Source: Candidatus Saganbacteria bacterium (GTDB lineage: Bacteria; Margulisbacteria; WOR-1; XYC2-FULL-46-14). Taken from it: a stretch of DNA of 46,086 nucleotides. The DNA is taken from contig JABMQY010000068.1 in the NCBI GenBank assembly GCA_013202975.1, positions 1 to 46,086 of the forward strand, written 5' to 3'. Position 1 is the first letter of the stretch; every line of letters begins with the position of its first letter. Both the position numbers and the translations under genes were made by a program. The notes below the pieces were generated by a model. That model made no database searches, was not told where the DNA came from, and was given only the letters and a program-made list of their open reading frames with translations. This document shows, one piece after another, positions 1 to 46,086 of the stretch.

Positions 1-43
1 GGATATAGGCTATAGGATATAGAGAATTTACTATAAAATCAGG

Positions 44-110
44 AAAAAGGTGCGAAGCGGTCCGTAGCCACGAGCGTAGCGAGGGCGAAGGACCGACGAA
101 AAATCGGTCA
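44..110 (+). repeat. 67-base dispersed repeat, copy 1
   Basis: Starts AAAAAGGTGCG and ends AAAAATCGGTC, about 85% identical to 30453-30519. It includes GACCGA pairing with TCGGTC. A TATAGG-type repeat (1-25) lies just before it. Positions 1-174 hold no gene, only such repeats. Confidence 0.75.
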
Positions 111-174
111 CTTTTTGGGAAAACACGGAAGGTGGAGACAGGCACAGAATGCCACGGAAACTCGCGACTTTTCC

Positions 175-1077
175 CTACTTGCCTGAAAGACCCAGACGAT
201 AACTATATTCTTCCAGCAGATATTGATAAAATTTAGATGATTTTGCTCTCTTTGTGATTTTTTTCAATAGATTCGGCCGTTTTTTTATATAATTATAAAC
301 AAACATTGCAACTGGATTCATCCCCAAATACATCTTTATCTCAAAATTAGGATGTTTTTTATAGAATATTGCAGCAGATTTTCCCATATTATATTTTCGC
401 TTAACCATATCTGTGTCTGTTACAAAGTGATAGTGATAATTCTTTGCTGACGGAAGATAGAAGAGGGGAACTTTCATCTTATGCAGTCGATAACCCAGCT
501 CAATGTCCTCCCATCCATAGCTCTTAAAATCTTCATCAAACATCCCGGCTTTTATAATTGTTTCTTTTTTGATAGAAAGATTTCCAGATAAGAAATAAGA
601 CCATTTTAATCTTTGTCCAGGCCGCAATCTCTGTTTTATGTACGGTTCAATTTGGTCATTTGGAATTTGGGATTTTGGATTTATTTTGAAGTTTGAGGTT
701 TGATGCTTGAAGTTATATGTGGTTCCTTCAAAGGAAGCATTCTGATTTTCTTGGTGCGCCTTTAAATGCTCCTCGACTAAGTTGGGATCTGCAATCATGT
801 CAGAGTCTGTTAAAAGAATAATTTCCCCTTTTGCTTCCTTAATTCCTCGATTTCGTGCTGCTGTTTTGCCATTATTTTCTTGGCGAATGTAATTTAGGGG
901 GAATGGATGGGGACCGAGGGATTCAATCATTGCATCTGTCCCGTCGTTTGAAAAGCTATCAACAACAATGACCTCAAATTCTGATGGATTTATGGTTTGT
1001 TTGGAAAAAGACTCTAAAACTAGTTTTAGGGGCTCTTTCTGATTGTAGGTGCCGATGATGACCGAGATTTTAATCAT
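175..1077 (-). CDS. GT2 family glycosyltransferase
   Basis: A 300-residue GT-A glycosyltransferase, probably adding a sugar from a nucleotide donor to a surface glycan. The N-terminus has the GT2 start (SVIIGTYNQ), the nucleotide-binding VVDSFSNDGT stretch and a DSD metal-binding motif at residues 91-93. A GWEDIELGYR motif near residue 190 is typical of the acceptor/catalytic region of this subgroup. Residues about 122-141 (NFKHQTSNFKINPKSQIPND) are encoded by a dispersed repeat and look like an in-frame insertion. It is the last gene of the minus-strand run and overlaps its upstream neighbour by 8 bases. The family is secure; the sugar is unknown. Confidence 0.88.
   Translation of the reverse strand: MIKISVIIGTYNQKEPLKLVLESFSKQTINPSEFEVIVVDSFSNDGTDAMIESLGPHPFPLNYIRQENNGKTAARNRGIKEAKGEIILLTDSDMIADPNLVEEHLKAHQENQNASFEGTTYNFKHQTSNFKINPKSQIPNDQIEPYIKQRLRPGQRLKWSYFLSGNLSIKKETIIKAGMFDEDFKSYGWEDIELGYRLHKMKVPLFYLPSAKNYHYHFVTDTDMVKRKYNMGKSAAIFYKKHPNFEIKMYLGMNPVAMFVYNYIKKRPNLLKKITKRAKSSKFYQYLLEEYSYRLGLSGK
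659..712 (+). repeat. GGAATTTGGGA-type word repeat inside a GT2 gene
   Basis: GGAATTTGGGATTTTGG followed by related T/G words encodes the residues NFKINPKSQIPN on the minus strand. It keeps the frame and has the look of an inserted low-complexity element. Confidence 0.65.
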
Positions 1078-1750
1078 AAAATCTATATTTTAACAATGTC
1101 CCAATTGCAGCAAATCCGTCCTTCCAGCTAATTTTCTTCCCTTCACTAAACTCGCGTCCTTTATAGCTAATTGGAACCTCAACGATTCTTAATCCCTGTT
1201 TTAGTATTTTGGCAGTAATCTCCGGCTCAAAATCAAAGCGGTTGGCGTTTAGCTTAAGTCCTTTCATGAATTTTGCAGGAATTAGTTTGTAGCATGTTTC
1301 CATGTCAGTTAATTTTGCGCCGTAGAGCGCGCTGGTAAGAAGTGTTAGTAATTTGTTGCCCCAAAAATGGGTGATTGAAGAAAATTTGTGATCCCCCAAA
1401 AACCTTGATCCATAAACAACATCTGTCTTTTTTTCAATAATCGGATTAATCAGTTTTAAATAGTCGTTTGGATCATATTCCAAATCCGCATCCTGAATAA
1501 TGATATAGTCACCAGTTGCTTTTTTAATCCCTGCTCGAATAGCTGCACCCTTTCCCTGATTGTTGGTCTGAAGAATTACTTCGATATTTGTATCTTTTTG
1601 ATATTGTTTAAAAAGTTCTCGCGTGCCATCGGTGGAGCAGTCATCAATTATTATTAATTCTTTATCAAGATCTACTGCCATTACGCGTTCAACAATCTTT
1701 GAGAGGGTCATTTTTTCATTATAAACCGGCATTATTATTGATAATTTCAT
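1070..1750 (-). CDS. GT2 glycosyltransferase, polyprenyl-phosphate (DPM1/ArnC-like) type
   Basis: A 226-residue GT2 enzyme with the PVYNE start, IIDDCSTDGT nucleotide-binding segment, a QDADLEYDP block (DAD at residues 87-89) and a conserved YGSRF motif. These features and the short length match dolichol/undecaprenyl-phosphate sugar synthases, which load a sugar on a lipid carrier at the inner membrane face. It has no C-terminal membrane helices, as in soluble DPM1-like members. It lies directly downstream of two ArnT/PMT-like transferases that use such lipid-linked sugars, which supports the role by context. The sugar cannot be read from sequence. Confidence 0.87.
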   Translation of the reverse strand: MKLSIIMPVYNEKMTLSKIVERVMAVDLDKELIIIDDCSTDGTRELFKQYQKDTNIEVILQTNNQGKGAAIRAGIKKATGDYIIIQDADLEYDPNDYLKLINPIIEKKTDVVYGSRFLGDHKFSSITHFWGNKLLTLLTSALYGAKLTDMETCYKLIPAKFMKGLKLNANRFDFEPEITAKILKQGLRIVEVPISYKGREFSEGKKISWKDGFAAIGTLLKYRFYD

Positions 1751-3357
1751 TAGTTTGAGAATAACACAAAATTTGATTTTTGGCTAATAATCCTGCTGTT
1801 TTTGAATTCTTTCTGAGCTTCTTGATCTTCGCTAATAATATAAGTCCCGTGATTTTTTAGTGCCTTTACAACTGTTTCTTTATCTCTCGTTTGAATAAAG
1901 TCTTGATTAAGATAAAAACCAGCAAAATGGGCAGAGGAATCAGCTTTGTACAGCACGGGGATACCATCAGACTTTTTGTTTATTATTTGGCAGAACTCTT
2001 TGATCGGATTGGCGCTGGGGAAATATGTATCAATACACGGAATTAGCACGGAATAGGAGACAACACTGAGGATCACGGAGAGGATTATGGCGGTTTTTAG
2101 TTGATTCCTAAACATGAAGATGCTTGAAATGATCATTCCAAGTGTGAAGATGATAATAAATGGAAGCACAATTGGTTGATAGGCTGCTTGTTGGCTTGGG
2201 AAACTTATAATCATGTAAATAGTTCCGATGACGAGGAGTGGGATGATAAGGCCTGCGGTGAGCCATTTTGCTATTGCTATCGGTTTTTTGTATTCTTCTG
2301 CTTTTTCCAAAGCATCGCTTAGGAATTTTGCAATTATTATCGCCAAAGCGGGATAGGCCGGTAGAATATAGCGGCTGATTTTATAGTTGAGCGAAAGCGA
2401 AAAGAAAATAATTATGCCAAGAGCCCAGCTTATGACAAAACGACTCTCTTTGTTTTTTATTTGAGAAAAAATAGCCGGATAGAGAAAGCCTGCCCAGGGC
2501 ACAAATAGGATAAATAATTGCAGAAAATATGAATAAAAATCATACTGCGGGCGGGCTGTGTTTACGGTTGGATCATTGCCAATGCTGTCGGTCGGATGAA
2601 AAAACCTTCCAAGATTAGTTTTTATCATAATGTCGGCAAATGGTTTTCCCAGTATTTTATACTCTGCGATGAACCAGGGGGCAGCTATTGCAAGGAAAAG
2701 GAGGAGTAGTAGGATAAGGCGAAGGTTAAAATGTTTAAAAAACGATTTATTCCAGATTGTATAAACAAATAAAGGGATAAGTACTAGGGGTAATGCAACC
2801 GGGCCCTTGATCAGTAGTGCTAACGCGGTGAAGATAGGAATTAGGAAATAGGCTATAGGATATAGGGGATGGGGGATAGTTTTTTTCTCATATAAAATAA
2901 AACAATAAAATGCAGCGGCGACGAAAAAGGTTAGCGGCATATCTTGCAAGGGCGAGCGCCCGGCATAAAAGAATTGGGCGGTTGTTAGCAGAATTAGGCC
3001 GGACCAGAGCGCTATTTTTTCGTTATATAATTCTTTTGCAATCAGGTAGGTTGTGAGAACAGTAAAAACTCCGATTAAGGAGTGAAAAATGCTTAGCCCA
3101 AATTCATTTATGCCAAAGATCTTCATCCCGACGGCCATAATCCAGTAGAAGAGGGGGGGCTTTGGAACCAGGTCAAGAGGATTCATAAAGCGCAGGGTCA
3201 TCCAGTCGCCGCTATTTATAATATTCTTTGCGATGGCTGCACCATAGGCGGTATCACCGTCAAGTATTGGTGTGCTCCCGATTTTCCAGATAAATAGAAA
3301 TAGTGATAATGCCGCAAGCAGAAGCATTGGCAGGTATTTTTTATTAATAAAATTCAT
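1750..3357 (-). CDS. ArnT/PMT-like (GT39/GT83) membrane glycosyltransferase
   Basis: A 535-residue polytopic membrane protein with about a dozen hydrophobic segments. An LDGDTAYGAAIAKNI motif follows the first helix (acidic residues near 34-36), the catalytic loop region of PMT_2/ArnT transferases, which move a sugar from a polyprenyl phosphate to lipid A or a glycan on the outer face of the inner membrane. PKPPLFYW follows near residue 66, also typical. Residues 161-176 are encoded by a TATAGG-type dispersed repeat inside a hydrophobic stretch. The start overlaps the stop of the upstream paralogue by 4 bases. Confidence 0.85.
   Translation of the reverse strand: MNFINKKYLPMLLLAALSLFLFIWKIGSTPILDGDTAYGAAIAKNIINSGDWMTLRFMNPLDLVPKPPLFYWIMAVGMKIFGINEFGLSIFHSLIGVFTVLTTYLIAKELYNEKIALWSGLILLTTAQFFYAGRSPLQDMPLTFFVAAAFYCFILYEKKTIPHPLYPIAYFLIPIFTALALLIKGPVALPLVLIPLFVYTIWNKSFFKHFNLRLILLLLLFLAIAAPWFIAEYKILGKPFADIMIKTNLGRFFHPTDSIGNDPTVNTARPQYDFYSYFLQLFILFVPWAGFLYPAIFSQIKNKESRFVISWALGIIIFFSLSLNYKISRYILPAYPALAIIIAKFLSDALEKAEEYKKPIAIAKWLTAGLIIPLLVIGTIYMIISFPSQQAAYQPIVLPFIIIFTLGMIISSIFMFRNQLKTAIILSVILSVVSYSVLIPCIDTYFPSANPIKEFCQIINKKSDGIPVLYKADSSAHFAGFYLNQDFIQTRDKETVVKALKNHGTYIISEDQEAQKEFKNSRIISQKSNFVLFSN
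2844..2879 (+). repeat. TATAGG-type repeat inside a membrane transferase gene
   Basis: GGCTATAGGATATAGGGGAT-like sequence encodes hydrophobic residues 161-176 on the minus strand without breaking the frame. Confidence 0.7.
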
Positions 3358-4733
3358 GAATTGCCTTTATATCCTTCAAGTATATAGAATTTATTTCTAG
3401 ATATATAGTCTTCAATTAGATATAATTTTACGCCATTAATTTCTGTAATGCTATCAAAATATTCCTTTAAATGCGTATTTTCTGGGCCGAAATATATAAT
3501 TGTTTCTCCTTTTGGGATTTTAGGAGTTCCAAAAATCTCAAACTGTTTTTCGCCCCAGACAGATTCTAATCTAAGTTTTTTGGGTAACAAGTATACAGGG
3601 TTCTTAAGATAAAATTCTAGTTGGGATAGACCGGCATGATTAGCAGCATAGACCTTGAGATTATTGTCTATTTGTTGGGCTATTAGGACCATCCTCTGAT
3701 TCTTTGCATATTCTTTCTGATTTTTTAATATGCCGGGATCAATAAAAAACAATACAGAGAAGATGATCAGATCAAAGACAACTATAAATACTATAAATGA
3801 TACAAAAAATCTACTGCTTTTTTGTGTAGCGTAGTTGATTAGCAGCGGGATGGCTGCGATATAAGCGATCGATGGCCAGTGCGGCCAGATCTTAATTTTA
3901 AGCGAGAGTAAAAAGAAGAGGATTAAAATCGGAGCAGAAAAATAAAACAAGATTTGTTTATCTTTGTAAGCCTTAATTAAGACCGGAATCAGCAGGATTA
4001 GGAAAAAGGGATTGAATTGAAGCAGCTGCTCTCCTACAAATGGCAGGAAATTAACGCCCAAGGTCTCTGTGGTTGTTCTGCCTGCGTGAAATGTGAATGA
4101 TACCCATTGGTGAAGACTGTTCCAGTATATTACTGGGGCAAAAAAGAGCAATGAAAGCACAAAAGCCAGGTGTGGCTCTTTTTTAAACAGCCAGTGCCGG
4201 TGTTCTTTGATCAAAATCAGGCAAAGTGCCAAAGCCGGCCAGAACAGAAACATGCTGTATTTGCACAAAGATCCAAGACCTACCGAGATTGCTAATAGAT
4301 ACCAGGCAGATCTTTTTTCCTCTTTGAGTGCCATAATTAAAAATAATAGGGATAAAGACCAAAAGAAGACCAATGGTATGTCAACGAAGGTTGTAAGCCA
4401 GATAAAGAAAAAGTGCGGGATTATTTGAAATAATACGGCAGACCAGAATGCGACTTTTTCGTTAAATAACTTTTTTGAAATAAAATAGATGGTTGTGCTT
4501 GTGGCTAGGGCAAATAAGGTTGCCGAAAGCCGAAGCAAAAAGAGATTTTCTAATCCCCTGGTGAAGAAAAAATTAATATATGCAATTGCCGGGGGATGAT
4601 CTACGTAGGATAGAGCCAGGTGCTTGCTCCAGAGCCAATAATAGGCTTCATCGGCGGTGATTGGAAAGAGTGAGCCTAAAATTATCCTAAGCAGGGAGAG
4701 GGTGATTAAGATTATCCATAGGATTAATGGCAT
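3354..4733 (-). CDS. ArnT/PMT-like (GT39/GT83) membrane glycosyltransferase, second copy
   Basis: A 459-residue polytopic membrane protein of the PMT_2 family. After the first hydrophobic segment it carries ITADEAYYWLWS followed by YVDHPPAIAY, the acidic and HPP motifs of this family's periplasmic catalytic loop. About ten hydrophobic segments follow and a short soluble C-terminus ends the protein. It is clearly related in plan to the next gene but not a recent duplicate. Adjacent genes abut or overlap, so it is probably co-transcribed. Likely substrate: a polyprenyl-phosphate sugar made by the neighbouring GT2 enzyme (inference). Confidence 0.85.
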   Translation of the reverse strand: MPLILWIILITLSLLRIILGSLFPITADEAYYWLWSKHLALSYVDHPPAIAYINFFFTRGLENLFLLRLSATLFALATSTTIYFISKKLFNEKVAFWSAVLFQIIPHFFFIWLTTFVDIPLVFFWSLSLLFLIMALKEEKRSAWYLLAISVGLGSLCKYSMFLFWPALALCLILIKEHRHWLFKKEPHLAFVLSLLFFAPVIYWNSLHQWVSFTFHAGRTTTETLGVNFLPFVGEQLLQFNPFFLILLIPVLIKAYKDKQILFYFSAPILILFFLLSLKIKIWPHWPSIAYIAAIPLLINYATQKSSRFFVSFIVFIVVFDLIIFSVLFFIDPGILKNQKEYAKNQRMVLIAQQIDNNLKVYAANHAGLSQLEFYLKNPVYLLPKKLRLESVWGEKQFEIFGTPKIPKGETIIYFGPENTHLKEYFDSITEINGVKLYLIEDYISRNKFYILEGYKGNS

Positions 4734-6010
4734 TATAAATATTTCCTCTCTTTAAAGGATTTTGTATAAATATTGATTAGATCTAAATAATTATATTTTT
4801 TTCTTTTGTGTTCAAAAATTAGGAGAGGGGGGATTGGGGCAGAGAATATTGATAATAGACGGGCTAGCTTGATTTTTAATTTTCCGCTATTTCCAACCCA
4901 ATGAATTACATTTATGTCATCTTTCTTAATAATGTTTAAAATATCGGTTAATGAATATCCGGATGGCTTTACGACATGATAACGGTTTGCAAATAATTCT
5001 CGCTGGATATTGTCATCATTAGTCAATATATTGTAAGAAAATCTAATCCAGTCTTCTTTGTTGTGGCTTTTTTGATCCAAAAGGTCCTGAACAGCCAGAA
5101 TAATATCTTCCGGCTGAATTTGTTTAAGACAGTCGTCAAAAAGACATTTAGCCGGCAGGCATTTTTTGCTGCACTTTATCGCTTTTCTTACTATTATATG
5201 CTGAGTTTTCCATGGTCCCCACTCAGTCGGTTTTACAAATTTAGTCGGAAAAATGGCTACAGTCGGGATTTTAAGTGCTGCTGCTATGTGCATCGGTCCG
5301 GTATCTACTCCTATATATATATTGTAGCTGGCAATAGTTGAGATTAGTTCGTTTAAGGTAGTTTTTCCAACCAGATTTTGCGGTTTGTTTTTGCATAACT
5401 TTTGAACGGTTTCAGCCGCAAAAAGCTCCTTGTCTGATCCGGTTAGAATGACCTTTGCTTTATATTTTTTAAAGAGAGAATCGATAACCTTGGCGTATCT
5501 TTCTGGAAGCCAGGCTTTGTTCCCTTTGCCGGTACCCAGGTGGATGCCAACTGTAAAGTCATTGCTTTTGATTTTTTGGGGGAGGGGTATTCTAAGGGGA
5601 GGGGGATCTGAAATATCAATACCCAAAGGTTCTATTAATTTAAGGTTATGCTCTACCTCGTGGGACGAGAGATCGTTCCAGTTTTGTTTTGCTTTTATAT
5701 TATAGAGCCAGCCGATCAGTGGCTTGCTCTGATCTCCGATTCTTTTTGGTATGCCGGCTTTTTTTGCCAGTTGGGCGTATTTTAATTCGTTATAAAAGTG
5801 GATTGATAGATCAAATCCTGCCGGAATTTTGTCACCATCAAAGATTATTTGGTTTATATCTGGATTGTTTTCAAAAATTGCTTCAGTGTATTTATTTATT
5901 AGTATTGCAATGTGAGCATCAGGATATTTTTTTCTCAAAAGGGTAATAGCGGGGGTAATTAGGACACAGTCTCCAATTACGTCTGGGCGAATGATGAGGA
6001 TATTTAGCAT
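4733..6010 (-). CDS. GT9 heptosyltransferase-family protein with C-terminal extension
   Basis: A 425-residue protein. The first about 310 residues are a GT9 (ADP-heptose:LPS heptosyltransferase) fold: LIIRPDVIGDCVLITPAI at the N-terminus, GIHLGTGKGNKAW in the middle and GVDTGPMHIAAAL in the nucleotide-sugar site. Four cysteines follow in the pattern C-x3-C-x4-C-x4-C, repeated in the second GT9 gene of this cluster. The last about 105 residues are an extension I do not recognise; GT9 enzymes are usually 320-360 residues. It heads the distal surface-glycan operon. On the minus strand TGTTACAAT, an extended -10, lies in the gap before the start. Confidence 0.85.
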   Translation of the reverse strand: MLNILIIRPDVIGDCVLITPAITLLRKKYPDAHIAILINKYTEAIFENNPDINQIIFDGDKIPAGFDLSIHFYNELKYAQLAKKAGIPKRIGDQSKPLIGWLYNIKAKQNWNDLSSHEVEHNLKLIEPLGIDISDPPPLRIPLPQKIKSNDFTVGIHLGTGKGNKAWLPERYAKVIDSLFKKYKAKVILTGSDKELFAAETVQKLCKNKPQNLVGKTTLNELISTIASYNIYIGVDTGPMHIAAALKIPTVAIFPTKFVKPTEWGPWKTQHIIVRKAIKCSKKCLPAKCLFDDCLKQIQPEDIILAVQDLLDQKSHNKEDWIRFSYNILTNDDNIQRELFANRYHVVKPSGYSLTDILNIIKKDDINVIHWVGNSGKLKIKLARLLSIFSAPIPPLLIFEHKRKKYNYLDLINIYTKSFKERKYL

Positions 6011-6036
6011 GATTTATGCTGATATTGTAACATATT

Positions 6037-6894
6037 GTGAGAGAAGATAAGAACTGTTACTATAAGAGGGAAATGAGTTTTAGTGCGAAATTAAAAGCCT
6101 TTATTTTAAACGAATACCCTAATTGTGAAATTGATCATCTTTTTACTTCTGTTCCTCGTGGGACTTCAAAGATTCCCAATGTTGTTTATCAGACATGGGA
6201 GAGCAATAAGCTGGGGAAAACACACTTTAAGGAATTAAAAAAGTTCAGGGGAATGAATATGGACTACTCGTTTGAATTCTTTGACAACTTGAGAATGGAT
6301 AATTATATGTCGAAATATTATAGGAGCCATAAAATCCATCAGATATATCAGAATGCAAAATTCGGGCCGTTGAAGACAGATATTTTTAGATATTGTATCC
6401 TTTTTGAGCGGGGCGGGATCTATTTTGATATTAACAAGTCGGTTAATATCTCCTTAAGGGATATAATTCAGGATAATGATGAGGCGATTATTTCATTCGA
6501 GCAAAATCCGATTAGAGAATTTATTGATTGGGAGGCGCCAAAGAAAACGAAAAAAATACTCAAGCACCCAGAATTAATCGTTTTAAATTGGGGGTTAGCT
6601 TTTACCAGGGGCCATGTTTTTCTTGCTAAAATAATAGATAATATTGTTAATGATTATAAGAGTTGGAAAATGAAGCGGGTTTCCAATGTGAAAAGTGCCA
6701 TAGTGCAGTTCACTGGACCTCTAATGCTGACCAGATCAATATGGCAGGTGATTGAAGACGATCCGGGCGTTAGCTTTAGGCAAATGGGGATTGATTTCGA
6801 AAGACATGCCGATTTTAATATGCGGGGATCATGGTCAAGATATGCTATTACTGCTTCTTACGCAGAATTTAAGAACAACGTGATTGTTTCATGA
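6037..6894 (+). CDS. GT32-like glycosyltransferase (sugar-binding DXD region)
   Basis: A 285-residue protein with the Gly_transf_sug/GT32 layout: IPNVVYQTWES near residue 47, then GPLKTDIFRYCILFERGGIYFDIN near 110-135, where the DxN/DxD pair binds metal and nucleotide sugar. Relatives (OCH1-like and capsule enzymes) add sugars to surface glycans. The listed start is a GTG with no Shine-Dalgarno; ATG at 6073, preceded closely by AGAGGG, is a serious alternative (273 residues). It is the only plus-strand gene in the glycan cluster and overlaps the convergent RmlD-like gene by 26 bases, suggesting insertion into an ancestral minus-strand operon. Confidence 0.82.
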   Translation: MREDKNCYYKREMSFSAKLKAFILNEYPNCEIDHLFTSVPRGTSKIPNVVYQTWESNKLGKTHFKELKKFRGMNMDYSFEFFDNLRMDNYMSKYYRSHKIHQIYQNAKFGPLKTDIFRYCILFERGGIYFDINKSVNISLRDIIQDNDEAIISFEQNPIREFIDWEAPKKTKKILKHPELIVLNWGLAFTRGHVFLAKIIDNIVNDYKSWKMKRVSNVKSAIVQFTGPLMLTRSIWQVIEDDPGVSFRQMGIDFERHADFNMRGSWSRYAITASYAEFKNNVIVS

Positions 6895-7762
6895 AAGTTA
6901 AGCCTTCTTCTAACCTCATGGGGTTAATACTTAATTGCTCTTGCATTTTATCTGTTTTATATGAAGTGTCTTTTGGTCTTTTGACTAGTTCGTTGAAAAA
7001 TCCTTGCTTTACCGGTTTAATTAAACGTTGATTTAGATCAAAAATCTCTGCTGCCTTTTTTATCAAATCATAAATGCTTACTATTTCACTTCCAGCTACA
7101 TTGTAGGTATCATATTTATTACTATAGATAATCTTCCATATTACTTTGGCGCAACTCCCAACAAATAATGGGTTAGAAAAGACATCGTCGTAAACATTGA
7201 TTATTTCGCCCTTAGCTAATTTGGATAGTGCAAAAGTTACAATATTTCCTCTTTCAAATGAGTTGGGCCACCCGTACATTAGGATTGGTCGAACGATTGA
7301 ATGTGTCGTCTTTGATGTTTTTGCTACCTTTTCACTCTCTAGCTTGGTCTCCCCATAATAATTTACTGGCTTTGCAATATCATCTTCAGCATAAGGGGCA
7401 TGTTCACCATCATAAATTCCATTTGAAGAGATGTGGATTAATTTTACGCCAAATTTTTCGCAGAGCTGACAGATGTTTTTGGTTCCGCCTACATTGATTT
7501 CCCATGTTTTTTCTCTGTTTTTCTCGGCAAAATCAGGACTGCCAATACTGGCTGCATGAATAACTACATCCAGCTTAAATTCTTGAAATAAGCGAGTGTA
7601 GCTGGCTATATCCATTACATCTGAAACCACATATTTAATGTGTGAAGTTGATGGGATATCAAAATTACCAAGGTAAGTAGCAATGATTTGGTCATTCTTC
7701 CCACTTTGTTCGATCAGTGCTTTTCCTAGAAGTCCGGATGCTCCGGTGATTAAGATTTTCAT
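6869..7762 (-). CDS. RmlD-like NAD(P)-dependent sugar reductase (extended SDR)
   Basis: A 297-residue extended short-chain dehydrogenase/reductase resembling dTDP-4-dehydrorhamnose reductase. The N-terminus has the GASGLLG dinucleotide-binding loop. HAASIGSPDFAE near residue 70 matches the NAA.T.VD.AE region of RmlD. SSNGIYDG is followed by YGETKLESEK, the YxxxK catalytic pair. RmlD makes dTDP-L-rhamnose for surface glycans, which fits the cluster, but rmlABC are not in the window, so another 4-keto-sugar substrate is possible. It overlaps the upstream GT9 gene by 4 bases. Confidence 0.83.
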   Translation of the reverse strand: MKILITGASGLLGKALIEQSGKNDQIIATYLGNFDIPSTSHIKYVVSDVMDIASYTRLFQEFKLDVVIHAASIGSPDFAEKNREKTWEINVGGTKNICQLCEKFGVKLIHISSNGIYDGEHAPYAEDDIAKPVNYYGETKLESEKVAKTSKTTHSIVRPILMYGWPNSFERGNIVTFALSKLAKGEIINVYDDVFSNPLFVGSCAKVIWKIIYSNKYDTYNVAGSEIVSIYDLIKKAAEIFDLNQRLIKPVKQGFFNELVKRPKDTSYKTDKMQEQLSINPMRLEEGLTFMKQSRCS

Positions 7763-8736
7763 TTTAGTAGTTTTATTGCCTTTGCAACAATGCTATTTAA
7801 ATCTACGCCATCGCTACAATATTCAAACTCACATTCTCGGTGTGAGCATTTGATAGGGCAGTTGTGCTTGCTAATTATGATAGCATTTTTGGTTTTCCAG
7901 GGTAACCAGCGTTTTTCATTAACATCTTTCGCAGTATAGATTGCAATAGTTGGAATTTGAAAGGCCGAAGCAATATGGAGTGGACCGGAGTCGACTCCAA
8001 CAAATAATTTTAATTTTTTAATCAGTGCAAATAATTCAGAAAGGCTTAATTGATCGACATAACTAATAATTGAGTTGTTGAGTAGTGGTTTCATCTCTTG
8101 GAATGTTTGAGCCTCTCTTTTTCCTCCAAGCAAACAAACTGATAAACCGAGTTCTTGATCAAGCTTGGTTGCAATCTGGGCATACTTTTTTGCTGTCAAG
8201 CTTTTATTCCCTCCTCCGGTTCCAATATGCAGGCCAATTACAGCAGTACTGTCGCTTTCTTGATTACTTACAAGCTTGTAGGGGGAAGTGATCTTTGAAA
8301 TCCCCAAAGGTTTGAGTAATTGTCCGTGTAGTTCGACTTGATGTAGGTTTTGATCGGATGAATCTAGCCAAACTCCTCGATTATAGGTCCAGCCGTATAG
8401 AAGCCTGCTTTTATCCCCGATACGATTTGGAATTCCTGCAAAAAGGCAGGCCAGGGCATGAAGGGGGCGAGGATTATCTTCTAGTACTATGGCCAGATCA
8501 AATTTGCCTTCTTTAATTTTCATAACTAGGCTCCAAAAACCTTCTTTTTTATCTATCAGAATATATCCGGCTACTTCATTATTATTTATTGTGATTTCTT
8601 GCATCGGATTTTGTAATAAAAGGTATATAGCTGATTGAGGAAACTTTTTTTTGATTTCAGAAACTAGGGGAGTTAGGAGAAGGGTGTCTCCCATCATTTC
8701 AGGACGGACTAAGAGTATTTTTCTAGGGTTTTTCAT
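7759..8736 (-). CDS. GT9 heptosyltransferase-family protein
   Basis: A 325-residue GT9 enzyme: ILLVRPEMMGDTLLLTPLV at the N-terminus, GLHIGTGGGNKS mid-protein and GVDSGPLHIASA in the donor site. It ends with the same four-cysteine pattern (C-x3-C-x4-C-x4-C) as the other GT9 gene here. I chose the ATG at 8736 over a further upstream in-frame ATG (8814) because family homology starts there, AAAGAGA lies just upstream, and the longer form would overlap the GT4 gene by about 90 bases. Probably transfers a heptose or related sugar to the lipopolysaccharide core. Co-transcribed with its neighbours. Confidence 0.86.
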   Translation of the reverse strand: MKNPRKILLVRPEMMGDTLLLTPLVSEIKKKFPQSAIYLLLQNPMQEITINNNEVAGYILIDKKEGFWSLVMKIKEGKFDLAIVLEDNPRPLHALACLFAGIPNRIGDKSRLLYGWTYNRGVWLDSSDQNLHQVELHGQLLKPLGISKITSPYKLVSNQESDSTAVIGLHIGTGGGNKSLTAKKYAQIATKLDQELGLSVCLLGGKREAQTFQEMKPLLNNSIISYVDQLSLSELFALIKKLKLFVGVDSGPLHIASAFQIPTIAIYTAKDVNEKRWLPWKTKNAIIISKHNCPIKCSHRECEFEYCSDGVDLNSIVAKAIKLLK

Positions 8737-9835
8737 TAAATATCTCTTTATAAACAGAATAGACTTTCTGGGTGATGCTTGACCAATCAAACTCTTTTCC
8801 TCTCTTAAATCCATTGTTAATTAATTCTTGGCGTAATTGTTGGTCTTTGTAAATCTTTGATATTTTTTCTGCCAGATCGCTCGGGTCTTGTTCTTTAAAA
8901 ATAAGACCGGCATCCCCTATGACATTTGGTATTTCTCCGGAAGATGATCCAATTATAGGTGTCCCGCAGAGCATTGCTTCAACCAAAACCCGGCCAAACT
9001 GCTCTTTCCATTTTGGAGTTGTTCTTGATGGAAGAGTTAGAAGGTTAGTTGCAGCGTAATAATTTGGAAGTTCTTCAAGGGGTACAGGATCGAGCCAAAT
9101 CGCGTTTTTAGCCTGTTTTTTAAGTTCTTCTTTATCTTTGCCGTCCCCAACAAAGAGTAACTGATGAGGAAAGTTCAATTTTTTTGAAGCGGCCAATAGG
9201 TCTTCAGGCCCTTTTTCTTTTAGCATTCTACCAAAATATCCAATTGTAAATTTATTTAAGCCAAGCTTTTGTCTCAGTTTAGTTGAGTCTTTTGGTGAAA
9301 ACAATTTGGTTTCGATCCCCAAATAAATAGTATGAATTGGTTTGTTGTATTTCCAATGCAAGAGAACCTTTTTCATCTCTTCTGCGCAAGCAATTGCAGC
9401 AGACGAGTATTTATAAGTTTGATTTTGAATATTGATCCAATTATTAGGGTAGTCTTTGACCTGGTTTTGAAGGGTTTGGAAAATTAATTCTGCTCTAGGA
9501 CAAATCTTTTTAATCCAAAAGTTTAAGTAGGCAGCATTGTTGTGCCACGGTTCTTCAAACAGGTGGATTAAGTCTGGTTTTGTTTTCCATAAATAATAGG
9601 GGAGGAGGGGGTAGATTGAGAGCAGTGGGTCCTGGGGATTAATTGCATACCCGACAATTACTTTGTATTTTGCGTTTTTGGGAACGTGGGCCTTAACCTT
9701 TCTGCTTCCTTCGATACTGTATTGCGGAACAAGAAGGGTTATGTCTAAATCATCATATTCTGCAAGTTCAGCGATGTATTTCTGATAGCTTTCGACGACC
9801 GCAGCATGCCAGATAAAGAGTATTTTTTTCTTCAT
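8723..9835 (-). CDS. GT4 family glycosyltransferase
   Basis: A 370-residue GT-B fold retaining glycosyltransferase. The C-terminal half has the GT4 signature: FTIGYFGRMLKEKGPEDLL, then EQFGRVLVEAMLCGTPIIGSSSGEIPN, containing the E-x7-E pair that binds the nucleotide sugar. The N-terminal half (ILFIWHAAVV..., then LVPQYS) is the variable acceptor domain. No signal peptide or membrane helix is evident, so it should act on the cytoplasmic face on a growing lipid-linked glycan. It overlaps the next LpxB-like gene by 4 bases. Donor and acceptor are unknown. Confidence 0.88.
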   Translation of the reverse strand: MKKKILFIWHAAVVESYQKYIAELAEYDDLDITLLVPQYSIEGSRKVKAHVPKNAKYKVIVGYAINPQDPLLSIYPLLPYYLWKTKPDLIHLFEEPWHNNAAYLNFWIKKICPRAELIFQTLQNQVKDYPNNWINIQNQTYKYSSAAIACAEEMKKVLLHWKYNKPIHTIYLGIETKLFSPKDSTKLRQKLGLNKFTIGYFGRMLKEKGPEDLLAASKKLNFPHQLLFVGDGKDKEELKKQAKNAIWLDPVPLEELPNYYAATNLLTLPSRTTPKWKEQFGRVLVEAMLCGTPIIGSSSGEIPNVIGDAGLIFKEQDPSDLAEKISKIYKDQQLRQELINNGFKRGKEFDWSSITQKVYSVYKEIFNEKP

Positions 9836-10875
9836 GAAATGTTTTTTGCTATTGTCTCAATCGCCCCAGGCTTTCCCATCCTCTCTTTTCCGCTCTTTCC
9901 CATATTTTCCCTAAGTCTGGGATCGCCAATTATTTCAAGACATTTGTTGCTGATTTTTTGAAAGTTTCTTTCTGGAATAAAGGCTAATGCTTTTCCCAAA
10001 AGCTGGGTTTGCGCTTCACCAAACTTTTTAGTATATTGTGATCCCTGTCCGGGAAAGGAGATAACCGGAATTCCAAGGCCGGCAGCCTGTTCATTTCCAG
10101 TCCCTGAAAGGCCTAGGATCACACTTGATTCTGCCAGTACCTCCTCAAAAGGTTTTACGATAAAGGGAGAGGGGACACCTGATGTTAAAACCCGTGGTTC
10201 TTTTAATGCCATTACAAACTCAATTTTGTCGTCAAGCTTTTTTATTTCTTTGGATATCCTGATGAAATCATTGATGTTTTGATCAATGTCGGAGTCTCTT
10301 GTTCCAGGGAGTAGGCCAATTGTTTTAGGGGATAGGTTATAGGTTATAGGGGATAGGGTGTCCATGAGTGGGTTGCCTACAAACTCTGCTCTTATACTTT
10401 TTAGCTTCAAATTATCCGCTGTTAATTGATCTCGAGTATAAACTTTCTTTGCAGATTTTAAGAGCCAGATTTCCCAAGGGGTATATGAATACCCAAACCA
10501 TTCATAATAGTCGGTTTTGTTAACACCGATAAAGATAAAGGGAGCTTTTGTTATCTTTGCGCAAATTATTGGGACAATATCTCCGATTGCAATAACTAGA
10601 TCGGGCTTTTCATTTGTTAAGATTTTATAGAATTGTCCAATCTGTCCAAATAGACCATTTGCTATGTCCTTCCAAAGATAGGATAGGTTCCTTAAAGAAA
10701 AACCTCCAGAGGGGAGCTTTTTTCTTGGTCCGAGCACTTTACATTTATAGGCCTTCCCTTCGCCAACAAGGGGAAGAGCGATTATGGAACCGCGACGTTT
10801 AGTCGCAGGTTCCTCAGCGAGCTTGGCCCCGACTAAATCTTCACCATGACCATTGCTGATTATAAGAAGCTTCAT
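9832..10875 (-). CDS. LpxB-related glycosyltransferase (SNGHGED family)
   Basis: A 347-residue protein starting LLIISNGHGEDLVGAKLA and containing ALPLVGEGKAY, hallmarks of a GT-B family related to lipid-A-disaccharide synthase and known in cyanobacteria and relatives. GLLPGTRDSDI and LGLSGTGNEQAAGLGIPVISFPGQG are the LpxB-like donor-site motifs. Its exact reaction is not known to me. Two stretches look like repeat-derived insertions: residues about 21-29 (EEPATKRRG), encoded by a palindrome, and LSPITYNLSPKT, encoded by the TATAGG-type repeat. Neighbouring MsbA and a second LpxB-like protein suggest a glycolipid role. Confidence 0.8.
   Translation of the reverse strand: MKLLIISNGHGEDLVGAKLAEEPATKRRGSIIALPLVGEGKAYKCKVLGPRKKLPSGGFSLRNLSYLWKDIANGLFGQIGQFYKILTNEKPDLVIAIGDIVPIICAKITKAPFIFIGVNKTDYYEWFGYSYTPWEIWLLKSAKKVYTRDQLTADNLKLKSIRAEFVGNPLMDTLSPITYNLSPKTIGLLPGTRDSDIDQNINDFIRISKEIKKLDDKIEFVMALKEPRVLTSGVPSPFIVKPFEEVLAESSVILGLSGTGNEQAAGLGIPVISFPGQGSQYTKKFGEAQTQLLGKALAFIPERNFQKISNKCLEIIGDPRLRENMGKSGKERMGKPGAIETIAKNIS
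10326..10359 (+). repeat. TATAGG-type repeat inside an LpxB-like gene
   Basis: GGGGATAGGTTATAGG-like sequence encodes LSPITYNLSP on the minus strand, in frame, just before the GLLPGTR donor-site motif. Confidence 0.7.
10786..10813 (+). repeat. Palindromic repeat inside an LpxB-like gene
   Basis: GGAACCGCGAC and GTCGCAGGTTCC form an 11-base-pair stem with one bulged A and a 5-base loop. It encodes part of EEPATKRRG near the N-terminus, where relatives have a short helix. Confidence 0.7.
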
Positions 10876-12596
10876 CCTGGTTCCTTAAACTGCATATCAT
10901 AGAGCATTTTGTAGATTCCGCCCTTTTTAAGGAGCTCATAGTGTTTTCCCTGCTCTACAATTTTCCCTTTATCCAAAACCAGTATTTTGTTGGCATGCTG
11001 TACAGTTGAGAGCCGATGGGCAATTACAAAAGTTGTCCTGCCGGACATAAGTTTTTCCATCGCCTCCTGAACTAACCGTTCAGATTCAGTGTCCAGGGCA
11101 GAAGTAGCTTCATCAAAAATAAGTATTTTTGGGTTTCGAAGCAGGGCCCGGGCAATTGCTACTCGCTGTCTCTGTCCTCCCGAGAGCTCAACCCCCCGCT
11201 CACCGACTTGGGTGTCATATCCTTGTTTTAACTCAATTATAAAATTATGGGCATTGGCAATTTTTGCGGCTTGTTTTATTTCGTCCTCGGTTGCTCCGAC
11301 TTTACCGTATGCAATATTTTCTTTGATAGTTCCGGTAAATAGAACCGTTTCCTGGGTAACAATTCCCAATTGTGAGCGCAGAGAATGGAGTTTTAGATCT
11401 TTTAGCTCTTCTCCGTCAATGGTAATCTGCCCGCTGATCGGATCATAAAAACGGGGAATTAGGTTTACAAAAGAGGTTTTTCCGGCCCCGGACCTTCCTA
11501 CCAGGGCAATAATTTCATTTTTGTCGGCCTTTAGGCTTATGTTATCCAGAACAAGTTCTTGTTCCTCTTTGTAGCGGAAAGAGACAGATTTAAACTCGAC
11601 CCTCCCCTGAATATTAATATCCCTGGCGTTTTCTTTTTCCTTGACTGTCGGTTCCAGGTCAATTATTTCGAATATCCGTGCTGCCGAAGCCAGTGATTTT
11701 TGAACAATTACGTTTATATCTCCCAGTTTTGATACCGGATCGGCAATTAAGGCAATGCCGGCAAAAAAGGCAATAAGATTTGAAGGGTCTAGTTTTCCGG
11801 TTACCACTTCATATCCGCCGTACCAGATAATTGATACCATCCCCAGGACCTGGATAAAGGCCAAAAGAGGGGTCTGGGTAACGCTGATCTGGACCTGTTT
11901 TAGGGAGAGCCAAAAACTCTTTTCGGACTCTTTTTTGAATTTCTTAACCTCCTCTTTTTCCATTGCAAAGGATTTTACGATCTTAACTCCGGCCACTTTT
12001 TCTTCGAGAATTGAAGAGATATCGGCTGTTTTTTTCTGGGCGTCTAAAGAAACCTTATGCATTTGCTTGCCGAATTTATTAATTACAACGGATAAAAAGG
12101 GAATAATCAAGAGGGTTAAAAGTGACAGGCGCCAGTTTAGATAAAAAAGATAACAGATTGCTCCGACTAGTGTCAGCATATTGGGAAGCAGTTGTATTAC
12201 GGACGAAATTATTCCGTTCTGAATTTGGTCTATATCGTTAGTTGATCGTGCAATTAAATCTCCGGTCCGCCATTTGGTGAAAAAATCTAGTGATAGGTTG
12301 TGCAGGTGTTCAAACAACTGGGTCCTTAAATCATATAACATTCTTTGTGCGGCAAATGATATAAGATATCCCTGCCCGTAGGTAGCAATTCCTCGCAAAA
12401 AGTAAATGCCGACAGCACCAAAAACAACCAGGTTTAGGTGAATTAGATTCTTTTGGGCAATGGCATCAGATAATTTGGCAATTAATGGAATGATCGCAAT
12501 ATTGCAGGCCGAGTAAATAATCATAGAAAACAATGCACCCGCAACATGTTTTTTGTATGGTTTTAGGTATTTAGCCAGCCGTATAAAGAGATTCAC
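10872..12596 (-). CDS. MsbA-like lipid exporter, ABC transporter permease/ATPase
   Basis: A 574-residue half-transporter: six transmembrane helices over roughly residues 15-290, then a nucleotide-binding domain. Walker A is GRSGAGKTS (about 368-375), the Q-loop lies in GIVTQETVLF, the signature LSGGQ at 471-475 and Walker B ILIFDEATSALD from 491. Sequence and length match the MsbA/BmrA exporter group. MsbA flips lipid A-core across the inner membrane, and the place between two LpxB-like genes in a glycan operon supports a glycolipid substrate. It overlaps both neighbours by 4 and 26 bases, so it is surely co-transcribed. Confidence 0.9.
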   Translation of the reverse strand: MNLFIRLAKYLKPYKKHVAGALFSMIIYSACNIAIIPLIAKLSDAIAQKNLIHLNLVVFGAVGIYFLRGIATYGQGYLISFAAQRMLYDLRTQLFEHLHNLSLDFFTKWRTGDLIARSTNDIDQIQNGIISSVIQLLPNMLTLVGAICYLFYLNWRLSLLTLLIIPFLSVVINKFGKQMHKVSLDAQKKTADISSILEEKVAGVKIVKSFAMEKEEVKKFKKESEKSFWLSLKQVQISVTQTPLLAFIQVLGMVSIIWYGGYEVVTGKLDPSNLIAFFAGIALIADPVSKLGDINVIVQKSLASAARIFEIIDLEPTVKEKENARDINIQGRVEFKSVSFRYKEEQELVLDNISLKADKNEIIALVGRSGAGKTSFVNLIPRFYDPISGQITIDGEELKDLKLHSLRSQLGIVTQETVLFTGTIKENIAYGKVGATEDEIKQAAKIANAHNFIIELKQGYDTQVGERGVELSGGQRQRVAIARALLRNPKILIFDEATSALDTESERLVQEAMEKLMSGRTTFVIAHRLSTVQHANKILVLDKGKIVEQGKHYELLKKGGIYKMLYDMQFKEPG

Positions 12597-13743
12597 TTAA
12601 TATTTCTCCTATGATAATTTCTGCGGCATTTGATTCACCCATTATTTTTTTTAATTTAATCCCGATTTGATTTGTTTTTTCGGGATGGTTGATCAGGTCT
12701 AATATCTTTGCAACCACCTCTTCGGTGGTAAGGTTGCCGCGCATTTCGGGGATTATCATTTTTTGGGCGCGAATATTGGGGAGAGCAAAAAACTTGGTCT
12801 TGCGGTTAATAATATTTGCTGCGGCTCTCTTTATTGGTTTTCCTAAAAAAGGGATTTTTGTGATGTAATGTAATAATCCTTCAAGAGGAATATCATCAAG
12901 TTTATTTAGCGGAAAGAGCATTAAGGTGGGTATCCCTAATGTAGCTATGTGGGCGGTATTGGTTCCTGGGATTGTGACAGCCAGGTCGGCTGCGCTTATC
13001 ACGTTAAGCGGAGCCATAACGTCAAAAAGGTTGTCAACCATTTTAGATTCAATGTCCTGCATACTTGAAAAAGGGGAAATAATCAGCAGAAATTGACTTC
13101 CCGGGATAATCTTTTTTATTTCTCCGGCCACTTCTGTATAAAAAGGGAGCATGTAGTCTATTTCCCATTCACGGCTCCCCGGTAAAAAGGCAATAATGGG
13201 TCTCTCGGTATTCAGTTTCCAGGTTTTTATTACTTCATGTTTTGGATCCGCACTGACCGAATTAATCATCAGATCGCCGGCAATGGTGATTTTTTCGCCT
13301 GGAATCCTGGCATGGCGCAATTCTTTTTTTGCTTTTTGGTCAATAACAAAGAATTTTTTGAAAAGATTTTTCCAGCCGGCTTTTTGTCCGTGCAGGTAAG
13401 CATAGGGCCGGTAGCCCAGTTTTTTTGCAATCAGGATAGGGTGCATTAAATCCCCTCCCAAATAAAGCACCACACCTTTATATTTAAATTTTAATTCCCG
13501 TTTTAGTGGAATGCCCAGAATCCATTTTCTGTATTCTTCGGATGTAATAATATTATCCACTCCCAGGGATTTTGCGAATTGAATTTCCCGGCCGGAAGAA
13601 AACTGGCAGGGAGTAATGACCAGGGTTGTTCTAATTGGCTGGAGTTTTGATGAAACGCTTTTTATCTTTTCAACTACCGGTTTTACCAGCGAGCTCAACT
13701 CTCCCGGGCTGTTGGCTACCAGGATAAACTCTAAGCTTTCCAC
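12571..13743 (-). CDS. LpxB-like lipid-A-disaccharide synthase-related protein
   Basis: A 390-residue GT-B protein with LpxB features: LVANSPGELSSLVKPVVEKI at the start, where LpxB has AGE-SGD, GGDLMHP near residue 95, FLPGSREWEIDYMLP (LpxB: LLPGSR.SEI) and AADLAVTIPGTNTAHIATLGIPTLMLFPLNK in the donor site. LpxB joins two acylated glucosamines to build lipid A. The replacement of the usual SGT.TLE motif by PGTNTAH and the altered N-terminus argue for a divergent family member with perhaps another lipid-linked substrate. The thrC stop lies directly next to its start codon. Confidence 0.78.
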   Translation of the reverse strand: MESLEFILVANSPGELSSLVKPVVEKIKSVSSKLQPIRTTLVITPCQFSSGREIQFAKSLGVDNIITSEEYRKWILGIPLKRELKFKYKGVVLYLGGDLMHPILIAKKLGYRPYAYLHGQKAGWKNLFKKFFVIDQKAKKELRHARIPGEKITIAGDLMINSVSADPKHEVIKTWKLNTERPIIAFLPGSREWEIDYMLPFYTEVAGEIKKIIPGSQFLLIISPFSSMQDIESKMVDNLFDVMAPLNVISAADLAVTIPGTNTAHIATLGIPTLMLFPLNKLDDIPLEGLLHYITKIPFLGKPIKRAAANIINRKTKFFALPNIRAQKMIIPEMRGNLTTEEVVAKILDLINHPEKTNQIGIKLKKIMGESNAAEIIIGEILSESLYTAG

Positions 13744-14793
13744 TCAGTATCCAAGCTCCCGAGCAACAGCGGCAGTGTTGCAGAGGATGCTTTTTGGTTT
13801 TTGACCGGTTTTGATGGCGGTGTCCGGATCTTTTAGGCCGTGTCCGGTTAATACGCAGACAACTAATTGTTGATCAGGAATCTTTCCCTCTTTCCTTCTC
13901 TTTAGCAGTCCGGCAACAGAAGCTGCCGAGGCCGGTTCACAAAAGACTCCGACTTTTCCGGCAACCAATTTGTAGGCTTCGATTATCTCATCGTCGGTTA
14001 CAGAAGTAATAGATCCGCCTGATTGATCTCTTGCAGCCTCTGCGGTTTTCCATGAGGCAGGATTTCCGATTCTAATGGCCGTAGCAATGGTTTCTGGATT
14101 ATTAACCGGATGGCCCAGCACTATCGGTGCCGATCCGGCTGCCTGAAAACCGGTCATTTTGGGGAGCTTGCTGATTTTCTTATTGTCAAAATATTCCTTA
14201 AAACCCTTCCAATAGGCAGTTATATTTCCGGCATTTCCAACCGGAAGACAAAAGTAGTCCGGAACAGCGCCAAGTTGATCATAAACTTCAAAGGCCCCGG
14301 TCTTTTGCCCCTCAATTCTAAACGGGTTGATTGAATTGACTATTTCAACCGGATATTTCTCTCCCATCTCGCGGACCAGTTCAAGCGCCTGGTCGAAGTT
14401 TCCGTCTACCTCAAATACTTTTGCCCCGTGCATGATGGCTTGTGAAAGTTTTCCCAGGGCGATTTTTCCTTTCGGGATAATAACGATACAGTCCATATCT
14501 GCCCGGCAGGCATAAGCTGCTGCAGAAGCAGAGGTATTTCCGGTTGAAGCACAAATAACTGCTTTGGAGCCCTTTTCTTTTGCTTTTGAGATTGCCAGGG
14601 TCATACCGCGGTCTTTGAATGATCCGGTCGGATTGGCTCCTTCATATTTCAAATAAACCTCGCATTTCGTCAGTTCAGATAGGTATTTTGAATGAATTAA
14701 TGGGGTATTTCCTTCATAAAACGTTATTACAGGGGTCTTTTCTGTTACTGGCAGGTATTTGCGATAAGTTTCAATAACGCCTTTGTATTTCAT
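13744..14793 (-). CDS. thrC: Threonine synthase
   Basis: A 349-residue PLP enzyme that converts O-phosphohomoserine to threonine. [18 protein letters not shown] carries the Schiff-base lysine, [15 protein letters not shown] is the phosphate-binding loop, and [15 protein letters not shown] is the conserved glycine-rich PLP-phosphate site. The length matches the short (Bacillus/mycobacterial) class. It is the first gene of the surface-glycan operon with only a junction between its stop and the next start, an unusual partner. A promoter with extended -10 sits 6 bases before the ATG, predicting a leaderless message. Confidence 0.93.
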
Positions 14794-14799
14794 ACTAAT

Positions 14800-14808
14800 A
14801 TTATATCA
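14800..14808 (-). promoter_or_regulatory. Extended -10 promoter of thrC, leaderless
   Basis: Minus-strand TGATATAAT: TGn followed by a perfect TATAAT (14800-14805). Only 6 bases separate it from the ATG at 14793, so transcription should begin at or within a base or two of the start codon. No Shine-Dalgarno is present. No good -35 was seen. Confidence 0.7.
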
Positions 14809-14830
14809 TGGCCAATGTTGCAATTTGAGT

Positions 14831-14857
14831 GAAATTTTTGTGTAGGATGGGCGATAC
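14831..14857 (+). promoter_or_regulatory. Sigma-28-like promoter of the first FGE-like gene, leaderless
   Basis: GAAATTTT (14831-14838), 11-base spacer, GGCGATAC (14850-14857). The ATG at 14864 follows after 6 bases and has no Shine-Dalgarno, so the mRNA should start at the start codon. It is back to back with the thrC promoter. Confidence 0.75.
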
Positions 14858-14863
14858 ATATAT

Positions 14864-15985
14864 ATGGCAAGTAGTCTTTTAACAAAAATACAAACAAAGC
14901 TGCAAGCAAATCCGATTAAGGGGTTTTCTTTGGCAAAAAAAACTCAAGGATTTGGGGTTAGTTCTTTGCGAGATTTACCCCCGACGCTTAAGGGGAAATA
15001 TTATGATGGTATCCTGTTGGCGGTCTCAAATTCATTTAATTTTCTTCCAAATGATGTTTTGTGGGACAATGCTGCAAAACTGGCTGTTTTGGCCCACCCG
15101 ACCTTTTTAGATAAGTTGGAGGAAGGGTTGGATGCTGCATTAAATTCTTTTAAATTTGAGATAAAGACTGTGCTGAACGCAAAAACAAAAAATCTCTATA
15201 TCCTGGCTGATGAAAAAAACATGGGAATAGTTAAAGCTTTGGAAGAAGAGGAACAAACGCTTCCGGCACCATATGGTGCGGGGTCAACAATGGAACCAGG
15301 AGGAAGAATAGTAACTCCCGATCAAGCGGAAAGAGCTGTTTCTCTTATTGAAATTCCAAGCGGAGAATATAGCACCGGTTTATACTCTGTTTCGATTACA
15401 TTTTTTTCCTGTTCTCCCAGGCTTGTTACTAATTCTGAATATGCAGAATTCATGAAAACAGATCCTTATAATAGGGCATCGTTTTGGAGCAAGCCAGGTT
15501 GGGCGTGGATTCAAAAGAGAAGGATTGATGGGCCAAGGCTTTTGCGTGGTGGAAGGTTTTCTCAACCAGACCAGCCGGTTGTTTGTGTGAGTTGGTATGA
15601 GGCACAAGCCTATTTAAAATGGGCTGGGATGAGATTTTTAACACAGCATGAAATGTTATATCTGGCCATGAGCAACTTGGTCCAAAAAGTACCGGCTGTC
15701 AGGGGGATGACGATTGATTCTCCGGAGTGGTTGTCGGATTGATATTCTGAATCATATCCAGAGCAATTGAGGATACAGGAGGGAAAGGATAAGGCAAGGG
15801 CTGATGACCTTGATGAGCTGGTTGGTGCAGTTGGGGTAGATATGAGATATCGAGGAATTATCAATCCCAGGGGCCCAATGAGAGGGCAGATGAAGATGTT
15901 TTCAAATTTGTCAGGATCGGTTGATTCTGAAGAACCGCAAAAAAGATCTAGATTAATTGGCTTCCGCGCTGCGAAGAGTTTATAG
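14864..15985 (+). pseudogene. FGE-like domain protein interrupted by in-frame TGA at a conserved Trp
   Basis: An open frame of 292 codons ends at TGA 15740-15742; the same frame then runs 80 more codons to TAG at 15983. Read through, it makes a 373-residue protein: an N-terminal region of about 155 residues I do not recognise, then a formylglycine-generating-enzyme-like (SUMF/FGE-sulfatase) fold from about 164 (IEIPSGEYSTG) through VVCVSWYEAQAYLKWAGMR to a terminal GFRAAKSL. TGA sits in EWLSD-TGA-YSESY, where the family nearly always has Trp (EW.SDWY). TGA stops neighbouring genes, so this is probably a TGG-to-TGA nonsense mutation, leaving an unfinished domain; programmed readthrough is the alternative. 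The catalytic cysteine pair of FGE is absent. Confidence 0.8.
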
Positions 15986-16005
15986 CCTACGCTACAAAAT
16001 CATCT

Positions 16006-16032
16006 GAAATTTTCAAAAAATCTTCATGATAT
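16006..16032 (+). promoter_or_regulatory. Sigma-28-like promoter of the NAD operon
   Basis: GAAATTTT (16006-16013), 11-base spacer, CATGATAT (16025-16032). The predicted leader is about 15 bases and carries GAGG (16039-16042) before the ATG at 16055. All seven genes to 23413 are packed head to tail, so this promoter probably drives them all. Confidence 0.7.
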
Positions 16033-16054
16033 ATATTCGAGGTAAATAGATATT

Positions 16055-17065
16055 ATGTTGATATTTAAATTAATCTCTTTTGATTTTAATAATACTGTGA
16101 TTGGGCTCGAATCACCCAGTGTAGAACACTCAGCCCAGCGTTTGCGGCGTTTGGGTCTGCCGGTTGCAACCCCGCTTATTTCAATAATGAGAGAGAGGGG
16201 GCTTTTACAGAATTGTATTAATGCTTTCTTAAGTGCAACTCTCCGTAAGTTTTTACCAGAACAGATATTGTATATGTTTCATGAACAACAAATAATGCCC
16301 CCAGTCGGTTCTATGGTTAAAATTCCTGGTGGAATATATACGGTCGGAAATAATAATTCACTAAATAGAAGTGAAAAACCGGAACATAGGGTTCAAATTG
16401 ATCCTTTTTACCTTGGAGTTTATCCGGTAACTTTTGGTGAATTTAACGAGGCTGTAGAGGATCGGTTATATGTTAGGAAGGAATTTTGGGATGATGAGGG
16501 GTGGAGTCTAGTGGATGAGGGTGATTGGTATCCTCCTGAGTTTGAAGAGAATGAAAAAGATCTTCCGGTTACAGTAATTTCTTGGCATGAGGTGCAGGCC
16601 TATCTTAGATGGGCAGAGAAAAGACTACCAACTGAGCATGAGTGGGAAATTGCAGCATCTGCCGGACAAACGAGGGCTTATTTTCCTCCATTGGCAGTTG
16701 AAAGGGATCCGTTGGGAGATAATATACATTGGAATGATGTGGATCACGATGCCGGCCCGAGCCGAGTAAATAATCCCTATTTTGTTCCAAATCTTTTTGG
16801 CTTGTTTCAAATGTTAGGGAATGTTAGTGAGATGGTCTTTGATTACTTTGATGATGGTTATTATAAGAGATTGTATAAGCAAGAAAAACGAGGACGGGTA
16901 ATTGAACGTAATCCAAAAGATCCTCATTGGAACAATTTTTATGTAAAGAGGGGATGTTCTTTTGATACTCGTGAAAGCTCTTGGCTCAATGTTCATCATC
17001 GCGGTATTTTTCTTAAGCCTAATAGAGTATCTGACCTTGGTTTTCGCGCGGCTAAAGATATTTGA
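16055..17065 (+). CDS. FGE-like (SUMF-type) protein with novel N-terminal domain
   Basis: A 336-residue protein. Residues 1-80 form a domain shared with the proteins at 31516 and 41632: KLISFDFNN at the start, then LRRLGLPVATPLISIMRERGLL at 29-51. Residues about 85-336 are a formylglycine-generating-enzyme-like fold: IPGGIYTVG, VYPVTFGEF, VISWHEVQAYLRWAEKRLPTEHEWEIAA, LGNVSEMV and a terminal LGFRAAKDI. Active FGE needs two cysteines in the RGGSW.C....CR region; here it reads RGCSFDTRESSWLNVHHRG, so catalysis is unlikely and a binding or structural role is inferred. No signal peptide. First gene of the NAD operon. Confidence 0.83.
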   Translation: MLIFKLISFDFNNTVIGLESPSVEHSAQRLRRLGLPVATPLISIMRERGLLQNCINAFLSATLRKFLPEQILYMFHEQQIMPPVGSMVKIPGGIYTVGNNNSLNRSEKPEHRVQIDPFYLGVYPVTFGEFNEAVEDRLYVRKEFWDDEGWSLVDEGDWYPPEFEENEKDLPVTVISWHEVQAYLRWAEKRLPTEHEWEIAASAGQTRAYFPPLAVERDPLGDNIHWNDVDHDAGPSRVNNPYFVPNLFGLFQMLGNVSEMVFDYFDDGYYKRLYKQEKRGRVIERNPKDPHWNNFYVKRGCSFDTRESSWLNVHHRGIFLKPNRVSDLGFRAAKDI

Positions 17066-17108
17066 ATATGATTAGTTGGGCAGTGGATTAAAATAAGGAG
17101 GAATAATA

Positions 17109-18023
17109 ATGGTTCAATTTTCAATGGTTAAGGGAAAGAGGGTAATTAACGTTTATCCCAGAGTCTTTGCTGCTAAATTCAGACCAGAATGGATGAAATT
17201 AGACAATGAAGCAGTAAGGGGAGCAATGGTTTCTGGTTTAGCTGACTTTTTCGAATCTAATGGTAAAACAAAAGCGGTAATTGGATTATCAGGCGGGCTT
17301 GATTCGTCGGTCGGAGCACAGGTGGCGGTGGAGGCCTTGGGAACAAAAAATGTTATTGGTGTTGCAATGCCCTATCAGAGAATAGGGGGAATTCAAGCTA
17401 ATACCGACTGGCAGGATGCGCATCATTTAGCCAGGCATTTAGGAATAAGATTTATAACTCGAAATATTACCCGAGCGGCCAAAGAATCAGCTTTGGAGGC
17501 AGAAATAGATCCGAGTGATCCGGAATCTCTTTCGGAAACTGATAAAAACAGGTTGGGAAATATTAAGGCCAGGCAGAGAATGGTTATGCTAATGGATCTT
17601 TCGGCCCAGGAAAATGGTCTGGTTGTCGGAACCGGTAATAAGTCTGAAATAATGATTGGCTATTCCACTATTTTTGGGGATGCTGCCTGTGCGATTAATC
17701 CCCTGGCTTATATTTACAAAACCCAGGAGTTTGTTTTTGCAAGGCATATCGGAATGCCCGACTTTATTTTAGATAGAATTCCAAGTGCCGGCTTATATCC
17801 CGGGCAGACCGATGAAGGTCAGCTTGGATTTAGGTATAGCGAGCTTGATCCACTTTGCTTTTTACTTTTTGATCAGGGTTTGTTGCCGCAAGAGGCCGCA
17901 GAGTTTGGTTTTACAAAAAGATTTATCAAGAGAGTTTCGTGGATGCATGGTGCTAATCTATTTAAAGAGAAAATGCCGGAGACTATAAAAATACCTACTT
18001 CCCGTGTCAGGGTAGAGGTATAA
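17109..18023 (+). CDS. nadE: NH3-dependent NAD+ synthase
   Basis: A 304-residue N-type ATP pyrophosphatase that amidates nicotinic acid adenine dinucleotide to NAD+. The PP-loop SGGLDSS is at residues 61-67; VVGTGNKSEIMIGYSTIFGD and the AGLYPGQTDEGQLGFRYSELD block are NadE signatures. There is no glutaminase domain, so ammonia or another subunit supplies nitrogen. A basic N-terminal tail of about 25 residues precedes the usual family start. AAGGAGG lies just upstream of the ATG. The rest of the operon encodes upstream steps of nicotinate salvage, which makes the assignment firm. Confidence 0.92.
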   Translation: MVQFSMVKGKRVINVYPRVFAAKFRPEWMKLDNEAVRGAMVSGLADFFESNGKTKAVIGLSGGLDSSVGAQVAVEALGTKNVIGVAMPYQRIGGIQANTDWQDAHHLARHLGIRFITRNITRAAKESALEAEIDPSDPESLSETDKNRLGNIKARQRMVMLMDLSAQENGLVVGTGNKSEIMIGYSTIFGDAACAINPLAYIYKTQEFVFARHIGMPDFILDRIPSAGLYPGQTDEGQLGFRYSELDPLCFLLFDQGLLPQEAAEFGFTKRFIKRVSWMHGANLFKEKMPETIKIPTSRVRVEV

Positions 18024-18037
18024 GGGAGGGATTTGAG

Positions 18038-18733
18038 ATGAATATAGTTAGAAATTTAAGACGGAGTCGTTTGAGCATGGCCTGGGTGGGTTTACAAGAA
18101 GTAGGGAGGATGGTTAGAAACCGACAGCTCTATTTTAGTGATCTAAAACCGCATCCATCCGGTCGTGCAGTAGTTGTAATTGATATGTTAAATGACTTTT
18201 TAAGAAAAGACGGGAGCCTTTCTATGAAAGAGGTTCGATCTATTATAGCGGCAAACAATCGGGTAATTGATTCAGCACGACGAGAGGGTATTCCGGTTAT
18301 ATATGTATGCGAAGGCCATACTTATAACGATCCGGAATTCGAACAATTTCCAAGACACGGCGTGCGCAGGACATGGGGAGCACAATTACATCCAAAGATG
18401 TCTCAGCCGCAAAGAAGAAAAGAATGGATATTTAAGACCGGGTTTTCTGGATTTGGGATGAATAGGAATAAAGAGACACGATTAAATGCGGTTTTGACTC
18501 ATTTGAAAGTAAGAGAAATTGTTTTAGTCGGAGTTGCAACTGAATTTTGTGATAAGTTTACTGCTTTAGCCGGAATAGAAAAAGATTATTCCGTGAAAGT
18601 TGTAAGTGATGCCATAAAATCTATTGATATTAATGAAGGAGACGGAGCAGCTGCGATTGACGAAATGGGACAGGCGGGAGTCCAATTTATTTTATCGGGT
18701 GAAGCTGAAGCGTTATTTGCAGGGGGTAGATAA
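18038..18733 (+). CDS. Isochorismatase-like hydrolase, probable nicotinamidase
   Basis: A 231-residue cysteine hydrolase of the isochorismatase superfamily. The catalytic triad is visible as Asp49 (VVVIDMLNDF), Lys133 (IFKTGFSGF) and Cys171 (VGVATEFCDKFTA). The likely reaction is deamidation of nicotinamide to nicotinate, inferred from the next gene (nicotinate phosphoribosyltransferase) and from nadE just upstream; members of this superfamily also act on isochorismate and other amides. An unusual N-terminal extension of about 43 residues is rich in Arg. The gene starts 14 bases after nadE. Confidence 0.8.
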   Translation: MNIVRNLRRSRLSMAWVGLQEVGRMVRNRQLYFSDLKPHPSGRAVVVIDMLNDFLRKDGSLSMKEVRSIIAANNRVIDSARREGIPVIYVCEGHTYNDPEFEQFPRHGVRRTWGAQLHPKMSQPQRRKEWIFKTGFSGFGMNRNKETRLNAVLTHLKVREIVLVGVATEFCDKFTALAGIEKDYSVKVVSDAIKSIDINEGDGAAAIDEMGQAGVQFILSGEAEALFAGGR

Positions 18734-18735
18734 AA

Positions 18736-20313
18736 ATGGCTTTTAAAATTACTCCCTCTAGTTTTAAACTTGGTACCTCAGTTGCAGCAAACCAAAGACC
18801 GGCCCTTCCAGTTAATGCAGCAGCGAGACAGGCAGTATGGAGAGAGAGTGTAAATTTTAGACGAGACCCTAATAAAGCCTGGCTTACCCAAACCGATCTT
18901 TATCAACTGGTAATGGCCAATCAATTTCATCAGATTTGTGGAGGGGAGACACCAATTGCCCATTTTGAACTCTTTGTACGCAAATTGCCGGCGGGCCAGG
19001 ATTTTATGATCTTTTCCGGACTGCATGAAATTTTACGTTGGCTCTCCGGTGCAAAAATGGATCAGCAGCGTATTGACTATTTACTAGAGCAGCCAATATT
19101 AAAAGAAAGTAATTCGGACTTAGCTTCTTTTAGAAAGTATCTTGAGGATTTTCAATTCAAACTGGATGTCTGGGCAAATCCGGAAGGATCTTTTTATAGT
19201 CCAATGACCCCTTGTCTTGGTATATCCGGTCCAATTGAGCAGGTTTTATTAGCAGAGACATATCTGCTTTCGGTTTTTAACAGCCTTTCGGCAATTTCTA
19301 CACGCAGCGCCAATTATCGGCTGGCAAATCCAGGGATGAAGTGTGTTGAGATGGGAATGCGCCGCCATCATCCTCTTTTTCACGAAGATGTTGCTTTTGA
19401 AGCCTGGAAACAGGGTTTTGTTGGCACCTCAAATGTTGAAGCTGGGTATCAGTATGATATTCCAATTATTGGAACTAATTCTCATGCCATGTATCTGGCC
19501 TTTGATAGTGAGATAGAAGCAATTTCTGCCTGGATGAAGGTCTATCCAAATTATCCGATGGTTCTAACTGATACATTTCATACTTTAATTAATGCTTTAA
19601 AAACGGAACAGGTTTTAAAAGAACACGGACTTAGCTCTCTTTCTTACAGAGTAGATAATTCTCAACTGATAGAACTGATGGATATTTATAAGCGGATGAT
19701 GGATGGTTTTGGTTTTGAAACCGGTTTGCGGGTTGGTTCAAGTGATTTAACTCCCGAGGTTTTGGCACAAATGCAAGAGCAGCACTGTGTGGCAAATGCA
19801 GCTGGAATTGGAACAAAATTAGTTCATACTAATCCGTTTGGTGCGGTCTATAAACTTTCCCAAATTGATGGACCAAATGGCGCGCGTTTTGCCTGTAAGT
19901 TTTCGTCAAAGGGAAAAGTAGGGAATCTTCCCGGCAGCCACCAAATTTGGCGGGCATATGATGCCGATGGTCATGCGATTAGAGATACTGTTGCACTTTT
20001 GGATGAAGAGATTCCTGGAGCTACCCCTATAATGAGGCCTTATATGCGAGAAGGTATGTTGCTTGCTCCTTATTTATCAAAGGAGCAATTACGCGCTCAG
20101 TTTGAAGAGGGGAGAAAAGGTTTGCCTGCTAGTTCCCCTTATCCGGTTCTACTTTCAGAAAGAGCAGAGCAATTAAGGGCAGAGGTTATTGAGGGTATTA
20201 GAGAAAGAGAGATTACTCCTTTTCTGCCACAGTTAGCTCAATATTTTACCAGAGCAGAACTTGAAGGGGTATTGCCGGAAGATGAGATCGATATAATATT
20301 TGGAGGAGAATAA
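18736..20313 (+). CDS. pncB: Nicotinate phosphoribosyltransferase
   Basis: A 525-residue enzyme that joins nicotinate and PRPP to form nicotinate mononucleotide, the entry to the Preiss-Handler pathway. Family motifs: WLTQTDLYQLVMANQ at about 49-63, STRSANYRLANP, and GFVGTSNVEAGYQYDIPIIGTNSHAMY, the phosphate and substrate site including the His of GT.AH. It is a little longer than typical (400-490) because of about 45 extra N-terminal residues that carry basic but no acidic residues. It begins two bases after the isochorismatase stop, with GGGGG upstream as a ribosome site. Confidence 0.9.
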   Translation: MAFKITPSSFKLGTSVAANQRPALPVNAAARQAVWRESVNFRRDPNKAWLTQTDLYQLVMANQFHQICGGETPIAHFELFVRKLPAGQDFMIFSGLHEILRWLSGAKMDQQRIDYLLEQPILKESNSDLASFRKYLEDFQFKLDVWANPEGSFYSPMTPCLGISGPIEQVLLAETYLLSVFNSLSAISTRSANYRLANPGMKCVEMGMRRHHPLFHEDVAFEAWKQGFVGTSNVEAGYQYDIPIIGTNSHAMYLAFDSEIEAISAWMKVYPNYPMVLTDTFHTLINALKTEQVLKEHGLSSLSYRVDNSQLIELMDIYKRMMDGFGFETGLRVGSSDLTPEVLAQMQEQHCVANAAGIGTKLVHTNPFGAVYKLSQIDGPNGARFACKFSSKGKVGNLPGSHQIWRAYDADGHAIRDTVALLDEEIPGATPIMRPYMREGMLLAPYLSKEQLRAQFEEGRKGLPASSPYPVLLSERAEQLRAEVIEGIREREITPFLPQLAQYFTRAELEGVLPEDEIDIIFGGE

Positions 20314-20314
20314 T

Positions 20315-21478
20315 ATGACAGTCCCAGCATTAAAAGCCTGTAAAACAGTCTATAGTTATCGTCCCCCGGAAGTGAGGGCTGCATTTGATAGGGTTGTTAG
20401 AAATGGTTTTCCTCATCATGTGATAATGGGAGGGATTTTGCCTCCCGGTGGATTGGATATGTTTGAGAGGCCAATAATTGAGATGGTAGAAAGATTTTAT
20501 GCTGAACAGGTTCCGGCGTTAGCCGACTTTGGACATTGTTACCCGACTCCGGCTTCAGAAGAGGGGATCAGGGAGGTTATGAGTCTGGTTCAGAATAAAA
20601 AAACAGATCAATTGATTGAAAATGTTAGAGCAGGCCAGCCGATTGATCGGCAGGTTTTAATTGATGTGGAGCCGATTTCGGAAGAAGCGGTGCAGTGTAT
20701 TGGAGCCTTTTATTCTTTTCGAGATGAATATGAAGGATATTATCATGTTGGCAGATCAAGAAAAATGGCGCAGACTGTGGTTCCAAAAGATGTTAATCCG
20801 GAAGAGCTTCCTCCCGGCTATTGGTTTATCTCTAACCCTTTTGCCGGAGACGGAAATGTAATTCCAAATGAGGTTATTCAACGTATTTGTGAAGCAGGGC
20901 ATAAAATCTTTTATGATATGGCCTATCTGGATACAACGCAAAAACACCATTTTGATTTGAGCCATCCAAACATAATGGCATCAACCATTTCGTTCTCAAA
21001 ACCCTATGGCTTATTTTATGATCGAATCGGTTTTACTTTTAGCAGAGAGCCTATTCCGGCATTATTTGGAAATAAGTGGTTTAAGTCTGTCTTTGCATTA
21101 ATGATTGCTAAGCAGCTCATGAGCGATTTATCTCCCCAGCAGCTATATGCAAAATACAAAAAAGTTCAGGAATCAATTATTGCAGAAATTAATGATATTC
21201 ATAAGTTGGGAATGAAGCCTTGCGATACTTTTCTTTTAGGATATATAACCGAAGAAGCTGCCAGCTCTCTTCCAGCAGAGCAGCAGGCTTTAATTTCTGG
21301 TTTTAAGCGGGGAAATATTTTTCGCTTTTGCTTAACCCCTTATTTTTTTGAAAGAGATCCGGAGAGAAATAAACTATTTATTAATTGGCGCAGTTTCCTT
21401 TTGCATGAGGGAGAGGGGATACTTAACGCGGTGCAGGAGGCAGAGTTAGATAAGTTAGAGCAGGAGTGGATCGGTTAG
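20315..21478 (+). CDS. Fold-type-I PLP aminotransferase-like protein
   Basis: A 387-residue protein of aminotransferase class I/II layout: SNPFAGDGNVIP (near 173-184), KIFYDMAY (Asp201, Tyr204, which contact PLP), SFSKPYG with the Schiff-base Lys229, and DRIGF with a conserved Arg237. All PLP residues seem present, so it should be active. Substrate is unknown. I chose ATG 20315 because GGAGGAGA lies immediately before it; an ATG at 20300 would sit inside that site and in the pncB end. Its place between NAD salvage genes and a radical SAM gene is unusual and suggests a pathway-specific amine donor or acceptor. Confidence 0.8.
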   Translation: MTVPALKACKTVYSYRPPEVRAAFDRVVRNGFPHHVIMGGILPPGGLDMFERPIIEMVERFYAEQVPALADFGHCYPTPASEEGIREVMSLVQNKKTDQLIENVRAGQPIDRQVLIDVEPISEEAVQCIGAFYSFRDEYEGYYHVGRSRKMAQTVVPKDVNPEELPPGYWFISNPFAGDGNVIPNEVIQRICEAGHKIFYDMAYLDTTQKHHFDLSHPNIMASTISFSKPYGLFYDRIGFTFSREPIPALFGNKWFKSVFALMIAKQLMSDLSPQQLYAKYKKVQESIIAEINDIHKLGMKPCDTFLLGYITEEAASSLPAEQQALISGFKRGNIFRFCLTPYFFERDPERNKLFINWRSFLLHEGEGILNAVQEAELDKLEQEWIG

Positions 21479-21491
21479 TTGGGAGAAGAAA

Positions 21492-22379
21492 ATGGGAATT
21501 AGAATAGCTAGTTTATCGGTAATGGTCGGAAGTCCGGCTTGTAATTTAAATTGTGGGTTTTGTGTAAGCAAAACAACTTATCGAAAGGGGAGTCCAACCA
21601 AAACCAAGGTTCCTTTGGATAGAATTGATTTTTTAGCTAACCAGTTTTTAAGGGTCTGTGATGGAATTCCTTATGGAATAATAACTGGGAAGGGAGAACC
21701 GACACTTGCTCCAAAAGAAGAAATCGGGGATCTTATTTGGGTCTTGTATAACAACGGAAAAGGCTTGGCTCCAGAGATGCAGACAAATGGGACACGGCTA
21801 AACCATAGCAATTTGCAATACTGGAAAGACAAAGGATTAAATACAATTGCGATCAGTTGTGTAAGCCATGATGATGATGTTAATTCTGGTCTGCTTTCAA
21901 AAGGAAATTTGAAGTGGGATTTATCTCGAGCAGTGGCCGATGCCTTAGATGTTGGTCTTATGGTTCGTTTAACCCCAATTCTATGCAAAAAAGGGATTGA
22001 CTCTCCAGATAGTTTACTTGCATTTATGGGCTGGGCAAAGCAATTAGGAGTCCATCAGATTACATTCAGAAAAATGGGCCTACCAAGAGATTTAGTCCGT
22101 CCTGGCTCTTCTAAAATAGCAAGTTACATAAAGGCTAATCATGTAGATCCTTCTAAAGTAATAATTCCGGAACTAAGAAATATGGCCGAAGAAAAGACCC
22201 CTTGGCCTTGGGCACTGCGTTTTGGTTGGGAGGGGATGAGCGTTATTGTTACCGAGCATTTAACCGAGCCTAAGCAAGATGAGAATGATCCAGGCATAGA
22301 ACAGGCCCGTCACTCTGTTATTCAAGATGATGGGGGTCTTTATTTGTCGTGGGATGATCCTTCTTCGAGGGTATTATGA
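21492..22379 (+). CDS. Radical SAM protein of unknown specificity
   Basis: A 295-residue radical SAM enzyme. The cluster motif CxxxCxxC is Cys17, Cys21, Cys24 (ACNLNCGFC), followed by TGKGEPTL near residue 67, the GGE-like SAM-binding motif. AISCVSHDDDV and later TFRKMGLPRD belong to the barrel. There is no extra C-terminal cysteine cluster of the SPASM type. It should use a [4Fe-4S] cluster and SAM to make a radical; the substrate is unknown. It ends by a 4-base overlap with the next gene, so the two products are probably made together. Confidence 0.85.
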   Translation: MGIRIASLSVMVGSPACNLNCGFCVSKTTYRKGSPTKTKVPLDRIDFLANQFLRVCDGIPYGIITGKGEPTLAPKEEIGDLIWVLYNNGKGLAPEMQTNGTRLNHSNLQYWKDKGLNTIAISCVSHDDDVNSGLLSKGNLKWDLSRAVADALDVGLMVRLTPILCKKGIDSPDSLLAFMGWAKQLGVHQITFRKMGLPRDLVRPGSSKIASYIKANHVDPSKVIIPELRNMAEEKTPWPWALRFGWEGMSVIVTEHLTEPKQDENDPGIEQARHSVIQDDGGLYLSWDDPSSRVL

Positions 22380-23413
22380 ATTTATTTGCAGCAAAAAGAA
22401 TTGGTCCTGCAAGAATGCTTCCTCGTCTTGCTCTAGTCACCGATGTCCTAGAAGACATTGATGACGCCGAAGCTGTAACTTTGGCAGCATCAAAAGTTAA
22501 ACAAGAGCAACTCTCATTAAGCGGAGTTGTTACCACCTATATGATTCCAGATATCAGAGATAATTGTGTAGAGATGATGCTGGCAAATTTAGCGGTAGAT
22601 GGGGTTCCAACTTCGGCCGGATCGGCGCTGCCATCTGGAGAGACAGATCGAGCGGTTATAGATGAGTATGTAGAAGCCCATGTTGTAAATAAAAAGCTTT
22701 TTGAAGAGTTGGGTTTATTACAGAATGGAACAATGGAATTTTCTGCTCGCTGGGAGAAGCCGGCAGATCTTATTCATCACTTAATCGAAGATGCAAAAGG
22801 GCATTTAAATATCGGATTAATTGCCCCGGCAACTGATTTAGCCCTTGCAATTCAAATGGACCGCAAACATTTTGAAGAGGGGGTTGATGCAATCTATATT
22901 TCTGGACAGGCGGAAGAAGAGGGGGGGGGATTGGTCCCAAATTTTGCAGCACACAATCTGAATGTTGATCAAGAGGCCAGTCAAGTAGTTTTTAGCACGC
23001 AGGAACAGGTTGCTTTTACATTACTTGGTAAATGGGCAGCCTATCAAACTACTTTATATGATACTGATTTCGAACTATTTGCAAAGACGGGCCATCCGGT
23101 TGGACAATTTTTAAAAAGAAGTGCCGAGCTGGGGATGGTTCGATTGTGTGGTCGAAATGTTGGTAAATTTAGCCATCTCTATGTAGATACGGATGAGTTT
23201 GATCCGGCTGATCCTCTAAAATATGTCACCAGGCGCTCTCATCCCTATGATCCTTTGGCTTTAATGGCACTTACAGACCCGGAACTTTTTGATAGAAGTG
23301 TTAAGATTGGCCGACACACTATAATTGGTGCAACAGAAGATAACCCTGGGATGTCTGATCCGCTTCTAGTAAAAAGAAGGCTAATTGAAGATATTCTTTT
23401 TGTTTTGAGTTAA
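22376..23413 (+). CDS. Nucleoside hydrolase-like protein (IUNH family)
   Basis: A 345-residue protein that aligns with inosine-uridine-type nucleoside hydrolases: VTDVLEDIDDAEAVTLA (acidic Ca2+-binding cluster, near 21-36), LSGVVTTYMIPDIRDNC, NIGLIAPATDLALAI (family: TGPLTNLALA), NFAAHNLNVDQEASQVVF and HPYDPLALMALTDPELF. These enzymes cleave the N-glycosidic bond of ribonucleosides. In this operon nicotinamide or nicotinate riboside would be a logical substrate, releasing the free base for the next two enzymes; that is inference. Its stop overlaps the convergent NAD kinase fusion stop. Confidence 0.75.
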   Translation: MNLFAAKRIGPARMLPRLALVTDVLEDIDDAEAVTLAASKVKQEQLSLSGVVTTYMIPDIRDNCVEMMLANLAVDGVPTSAGSALPSGETDRAVIDEYVEAHVVNKKLFEELGLLQNGTMEFSARWEKPADLIHHLIEDAKGHLNIGLIAPATDLALAIQMDRKHFEEGVDAIYISGQAEEEGGGLVPNFAAHNLNVDQEASQVVFSTQEQVAFTLLGKWAAYQTTLYDTDFELFAKTGHPVGQFLKRSAELGMVRLCGRNVGKFSHLYVDTDEFDPADPLKYVTRRSHPYDPLALMALTDPELFDRSVKIGRHTIIGATEDNPGMSDPLLVKRRLIEDILFVLS

Positions 23414-25536
23414 TCTTTTTTGGGAGTCAACTGAACAATATTCAAAGTATGCCAATATCTATATCCGGTTTGTTGTTCATTGCGAATTTCTAAGCCGCCG
23501 TGCTCTAACATAAAATCAAGCCATTCAGGGTCTTCATAAACTCTTACAATTTTTAACGGGACGGCGATTTTGTATAGTTCTTTAATCTTCCAGCCGTAAT
23601 CTTCTACCCATTGTTTAAACTCTTTTTCTGCGCAGCTGCTAAAGTTTATTACAACACTTCCATCAGGATTAAGGTGTTCTTTGCCATCTTTTAATACTTC
23701 ATGAATAAGACCCAGCCCACGGTATTGGTCAACTTCTCCAGAAACTTTTGCTTCTGGCAGATAGGGGGGATTGACCATTAAGAGATCTACTTGTCCGATA
23801 CTTTTTATTCCTTTTTCGTGAATCTCATTTAAATTAACTTCTCCGATTACTGGGTCCAAATTTCTTCGCGCACATTCTAGTGCTCTTTTTACTATGTCAG
23901 TATCGGTAAATGATCTTAAGTTTTGGCAATTTATTATTGCGGCCTTTGCAATTGTTCCGCTGCCGGTGCCGACTTCTGCAGCAGAGATAACCCTGTCATT
24001 TAGAATATTATTTTCTAATAGGGCATACATGAATGCTGTAGTGTCGACAGAAGGTCCCCAGACATTTTGATCAATTGAGCTGTCCCACTCAGAAATTACT
24101 CCGGCAAATTCAGTTATTCTTAAACCATAGGTGTATAGTCCAAAAATAACATCCCGGGCTACAGCCGGCATACTGGCAATTTCGGCAGTGGGGTAGAGCA
24201 GGGTTGGATTGTCAATCGTCCCTTTTAGAGTTAAATCTTCGGTTCGTAATGCTTGGCCACCGGTCTTTAGAATTCGTGCCAAATGCAGCTTTTTCATGTC
24301 TTTTGTAACTTGTAAAAATAGAATCTGCCTCTTTTCCCCCTTTTTAACACTTGCGCAAATCGGAAGTGCATCAATTTCTTGAATCTGTGCTGCAGTAAGT
24401 CCTAGTCTCTCTTCTCTTAATCCTACCTCTGCAATCGGACCATCTGGTCTGGTCATTCCTATATTTGCAATTGATGGAAAAACCGGGAAGCTAATTGGGG
24501 ATCCCATTATTTTTACAGTAAGCTCCGATCCTTTTGGAAAGGCATAGTGTTTTCCAGCACCATCAATACTTGCTCTGGGATTATGGTACATTGTTGATTC
24601 AAGCTCAACAGCTTGCGCAAAGCCGTGAGTAAGTACACGTTGGCTTCCATCGGTGAAAAACCTGGTCGGTTCCCTTAGTTTGAATTGTATTAGTCTTGAA
24701 GTGGGATCAAAGGTCAGCCCCATTGAGTTTGAGATCCATCCGTTTGCAGATGAGCCGGATCCGGTAGCAATCAACAATCCGCTGTCTGACATTGGCTCTA
24801 CTATCCCATGTGTTTTTAATTTGTATTTTACTGCCTGCGCCGAGTCTTGTTCATTAATAAAAAGCTCGTTCAGTGCCAGCGTAGTTCTTATTACCTCTCC
24901 CTCTCTTCTTAGTATTGCTCCAATGCGATTAAGCAGAGCTATTTCAAATTCTCCTCTACTCATTAAATTGATTGCCGCTTCAAGATTCTCAGCTTCCAAT
25001 GGAAGATAATTCCCCCAGCTACCCAGTGGATTAGAATCGGCAACTTGTTTGTCAGAAACTATTCCCAAGAGTGGAGTGCTGTTTGAAATAAGATGAGCAC
25101 TACGAAGAATGGTCCCATCTCCTCCTGCTCCCAGATACATATCTCTATTTAAGAAGTGTCTGGTGCGAAGGTCTGAGACATTAACAATTTCAAATCTGAT
25201 TCCCAGTAGTTTTAGTGTTCTCCCTATAATGTCCATTGTGGCAAGATGTGCTGGCTCTTTTGTCCCTTTTGAGATAACTAAGACATCTTTTGGCTCAAAG
25301 GCTTTTGCAGTCTCTCCCCTAAATCCTTGAAAAGGGATTCCCTGTTGAAACTGGAGTTGTTGCAGTTCGTTTAATGAGAGTTGAAATAGGTGGGTTGATT
25401 GATCAAGCTGCCTTTGAGCTACAATGCTGTGTTGTATCCCAAAATCATTTTTTAGAATACCATTATCAATTATTGTCCGCTTTAGGCTTAAAAGCGGACT
25501 TTTTCCTTTAACAAAAAAACTTACTGTTGGTTGCAT
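23410..25536 (-). CDS. NAD kinase fused to an NPPY-type methyltransferase
   Basis: A 708-residue two-domain protein. Residues about 85-370 are an NAD kinase: GGDGT at 138-142, LNELFI with the NE pair at 223-224, DSGLLIATGSGSSANGW at 251-267 and ASIDGAG near 322. Residues about 460-708 are a SAM methyltransferase with EVGTGSG at 521-527 and NPPY at 589-592, as in HemK/PrmC, RlmG and N6-adenine enzymes. The first about 80 residues are not recognised. NAD kinase makes NADP+, so it completes the NAD pathway encoded convergently. Target of the methyltransferase is unknown. The message should be leaderless from a sigma-28-like promoter. Confidence 0.85.
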   Translation of the reverse strand: MQPTVSFFVKGKSPLLSLKRTIIDNGILKNDFGIQHSIVAQRQLDQSTHLFQLSLNELQQLQFQQGIPFQGFRGETAKAFEPKDVLVISKGTKEPAHLATMDIIGRTLKLLGIRFEIVNVSDLRTRHFLNRDMYLGAGGDGTILRSAHLISNSTPLLGIVSDKQVADSNPLGSWGNYLPLEAENLEAAINLMSRGEFEIALLNRIGAILRREGEVIRTTLALNELFINEQDSAQAVKYKLKTHGIVEPMSDSGLLIATGSGSSANGWISNSMGLTFDPTSRLIQFKLREPTRFFTDGSQRVLTHGFAQAVELESTMYHNPRASIDGAGKHYAFPKGSELTVKIMGSPISFPVFPSIANIGMTRPDGPIAEVGLREERLGLTAAQIQEIDALPICASVKKGEKRQILFLQVTKDMKKLHLARILKTGGQALRTEDLTLKGTIDNPTLLYPTAEIASMPAVARDVIFGLYTYGLRITEFAGVISEWDSSIDQNVWGPSVDTTAFMYALLENNILNDRVISAAEVGTGSGTIAKAAIINCQNLRSFTDTDIVKRALECARRNLDPVIGEVNLNEIHEKGIKSIGQVDLLMVNPPYLPEAKVSGEVDQYRGLGLIHEVLKDGKEHLNPDGSVVINFSSCAEKEFKQWVEDYGWKIKELYKIAVPLKIVRVYEDPEWLDFMLEHGGLEIRNEQQTGYRYWHTLNIVQLTPKKD

Positions 25537-25542
25537 GCTTTT

Positions 25543-25569
25543 TTATCGGGATGTTTTTTTGAAAATTTC
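25543..25569 (-). promoter_or_regulatory. Sigma-28-like promoter of the NAD kinase fusion, leaderless
   Basis: On the minus strand GAAATTTT (25562-25569), 11-base spacer, CCCGATAA (25543-25550). The ATG at 25536 follows after exactly 6 bases and no Shine-Dalgarno is present. The promoter diverges from another of the same class at 25675. Confidence 0.78.
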
Positions 25570-25574
25570 ACCCT

Positions 25575-25660
25575 TTTTAGGATATAGGGGATAGGATATG
25601 GGGGATAGTATAAAATATTTCCCTTTACTATATCCTATCACCTATATCCTATGGCCTATT
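25575..25660 (+). repeat. TATAGG-type repeat pair forming a large hairpin
   Basis: The left arm (25575-25610, GGATATAGGGGATAGG-like) is nearly the inverse of the right arm (25625-25660, CCTATATCCTATGGCC-like), with an AT-rich centre. It lies between two divergent sigma-28-like promoters, so it may insulate them or terminate stray transcripts. Confidence 0.75.
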
Positions 25661-25674
25661 TACCAAAATAACCT

Positions 25675-25701
25675 GAAATTTTTTCCAACAATTCAAGATA
25701 T
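25675..25701 (+). promoter_or_regulatory. Sigma-28-like promoter of the 651-residue coiled-coil gene
   Basis: GAAATTTT (25675-25682), 11-base spacer, CAAGATAT (25694-25701). The leader is about 30 bases and contains GGGAGG (25722-25727) nine bases before the ATG at 25737. Confidence 0.72.
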
Positions 25702-25736
25702 ATATATGTGAGACTTGAGAAGGGAGGTTTTATTTG

Positions 25737-27692
25737 ATGACAACAATCCAACAGGCCCGTGGAAGTTTTTTGCGGACATTCGGACTGCGTCGGAAGCAGG
25801 TTTTTAGGCAGGATAATAGAGCTAATAAAATTGGTAGTTGTATTAGGTTTTTATCCGGTCATTTGAATGCTGATCTTGCAGCACGTTTTATTACAAAAAA
25901 CAGCAGGGCTACTTTAATCAAATTGAGTGAAATGCATCCGCATCTTACCTCTTCTATACTAAGTAACTTAAAGCGGGCTTATCAGGATGGATTGCGGCCA
26001 AACAAGCTCATTTTGTCTATTTATCTGCTTGAGCCCCAAAATCAAACTAGACTAGTTGAATTGGCGCAGTCTCCTTCATCAGTTCTAGAATTAGTTGATG
26101 AAAATAAAAATATAAATTTTGCCAGAGGAATCAGGACCAAGTCTAAAATTGTAGATAATGGGGCTGATGTTCCTCCTGGTTCATTTGAAGAACAGGTTTA
26201 TCTGATTCGCTTATCACGAGAAGCGCTGATTGAAGATGCCGGAAAGAGCGGATTTGTCGGTAACTTTGCCCTTTTTCGGTCGGTTTTGCGTGCAAGAGTA
26301 GAACTGTATCGTTTAGGTAGAATGAGGAGTCAGGTTAGGGATAATGAGGATCCGGAGGCGCTGGAATATTGGAGAGGTATGATTCAAGGACTTGCAGATC
26401 AGATGCAGGTGCTTTTGTCTCTTTTTCCTTTTGGAGAAAGGAGGGTCTATTTTAAGGAGCAAATAAACAAAGCGCTGGAACTGTTACGTCAGCAAAATGA
26501 TAGTGCCGCCAATAGTGCCCTGGTTCCAATAACCGGGCGGCTTGAAAAAATAATTTTAAGTCAGGCTACTAGTCGCGCAAAGAGAAAATTAAGAAGATCG
26601 TCTCGCGGCGTGGTTGGTTCAAAAATTAGGATGGATGATAAGGGGGGGTGGCATATTATTGAGGCTGGGTATGGCAAGAGGGGAACAGAAATAAAGCATA
26701 AGATTATTAAACAAGCGGAGGTTCCAACCGAAAAGATATTAAGCCGGGTCCAGCACCAGATTGATAATATTTCTGCGGATATTGATGCAACCGGCCGATT
26801 GAGAGAAAGGATCTTATCAGATTCCGCAAGCCGGAAAGAGGAATGGTTTAAACTAGGAACAATCTTTGAAGAACTTAAGTCAGTTGACGATCTTTTTAAA
26901 GAAAAAGCCCAGTTTGAAATTGAAGCGGCCCGCGATCTGGTTGATATTGGGACAACTCAGGCCGAGGGTTTTGCCGGGGCTCTTAAAAGAATGGCGGTCC
27001 GGGATCTTGAAAAGCGGGAAGAGGTCTTAAGAATACAGTTGCGGGCCTTTCCTGTTTATTATAGCAAAATAGAAAACCATCTAAGATTGCGAGTCAGTCA
27101 GTTTGCGCAAAAGATTATAAGTAGATTTAAATGGTGGAAGATAATGGTTGATCCATCTGTTATTGACGGAATAGATCGAATCTTAGGATCTCACTTGGGT
27201 GGAATATTTTTAGGTGATATGCGAGAAGAATTTTTGCAAAAGTCAAAGAGCAGGTTTTACGGAACAAAGAGGGGGTTGGTGCCTCTAAAACAAAAAGTTA
27301 AGGAAAAGCAGGGCTGTTTATACCAGATTGTTCAAAAAAGGCAGGAGATGATTGAGCTTAAAAAAGCCGGTGATAAAAGCGGCCGTGGAGCGGAGGTAAA
27401 AAAAGAGGTGGTCGAGTTGTTTCGAAGGATTAATCGCCTGAACAAAGATATAATAGACACTCTTGAAACTCTTGTCCGCTTTTTTCTAATGGTAGAGTTT
27501 GACCTTGGCAGAGCAAAGTCAGCAGATCAATTCTGGATCGATAATTCGGAACTATTGTCTCAGATTGCTGGTTTAAACTCCGATAAAAAATATGGTCATA
27601 TTATAGATAATAACGGCAAGCACTTTGTTTCTGCCCATGAGGAAGATGCAAAGGTTCTTGGTTTGAAATTTGAAAAATCCAAAATCGAGTGA
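25737..27692 (+). CDS. Large helical, coiled-coil-rich protein of unknown function
   Basis: A 651-residue protein I do not recognise. It is strongly charged and almost wholly helical in character, with heptad-like stretches around residues 330-400 and 500-610 and no hydrophobic membrane segment or signal peptide. The first 26 residues contain basic but no acidic residues. TTG 25734 is in frame just before, but ATG 25737 is better spaced from GGGAGG. Its TGA stop (27690-27692) overlaps the -35 of the next sigma-28-like promoter. Context suggests a structural or scaffolding role in the same regulon, which is inference only. Confidence 0.7.
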   Translation: MTTIQQARGSFLRTFGLRRKQVFRQDNRANKIGSCIRFLSGHLNADLAARFITKNSRATLIKLSEMHPHLTSSILSNLKRAYQDGLRPNKLILSIYLLEPQNQTRLVELAQSPSSVLELVDENKNINFARGIRTKSKIVDNGADVPPGSFEEQVYLIRLSREALIEDAGKSGFVGNFALFRSVLRARVELYRLGRMRSQVRDNEDPEALEYWRGMIQGLADQMQVLLSLFPFGERRVYFKEQINKALELLRQQNDSAANSALVPITGRLEKIILSQATSRAKRKLRRSSRGVVGSKIRMDDKGGWHIIEAGYGKRGTEIKHKIIKQAEVPTEKILSRVQHQIDNISADIDATGRLRERILSDSASRKEEWFKLGTIFEELKSVDDLFKEKAQFEIEAARDLVDIGTTQAEGFAGALKRMAVRDLEKREEVLRIQLRAFPVYYSKIENHLRLRVSQFAQKIISRFKWWKIMVDPSVIDGIDRILGSHLGGIFLGDMREEFLQKSKSRFYGTKRGLVPLKQKVKEKQGCLYQIVQKRQEMIELKKAGDKSGRGAEVKKEVVELFRRINRLNKDIIDTLETLVRFFLMVEFDLGRAKSADQFWIDNSELLSQIAGLNSDKKYGHIIDNNGKHFVSAHEEDAKVLGLKFEKSKIE

Positions 27693-27717
27693 AATTTTTT
27701 ATAAATGGGTACGATAA
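27691..27717 (+). promoter_or_regulatory. Sigma-28-like promoter of the 158-residue orphan
   Basis: GAAATTTT (27691-27698), 11-base spacer, TACGATAA (27710-27717). The -35 overlaps the stop codon of the upstream gene. The roughly 57-base leader holds a perfect 20-base palindrome and then CAGGAGGA before the ATG at 27781. Confidence 0.75.
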
Positions 27718-27735
27718 GAATATAGTGAATGGAAG

Positions 27736-27755
27736 GGACAGCTCGCGAGCTGTCC
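27736..27755 (+). repeat. Perfect 20-base palindrome in a 5' leader
   Basis: GGACAGCTCG followed by its exact complement CGAGCTGTCC, with no loop. It lies between the sigma-28-like -10 and the ribosome site of the 158-residue gene, so the RNA could fold a hairpin. It resembles a mobile palindromic repeat unit rather than a gene-specific operator. Confidence 0.8.
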
Positions 27756-27780
27756 ATACAAAAAACAGGAGGAACAAAAA

Positions 27781-28257
27781 ATGGTAGCGATAAACAGAAT
27801 CAGTTCAGGGTTAAAGGGGTTGGGGATAGTTAAGCAGGAGACGCTAAAGGCGGTCAGTCCGGGTAAGATGTTTGCAGTAGGCACCTCTTTGGTGATGGTC
27901 AATAATCCCGAGATCATGGATATGCTGAGAGGTCAGACCCATGCTTTCCAGGGTGGATTAAATGAAGATGTTTTAGCCTCTGTGGTAGGCACTTTCCCGG
28001 GAGAACATACTATTAGCGTCCTGGAAGAGAGAGGGGTGAACCTTTTAATAGTGATAACCGAGGGTTTTGGTCCTCTGGTAACAGAAGGTGAATTGGTGGA
28101 TAACTTGAGTGGTCCTGCTTTTGACAGAATGGCCGAATTAGGAGTAATCCGACCTGATTCTGGAAATAGACATATTGAACCGGCCAAAACAATGGATCAG
28201 TCCGAAATGGATGCATGTGAGGCAGAACGGATAGCGATTGAGAACGGAGAAGAGTAA
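27781..28257 (+). CDS. Orphan 158-residue protein
   Basis: I do not recognise this protein. The start is secure: CAGGAGGA lies 7 bases before the ATG. The N-terminus (about 20 residues) has Arg and Lys but no acidic residue until Glu21; the remainder is acidic, with glycine-rich turns (GQTHAFQGGL) and mixed hydrophobic strands (GVNLLIVITEGFGPLV), suggesting a small globular alpha/beta domain. No signal peptide or membrane helix. It is transcribed from a sigma-28-like promoter and faces the convergent plsC gene 3 bases beyond its stop. Confidence 0.75.
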   Translation: MVAINRISSGLKGLGIVKQETLKAVSPGKMFAVGTSLVMVNNPEIMDMLRGQTHAFQGGLNEDVLASVVGTFPGEHTISVLEERGVNLLIVITEGFGPLVTEGELVDNLSGPAFDRMAELGVIRPDSGNRHIEPAKTMDQSEMDACEAERIAIENGEE

Positions 28258-28260
28258 GTA

Positions 28261-28980
28261 TCAGGATTTTTTATTAAGCAGTTCTTGAACAGAGTTTTGC
28301 ATTATCTGGATTGCTTTATTGTAATCTTCTTTTGAGCGGCCAAAAGTTTCAAAGGATAAAGGTTTGCCGAATCTGACAGTAACTTTTGCAGGATTAACAA
28401 ATATTGATCCTTTTGAGATTATCTTATAACTTCCATCCAGAGCAATCGGCACAACCCTGGCTTTGGTATTAAAAATAAGGAACATGCTCCCCTTTTTGAA
28501 GGGTATAAGCTCGTGGCCTCCGCTGCGGGTCCCTTCCGGAAAAATTAAAACCGATCCATTTTCTTTTAAAAAATCTTCTGCCTTAGTTAAGGACTTAACT
28601 GCCTTTGCCCCTGCTCCGCGGTCAAGCGGCATGTGGTCGGCCCATCTAAGATAAGCCCCAAAGACCGGGATATTAAAAAGCTCCTTTTTGATCACATAAC
28701 GGAAAAGTCTGGGGATTGCGGCAAGCAGGATTAAGATATCAGCTGCGCTTTGGTGGTTTGAAACAAAAACCAGCGGCTCGTTTTTGGGAATATTTTCTAT
28801 TCCTTCTATTTTAACTTTTGTGCCAGAAGCAAACACTATTAATTTTGCCCAGGTTTTTGCGCTTTGCCGAAAGGTTTTTGAGCCGGGTTTAATAATGGTT
28901 TTGAGAAAAGTCAGGGTAGTACCGATCAGAAAACTTAGTACTACCAGCAGGTAGAAGAATAGGGTCCTTATAAATGCCAT
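28261..28980 (-). CDS. plsC: 1-acyl-sn-glycerol-3-phosphate acyltransferase
   Basis: A 239-residue PlsC-family acyltransferase that makes phosphatidic acid in membrane phospholipid synthesis. An N-terminal hydrophobic segment (residues 5-28) is followed by the catalytic motif I NHQSAAD (H-x4-D) near 75 and motif III FPEGTRSGG near 150, the phosphate-binding site. Length and motifs are normal. The ATG at 28980 lies 6 bases after a TAAAAT -10 on the minus strand and has no ribosome site, so the message is probably leaderless. It stands alone between sigma-28-type genes. Confidence 0.9.
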   Translation of the reverse strand: MAFIRTLFFYLLVVLSFLIGTTLTFLKTIIKPGSKTFRQSAKTWAKLIVFASGTKVKIEGIENIPKNEPLVFVSNHQSAADILILLAAIPRLFRYVIKKELFNIPVFGAYLRWADHMPLDRGAGAKAVKSLTKAEDFLKENGSVLIFPEGTRSGGHELIPFKKGSMFLIFNTKARVVPIALDGSYKIISKGSIFVNPAKVTVRFGKPLSFETFGRSKEDYNKAIQIMQNSVQELLNKKS

Positions 28981-28986
28981 ATTTGT

Positions 28987-28992
28987 ATTTTA
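28987..28992 (-). promoter_or_regulatory. -10 element of plsC, leaderless
   Basis: Minus-strand TAAAAT ends 6 bases before the ATG at 28980. It is nearly back to back with the sigma-28-like -35 at 28996, so the two divergent promoters may compete. Confidence 0.5.
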
Positions 28993-28995
28993 GGT

Positions 28996-29022
28996 GAAAT
29001 TTTTAGAAAAGGGAAGCGATAT
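28996..29022 (+). promoter_or_regulatory. Sigma-28-like promoter of the 91-residue cysteine protein
   Basis: GAAATTTT (28996-29003), 11-base spacer, AGCGATAT (29015-29022). A leader of about 39 bases ends with AAAGGA near the ATG at 29068. Confidence 0.75.
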
Positions 29023-29067
29023 ATTTGTAAGTTCGGGGTTGACATTATTATTAAAAGGATTAAAATA

Positions 29068-29343
29068 ATGGCGATGAAAATAAATAAGCCGGAAGAGAAA
29101 AGATTGTTCTTCAACAAGCAGATTAAGGTTGAAAAGCCAAAGACCAAGGCTTCTCCTTGTATCTATTATTCTGATGCGCTCTGTTTTGCCCCAAAGAAGC
29201 GCTATAAGCTTTGTGATGACTGTCCAAGGATGAAAAAGAAAGACGGAGAATCAAAGGATCTGTATAAAAAGATCGTTGGCAATGCTATTCATATGCTGGA
29301 GCAGGATAAGAGCCCTCCACCTACTCGGGACCTCAAGATTTAA
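29068..29343 (+). CDS. Small basic four-cysteine protein
   Basis: A 91-residue, lysine-rich protein I do not recognise. Four cysteines in the middle fall in the pattern C-x7-C-x9-C-x2-C (SPCIYYSDALC... then LCDDC), which could bind zinc or an iron-sulfur cluster. Both ends are charged and probably flexible. There is no signal peptide. It has its own sigma-28-like promoter and converges on the GspE-like gene, where its stop overlaps that gene's stop region by 4 bases. A small nucleic-acid-binding or adaptor role is possible but unsupported. Confidence 0.72.
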   Translation: MAMKINKPEEKRLFFNKQIKVEKPKTKASPCIYYSDALCFAPKKRYKLCDDCPRMKKKDGESKDLYKKIVGNAIHMLEQDKSPPPTRDLKI

Positions 29344-30356
29344 GCATTTCCATCCCCTAATACTCGAAACACTTCTTTTTTTTCGACTACCCCGTTTGCG
29401 ATATATTTTTCCGCATTCTGGTGTAAAGATGTAAATTTTGCTGCGGATCTTATGTTTGCCTTGGAATATTTTTTATTAATAATCTCTCTAACTTCATCTT
29501 TAAGGTTGAAAACTTCAAATATCCCTATTCTTCCGCCCTCTTTTTTGCGCAAAAGCCGCTGTGAAATTGTTCCAAGCAGAGTTGCCGAAACCAGATAGTT
29601 TTTTATTCCCATATCAATAAGACGGCAGATTGATGAGATAGCATCCTGGGTGTGAATAGTAGCCAGGACCAGATGTCCGGTTAAGGCGGCCTGGATTGCA
29701 ATCTGCGCAGTTTCAAGGTCTCTGATCTCTCCGATAAAAATTATATCCGGATCCTGTCTCAAAATTGATCTCAACCCTTTTGCAAAGGTCAGCCCGGTTT
29801 TATTGTTTACATGGATTTGAGTAATGTTTTCAAAGACATATTCAACCGGATCTTCTATTGTGACAATGTTGTTTTGCCTGGCATCTAATTCTTTTAAGGT
29901 GGCGTAAAGTGTTGTGGTTTTTCCTGAACCGGTCGGGCCTGAGACCAGAATAATTCCGGTTTTTTTGTTAATTAAGTTTTTGTATTTTTCAAGTTCTTCT
30001 GTTAGCATCCCTAAATCGTTAAGGGATAACAATGTCTGGTTTCTTTTTAAAATTCTGAGCACCGCCTTTTCGCCAAAAAGGGTGGGGAGGGTCGAAACCC
30101 TTAAATCAACATTCCCGTGGTTAGTCCGTCCGTCCTGAGGGAGGCGGGAATCGGCTATGTCCAGATTAACTAGTATTTTTATTCTAGAAATTAGCGGCAA
30201 ATGCATTTCTTTTTCGATTTTTGTGTCATTTTGCAGAATACCGTCAATTCTGTAGCGAATTTGGAGTAAATCTTTTTTTGGTTCTATATGGATATCGGAG
30301 GCATTATTGTTTATGCCGTCGTTGATTATCTGGTTTAGGATTTCTATCGTGTCCAT
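29340..30356 (-). CDS. GspE/PilB-like secretion or pilus ATPase, short form
   Basis: A 338-residue ATPase of the type II secretion/type IV pilus family. From the start it has ASDIHIEP, YRIDG and RISRIKIL... N-domain remnants, then Walker A GPTGSGKTT near 148, the Asp box DPVEY, Walker B DPDIIFIGEIRD and the His box TGHLVLATIHT. It lacks the N1 domain (about 150-200 residues) of GspE/PilB and the CxxC zinc motif. I chose ATG 30356 over TTG 30374. No pilin or secretin genes are nearby, so its machine is unknown. Confidence 0.85.
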   Translation of the reverse strand: MDTIEILNQIINDGINNNASDIHIEPKKDLLQIRYRIDGILQNDTKIEKEMHLPLISRIKILVNLDIADSRLPQDGRTNHGNVDLRVSTLPTLFGEKAVLRILKRNQTLLSLNDLGMLTEELEKYKNLINKKTGIILVSGPTGSGKTTTLYATLKELDARQNNIVTIEDPVEYVFENITQIHVNNKTGLTFAKGLRSILRQDPDIIFIGEIRDLETAQIAIQAALTGHLVLATIHTQDAISSICRLIDMGIKNYLVSATLLGTISQRLLRKKEGGRIGIFEVFNLKDEVREIINKKYSKANIRSAAKFTSLHQNAEKYIANGVVEKKEVFRVLGDGNA

Positions 30357-30378
30357 TGTGATGGTATGTAGCAATTAT

Positions 30379-30425
30379 CCCGCCTACGCCTTCGCTGCGC
30401 TCGTGGCTTCGGCGGGCAAGCCCGC
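30379..30425 (+). repeat. GC-rich intergenic inverted repeat
   Basis: CCCGCCTACGCC at the left and GGCGGGCAAGCCCGC at the right flank a GC-rich centre in an otherwise AT-rich gap. It looks like a dispersed palindromic repeat and sits in the 5' region of the GspE-like gene. Confidence 0.55.
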
Positions 30426-30452
30426 TTATATCATTTTTGTTGTAATAGGGCG

Positions 30453-30519
30453 AAAAAGGTGCGGAGCGGTCCGAAGCTAGGAGCGAAGCGACAGCGAAGG
30501 ACCGGCGAAAAATCGGTCG
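30453..30519 (+). repeat. 67-base dispersed repeat, copy 2
   Basis: About 85% identical to 44-110, both starting AAAAAGGTGCG and ending AAAAATCGGTC. It contains a hairpin: GACCG pairs with CGGTC around GCGAAAAAT. It lies just after the aroE stop and might act as a terminator. Confidence 0.75.
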
Positions 30520-30521
30520 AT

Positions 30522-31355
30522 TTACAACTTCAAGGCCGACTTGGCAGTATCGTACATTATATGATAGGGAGCTGGCTGGCCGGTAAAGATACTAAAGGTC
30601 AGGGCTCCCTGGCGTACCAGCATTCCAAGTCCGGAAACACCTTTTGCTCCGGCTTCTTTAGCTCTTTTTAAAAGTGCAGTCTCTTCCGGGTTATAGACAA
30701 TGTCGTAAACTACGATGTTTGAATGGAGTTTTATATCTTTAGGAAGCGGGCAGTTTTTTGTTTTTGGGTGCATGCCGACTGGAGAAGCGTTTACCAGGAG
30801 ATCGGCTTGATCAATATCTTTTTTCAAATCTTCGCTTTTTTTGATTTCTATATCAAATAGATCCTTTAGATAAGATGTTAGATCTTCTAACTTTTCTGTA
30901 TCTGGATCAAAGACGATCAGTGATTTTATTTTTGCATCACACAGAGAGAGCCCAATTGCCCGTCCTGCGCCTCCGGCACCCAGCAGGACTACTTTTTTGT
31001 TTTCGGGATCAATCCCCGCGTCTTCCCGCAGGGAATCGATAAACCCCGGGCCGTCGGTATTGTAGCCGATCAGTTTTCCGCTTTCGTTTTTTACGGTATT
31101 TACTGCACCGATTCTCTCAGCTAGTTTAGTGATTTCGTCCAGGTAGGACATAATATTCTCTTTGTGAGGGATAGTTACGTTAAATCCGGCAATATTTTCC
31201 ATTTTCAATTTCCCAATTTCCATTTTCAATTTCTTTGGGTGGATGTCAAGTAGTGAGTATTTAAAATCAAGGTTTAGCAGGTTGTATCCGGCATTGTGCA
31301 TTGCAGGAGAGACGCTGTGTCCCAGCGGATGGCCGATTAGGAGACATTTTTTCAT
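30522..31355 (-). CDS. aroE: Shikimate dehydrogenase
   Basis: A 277-residue enzyme that reduces 3-dehydroshikimate with NADPH in the aromatic amino acid pathway. GHPLGHSVSPAMHN at the N-terminus binds shikimate, NVTIPHK holds catalytic Lys65, NTDGPGFIDSL has the catalytic Asp, and GAGGAGRAI binds the cofactor. I start it at ATG 31355, where homology begins; a longer frame to 31667 runs through repeats and another gene. Residues about 42-53 (LKMEIGKLKMEN) come from a dispersed repeat placed just before the active-site loop. A TATAAT 6 bases upstream predicts a leaderless mRNA. Confidence 0.92.
   Translation of the reverse strand: MKKCLLIGHPLGHSVSPAMHNAGYNLLNLDFKYSLLDIHPKKLKMEIGKLKMENIAGFNVTIPHKENIMSYLDEITKLAERIGAVNTVKNESGKLIGYNTDGPGFIDSLREDAGIDPENKKVVLLGAGGAGRAIGLSLCDAKIKSLIVFDPDTEKLEDLTSYLKDLFDIEIKKSEDLKKDIDQADLLVNASPVGMHPKTKNCPLPKDIKLHSNIVVYDIVYNPEETALLKRAKEAGAKGVSGLGMLVRQGALTFSIFTGQPAPYHIMYDTAKSALKL
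31198..31234 (+). repeat. Word repeat inside aroE
   Basis: Two near copies of TTTCCATTTTCAATTTC encode the in-frame residues KLKMEIGKLKMEN of AroE on the minus strand. Confidence 0.7.
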
Positions 31356-31361
31356 AAGATC

Positions 31362-31367
31362 ATTATA
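31362..31367 (-). promoter_or_regulatory. -10 element of aroE, leaderless
   Basis: Minus-strand TATAAT ends 6 bases before the ATG at 31355, with no ribosome-binding site between. Further upstream are only repeats, so the -35 is unclear. Confidence 0.6.
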
Positions 31368-31370
31368 CCT

Positions 31371-31398
31371 TAGAGGATAGGGTATAGGGAATAGGGTA
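31371..31398 (+). repeat. TATAGG-type dispersed repeat
   Basis: A run of GATAGGGTATAGGGAATAGGG words in the aroE upstream gap, of the same kind as at 25575, 35023 and 44016. Confidence 0.6.
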
Positions 31399-31458
31399 CC
31401 TGCCTGCATGCCTTCCTCCTTCGGCGGGCAAGCCGGCATATAAACCGGCAGGCAGGTA
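31397..31458 (+). repeat. Inverted repeat with 11-base arms
   Basis: TACCTGCCTGC (31397-31407) is the exact complement of GCAGGCAGGTA (31448-31458). The GC-rich interior includes CCTTCGGCGGGCAAGCC. It lies between divergent aroE and FGE-like promoters and looks like a mobile palindromic unit. Confidence 0.7.
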
Positions 31459-31468
31459 GTTAAAAGGT

Positions 31469-31495
31469 GAAATTTTTTGTAATAGCTGCCGATAT
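31469..31495 (+). promoter_or_regulatory. Sigma-28-like promoter of the third FGE-like gene
   Basis: GAAATTTT (31469-31476), 11-base spacer, GCCGATAT (31488-31495): one of the two sites with the best -10, and close to the textbook FliA promoter. Transcription would start near 31502, right at AGGTG, the ribosome site for ATG 31516. Confidence 0.82.
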
Positions 31496-31515
31496 ATATA
31501 TAGGTGAATTGAAAT

Positions 31516-32634
31516 ATGTTATTAACAAAAATTATAGCTTTTGATGCACAGGAACTTCTGGATGATATTAACTTTCCAAGCGTAAGAGATGCTTTGGAAG
31601 GTAGTAATTTTGCGGATGATCTGCGGAGAATGGGGTTCCCGGTAGCCAAACCTCTCATACCGCACATGAATGAAAAGGGAATTCTAAAAAAGGCTGCAAT
31701 GTCGTTTTTTAGAAGAGCTCCTCTTATTTTAACCCCTCAGGAAATATTGTCAGGGTATCAAACTAAAAGAATGCCACCGATTGGAACAATGGTTCAGATC
31801 CCGGGCGGAGAGTACACGATTGGAGATAACAAGGTCGGAGTTAGTGCACACCAGGTAACAGTCGATCCGTTTTCAATAGGGGTCTATTGCGTAACCAATA
31901 GAGAATTTCAGGATGTCATAGAAGATGGCTTATATAATAGAAAGGAATTATGGTCAATGGATGGATGGAGAATTAAAGAGAGTAAACAATGGCGGGCTCC
32001 TCGCTTTCTTGAGTTTTTAGAGAAAGATGAAAGGCTGGTAGGGGATAATAAGCCGGTACTTGGAATTTCTTGGTACGAGGCTACTGCTTATTTGGTTCAA
32101 AAGAGTATTCAAGAGGGGATTGATATTAAACCGTTTGTAGAGGGAGAGCATTTAGATTTAAGAAAAAGATTCTATGATTTTGGGAGACAGAGGTGGAATT
32201 GGACCGGATATCGTTTGCCGACTGAGGCAGAGATTGAGATTGCAATGCGTGGCGGATTGGATAAGGCAATTTATCCTTGGGGCAATGAAGCCCCAGATCC
32301 CACTCAGGCCAATTATGCTGCAAGTGGTATGTTGGCACAACTGATGGATGTAAATCCTCATTGGAGTGGGTGTCCGGATCCGAATGGATTTGGTCTTTTT
32401 CATGCAATAGGGAACAATCGGGTGTGGGGATTTGATAGTTTTGATGAGGCCTATTATAAGAAAGGGACAAGAAATAATCCAGCCGGTCCTAAAAGGGGAT
32501 CAGCTAAGGTTATTCGAGGAGCAAGTTGGTTAGATCCTGTAACAAAGTTGCGCCTTGCCTTGCGTGGTTCTGTTGATCCAAAAATACGTTTGAATTATCT
32601 TGGATTTCGTGCGGTCAAAAGTGAAATTATTTAG
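31516..32634 (+). CDS. FGE-like (SUMF-type) protein with novel N-terminal domain
   Basis: A 372-residue protein. Residues 1-88 match the N-terminal domain of the 16055 and 41632 proteins: KIIAFDAQE at the start and LRRMGFPVAKPLIPHMNEKGIL at 37-57. From about 93 comes an FGE-like fold: IPGGEYTIG, VYCVTNREF, LGISWYEATAYL, YRLPTEAEIEIAMRGG, IYPWGNEAPDP and a terminal LGFRAVKSEII. The segment RGASWLDPVTKLRLALRG replaces the catalytic RGGSW.C....CR, so both cysteines are missing and enzyme activity is unlikely. Single gene with its own sigma-28-like promoter; likely cytoplasmic. Confidence 0.84.
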   Translation: MLLTKIIAFDAQELLDDINFPSVRDALEGSNFADDLRRMGFPVAKPLIPHMNEKGILKKAAMSFFRRAPLILTPQEILSGYQTKRMPPIGTMVQIPGGEYTIGDNKVGVSAHQVTVDPFSIGVYCVTNREFQDVIEDGLYNRKELWSMDGWRIKESKQWRAPRFLEFLEKDERLVGDNKPVLGISWYEATAYLVQKSIQEGIDIKPFVEGEHLDLRKRFYDFGRQRWNWTGYRLPTEAEIEIAMRGGLDKAIYPWGNEAPDPTQANYAASGMLAQLMDVNPHWSGCPDPNGFGLFHAIGNNRVWGFDSFDEAYYKKGTRNNPAGPKRGSAKVIRGASWLDPVTKLRLALRGSVDPKIRLNYLGFRAVKSEII

Positions 32635-32666
32635 AAATAGTGGCGTTATTAATATTGGTGATTAAC

Positions 32667-32698
32667 CCGTAAGGACAGAACAATGTTCGTTCCTACGG
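32667..32698 (+). repeat. Imperfect palindrome before purE
   Basis: CCGTAAGGACAGAACA followed by TGTTCGTTCCTACGG, an imperfect inverted repeat with a very tight loop. It may end the FGE-like transcript, but no T-run follows, so a mobile palindromic repeat is equally likely. Confidence 0.6.
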
Positions 32699-32715
32699 CC
32701 CACATGTAAAACCGC

Positions 32716-32744
32716 TTTACAACTTGTTATCGTAACTATATAAT
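32716..32744 (+). promoter_or_regulatory. Sigma-70 promoter of purE
   Basis: TTTACA (32716-32721), 17-base spacer, TATAAT (32739-32744). The ATG at 32754 comes 9 bases later with no ribosome site, so the leader is at most 2-3 bases. Confidence 0.75.
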
Positions 32745-32753
32745 ACATCTATT

Positions 32754-33209
32754 ATGAAAAAACCTACTGTTGGAATTATATGTGGAAGCAAATCAGACCT
32801 GCCTCTTTTAGATAAAGCCGCAAAACAACTCGATGAATTTGGTATTTCTTATAAAGTAACTGTTGCCTCGGCCCATCGAAGTCCCGAGCTGGCCATTGCT
32901 TTTGCAAAATCAGCCGAAAAAAAGTATGATCTTATCATTGCGGCAGCGGGGATGGCTGCGGCCCTTCCTGGTGTTGTTGCCGGCCATACCATTTTGCCGG
33001 TTATTGGGATTCCTGTTTTTTCAAAAGCGCTGAAGGGGCTTGATGCCCTTTTTGCAATCGTACAGATGCCCTCCGGTGTTCCGGTCGCAACGGTAACAAT
33101 TGACGGCGCAAAAAATGCAGCTGTATTAGCAGCTCAAATCTTAAGTCTCAAATATCCACAGCTCAAGAAAAAGCTAAAAGATTTTAAGAAACAGCTGGCA
33201 GGGAAATGA
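32754..33209 (+). CDS. purE: N5-carboxyaminoimidazole ribonucleotide mutase
   Basis: A 151-residue PurE that rearranges N5-CAIR to CAIR in purine synthesis. GSKSDLPLLDKA binds the substrate phosphate, TVASAHRSPE holds the catalytic His, and AAGMAAALPGVVAGHT with PVIGIPV is the class signature. Length is normal. The mRNA appears near leaderless from a good sigma-70 promoter. A 4-base overlap with the CvpA gene and another with apgM define a three-gene operon; no purK or other pur gene is present here. Confidence 0.93.
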   Translation: MKKPTVGIICGSKSDLPLLDKAAKQLDEFGISYKVTVASAHRSPELAIAFAKSAEKKYDLIIAAAGMAAALPGVVAGHTILPVIGIPVFSKALKGLDALFAIVQMPSGVPVATVTIDGAKNAAVLAAQILSLKYPQLKKKLKDFKKQLAGK

Positions 33210-33844
33210 TAAGCGGTATAGATATAGTCTGCGGAATAGTTGTTTTGGTTTTTTCCTTCTTTGGCCTCAGAGCCGGTTTTTTGAGTTCTTTTCTAAGCCT
33301 GCTGGTAGTCTATTTTTCAATTTTTTTCTCTGCCGGTGGAGCACATTTTATGGCAAGAAATGCAAAGTTCTTAAGTGTACCCTATGGGGTTTCGTATGCT
33401 TTGGCTTTTTTTGCGTTATTTATTATTACAATAATTGTTGGAGAGTTAATTGTCTGGGCGCTTAAAAAAATTGTTGCTGTCCGGCTTTTAGGGATACTTG
33501 ATACAGCAATTGCTATATTTTTGGGAACCTTCCGTGCGCTTTTGATCATGGGGGTTGTTTTTACCCTGGTTGTTGGGTTTCCAATATCTGACCAGACCAA
33601 GAAAATTTTGGATGACACCCGCTTTAAGCATATCTCGGTTTATATTTACAAAAAGACTTACCCCTTTGCCGAAAAAATAATTCCCAAATTATCAAAAATA
33701 TTTAAAGGGCAGGAAGAGGCAATAAAAACAGTAAAGGCAGTTGTTCCCTCTCCCTCTGCTATGATTAATTCTCAGCTTGTTTCGGAAACAGTCGGTCTAA
33801 TTTCAAAAGAGGTTGTCCAGCTTGTGAAAGAAGTATCTCAATGA
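33206..33844 (+). CDS. CvpA family membrane protein
   Basis: A 212-residue inner-membrane protein with four hydrophobic segments in the first about 125 residues (IVCGIVVLVFSFFGLRAGF, FLSLLVVYFSIFF, YALAFFALFIITIIVG, and IAIFLGTFRALLIMGVVF). The FFGLRAGFL turn and the RLLGILDTAIAIFLGTFRA loop match the CvpA family, known from colicin V production and often found near purine genes, as here. The soluble tail of about 85 residues is charged. Molecular role is not established for the family. Confidence 0.82.
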   Translation: MISGIDIVCGIVVLVFSFFGLRAGFLSSFLSLLVVYFSIFFSAGGAHFMARNAKFLSVPYGVSYALAFFALFIITIIVGELIVWALKKIVAVRLLGILDTAIAIFLGTFRALLIMGVVFTLVVGFPISDQTKKILDDTRFKHISVYIYKKTYPFAEKIIPKLSKIFKGQEEAIKTVKAVVPSPSAMINSQLVSETVGLISKEVVQLVKEVSQ

Positions 33845-34983
33845 AGTATCTAGTTTTAATCGGCGACGGGATGTCGGATGAGCCACTTCGAGAATTAAAC
33901 GGGAAGACTCCTCTTGAGGCTGCCCGCACCCCCAATATGGATTATTTAGCCCAAAATGGAATTTGCGGTTGGGTTTCTAATGTTCCCAAGGGTATGCCCC
34001 CTGGATCTGATGTTGCTGCAATGTCAATATTGGGCTATAACCCCAAAACGGAGTATACCGGCCGCGGTCCGCTTGAGGCTGCAAGTCTTGGTGTAAAGCT
34101 CAAAAAAGATGAGGTTTGTTTTAGGTGTAATTTGGTTTCAATTAAAAATAAGAAGATGGACAGCTTTACTGCTCATCACATTAAAACTTCTGAGGCAGAT
34201 GGAATAATCAAATTGCTCAATAATAATTTGGGGAGCAAGGAGATTAAGTTTTATACCGGTTTATCCTATCGCCATTTGTGCGTAATAAAGAATAAGAGTT
34301 TGGCAAAAGTGAAATGTTTTCCACCCCATGACATTTCCGGGAAATCAATTCTTCCATATCTTCCCAATAATAAAATATTAAAGACATTAATGGACCAAAG
34401 TTGTGATTTGCTTAAGGTTAGAAAAACAAAAGCATCTATGATCTGGTTGTGGGGGCAGGGGCTTGCTCCAAATCTTAAGAAATTCCCGAAGTCCGGCGCG
34501 ATTATTACTGCGGTTCATTTACTCAAGGGATTGGGTAAAATAATTGGTATTGAGTCAATTGATGTTCCGGGGGCAACCGGTTATCTTGATACAAATTATG
34601 CGGGGAAGGCCAGGTACGCTTTGGCTGCCCTTAGGAAGAAGGATGTTGTTTTTGTTCATGTGGAGTCGCCGGATGAGGCGGGGCATGAGGGTTCTGTTAA
34701 AAAGAAGATTAGGGCCATTGAAGACTTTGATAAATATGTAGTTGGGACTATTTTAAAGGATATCCGGCAACCTGGATATCCGGCTATCCGAATACTTGTC
34801 CTGCCCGATCACCCGACCCCTATTAAATTAATGACTCATACTTCGAACCCGGTACCCTTTGTTATTTTTGATCCAAAGAATATTCAGAATGGTCTTGCTG
34901 CCTATAATGAGAAAGCCTTTAAGATGGCCGGGATAAGGCTCAAGAATGGTTATAAGCTTCTTAAAACCCTGCTTTTTGCATAG
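33841..34983 (+). CDS. apgM: 2,3-bisphosphoglycerate-independent phosphoglycerate mutase, archaeal type
   Basis: A 380-residue member of the alkaline-phosphatase superfamily that interconverts 3- and 2-phosphoglycerate in glycolysis and gluconeogenesis. LIGDGMSDEPLRELNGKTPLEAARTPN is the ApgM start with metal-binding Asp; GMPPGSDVAAMSILGYNP contains the catalytic Ser; HVESPDEAGHEG and LPDHPTP carry further metal ligands. The roughly 400-residue archaeal form is distinct from GpmI (510). It ends the purE operon by a 4-base overlap and pairs functionally with the GAPDH gene 1.8 kb downstream. Confidence 0.9.
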   Translation: MKYLVLIGDGMSDEPLRELNGKTPLEAARTPNMDYLAQNGICGWVSNVPKGMPPGSDVAAMSILGYNPKTEYTGRGPLEAASLGVKLKKDEVCFRCNLVSIKNKKMDSFTAHHIKTSEADGIIKLLNNNLGSKEIKFYTGLSYRHLCVIKNKSLAKVKCFPPHDISGKSILPYLPNNKILKTLMDQSCDLLKVRKTKASMIWLWGQGLAPNLKKFPKSGAIITAVHLLKGLGKIIGIESIDVPGATGYLDTNYAGKARYALAALRKKDVVFVHVESPDEAGHEGSVKKKIRAIEDFDKYVVGTILKDIRQPGYPAIRILVLPDHPTPIKLMTHTSNPVPFVIFDPKNIQNGLAAYNEKAFKMAGIRLKNGYKLLKTLLFA

Positions 34984-35022
34984 AATTATGTTCGCTCCGC
35001 CCATATGATTGTGCGATTGTCT

Positions 35023-35118
35023 GGGGGATAGGCTATAGGATATAGGGGATAGTATCGCTAATTTTATTGATATTAAGGTAAAAATACCTATATCCTATAG
35101 CCTATATCCTATCCCCTA
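35023..35118 (+). repeat. TATAGG-type repeat pair forming a large hairpin
   Basis: The left arm (35023-35056, GGATAGGCTATAGGATATAGG-like) and right arm (35085-35118, CCTATAGCCTATATCC-like) are near inverse copies around an AT-rich 28-base centre. It fills half the gap between apgM and the regulatory pair and repeats the design at 25575-25660. Confidence 0.78.
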
Positions 35119-35180
35119 AACATGGGCGAGCAAATTGCTTATATATGGTTGTAGTTTAGTAATAATAGGAGGTGGTCAAG

Positions 35181-35504
35181 ATGGTAACAATGTTAGAGCG
35201 AGAAGTAATAAAACAAAAAAAGAGTGCTTTCCCTTTCCTATTTACTAACGAAAAAGTAAAAGACAAAGAATCTTCAAAGTTAGATGTTTTTGAAAAGGGG
35301 CTGGAGAACGAAATTTGTAAAGCTGATACAGTTGAAATGGCAGTAGAAAAAATGGTAAAAATGGCTTTGCTTGCCGAGTTTGGAGCAGGTTTATTGACTT
35401 CCACCGGATCGCGCGGTATGATTGACACTATTACATATGGTATCTTGCATGATGAGGAGCTTCGGAAGCAATCGCTGCTTATCATCGATCGATTTGCTAA
35501 GTGA
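35181..35504 (+). CDS. Orphan 107-residue protein paired with an NtrC-like regulator
   Basis: A 107-residue, mostly helical, charged protein that I do not recognise. ATG 35181 is well placed 8 bases after AGGAGG; an in-frame GTG at 35172 overlaps that site and is not used. The middle (MAVEKMVKMALLAEFGAGLL) could be an amphipathic helix. Its stop overlaps the start of the response-regulator gene (GTGA), so the two are translationally coupled and may act together, for example as a partner or anti-factor (inference). No sigma-28-like promoter precedes it. Confidence 0.7.
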   Translation: MVTMLEREVIKQKKSAFPFLFTNEKVKDKESSKLDVFEKGLENEICKADTVEMAVEKMVKMALLAEFGAGLLTSTGSRGMIDTITYGILHDEELRKQSLLIIDRFAK

Positions 35505-36688
35505 AAGAAACTAAACCTACAATACTTGTTGTTGACGACGAATCCTCTGTTCAGGAGTCTTTTTCTATTATATTAGCTGCAGATTACCGCGTTCTTACTG
35601 TCGGAACCGGAGAGGCTGCCTTAAGGAAAGCCTCGGAAGAAAAAATCGATCTGGTATTTTTAGATATCCGTATGCCCGGGATGGATGGGATGCAAACCCT
35701 AAGCCGCTTAAAGAAGATTTCTAGTGACCTCCAGATAATCATGGTAACGGCAGTTTTTGATGTGCAAAAAGCAGCAGAGGCAATTAAGCAGGGGGCCCGG
35801 GATTATGTGGTAAAGCCGTTTGACGTTGAGGCAATTGTTGCACTAGTGAAAGAGGTAATTCTTAAGAAAAGTCTTCTTCAGTCGGCTGGTTTTCGCGGAG
35901 AGGATTCCCCTTTATTAGTTGGCGGGGGAGAAAAAATAGTTGAAATTAAAACCATGATTAGTGAAATTGCACCAAAAGAGAGCTGGGTGCTTATTGTTGC
36001 AGAAGCAGGCTTAGAAAAAGAGAAAGTTGCCAGGATGCTCCATTTTCAAAAACTGAATAGTAATTATGGCTTTAAATCGGTTGATGCAAATAATATTACT
36101 GAAAGAGACATAATGGAAGCGCAGACCCTCTTTATTGATAATATTGAAAGGCTCTCTGCTTCTTTTCAACAAAAACTATCTGCTATTGGCAAAGGAATAA
36201 AAATAATTGGCGGAACAAGTATTGATCTTAAAACCAGCGGGTTTGATTCTTCACTTTATAAAAAGCTCAGCGAAAATATTTTGTCCCTTCCTCCGGTCAG
36301 AGACAGGCTGGGAGATTTAGTTGATCTTTTGCAGTATTACCGCAACTATTATAATGATTTGTATAAAAAAAAGACCAGCCTCTTTTCGGATGAAGCCATG
36401 GATATCCTCTCGCTCTATTCCTGGCCGGGAAATATTGAAGAGATAAAGTCTGTTATTTCAACCGCTGTGTTAAACCAAAAAGAGGGGGAAATCGAGATTG
36501 AGAGTCTTCCTCTTTATGTTTTACAGTCTTCAGGTAATTTGAAATCACTCTCTTTTGAGGATATTTATTCTGATTTTGAATCCGGCATAATTGCAACTGT
36601 AATGCAGAAAAACGATTCAAATAAAGAAAAATCGGCTGCACTTTTAGGGGTTAAACCCCATGTTCTTGAGAGTAAACTCCTCCGCTGA
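35501..36688 (+). CDS. NtrC-like response regulator with degenerate AAA+ domain
   Basis: A 395-residue protein starting with GTG. Residues 5-120 are an intact receiver: acidic pair in VVDDE, phospho-acceptor Asp55 (LVFLDIRMPG), Thr83 and Lys105 (VVKPFD). Residues about 130-350 resemble a sigma-54 activator AAA+ domain but are decayed: Walker A reads AEAGLEKEK, the GAFTGA loop is missing and Walker B reads QTLFIDNIERL. The end is a Fis-type helix-turn-helix (NKEKSAALLGVKPHVLESKL). It probably binds DNA under phosphorylation control without driving sigma-54. The kinase is not in the window. Confidence 0.85.
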   Translation: MKETKPTILVVDDESSVQESFSIILAADYRVLTVGTGEAALRKASEEKIDLVFLDIRMPGMDGMQTLSRLKKISSDLQIIMVTAVFDVQKAAEAIKQGARDYVVKPFDVEAIVALVKEVILKKSLLQSAGFRGEDSPLLVGGGEKIVEIKTMISEIAPKESWVLIVAEAGLEKEKVARMLHFQKLNSNYGFKSVDANNITERDIMEAQTLFIDNIERLSASFQQKLSAIGKGIKIIGGTSIDLKTSGFDSSLYKKLSENILSLPPVRDRLGDLVDLLQYYRNYYNDLYKKKTSLFSDEAMDILSLYSWPGNIEEIKSVISTAVLNQKEGEIEIESLPLYVLQSSGNLKSLSFEDIYSDFESGIIATVMQKNDSNKEKSAALLGVKPHVLESKLLR

Positions 36689-36696
36689 AATTCACT

Positions 36697-36723
36697 GAAA
36701 TTTTTCAAAAACCTTCACGAAAT
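36697..36723 (+). promoter_or_regulatory. Weak sigma-28-like promoter of GAPDH
   Basis: GAAATTTT (36697-36704), 11-base spacer, CACGAAAT (36716-36723). The -10 is the poorest of the set, with GAA for GAT. A second CTGAAATT lies 11 bases upstream. The leader ends with AGGAGGG before ATG 36756. Confidence 0.55.
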
Positions 36724-36755
36724 AACTTCATCATAATACAAGGAGGGCGATTAAT

Positions 36756-37769
36756 ATGGTTAGAATCGGGATAAATGGTTTTGGGAGAATCGGACGATGT
36801 GTTACCAGATTGGTTCATGAGGGGCGAGTCCCTGGGGCAAAGGTCGTTGCGGCAAATGATTTGGTAGATACGCCAACATTAGCCCATCTTTTAAAATATG
36901 ATTCTGTGCACAGAATAATGCCTGCGGATGTAAGTCTGGACGGAGATAGTATCATCAAAATTAATGACACCCAGGTTCATGTTTCTGCCGAGCGGGATCC
37001 GGCAAAGATTCCATGGAGTCAGCAGGGGGTTGATGTTGTATTAGAATGTACCGGTAGATTTAGAACAATAGAAGATGCCTCAAAACACCTTGCAGCTGGT
37101 GCCAAAAAGGTAATCATTTCTGCCCCGTTTAAGGGAGAAGGCCCAATGTTTGTTATGGGGGTAAATGATGACCTCTATAATCCGGATACTGATGATGTTA
37201 TTTCTAATGCATCCTGTACCACCAATTGTTCTGCTCCGGTTGCAATGGTTATGGACCAGAATTTTGGAATTAGAAATGGCTGGCTGACCACAATTCATTC
37301 CTATACCATGGGGCAGAATATTTTGGATGCTCCAAGTTCTGATTTGCGGCGTGCCAGGGCAGCTGCCGTAAGCATGGTTCCGACCTCAACCGGTGCTGCT
37401 GCCGCTATCGGGAAAGTTCTTCCTGACTTAGCCGGAAAGTTAGCTGGTTTTGCTATTCGAGTACCAACTCCAAATGTATCGCTGGTTGATTTTACGCTCA
37501 ACCTTAAAACTAAGGTTACTGCTGAAAGGGTTAATGAGGTATTAAAGGCAGCAGCTGCGGGGCCGCTAAAAGGGGTCATGAAATTTAATGAGGTACCTTT
37601 GGTCTCTGTCGATTTTATGAGCGAGCCGGTTACTTCGATTGTAGAGGCTGAAAGAACTACAGTAATGGATCAAGATGTAGCCAAGCTTCTTGTTTGGTAC
37701 GACAATGAAATGGGATATTCTAATCAGTTTTTGCATTTGGCAAAAAAGGTTGGAGACCTTTTGAGCTAG
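36756..37769 (+). CDS. gap: Glyceraldehyde-3-phosphate dehydrogenase, type I
   Basis: A 337-residue tetrameric-type GAPDH, interconverting glyceraldehyde 3-phosphate and 1,3-bisphosphoglycerate with NAD(P). GINGFGRIGR binds the cofactor, SNASCTTNC holds the catalytic cysteine near 153, HSYTMGQNILDAPSSDLRRARAA is the phosphate-binding loop and WYDNEMGYSNQ closes the C-terminus. Length is normal. Position 32 region reads AANDLVDTPT, the usual Asp after AAND-L being replaced in context, so NAD versus NADP preference is uncertain. It is a single gene with its own promoter and a strong terminator. Confidence 0.93.
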   Translation: MVRIGINGFGRIGRCVTRLVHEGRVPGAKVVAANDLVDTPTLAHLLKYDSVHRIMPADVSLDGDSIIKINDTQVHVSAERDPAKIPWSQQGVDVVLECTGRFRTIEDASKHLAAGAKKVIISAPFKGEGPMFVMGVNDDLYNPDTDDVISNASCTTNCSAPVAMVMDQNFGIRNGWLTTIHSYTMGQNILDAPSSDLRRARAAAVSMVPTSTGAAAAIGKVLPDLAGKLAGFAIRVPTPNVSLVDFTLNLKTKVTAERVNEVLKAAAAGPLKGVMKFNEVPLVSVDFMSEPVTSIVEAERTTVMDQDVAKLLVWYDNEMGYSNQFLHLAKKVGDLLS

Positions 37770-37794
37770 AATAAACCACCCAAAAATTCCCTAT

Positions 37795-37833
37795 AAGGCA
37801 CTCGGAATATTTCGAGTGCCTTTTTCTTTTTTA
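37795..37833 (+). terminator. Rho-independent terminator after GAPDH
   Basis: AAGGCACTCG (37795-37804) pairs perfectly with CGAGTGCCTT (37813-37822) around an 8-base loop, followed by a T-rich run. It is the clearest intrinsic terminator in the window. Confidence 0.92.
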
Positions 37834-37845
37834 CTAAAATTAGGT

Positions 37846-37872
37846 GAAATTTTTGCTATTTAAGGCAGATAT
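37846..37872 (+). promoter_or_regulatory. Sigma-28-like promoter of the 176-residue orphan
   Basis: GAAATTTT (37846-37853), 11-base spacer, GCAGATAT (37865-37872). Transcription would begin near 37879 at AGAGGA, the ribosome site for ATG 37892. Confidence 0.75.
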
Positions 37873-37891
37873 ATAAATAGAGGATATCTGC

Positions 37892-38422
37892 ATGAGAACA
37901 CAACTGATAAGCTTACTTAAGAGAGCTAAGGCGGGTATTGCGGGTGCAGAAGAACTTGGCAGAACAGCCCGTATTGGGATTGAAGCGTCTTATGCTGGCT
38001 TAAAAATTCAGGTGATCGAAGCCTTCCTTTCTTCTATATTTATAAAGAATTCTAATACCCCCCGAGAGTTTCTTGGTAAGCTTTTGAAAATTGATACCGG
38101 ATTAATTGGTCCGGCCACTGGAAACTGGGATAGTATTTTTGAGTCTATTTCAATTTTTGCGGTAATTCCGGATGCTGCTTCCCAGAAAAGTGAGTATCTT
38201 TCCGATGAAAAAAGGCTAAAAATCTTTGCTTCAACAAAAGTGAAGGAGATTAGTGTATTTATAGATATTCAACTTTCGGGTCGCTTTGAGCGGCTTAAGC
38301 CCGGGGCTGGGGATAAGTTTTGTCTGTTTTTGCGGGATAAGTTAGAGCGTGCAGCCACAAGATGGTTTGATGAGGAGTTGGCGACTCTTCCTATCGAGAA
38401 AGATTATAGCAATAATAAATAA
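37892..38422 (+). CDS. Orphan 176-residue protein
   Basis: Not recognised. The N-terminal 60 residues look like amphipathic helices (LISLLKRAKAGIAGAEELG, then IEASYAGLKIQVIEAFL), with only basic charges in the first 18 residues. The middle (NWDSIFESISIFAVIP) is mixed and the C-terminal third is charged and helical, ending KDYSNNK. No membrane segment, signal peptide or cysteine motif is obvious. A sigma-28-like promoter, a well-spaced ribosome site and an upstream terminator make it an independent unit. Confidence 0.72.
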   Translation: MRTQLISLLKRAKAGIAGAEELGRTARIGIEASYAGLKIQVIEAFLSSIFIKNSNTPREFLGKLLKIDTGLIGPATGNWDSIFESISIFAVIPDAASQKSEYLSDEKRLKIFASTKVKEISVFIDIQLSGRFERLKPGAGDKFCLFLRDKLERAATRWFDEELATLPIEKDYSNNK

Positions 38423-38440
38423 TTGAGCACTATTCTCATG

Positions 38441-38449
38441 TGTTATAAT
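38441..38449 (+). promoter_or_regulatory. Extended -10 promoter of amj-ribF
   Basis: TGTTATAAT: TGn plus TATAAT (38444-38449). The ATG at 38458 follows after 8 bases with no ribosome site, so the leader is 0-2 bases. Confidence 0.65.
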
Positions 38450-38457
38450 TTAATAGT

Positions 38458-39276
38458 ATGAACCCACTATATGTAGTCTGTTTTTTTACTGCTTTAATCC
38501 ATTTAACCGAAACACTTGCCTCCTCAATGAGATTGGCCGGTGTCCGGACCGGGCAAGTCGCAACCTCCTTATCATTTGTTAATGCCTCACTTTTAATTTC
38601 CAGAATGTCCAATATGCTGCAGGCGCCGCTTTTGGGCAGTATGGTTGATTTTGCAATTTTAAGAAATGATACAGCGGTCCTTTTTGGAAATTTTCGTCTT
38701 ATTATCTTTGCCGCGTTTATCGGTAACTTGATTGGGGCAATGCTGCTTCCCTTTGGGGTGTCGGTTTTTACAAAGGCAATTACCCGCTTTGAAAAAAATG
38801 CTTCAATCCCGCGTTTGATTTTGTCCGCTTTTTATTATAAAAACCTAATAAAAATATTTCGAAGTTTTCGCCTGCCAACCATGGCTTCTTTTCGCAATCT
38901 ATCTCTTGCCGGAATTCCCAAGACCTTTTTGATTCTTAACGTTGCCATGGTTTCAATATACGCTATCGGAGTTTTGTGCTCTCTTTTGGCCGGAGCCCTT
39001 GTTCCGACTTATCGGGTGACTGCGACTCAGCTTTCCGGCATAGTAAATGGAATTGCGACGATTTTGTTTACCCTAATGGTTGATCCGATTGCCGCGCATA
39101 TTACTGATCAGGCTGCAAAAGGAAAACGCCCGGTTAATGATGTTCGAACAGTTGTTTTTTATATTGTCCTTGGAAGATTAGGCGGAACCCTGATTCTTTC
39201 ACAGCTATTTTTAATCCCAGGCGCGCACTACATCAAGCTGGTTACCCTTTTTGTTAATGGGATCTTGTTAAAATGA
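38458..39276 (+). CDS. amj: Lipid II flippase Amj family protein
   Basis: A 272-residue inner-membrane protein with about six hydrophobic segments. The start (VVCFFTALIHLTETLASSMRLAG) and the C-terminal block MVDPIAAHITDQAAKGKR match the Amj (DUF2837) family, which in Bacillus can replace MurJ in flipping the peptidoglycan precursor lipid II outward. Length is typical. It overlaps ribF by 4 bases and should be co-transcribed with it. The function is carried over from the family; no cell-wall gene is adjacent. Confidence 0.82.
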   Translation: MNPLYVVCFFTALIHLTETLASSMRLAGVRTGQVATSLSFVNASLLISRMSNMLQAPLLGSMVDFAILRNDTAVLFGNFRLIIFAAFIGNLIGAMLLPFGVSVFTKAITRFEKNASIPRLILSAFYYKNLIKIFRSFRLPTMASFRNLSLAGIPKTFLILNVAMVSIYAIGVLCSLLAGALVPTYRVTATQLSGIVNGIATILFTLMVDPIAAHITDQAAKGKRPVNDVRTVVFYIVLGRLGGTLILSQLFLIPGAHYIKLVTLFVNGILLK

Positions 39277-40139
39277 CCGTAATTGCGCTGGGAACCTTCG
39301 ACGGAGTCCATCTTGGACACCAAAAGATCATAAAGAGTGCGGTTGCCTATGCCAAAATAAATGGTTTAACACCGACTGCAATTACTTTTGATCCGCACCC
39401 CCAGCAATTGATTTCCCCTGAGCGCGGATTAAAGCTTTTGACCACTTTAGACGAGAGACATGCGCTGCTGCATCAATACGGAATTAAAAGAATTTTTGTT
39501 ATCAAATTTGACCGCCGGACGCAAAAATTAGGGCCAAATGAATTTATAAAAAGAATTATAGTTAATAGATTATCCGCCAAACATGTTTTTGTCGGTTATG
39601 ACTTTGCTTTTGGATGGGGGAGGATAGGCGGGGTCAAAGATTTGAGAGGTCATGGCTTTAGTGTGACAATGATTCCTGCAGTTTTAAGAAACAGCCATCC
39701 GGTTAAATCCCGCCGGATAAGGGAAGAGCTTTCCTGGGGCAATTTTAATAATGCGCTGGCAGATTTGGGACATGCTTATCAAATATCAGGCAAGGTTATC
39801 AAGGGTTCCGGTAGGGGCAGAAAATTGGGGTTTCCAACCGTAAACCTTAAGCTCGACAAGGACAAATTAATTCCGTCTCATGGGATTTATGCTGCCTGGA
39901 CAGAAATAAAAGGGAAAAGATATAAAGTTGCGGTTAATATTGGAGCCCGCCCGTCGTTTGGGATCGGAGAAGTTTTGGTTGAGGGACATATAATTGGATT
40001 CTCTGGTAATCTTTATCGTAAACATATTGTTTTGAACCTTGTGAAAAAACTGCGTGAAGAAAAGCACTTCTCGGATATTGCGAAGCTGGTAGCTCAAATA
40101 AAAAAAGATGTAAAATCAGTCCAATTGTTGTTTAAGTAG
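39273..40139 (+). CDS. ribF: Bifunctional riboflavin kinase/FAD synthetase
   Basis: A 288-residue enzyme that phosphorylates riboflavin to FMN and adenylylates FMN to FAD. The N-terminal adenylyltransferase has ALGTFDGVHLGHQK, the nucleotidyltransferase GxHxGH signature, and ITFDPHP. The C-terminal kinase domain has GSGRGRKLGFPTVNL and GIYAAWTEI. Length is slightly below the usual 300-310. It overlaps amj at its start and ends inside the convergent gatB end, sharing 24 bases. Confidence 0.92.
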   Translation: MTVIALGTFDGVHLGHQKIIKSAVAYAKINGLTPTAITFDPHPQQLISPERGLKLLTTLDERHALLHQYGIKRIFVIKFDRRTQKLGPNEFIKRIIVNRLSAKHVFVGYDFAFGWGRIGGVKDLRGHGFSVTMIPAVLRNSHPVKSRRIREELSWGNFNNALADLGHAYQISGKVIKGSGRGRKLGFPTVNLKLDKDKLIPSHGIYAAWTEIKGKRYKVAVNIGARPSFGIGEVLVEGHIIGFSGNLYRKHIVLNLVKKLREEKHFSDIAKLVAQIKKDVKSVQLLFK

Positions 40140-41564
40140 TTTATTTGCAAGGCCCGGATTAGCCCGGCCTTTTGAAGCCTTCATAACCTGACCGACCAGA
40201 TAGCCGATAATGGCTTTTTTGCCGGATTTATATTGTTCAACCTGCTTTGGCGAGTTTTTAATTGCTTCTTCAACGATCTTTTGGAGTTCGTCTTCGTTCG
40301 ATATTTGAGTTGAACCGGATTCGGAAACAATGTCTTTGATGGTTTTGCCGGTGTTCAGTGTTTTTACAATAACCTCTTTTGCAATTTTTCCTGAGATTGT
40401 CCCTTTTTCTATTAATTTGATAAGTTCAATGACTTCTCCTGGGGGCAAATTGATATCTTTAATATTTAAGTTTTTAGCTTTCAGATATGCAGTAATATCT
40501 CCTAAAATCCAATTTGTAATCTCCTTGGGTTTCTTTTCTATTTTAAGACACGATTCAAAATAGTCTGAGAGCTCTTTTGTGGAGATAAGTGTTTCAGCCG
40601 CTTGATCAGACAAACCATATTCTTTGGTATAACGCTCTTTTTTCTTTTCTGGTAGTTCGGTTATAGTTGTTTTTATCTCTTCTATCCATTCCTTATCCGG
40701 TTCAACTGTTATCAGATCCGGTTCTGGGAAATATCTATAGTCATGGGCCTCCTCTTTTGAGCGCATACTCTTTGTTTCATGAGTTTTTGTGTCAAAGTAG
40801 CGTGTCTCCTGAATAATCTTTTCACCGGACTCTTTTAGTTCGGTGTGGCGAGCAACTTCTGCCGTAAGTCCCATCTGTACAAAGCGAAAAGAGTTCATAT
40901 TCTTTAACTCACTTCTTGTTCCTAATTCTTTTTGTCCAACTGGTCTAATGGATATGTTTGCATCACAGCGAAGAGATCCTTGTTCCATTTTGGCATCACA
41001 AACTCCAAGGTATTGTAATAGATGGGCTAGGTCTTCCATAAATATTTTTGCTTCTAACGGCGAGCGGATATCCGGCTCAGTTACTATTTCCATAAGGGGT
41101 GTTCCACCACGATTGTAATCAACTAAACTCTCTTCGGATCCCATTATTCGCTCAGCCCCTTTGTGAACTAGTTTTCCTGCGTCTTCTTCCAGGTGTATTC
41201 TGGTTAACTTGATTTTTTTCTTTTTCCCCTCGACTTCAATTTCAAGATAACCACCGGTTATGATTGGAAGATCGAATTGAGAGATCTGATAGGCTTTGGG
41301 TAGATCGGGATAGAAGTAGTTCTTTCTGGCAAAAACACTATATGGTTCGATTTTACAATTAAGAGCCAAGCCAGTTTTAATGGCTAGTTCTATCGCTTTT
41401 TTATTTGTTTTTGGAAGAGCGCCCGGTTGTCCAGTGCAGACTTCACATATATTGGTATTTGGCTCTGCCCCAAACTTAGTTGAGCAGGAGCAAAACATCT
41501 TGCTCTCAGTTGAGAGTTGGGCATGAATTTCGAGCCCTATTACTGTTTCGTATTTGCTTGTCAT
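40116..41564 (-). CDS. gatB: Asp/Glu-tRNA amidotransferase subunit B
   Basis: A 482-residue GatB, the kinase subunit of the GatCAB complex that converts misacylated Glu-tRNA(Gln) and/or Asp-tRNA(Asn) to the correct amide form. VIGLEIHAQLSTESKMFCSC at the start, QISQFDLPI, and the DYNRGGTPLMEIVTEPD signature are present; the C-terminal YqeY-like tail ends normally. It is separated from gatCA by an unrelated gene and diverges from it. Presence of GatCAB suggests the cell lacks GlnRS or AsnRS or both. Confidence 0.95.
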   Translation of the reverse strand: MTSKYETVIGLEIHAQLSTESKMFCSCSTKFGAEPNTNICEVCTGQPGALPKTNKKAIELAIKTGLALNCKIEPYSVFARKNYFYPDLPKAYQISQFDLPIITGGYLEIEVEGKKKKIKLTRIHLEEDAGKLVHKGAERIMGSEESLVDYNRGGTPLMEIVTEPDIRSPLEAKIFMEDLAHLLQYLGVCDAKMEQGSLRCDANISIRPVGQKELGTRSELKNMNSFRFVQMGLTAEVARHTELKESGEKIIQETRYFDTKTHETKSMRSKEEAHDYRYFPEPDLITVEPDKEWIEEIKTTITELPEKKKERYTKEYGLSDQAAETLISTKELSDYFESCLKIEKKPKEITNWILGDITAYLKAKNLNIKDINLPPGEVIELIKLIEKGTISGKIAKEVIVKTLNTGKTIKDIVSESGSTQISNEDELQKIVEEAIKNSPKQVEQYKSGKKAIIGYLVGQVMKASKGRANPGLANKLLKQQLD

Positions 41565-41578
41565 ATTTAAAATTGTGT

Positions 41579-41605
41579 GAAATTTAGGTTAAACTAAGCC
41601 GATAT
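41579..41605 (+). promoter_or_regulatory. Sigma-28-like promoter of the degenerate FGE-like gene
   Basis: GAAATTTA (41579-41586), 11-base spacer, GCCGATAT (41598-41605). A GAGGTAAGGGG ribosome site lies between 41615 and 41625 before ATG 41632. It is divergent from gatB, 14 bases away. Confidence 0.78.
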
Positions 41606-41631
41606 ATAATTATAGAGGTAAGGGGATAAAT

Positions 41632-42276
41632 ATGCAATATAAACTAATAGCTTTTACAATAGACGAAAGTTGCTTACCTTCTGATATGGAAAAACAGCAG
41701 GTATTAGATGAAATGCATAGAGTTACAGAAAGAATGCGTGCTGTTGTGGGGCTTCCCGTGGCAGGTCCCTTAATTGCTCATAGAATCAGACAAGGAAGAA
41801 TTTATGAGTTAGAAGTAGCAGCTATTCAATTTGAGATGGATCAAATACGGCCGGGATTAAGAATGGCCAGGAGACTGCTTACCTACGGTATTTACGAACG
41901 ATTAAGGAGAGAAGATCCGAACTTGGCCAAACCTCGCTACCTAGATGATAAGGATTTTGGAATTGCTGCTCCGGATGGAGCAAGTCTTTGCGTTGTTGGA
42001 ATTAGTTATTATGATGCTGCAAAAGCTCTTCAGGTTTATAATGGAATAACGGGAAATAATTTTGTTATACCTACCGTTGAGGAATCTATCGAGGCAGATG
42101 GTATTGTTGAACTTGCAGAGAACTCAAAAGGCAAGGTATGGAGTTGGACCAGCTCAACTCATAATGAGATGGTAAGCGGTGATAAACATATTTACCGGGA
42201 ATCTAATGCGAGTAGCTACATGCCCCTCGCGGAGCATGAAGATACCTTGGGGGTTCGTTTTGCCGAGAGGACGTAA
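41632..42276 (+). CDS. Shortened FGE-like protein sharing the novel N-terminal domain
   Basis: A 214-residue protein. Residues 1-90 match the N-terminal domain at 16055 and 31516: YKLIAFTIDES at the start and VVGLPVAGPLIAHRIRQGRI at 38-57. Residues 119-214 read like a much reduced FGE fold: VVGISYYDAAKAL (family: ISWYEA..YL), FVIPTVEESIEA (family: RLPTE.EWE.A), KVWSWTSS (family: VWEWTSD) and a final LGVRFAERT (family: LGFR). Large loops between these motifs are gone and no catalytic cysteines exist. It may be a minimal binding module. Own sigma-28-like promoter. Confidence 0.75.
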   Translation: MQYKLIAFTIDESCLPSDMEKQQVLDEMHRVTERMRAVVGLPVAGPLIAHRIRQGRIYELEVAAIQFEMDQIRPGLRMARRLLTYGIYERLRREDPNLAKPRYLDDKDFGIAAPDGASLCVVGISYYDAAKALQVYNGITGNNFVIPTVEESIEADGIVELAENSKGKVWSWTSSTHNEMVSGDKHIYRESNASSYMPLAEHEDTLGVRFAERT

Positions 42277-42278
42277 GA

Positions 42279-43724
42279 CTATAAAATCTTCGGTTTCTCC
42301 TTATGCCATCCAGTGTTCTGCTCATAAGTAAACGCAACTTTTAGAATTGTTTCTTCATCAAAGGCCTTTCCAATAATCTGCAAACCGATCGGGAGATTGT
42401 GAATTATTTCACAAGGGACAGAGATTGCCGGAAGTCCGGCTAGATTTACCGGAATAGTCGAAATATCTGATAAATACATTGATAATGGGTCATTCGCTTT
42501 TTCTCCAACACGAAAAGCAGGGGAGGGGCAGGTTGGAGAGAGCAATACCTCACACTCGCCAAAGGCTTTTTCAAAATCTTGTTTGATCAAGGTTCGAACT
42601 TTCAAGGCTTTCAAATAATAGGCATCATAATATCCGGCAGATAATGCATAGGTGCCAAGCAGAATTCGACGTTTTACCTCCGGACCAAAACCCTCTGCCC
42701 GGGTATTTTTATACATTGTGATCAAATCTTTTGTTTCTTTGCTTCGAAGACCATACTTCACTCCGTCATATCTTCCCAAATTTGAACTTGCCTCGGCCGG
42801 GGCAATCAGATAATAGGTTGCAACAGAATATTTTAGGTGCGGCAGAGATACTTTTTTAATTTTAGCCCCTTTTGATTCCAACAGTTTGATTGCTTTTTCG
42901 GTCGCCTCTTTAGTTAATTTGTCTACTCCTTTGCCCATTAGTTCGGCAATTACTCCAATAGTTATTCCCTTAATATCATCTGCAACTAATGATTTGGTGT
43001 AGTCCGGAACTTCTATCTTAGCTGAGGTTGAGTCTTTTTCTTCGTATCCGGCAATAATATTTAGAAGTAAAGCGCAATCGCGCACATCTTTAGTCATCGG
43101 ACCGATCTGATCAAGTGATGAAGCAAAGGCAACTAGTCCATAACGAGAGATCCTGCCATAAGTTGGCTTCATTCCAACAATTCCGCAAAAAGAGGCCGGT
43201 TGGCGGATCGATCCGCCGGTATCTGATCCTACTGCCAAGATTGTTTCATCAGCGGCAACTGCAGCAGCAGAACCTCCTGACGATCCGCCTGGAACACAAT
43301 CCAGATTCCATGGATTTCGAGTAGTTTTAATGCCAGAGTTTTCAGTAGATGATCCCATGGCAAATTCATCCAGATTGGTCTTTCCGATCATAATTGCGCC
43401 GGCCTGATCTAATTTGTCTATGATTGTTGCGTTATAAGGCGGGATATAATTATTTAGAATTTTTGAGGAGCAGGTGGTTAATGTTCCTTTTGTACACATG
43501 TTATCTTTGATTGCGATTGGAATACCTGCAAGTGGTCCTGTTCTTTTCCCCTCATCAACCTCTTTGGCTTGGGCTAAAGCGTGCTTTTTTGTTAAAGTTA
43601 CATAAGCAGAAACAGCATCCTCGTATTTCTCTATTTGATCGTAAACAGATTTTACGATCTCAGTAGCTGAAATCTCTTTTTTATTTAGTAAGGTTTTTAA
43701 TTCATGTGCTGTCTTTTTGTTCAT
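42279..43724 (-). CDS. gatA: Asp/Glu-tRNA amidotransferase subunit A
   Basis: A 481-residue amidase-signature enzyme that releases ammonia from glutamine for GatB. The Ser-cisSer-Lys triad is visible: Lys in [14 protein letters not shown], cis-Ser in [13 protein letters not shown] and the nucleophile in [31 protein letters not shown]-type residues near 350 and LPAISVPC near the end are usual for GatA. It overlaps gatC by 4 bases, forming a gatC-gatA unit. Confidence 0.95.
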
Positions 43725-44002
43725 TCTTCGATTATCCTCGGGACCTTAAACATATTATCCTCTTCCTCGGGTGCATTTTTTAGAATATCCTTGGTGTTTT
43801 TGCATGGAACAACCTTATCTTCACGCAATATATTTTTCATCGGAATAGCGTGTGAGGTTGGTTTAACGTTGTCTGTATTTAGTTTTTGGAGCTCTTCGGC
43901 ATGATCGAGGACATTGGAGAGCTGTTCTCCAAAGAGCTTTTTTTCTTCTTCGGTTAGGTTTAGGCGGGCCAGGTTTGCGACCTGGTCGATATTTATCTTC
44001 AT
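43721..44002 (-). CDS. gatC: Asp/Glu-tRNA amidotransferase subunit C
   Basis: A 93-residue GatC, the small belt subunit that holds GatA to Gat[22 protein letters not shown], then [22 protein letters not shown] and LREDKVV are standard family features. The ATG at 44002 lies 6 bases after an extended -10 (TGCTAAAAT) with no ribosome site, so translation is probably leaderless; gatA follows by a 4-base overlap. Confidence 0.94.
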
Positions 44003-44008
44003 ATTGTT

Positions 44009-44017
44009 ATTTTAGCA
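44009..44017 (-). promoter_or_regulatory. Extended -10 promoter of gatCA, leaderless
   Basis: Minus-strand TGC followed by TAAAAT (44009-44014), 6 bases before the ATG at 44002. It borders a TATAGG-type repeat, which supplies no clear -35. Confidence 0.6.
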
Positions 44018-44053
44018 TAGGGGATAGGTGATAGGGTATAGGGTATAGAAAAT
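44016..44053 (+). repeat. TATAGG-type dispersed repeat
   Basis: GGGGATAGGTGATAGGGTATAGGG-like words fill the gap between the gatC promoter and the next sigma-28-like promoter. Confidence 0.65.
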
Positions 44054-44058
44054 AGTGT

Positions 44059-44085
44059 GAAATTTATTCTTTTATGATCCGATAA
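44059..44085 (+). promoter_or_regulatory. Sigma-28-like promoter of the 302-residue orphan, leaderless
   Basis: GAAATTTA (44059-44066), 11-base spacer, TCCGATAA (44078-44085), a close match to the FliA consensus. The ATG at 44092 follows after exactly 6 bases and has no ribosome site. Confidence 0.8.
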
Positions 44086-44091
44086 TTATTT

Positions 44092-45000
44092 ATGATAACA
44101 CCAACTCGTTCTATTATAACGTATAGAGGTCCTGGTCAGGGGAAGGCTTGGGTTAGAGAAACTTATCTTGAAGGATTTACTGATAAAAGAGAAAATTCAG
44201 GATCATCCTCAGGTTCATGGTCAGAAAGACGGTCAATAACTGTTTCTCTTTCCTACTCTCGTTGGCAGATTTATGATTATGTTATGGGATTGAGGAAGGA
44301 GCCGACCACCTTTGACACTATGTTAGAAGAATCGGAAGCTATTCCCGAAAGCCACTGTTTATTTGATGTCTCTGATTGTGCCAGGGCTGATTTTCCAGAT
44401 ATTGCAAAACAAATTGAAGATAAAGCAACGGTCAATGATTTTGGGGATGAGATAAAAGTTTTAGAAAGACAGGTATTAGGAAGGCTACCGTGTACATATC
44501 TTTTTAGTGCTGATGGCAGGCTGCTCTTTTATTATTCAATTTTTAAAGGGGATGAAGATGATTTTTTTGCGCCAAACAGCACTTCTATCCTATGTCATGA
44601 TTATATCTACGATAAAGAAGGAATGTTGGTGGGAATTTATAGGAGTGGGTATAATAGAAGCAGAGGAGTATTTTTAACTGGAGGTTTGAATGGACGAAGC
44701 TTCTCTGAAAATGGGAAAAAGATTAGTTTGCGGTGGGATGATGGAATAAAATATCCATTTTTGGATGAGTTTGGACAGGAGATTATTATGGGAGATAGAC
44801 AATATAGAGAAATTACTCATTGGCAATCTTATCCAAAAAAAGAAGGAGATTTTGAGGGGGTTTTAACCCCTTATTCAATCTATTGGGCAATGCGTGAAAA
44901 CAAATGGAAGACCCCTTTTCCAGTAGAAGCATTAATGCCTGGACGTGATCGTGTTTTTCTTAATTCTAGAGGATTTAATAGAGAACAGAGTTTAAGATAG
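44092..45000 (+). CDS. Orphan 302-residue protein with tandem YD-like beta segments
   Basis: Not recognised. The N-terminus contains a Ser/Gly-rich stretch (GSSSGSWSERRS, about 38-50). The middle has a run of strand-forming segments with aromatic and Gly residues (TYLFSADGRLLFYYS, then YIYDKEGMLVGIYRSGYN) that resemble beta-meander or repeat-type sheets, and KYPFLDEFGQEII. No signal peptide, membrane helix or FGE motif. The sigma-28-like promoter directly at the ATG places it in the same regulon. It converges on tsaD with a 9-base overlap. Confidence 0.7.
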   Translation: MITPTRSIITYRGPGQGKAWVRETYLEGFTDKRENSGSSSGSWSERRSITVSLSYSRWQIYDYVMGLRKEPTTFDTMLEESEAIPESHCLFDVSDCARADFPDIAKQIEDKATVNDFGDEIKVLERQVLGRLPCTYLFSADGRLLFYYSIFKGDEDDFFAPNSTSILCHDYIYDKEGMLVGIYRSGYNRSRGVFLTGGLNGRSFSENGKKISLRWDDGIKYPFLDEFGQEIIMGDRQYREITHWQSYPKKEGDFEGVLTPYSIYWAMRENKWKTPFPVEALMPGRDRVFLNSRGFNREQSLR

Positions 45001-45993
45001 GCTCAAATTTGCAACTGGTTTAAGATCTAATTCGGAGCTCTTTCCCGCCTTAATTCTATAGTATGCCGCAGCACCGATCATCGCAGCATTATCAGTACAT
45101 AAACTCATTGATGGGATAATAACGTTTAATTCTTTGGCTTCTTTCTTTAGTTGTTCTCTTAATAAAGAGTTCGCAGCAACGCCGCCTGCCAGAGCAATCG
45201 TCTTCACTTTTTTCATTTCAGCCGCTCTTAGTGTTTTTGTAACCAAGACATCGACACATGCCTGTTGAAATGAGGCAGCGATGTCGGGAGCTGGGAATTG
45301 GGAACTGGGAATTGGATTACGTTTGACATGATTAACGACTGCTGTTTTAATTCCACTAAAACTAAAGTCGAAGCCATCATTAAGCATGGGGCGGGTAAAT
45401 TCGATTGCTTTGGGATTCCCTTCTTTTGCGAGTTTATCGATAATTGGCCCGCCTGGATATCCGAGTCCTAAGAGACGAGCAACTTTATCAAATGCCTCCC
45501 CAACTGCATCATCTCGTGTTCTGCCGATTACTTCGTATTCCCCATGATCTTTCACATAAACAATCATCGTGTGGCCGCCGGAGACCATAAGACAAATGCA
45601 AGGGAATAGGGGATAGGTTATAGGTGATAGGAAATTTGCGTAGATGTGACCTTCGAGATGATTGACTCCGATTAAAGGTTTTTCCGTGGCATATGCAATG
45701 GCTTTCGCTGCACAAACACCAATTAAAAGAGAGCCGACCAATCCTGGGCCATAAGTACAAGCAACCGCGTCAATCTTTTTGAAGCTTGTTTTTGCCTTAT
45801 CTAAAGCTTCTTGAATAATCGGATTAATAACTTCAATATGCTTGCGAGCTGCAATTTCCGGCACAATCCCGCCGTATTTTTTGTGGAACTCCACCTGGGT
45901 TGAGACAATATTAGATAAAATCTCGTGACCGTCCTTGATAACGGCAGCGGAGGTCTCATCGCAGGATGTTTCGATTGCCAGGATTAGTGTCAT
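44992..45993 (-). CDS. tsaD: tRNA N6-threonylcarbamoyladenosine transferase
   Basis: A 333-residue Kae1/TsaD that transfers threonylcarbamoyl to A37 of ANN-decoding tRNAs. ILAIETSCDETSAAV starts the ASKHA fold; NHLEGH (His112, His116) binds the metal; MVSGGHT and LAGGVAANSLLR are also diagnostic. Two in-frame repeat-derived insertions stand out: about 122-131 (SPITYPLF area) just after the metal site and 226-236 (NPIPSSQFPAP). Both lie in surface-loop positions and should not destroy the fold. A promoter 5 bases before the ATG predicts a leaderless mRNA. Confidence 0.95.
   Translation of the reverse strand: MTLILAIETSCDETSAAVIKDGHEILSNIVSTQVEFHKKYGGIVPEIAARKHIEVINPIIQEALDKAKTSFKKIDAVACTYGPGLVGSLLIGVCAAKAIAYATEKPLIGVNHLEGHIYANFLSPITYPLFPCICLMVSGGHTMIVYVKDHGEYEVIGRTRDDAVGEAFDKVARLLGLGYPGGPIIDKLAKEGNPKAIEFTRPMLNDGFDFSFSGIKTAVVNHVKRNPIPSSQFPAPDIAASFQQACVDVLVTKTLRAAEMKKVKTIALAGGVAANSLLREQLKKEAKELNVIIPSMSLCTDNAAMIGAAAYYRIKAGKSSELDLKPVANLSLS
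45287..45316 (+). repeat. GGGAATTGGGA-type word repeat inside tsaD
   Basis: Tandem GCTGGGAATTGGGAACTGGG-like words encode NPIPSSQFPAP of TsaD on the minus strand, in frame. Confidence 0.72.
45601..45631 (+). repeat. TATAGG-type repeat inside tsaD
   Basis: GAATAGGGGATAGGTTATAGG-like sequence encodes SPITYPLF of TsaD, a few residues after the metal-binding HLEGH motif. Confidence 0.72.
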
Positions 45994-45998
45994 AATTA

Positions 45999-46007
45999 AT
46001 TATATCA
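45999..46007 (-). promoter_or_regulatory. Extended -10 promoter of tsaD, leaderless
   Basis: Minus-strand TGA followed by TATAAT (45999-46004), only 5 bases before the ATG at 45993. No ribosome site is possible in that space. Confidence 0.7.
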
Positions 46008-46043
46008 CGTCAAGGATTCGAGGCAGGGAGTTCGAAATAGCCT

Positions 46044-46070
46044 GAAATTTTTAAAAAGAAGTCGGGATAA
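46044..46070 (+). promoter_or_regulatory. Sigma-28-like promoter of a gene beyond the window
   Basis: GAAATTTT (46044-46051), 11-base spacer, CGGGATAA (46063-46070), then AAGGAGGA at the very end of the window. It predicts a plus-strand gene starting within about 10 bases of the right edge. Confidence 0.68.
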
Positions 46071-46086
46071 AATACTAAGGAGGATA

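Follow-up and report, generated by a model that had tools for sequence, protein, structure and literature searches.

Promoters of the sigma-28 family combine a -10 element CGATA with a -35 element TAAA(GTTT). Chlamydia, which is non-flagellated and possesses a type III secretion machine, retains sigma-28 for late genes. By ChIP-seq, C. trachomatis sigma-28 is reported to bind two genes only (PMC12282069), and a title in the reference list of PMC12199754 concerns FliA/FlgM in the non-flagellated Legionella oakridgensis. Among the literature matches listed, judged mostly by titles and the openings of abstracts, no paper deals with the motif described here or with a flagellin-less type III secretion system in Margulisiibacteriota. 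The terms flagell, motil, type III secretion, sigma, sulfatase and secretion never occur in the main text of PMC6349859; an account of a Margulisbacteria animal symbiont contains neither flagell nor motil in the part of its text that was available (PMC6784892); and PMC9380563 yielded no passage matching the terms looked for.

The window (the whole stretch of 46,086 nucleotides analysed, from a Candidatus Saganbacteria genome) had been predicted to carry twelve sigma-28-type promoters forming a regulon without motility genes. All twelve sites are present. Eleven are exact copies of TGAAATTT-N15-GATA and the site at 36696 reads GAAA at the -10 position, which bears out the claim that GAT is kept in 11 of 12. 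These sites are designated class A and are listed below as 27-mers that start at the T of TGAAATTT, one base ahead of the positions first reported, together with one weaker match.

14830..14856, plus strand: predicted class A promoter (sigma-28-like) of gene 14864-15742, FGE-sulfatase domain; start codon at +8, therefore probably leaderless
16005..16031, plus strand: predicted class A promoter of gene 16055-17065, FGE-sulfatase domain and an N-terminus of ISFD type (the profile match is weak, at E 0.019)
25544..25570, minus strand: predicted class A promoter of gene 23410-25536, methyltransferase-like MTS domain, with a weak NAD-kinase match under cut-off; start codon at +8
25674..25700, plus strand: predicted class A promoter of gene 25734-27692, 652 aa, without Pfam match
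27690..27716, plus strand: predicted class A promoter of gene 27781-28257, 158 aa, without Pfam match
28995..29021, plus strand: predicted class A promoter of gene 29068-29343, 91 aa, without Pfam match
31468..31494, plus strand: predicted class A promoter of gene 31516-32634, ISFD-like N-terminus (by eye) and FGE-sulfatase domain
32622..32648, plus strand: weaker candidate site, picked up by the matrix with 2 mismatches and a score of 19.6; it stands 106 nt 5' of 32754-33209, which is PurE-like (AIRC match within the regulon set)
36696..36722, plus strand: predicted class A promoter with -10 variant GAAA, 5' of 36756-37769, glyceraldehyde-3-phosphate dehydrogenase
37845..37871, plus strand: predicted class A promoter of gene 37892-38422, 176 aa, without Pfam match
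41578..41604, plus strand: predicted class A promoter of gene 41632-42276, 214 aa, ISFD-type N-terminus
44058..44084, plus strand: predicted class A promoter of gene 44092-45000, 302 aa, without Pfam match; start codon at +8
46043..46069, plus strand: predicted class A promoter whose gene would fall past the window end

Ten of the twelve sites lie entirely outside ORFs of at least 80 aa. The site at 27690 shares 3 bases with the 3' end of the preceding ORF, and that at 31468 falls within the long 5' extension of a minus-strand ORF (30522-31667), being clear of coding sequence only if that gene begins at 31439, the next start codon below the site. The octamer TGAAATTT occurs 15 times on the two strands of the window; the three copies beyond the set are inside ORFs and are without GATA at the set spacing.

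The regulon does not stop at twelve sites, as those in the window are part of about 200 to 280 across the genome. The exact pattern TGAAATTT-N15-GATA occurs 203 times genome-wide and its reversed version once, while a spacer of 13 gives no matches (one for its reversed control). When spacers of 5 to 30 were scanned in a 687,867-bp sample, which is non-random and enriched for contigs with matches (it covers 31% of the genome and takes in 94 of the 203 sites), spacer 15 yielded 94 sites and every other spacer between 0 and 6. An origin of the motif by chance or low complexity is ruled out by the reversed control, the spacer scan and block shuffles. Of the 94 exact sites, 70 lie mostly outside called ORFs, as against 246 of 5000 random 27-mers; the remaining 24, which count against the promoter reading, fall within ORFs called by a crude procedure that over-extends gene starts.

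The geometry of class A is revealing of its likely function. The layout consists of AAAT, 4 bases, TGAAATTT, N14 and CGATATATA, followed by a predicted Y-R start at motif position 35, 8 bases past GATA. A start codon stands exactly at +8 in 33 of 125 scored matrix sites, compared with 28 of 4000 random positions and none of 48 TGAAATTT octamers that do not have GA at the -10 place. Of the 66 exact sites that have no start codon at +8, 55 show Y-R at motif positions 34/35. In one relative (G073) the start codon is at +8 in 5 of 13 sites and the Y-R step is found in 12 of 13; in another (G044, a small sample) the figures, 0 of 6 and 3 of 6, go against this pattern. Because start codons cluster at +8 with a Y-R step there, the sites read as promoters whose transcripts would often be leaderless. 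In 78 of the 94 sites the base at motif position 23 is C (GATA being fixed by the search), and both the spacing, with 15 as the sole spacer, and the -10 CGATA match sigma-28 architecture, as had been proposed. The consistent difference of the -35 core from that of sigma-28 was likewise confirmed, the canonical TAAA-N17-CGATA being at background in this genome (36 copies, against 40 of its reversed control).

Class A is found in all 31 searched genomes of the class WOR-1/Saganbacteria (Margulisiibacteriota), at 12 to 203 copies each, and the count in the present genome is the highest among 74 genomes of the phylum. A second class of sites, class B, has the form GCAAGTTT-N14-CGATA and occurs 3 to 22 times per class genome; its reversed control gives 0 in all but one of the 31 genomes. 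Class B is phylum-wide, and class A is for the most part restricted to the class. The existence of two classes bears on whether the motif might instead be the operator of a global transcription factor acting over ordinary SigA promoters, since its two conserved boxes and the upstream AAAT could form a bipartite operator. However, the fixed distance to leaderless starts, the Y-R step and a TATA-rich -10 extension all track the motif, and class B combines the same -10 with a different -35, as expected for sigma factors; an operator is thus scarcely credible.

The search for a FliA/WhiG-family sigma factor was successful. The genome encodes a FliA/WhiG-like protein, P0001, whose best NCBIfam match is TIGR02479 at 137.2 bits, under the curated cut-off of 189.6, and in which sigma-70 regions 2 and 4 are both found (PF04542, 2.4e-15; PF04545, 2.6e-9). 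Its gene (locus L069) lies inside a flagellar operon, between a flgI/flgJ-like gene and flgB (neighbours identified by eye). In all but one of the 31 class genomes, the top match is a FliA-like gene of this kind, 239-260 aa in length. A second factor, SigT, is about 200 aa long, with sigma regions 2 and 4 detected by Pfam and a region 4 that resembles that of FliA. SigT is found phylum-wide and its gene adjoins flhA in many relatives, but it was not found in the present genome (90.9% complete). The -35 elements fall into two classes, and relatives have two sigma-28-like factors linked to the export machine. Two other sigma candidates were set aside. SigA was rejected as the class A reader, its regions 2.4 and 4.2 looking canonical by eye, and a 119-aa sigma-like match on contig C99 overlaps a 118-aa HTH protein, DUF134-like by eye, and is no sigma factor.

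The recognition helices of the two factors differ in their distribution. Every one of the 41 SigT rows has SESQ-x-(S/T)-R-I. Among the FliA-like factors, 24 of 25 class rows read S-(R/K)-P-K-V-C-R, and the 8 rows from other classes read S-(K/R)-S-K. The count is taken from a profile search and leaves out G014, G015, G001, L285 of G035 (another kind of sigma) and three flagellar FliA rows. The conservation of the SigT helix fits the phylum-wide class B, and the FliA-like pattern fits the mainly class-restricted class A. Taken together, class A probably represents promoters of a sigma-28-family alternative sigma factor, with P0001 the likeliest reader, and class B would be read by SigT in a two-step cascade. 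SigT, as the ancestral sigma factor, would read class B and turn on the machine operons together with the fliA-like gene. The FliA-like sigma P0001, from the flg-fliE-fliF-fliI operon of the type III export machine, would in turn read class A and activate the late promoters, which number some 200 to 280 and in many cases would give leaderless transcripts.

The heads of the sigma-bearing operons can be read in more than one way. For the operon carrying the fliA-like gene 15 heads were located, of which 10 have [GA]CAAG[TA]TT-N14-CGATA and five are without the class B pattern, and no match to TGAAATTT with up to 2 mismatches was found in the stretches scanned there. Class A sites lie 460 to 693 bp 5' of sigT, at the operon start, in 5 of 28 sigT loci (exact in G044, G046, G048 and G052, with one mismatch in G059). 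Two small proteins beside sigT in G044 are without Pfam match. With the autoregulatory habit of sigma factors, and given the similarity of the two regions 4, this arrangement could mean that the assignments are reversed, SigT reading class A and the FliA-like factor class B, so that each would drive its own operon. Such a reversal is nevertheless unlikely: SigT was not found in the very genome that is richest in class A, its helix is conserved phylum-wide whereas class A is mainly class-restricted, and class A precedes some 5 to 10% of operons (a rough estimate), which makes 5 of 28 moderately unusual only.

The preferred assignment, class B to SigT and class A to the FliA-like factor, has irregularities of its own. 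At the heads of flhA operons (fliK-type), the best class B matches have 4 (G000), 3 (G073), 2 (G064) and 1 (G070) mismatches; because a class B match with up to 3 mismatches also turns up in 41 of 547 scorable 220-bp windows taken at random, the matches in G000 and G073 prove little. In the genome of family f18 (G012), which has both sigma factors, 53 class A sites were found and none of class B, and thus the link between class B and SigT is not uniform.

ECF promoters of Bacillus read TGAAAC-N16-CGTA, and the TGAAA and spacing of class A resemble them. An ECF sigma factor of 162 aa (contig C24) is therefore a further possible reader; the factor is present in G000 and G073, and similar ECF-type region-4 matches occur in many class genomes. 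Yet an ECF-size match over cut-off (164 aa) was found in one of ten class genomes re-examined, nine of which had been picked for having no strong ECF-type match earlier and the tenth, G073, as a positive. The other nine (G069, G070, G072, G047, G048, G049, G054, G057 and G061) still hold 12 to 113 class A sites; four of these nine are 84-87% complete, G049 has a weak 202-aa match under cut-off, and additional sigma-like ORFs of greater length occur in G047 and G070. There is also no class A site within the ECF locus (L033). Its absence from the nine genomes led to rejection of the ECF factor as a general class A reader, and we regard it as a very improbable reader of class A here.

The original prediction that a sigma-28 factor rules a non-flagellar regulon holds in part, as promoter-like sites and a sigma gene were found but the latter sits in a flagellar-type operon. 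The regulon thus belongs to a lineage that keeps the export machine, without detectable flagellin. Similarly, the absence of motility genes holds for the window and fails for the genome, where flagellar basal-body and export genes are present and no flagellin was found. FlhA, FlhB, FliP, FliQ, FliR, FliI, FliF, FliM, FliN and rod genes were identified by eye, with profile support for FlhA, FliI, FliM, FliG and an FlgE/F/G-type protein. FliI scores 646 bits, over its cut-off of 629.8; FlhA, at 763.5, stays just under the 772.1 that NCBIfam sets for flagellar FlhA, and FliM is far below its own cut-off (64 versus 219.6). FlhA (PF00771) is found in 66 of 74 genomes and in 30 of 31 class genomes, in some as fragments. 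FliG is 171 aa in G000 and consists of FliG_N and FliG_M only, short of a full-length protein with the motor domain; in four class relatives it is 159-182 aa (read by eye). Flagellin_N (PF00669) is absent from all 31 class genomes searched, and 8 of the 74 phylum genomes have a match.

The content of the regulon was assessed with a refitted matrix, whose 128 sites include three of class B, so that the protein set takes in their genes; for 12 of the 128, no ORF of 70 aa or more was called within 130 nt. Length limits removed 10 of 116 regulon proteins, 6 shorter than 120 aa and 4 longer than 1100 aa. In the remaining 106, 68 Pfam families were found, versus 252 in 106 background proteins, the latter having crude starts (longest ORF) and possibly including downstream members of the same operons. 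The regulon N-termini are acid-poor and rich in S/T/N/Q/P, and for this reason, together with the richness of the regulon in orphans, many of its products may be exported. The regulon is not purely effector-like, since it contains ordinary enzymes (GAPDH, HisG, PurE and two starch synthases).

The genomes of relatives suggest that a flagella-type switch has passed to a flagellum-derived protein-export machine. A broader scenario, which we offer tentatively and hold to be somewhat less probable than the cascade itself, is that in this sister lineage of Cyanobacteria the flagellum became a dedicated export machine. The sigma-28 checkpoint would have been both kept and enlarged, and flagellin replaced by 200+ proteins, most of them unknown, with an export signal at the N-terminus that is acid-poor and S/T/N/Q/P-rich; many would be made from leaderless mRNAs. 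To our knowledge the lineage has no cultured members. The present findings make its promoter code readable, predict where transcription starts, supply candidate sigma factors and single out a coordinated set of a few hundred genes. Should the link to export be true, a large effector-like secretome would be tied to a flagellum-derived machine, and the lineage would offer a direct test of a flagellar regulatory checkpoint outliving the loss of the filament.

Compared with the flagellar type III export apparatus, the machine shares an FlhA-type gate, a FliI-type ATPase and rod genes, and differs in its short FliG and in having no flagellin in 31 class genomes. The regulon resembles the FliA/sigma-28 flagellar regulons of E. 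coli and B. subtilis (SigD) in its -10 CGATA and spacer and in a sigma factor, best matched by FliA/WhiG, that is encoded among flagellar genes; it differs in its -35 TGAAATTT, its some 200 to 280 promoters and its orphan-rich targets, with no flagellin found. Legionella oakridgensis is likewise reported to keep FliA without flagella; it belongs to a different phylum. Unlike sigma-28 of Chlamydia, the system described here comprises more than 200 sites and an altered -35 element.

All twelve sites that the original prediction placed in the window were found, and as 27-mers they read TGAAATTT-N15-GATA (class A) with one exception, in which the -10 element is GAAA. Ten of the twelve are clear of the ORFs listed for the window. 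Individual cases are as follows:

36696, the sole non-GATA site among the twelve (GAAA)
27690, a site sharing 3 bases with the end of an ORF
31468, a site free of coding sequence if the minus-strand gene there starts at 31439, and otherwise inside that ORF's 5' extension

Window positions 1-14793, unlike the remainder, carry mostly minus-strand genes and no exact class A site.

The genome from which the window derives (2,197,796 bp) has 203 exact class A matches and one match to the reversed pattern; with a spacer of 13 there is no match. Within a sample of 41 pieces (the window and 40 further stretches; 687,867 bp in total), spacer 15 gives 94 copies and each other spacer between 5 and 30 gives 0 to 6. 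Most of the length of 70 of the 94 exact sites is clear of ORFs from a crude gene call, which is true of 246 of 5000 random 27-mers. A refitted matrix detects 128 sites in the sample, including the 94 exact sites and 3 of a second promoter class (class B), versus 5 above the same score in reversed sequence; scaling by 203/94 gives an estimated genome total of about 250 to 280, with 203 as the firm count. Exact class A sites are present in all 31 searched genomes of class WOR-1/Saganbacteria (12 to 203 per genome; reversed controls 0 to 2), and 40 of the 43 other genomes of the phylum contain 0 to 13, the outliers being G012 (53), G013 (24) and G033 (17).

In motif numbering, the 94 exact sites have in common AAAT at -7 to -4, S at 0, Y at 9 and 10 and C at 23, and GATA is followed by TATATA-like sequence with a Y-R step at 34/35. 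A start codon lies exactly 8 bases after GATA in 28 of the 94; when an ORF is required this holds for 33 of 125 matrix sites versus 28 of 4000 random positions, and for none of 48 TGAAATTT octamers whose -10 place lacks GA. The Y-R step is kept in 55 of the 66 exact sites without this start codon. If position 35 is read as +1, GATA would occupy -11 to -8 and TGAAA -34 to -30. In 200 kb of each of two relatives, G073, which belongs to the window's family, agrees (start codon at +8 in 5 of 13, Y-R in 12 of 13) and G044 shows no clear repeat (0 of 6 and 3 of 6). ORFs of 70 aa or longer begin no more than 130 nt downstream in 116 of 125 matrix sites; for random positions the figure is 1776 of 4000.

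The products of this large regulon match few known families. From 116 regulon proteins, the 106 of 120 to 1100 aa were retained (10 were dropped by length) and compared with 106 drawn at random from 382 other proteins, of nearly equal total length; 68 Pfam families were matched (E up to 0.001) in the former versus 252 in the latter. The FGE-sulfatase fold is the commonest (8 of 106). A family with the N-terminus K-(L/I)-I-(S/A)-F-D, more fully K-L-I-S-F-D ... L-R-x-x-G-x-P-x-A-x-x-L-I, has 16 members in the sample (profile of 3 seeds, E up to 0.02), for example:

window 16055-17065, family member
L086:18424-19284, family member
L102:1524-5099, family member

These genes form tandem arrays, mostly behind class A promoters: a matrix site is directly upstream of 10 of the 16, two more stand in tandem behind a gene with a site, and the remaining four form their own tandem array in which no site was found. 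Several members have FGE-sulfatase or LRR domains after the N-terminal part, which itself gave no Pfam match in four members scanned singly. The regulon also includes ordinary enzymes (GAPDH, HisG, PurE and two starch synthases), a protein with a sigma-54 DNA-binding domain and a sigma-54 activator. One of the 106 is an ADP-ribosylglycohydrolase by Pfam, placed by eye at L093:15366-16298, and a macro-domain-like protein (by eye, L070:1525-2103) adjoins a regulon gene.

No flagellin was found in any of the 31 genomes of the class. The absence of motility genes applies to the window; its genome carries flg/fli/flh operons, identified by eye and in part by profile:

operon of P0001 (the FliA-like sigma): flgF/flgG, flgA, flgH, flgI, flgJ-like, fliA-like, flgB, flgC, fliE, fliF, fliG, fliH, fliI, fliJ
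second locus: fliK-like, flgD-like, flgE-like, fliM, fliN, fliO, fliP, fliQ, fliR, flhB, flhA

FliG is just 171 aa long. Matches to FlhA, some of them fragments, turned up in 66 of the 74 genomes of the phylum, among them 30 of the 31 from the class. Flagellin matches occur in only 8 of the 74 (G028-G035), each with at least two FlhA matches; in these genomes a flagellum seems to coexist with the other export machine. In 110 regulon proteins, residues 2-20 contain fewer acidic residues than in 386 others (0.84 versus 1.52, p = 8.5e-7) and more S/T/N/Q/P (5.5 versus 4.1), and at residues 101-119 the regulon proteins are the more acidic (2.69 versus 2.06). Type III substrates show such a position-bound N-terminal signal, which leads us to hypothesize that the regulon products may be exported by the type III machine.

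Three genes with sigma-70 region 2 occur in this genome: SigA, an ECF sigma and the FliA-like P0001. Upstream of sigA a class A site (L031:1106-1132, contig C35) has its GATA 27 nt from the start, where an ORF that looks by eye like dnaG ends (3' end); the regulon may therefore feed back on the housekeeping sigma. A further sigma of about 200 aa, SigT, was not found in this genome and is seen in relatives, often adjoining flhA. It is present in 29 of 31 class genomes (once as a fragment), and some match occurs in 69 of 74 phylum genomes under a loose cut-off, which lets in other sigmas too. When 26 aligned SigT proteins were used to scan GTDB, 37 loci came back, 33 from WOR-1, Saganbacteria, Margulisiibacteriota or relatives (Margulisbacteria, Marinamargulisbacteria, Termititenax), 3 of these without the phylum in their title; the other four, from Alicyclobacillus (3) and Phenylobacterium (1), match only briefly, in region 4. 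The window would accordingly belong to class WOR-1/Saganbacteria. SigT lies in a conserved operon behind proteins of 90-125 and 67-70 aa (L130:9138-10372; L142:42-1082), which gave no Pfam match in the G044 pair and could be an anti-sigma factor or chaperone.

Class B, GCAAGTTT-N14-CGATA, has 3 to 22 copies per class genome (14 in the window's own; reversed control 0 in 30 of 31) and 0 to 7 outside the class. Of the 25 loci examined for the operon carrying the fliA-like gene, 15 gave a head and 10 did not; the form [GA]CAAG[TA]TT-N14-CGATA stands at 10 of these 15 heads. By eye, in G070 and G048 this form also precedes fliK-like genes in the flhA operon, and in G046 a fliK-like gene is headed by class B in its exact form; the flhA-operon heads of the window's genome and G073 match poorly. 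Class B thus marks the genes of the machine, and the large regulon is marked by class A. The recognition helix of SigT is nearly constant across the phylum, paralleling class B, whereas that of the FliA-like sigma has a class-specific form, paralleling class A, and from these parallels the FliA-like sigma is the better candidate reader of class A. Against this, 5 of 28 sigT loci have a class A site ahead of the operon, and class B is absent in G012 and G013. The ECF sigma (162 aa, contig C24) is unlikely to be the general reader because it is absent from nine class genomes re-examined, which had been picked for lacking a strong ECF-type match in an earlier search.

The sigma-28 assignment held for the spacing and the -10 element, which match the sigma-28 consensus. 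Because the -35 element differs, the FliA-like sigma misses the FliA family cut-off and flagellin was not found, we call the system sigma-28-like and not a flagellar regulon. Among the papers that the literature searches listed, no description of it was found; chlamydial sigma-28, the nearest precedent, bound two genes (PMC12282069).
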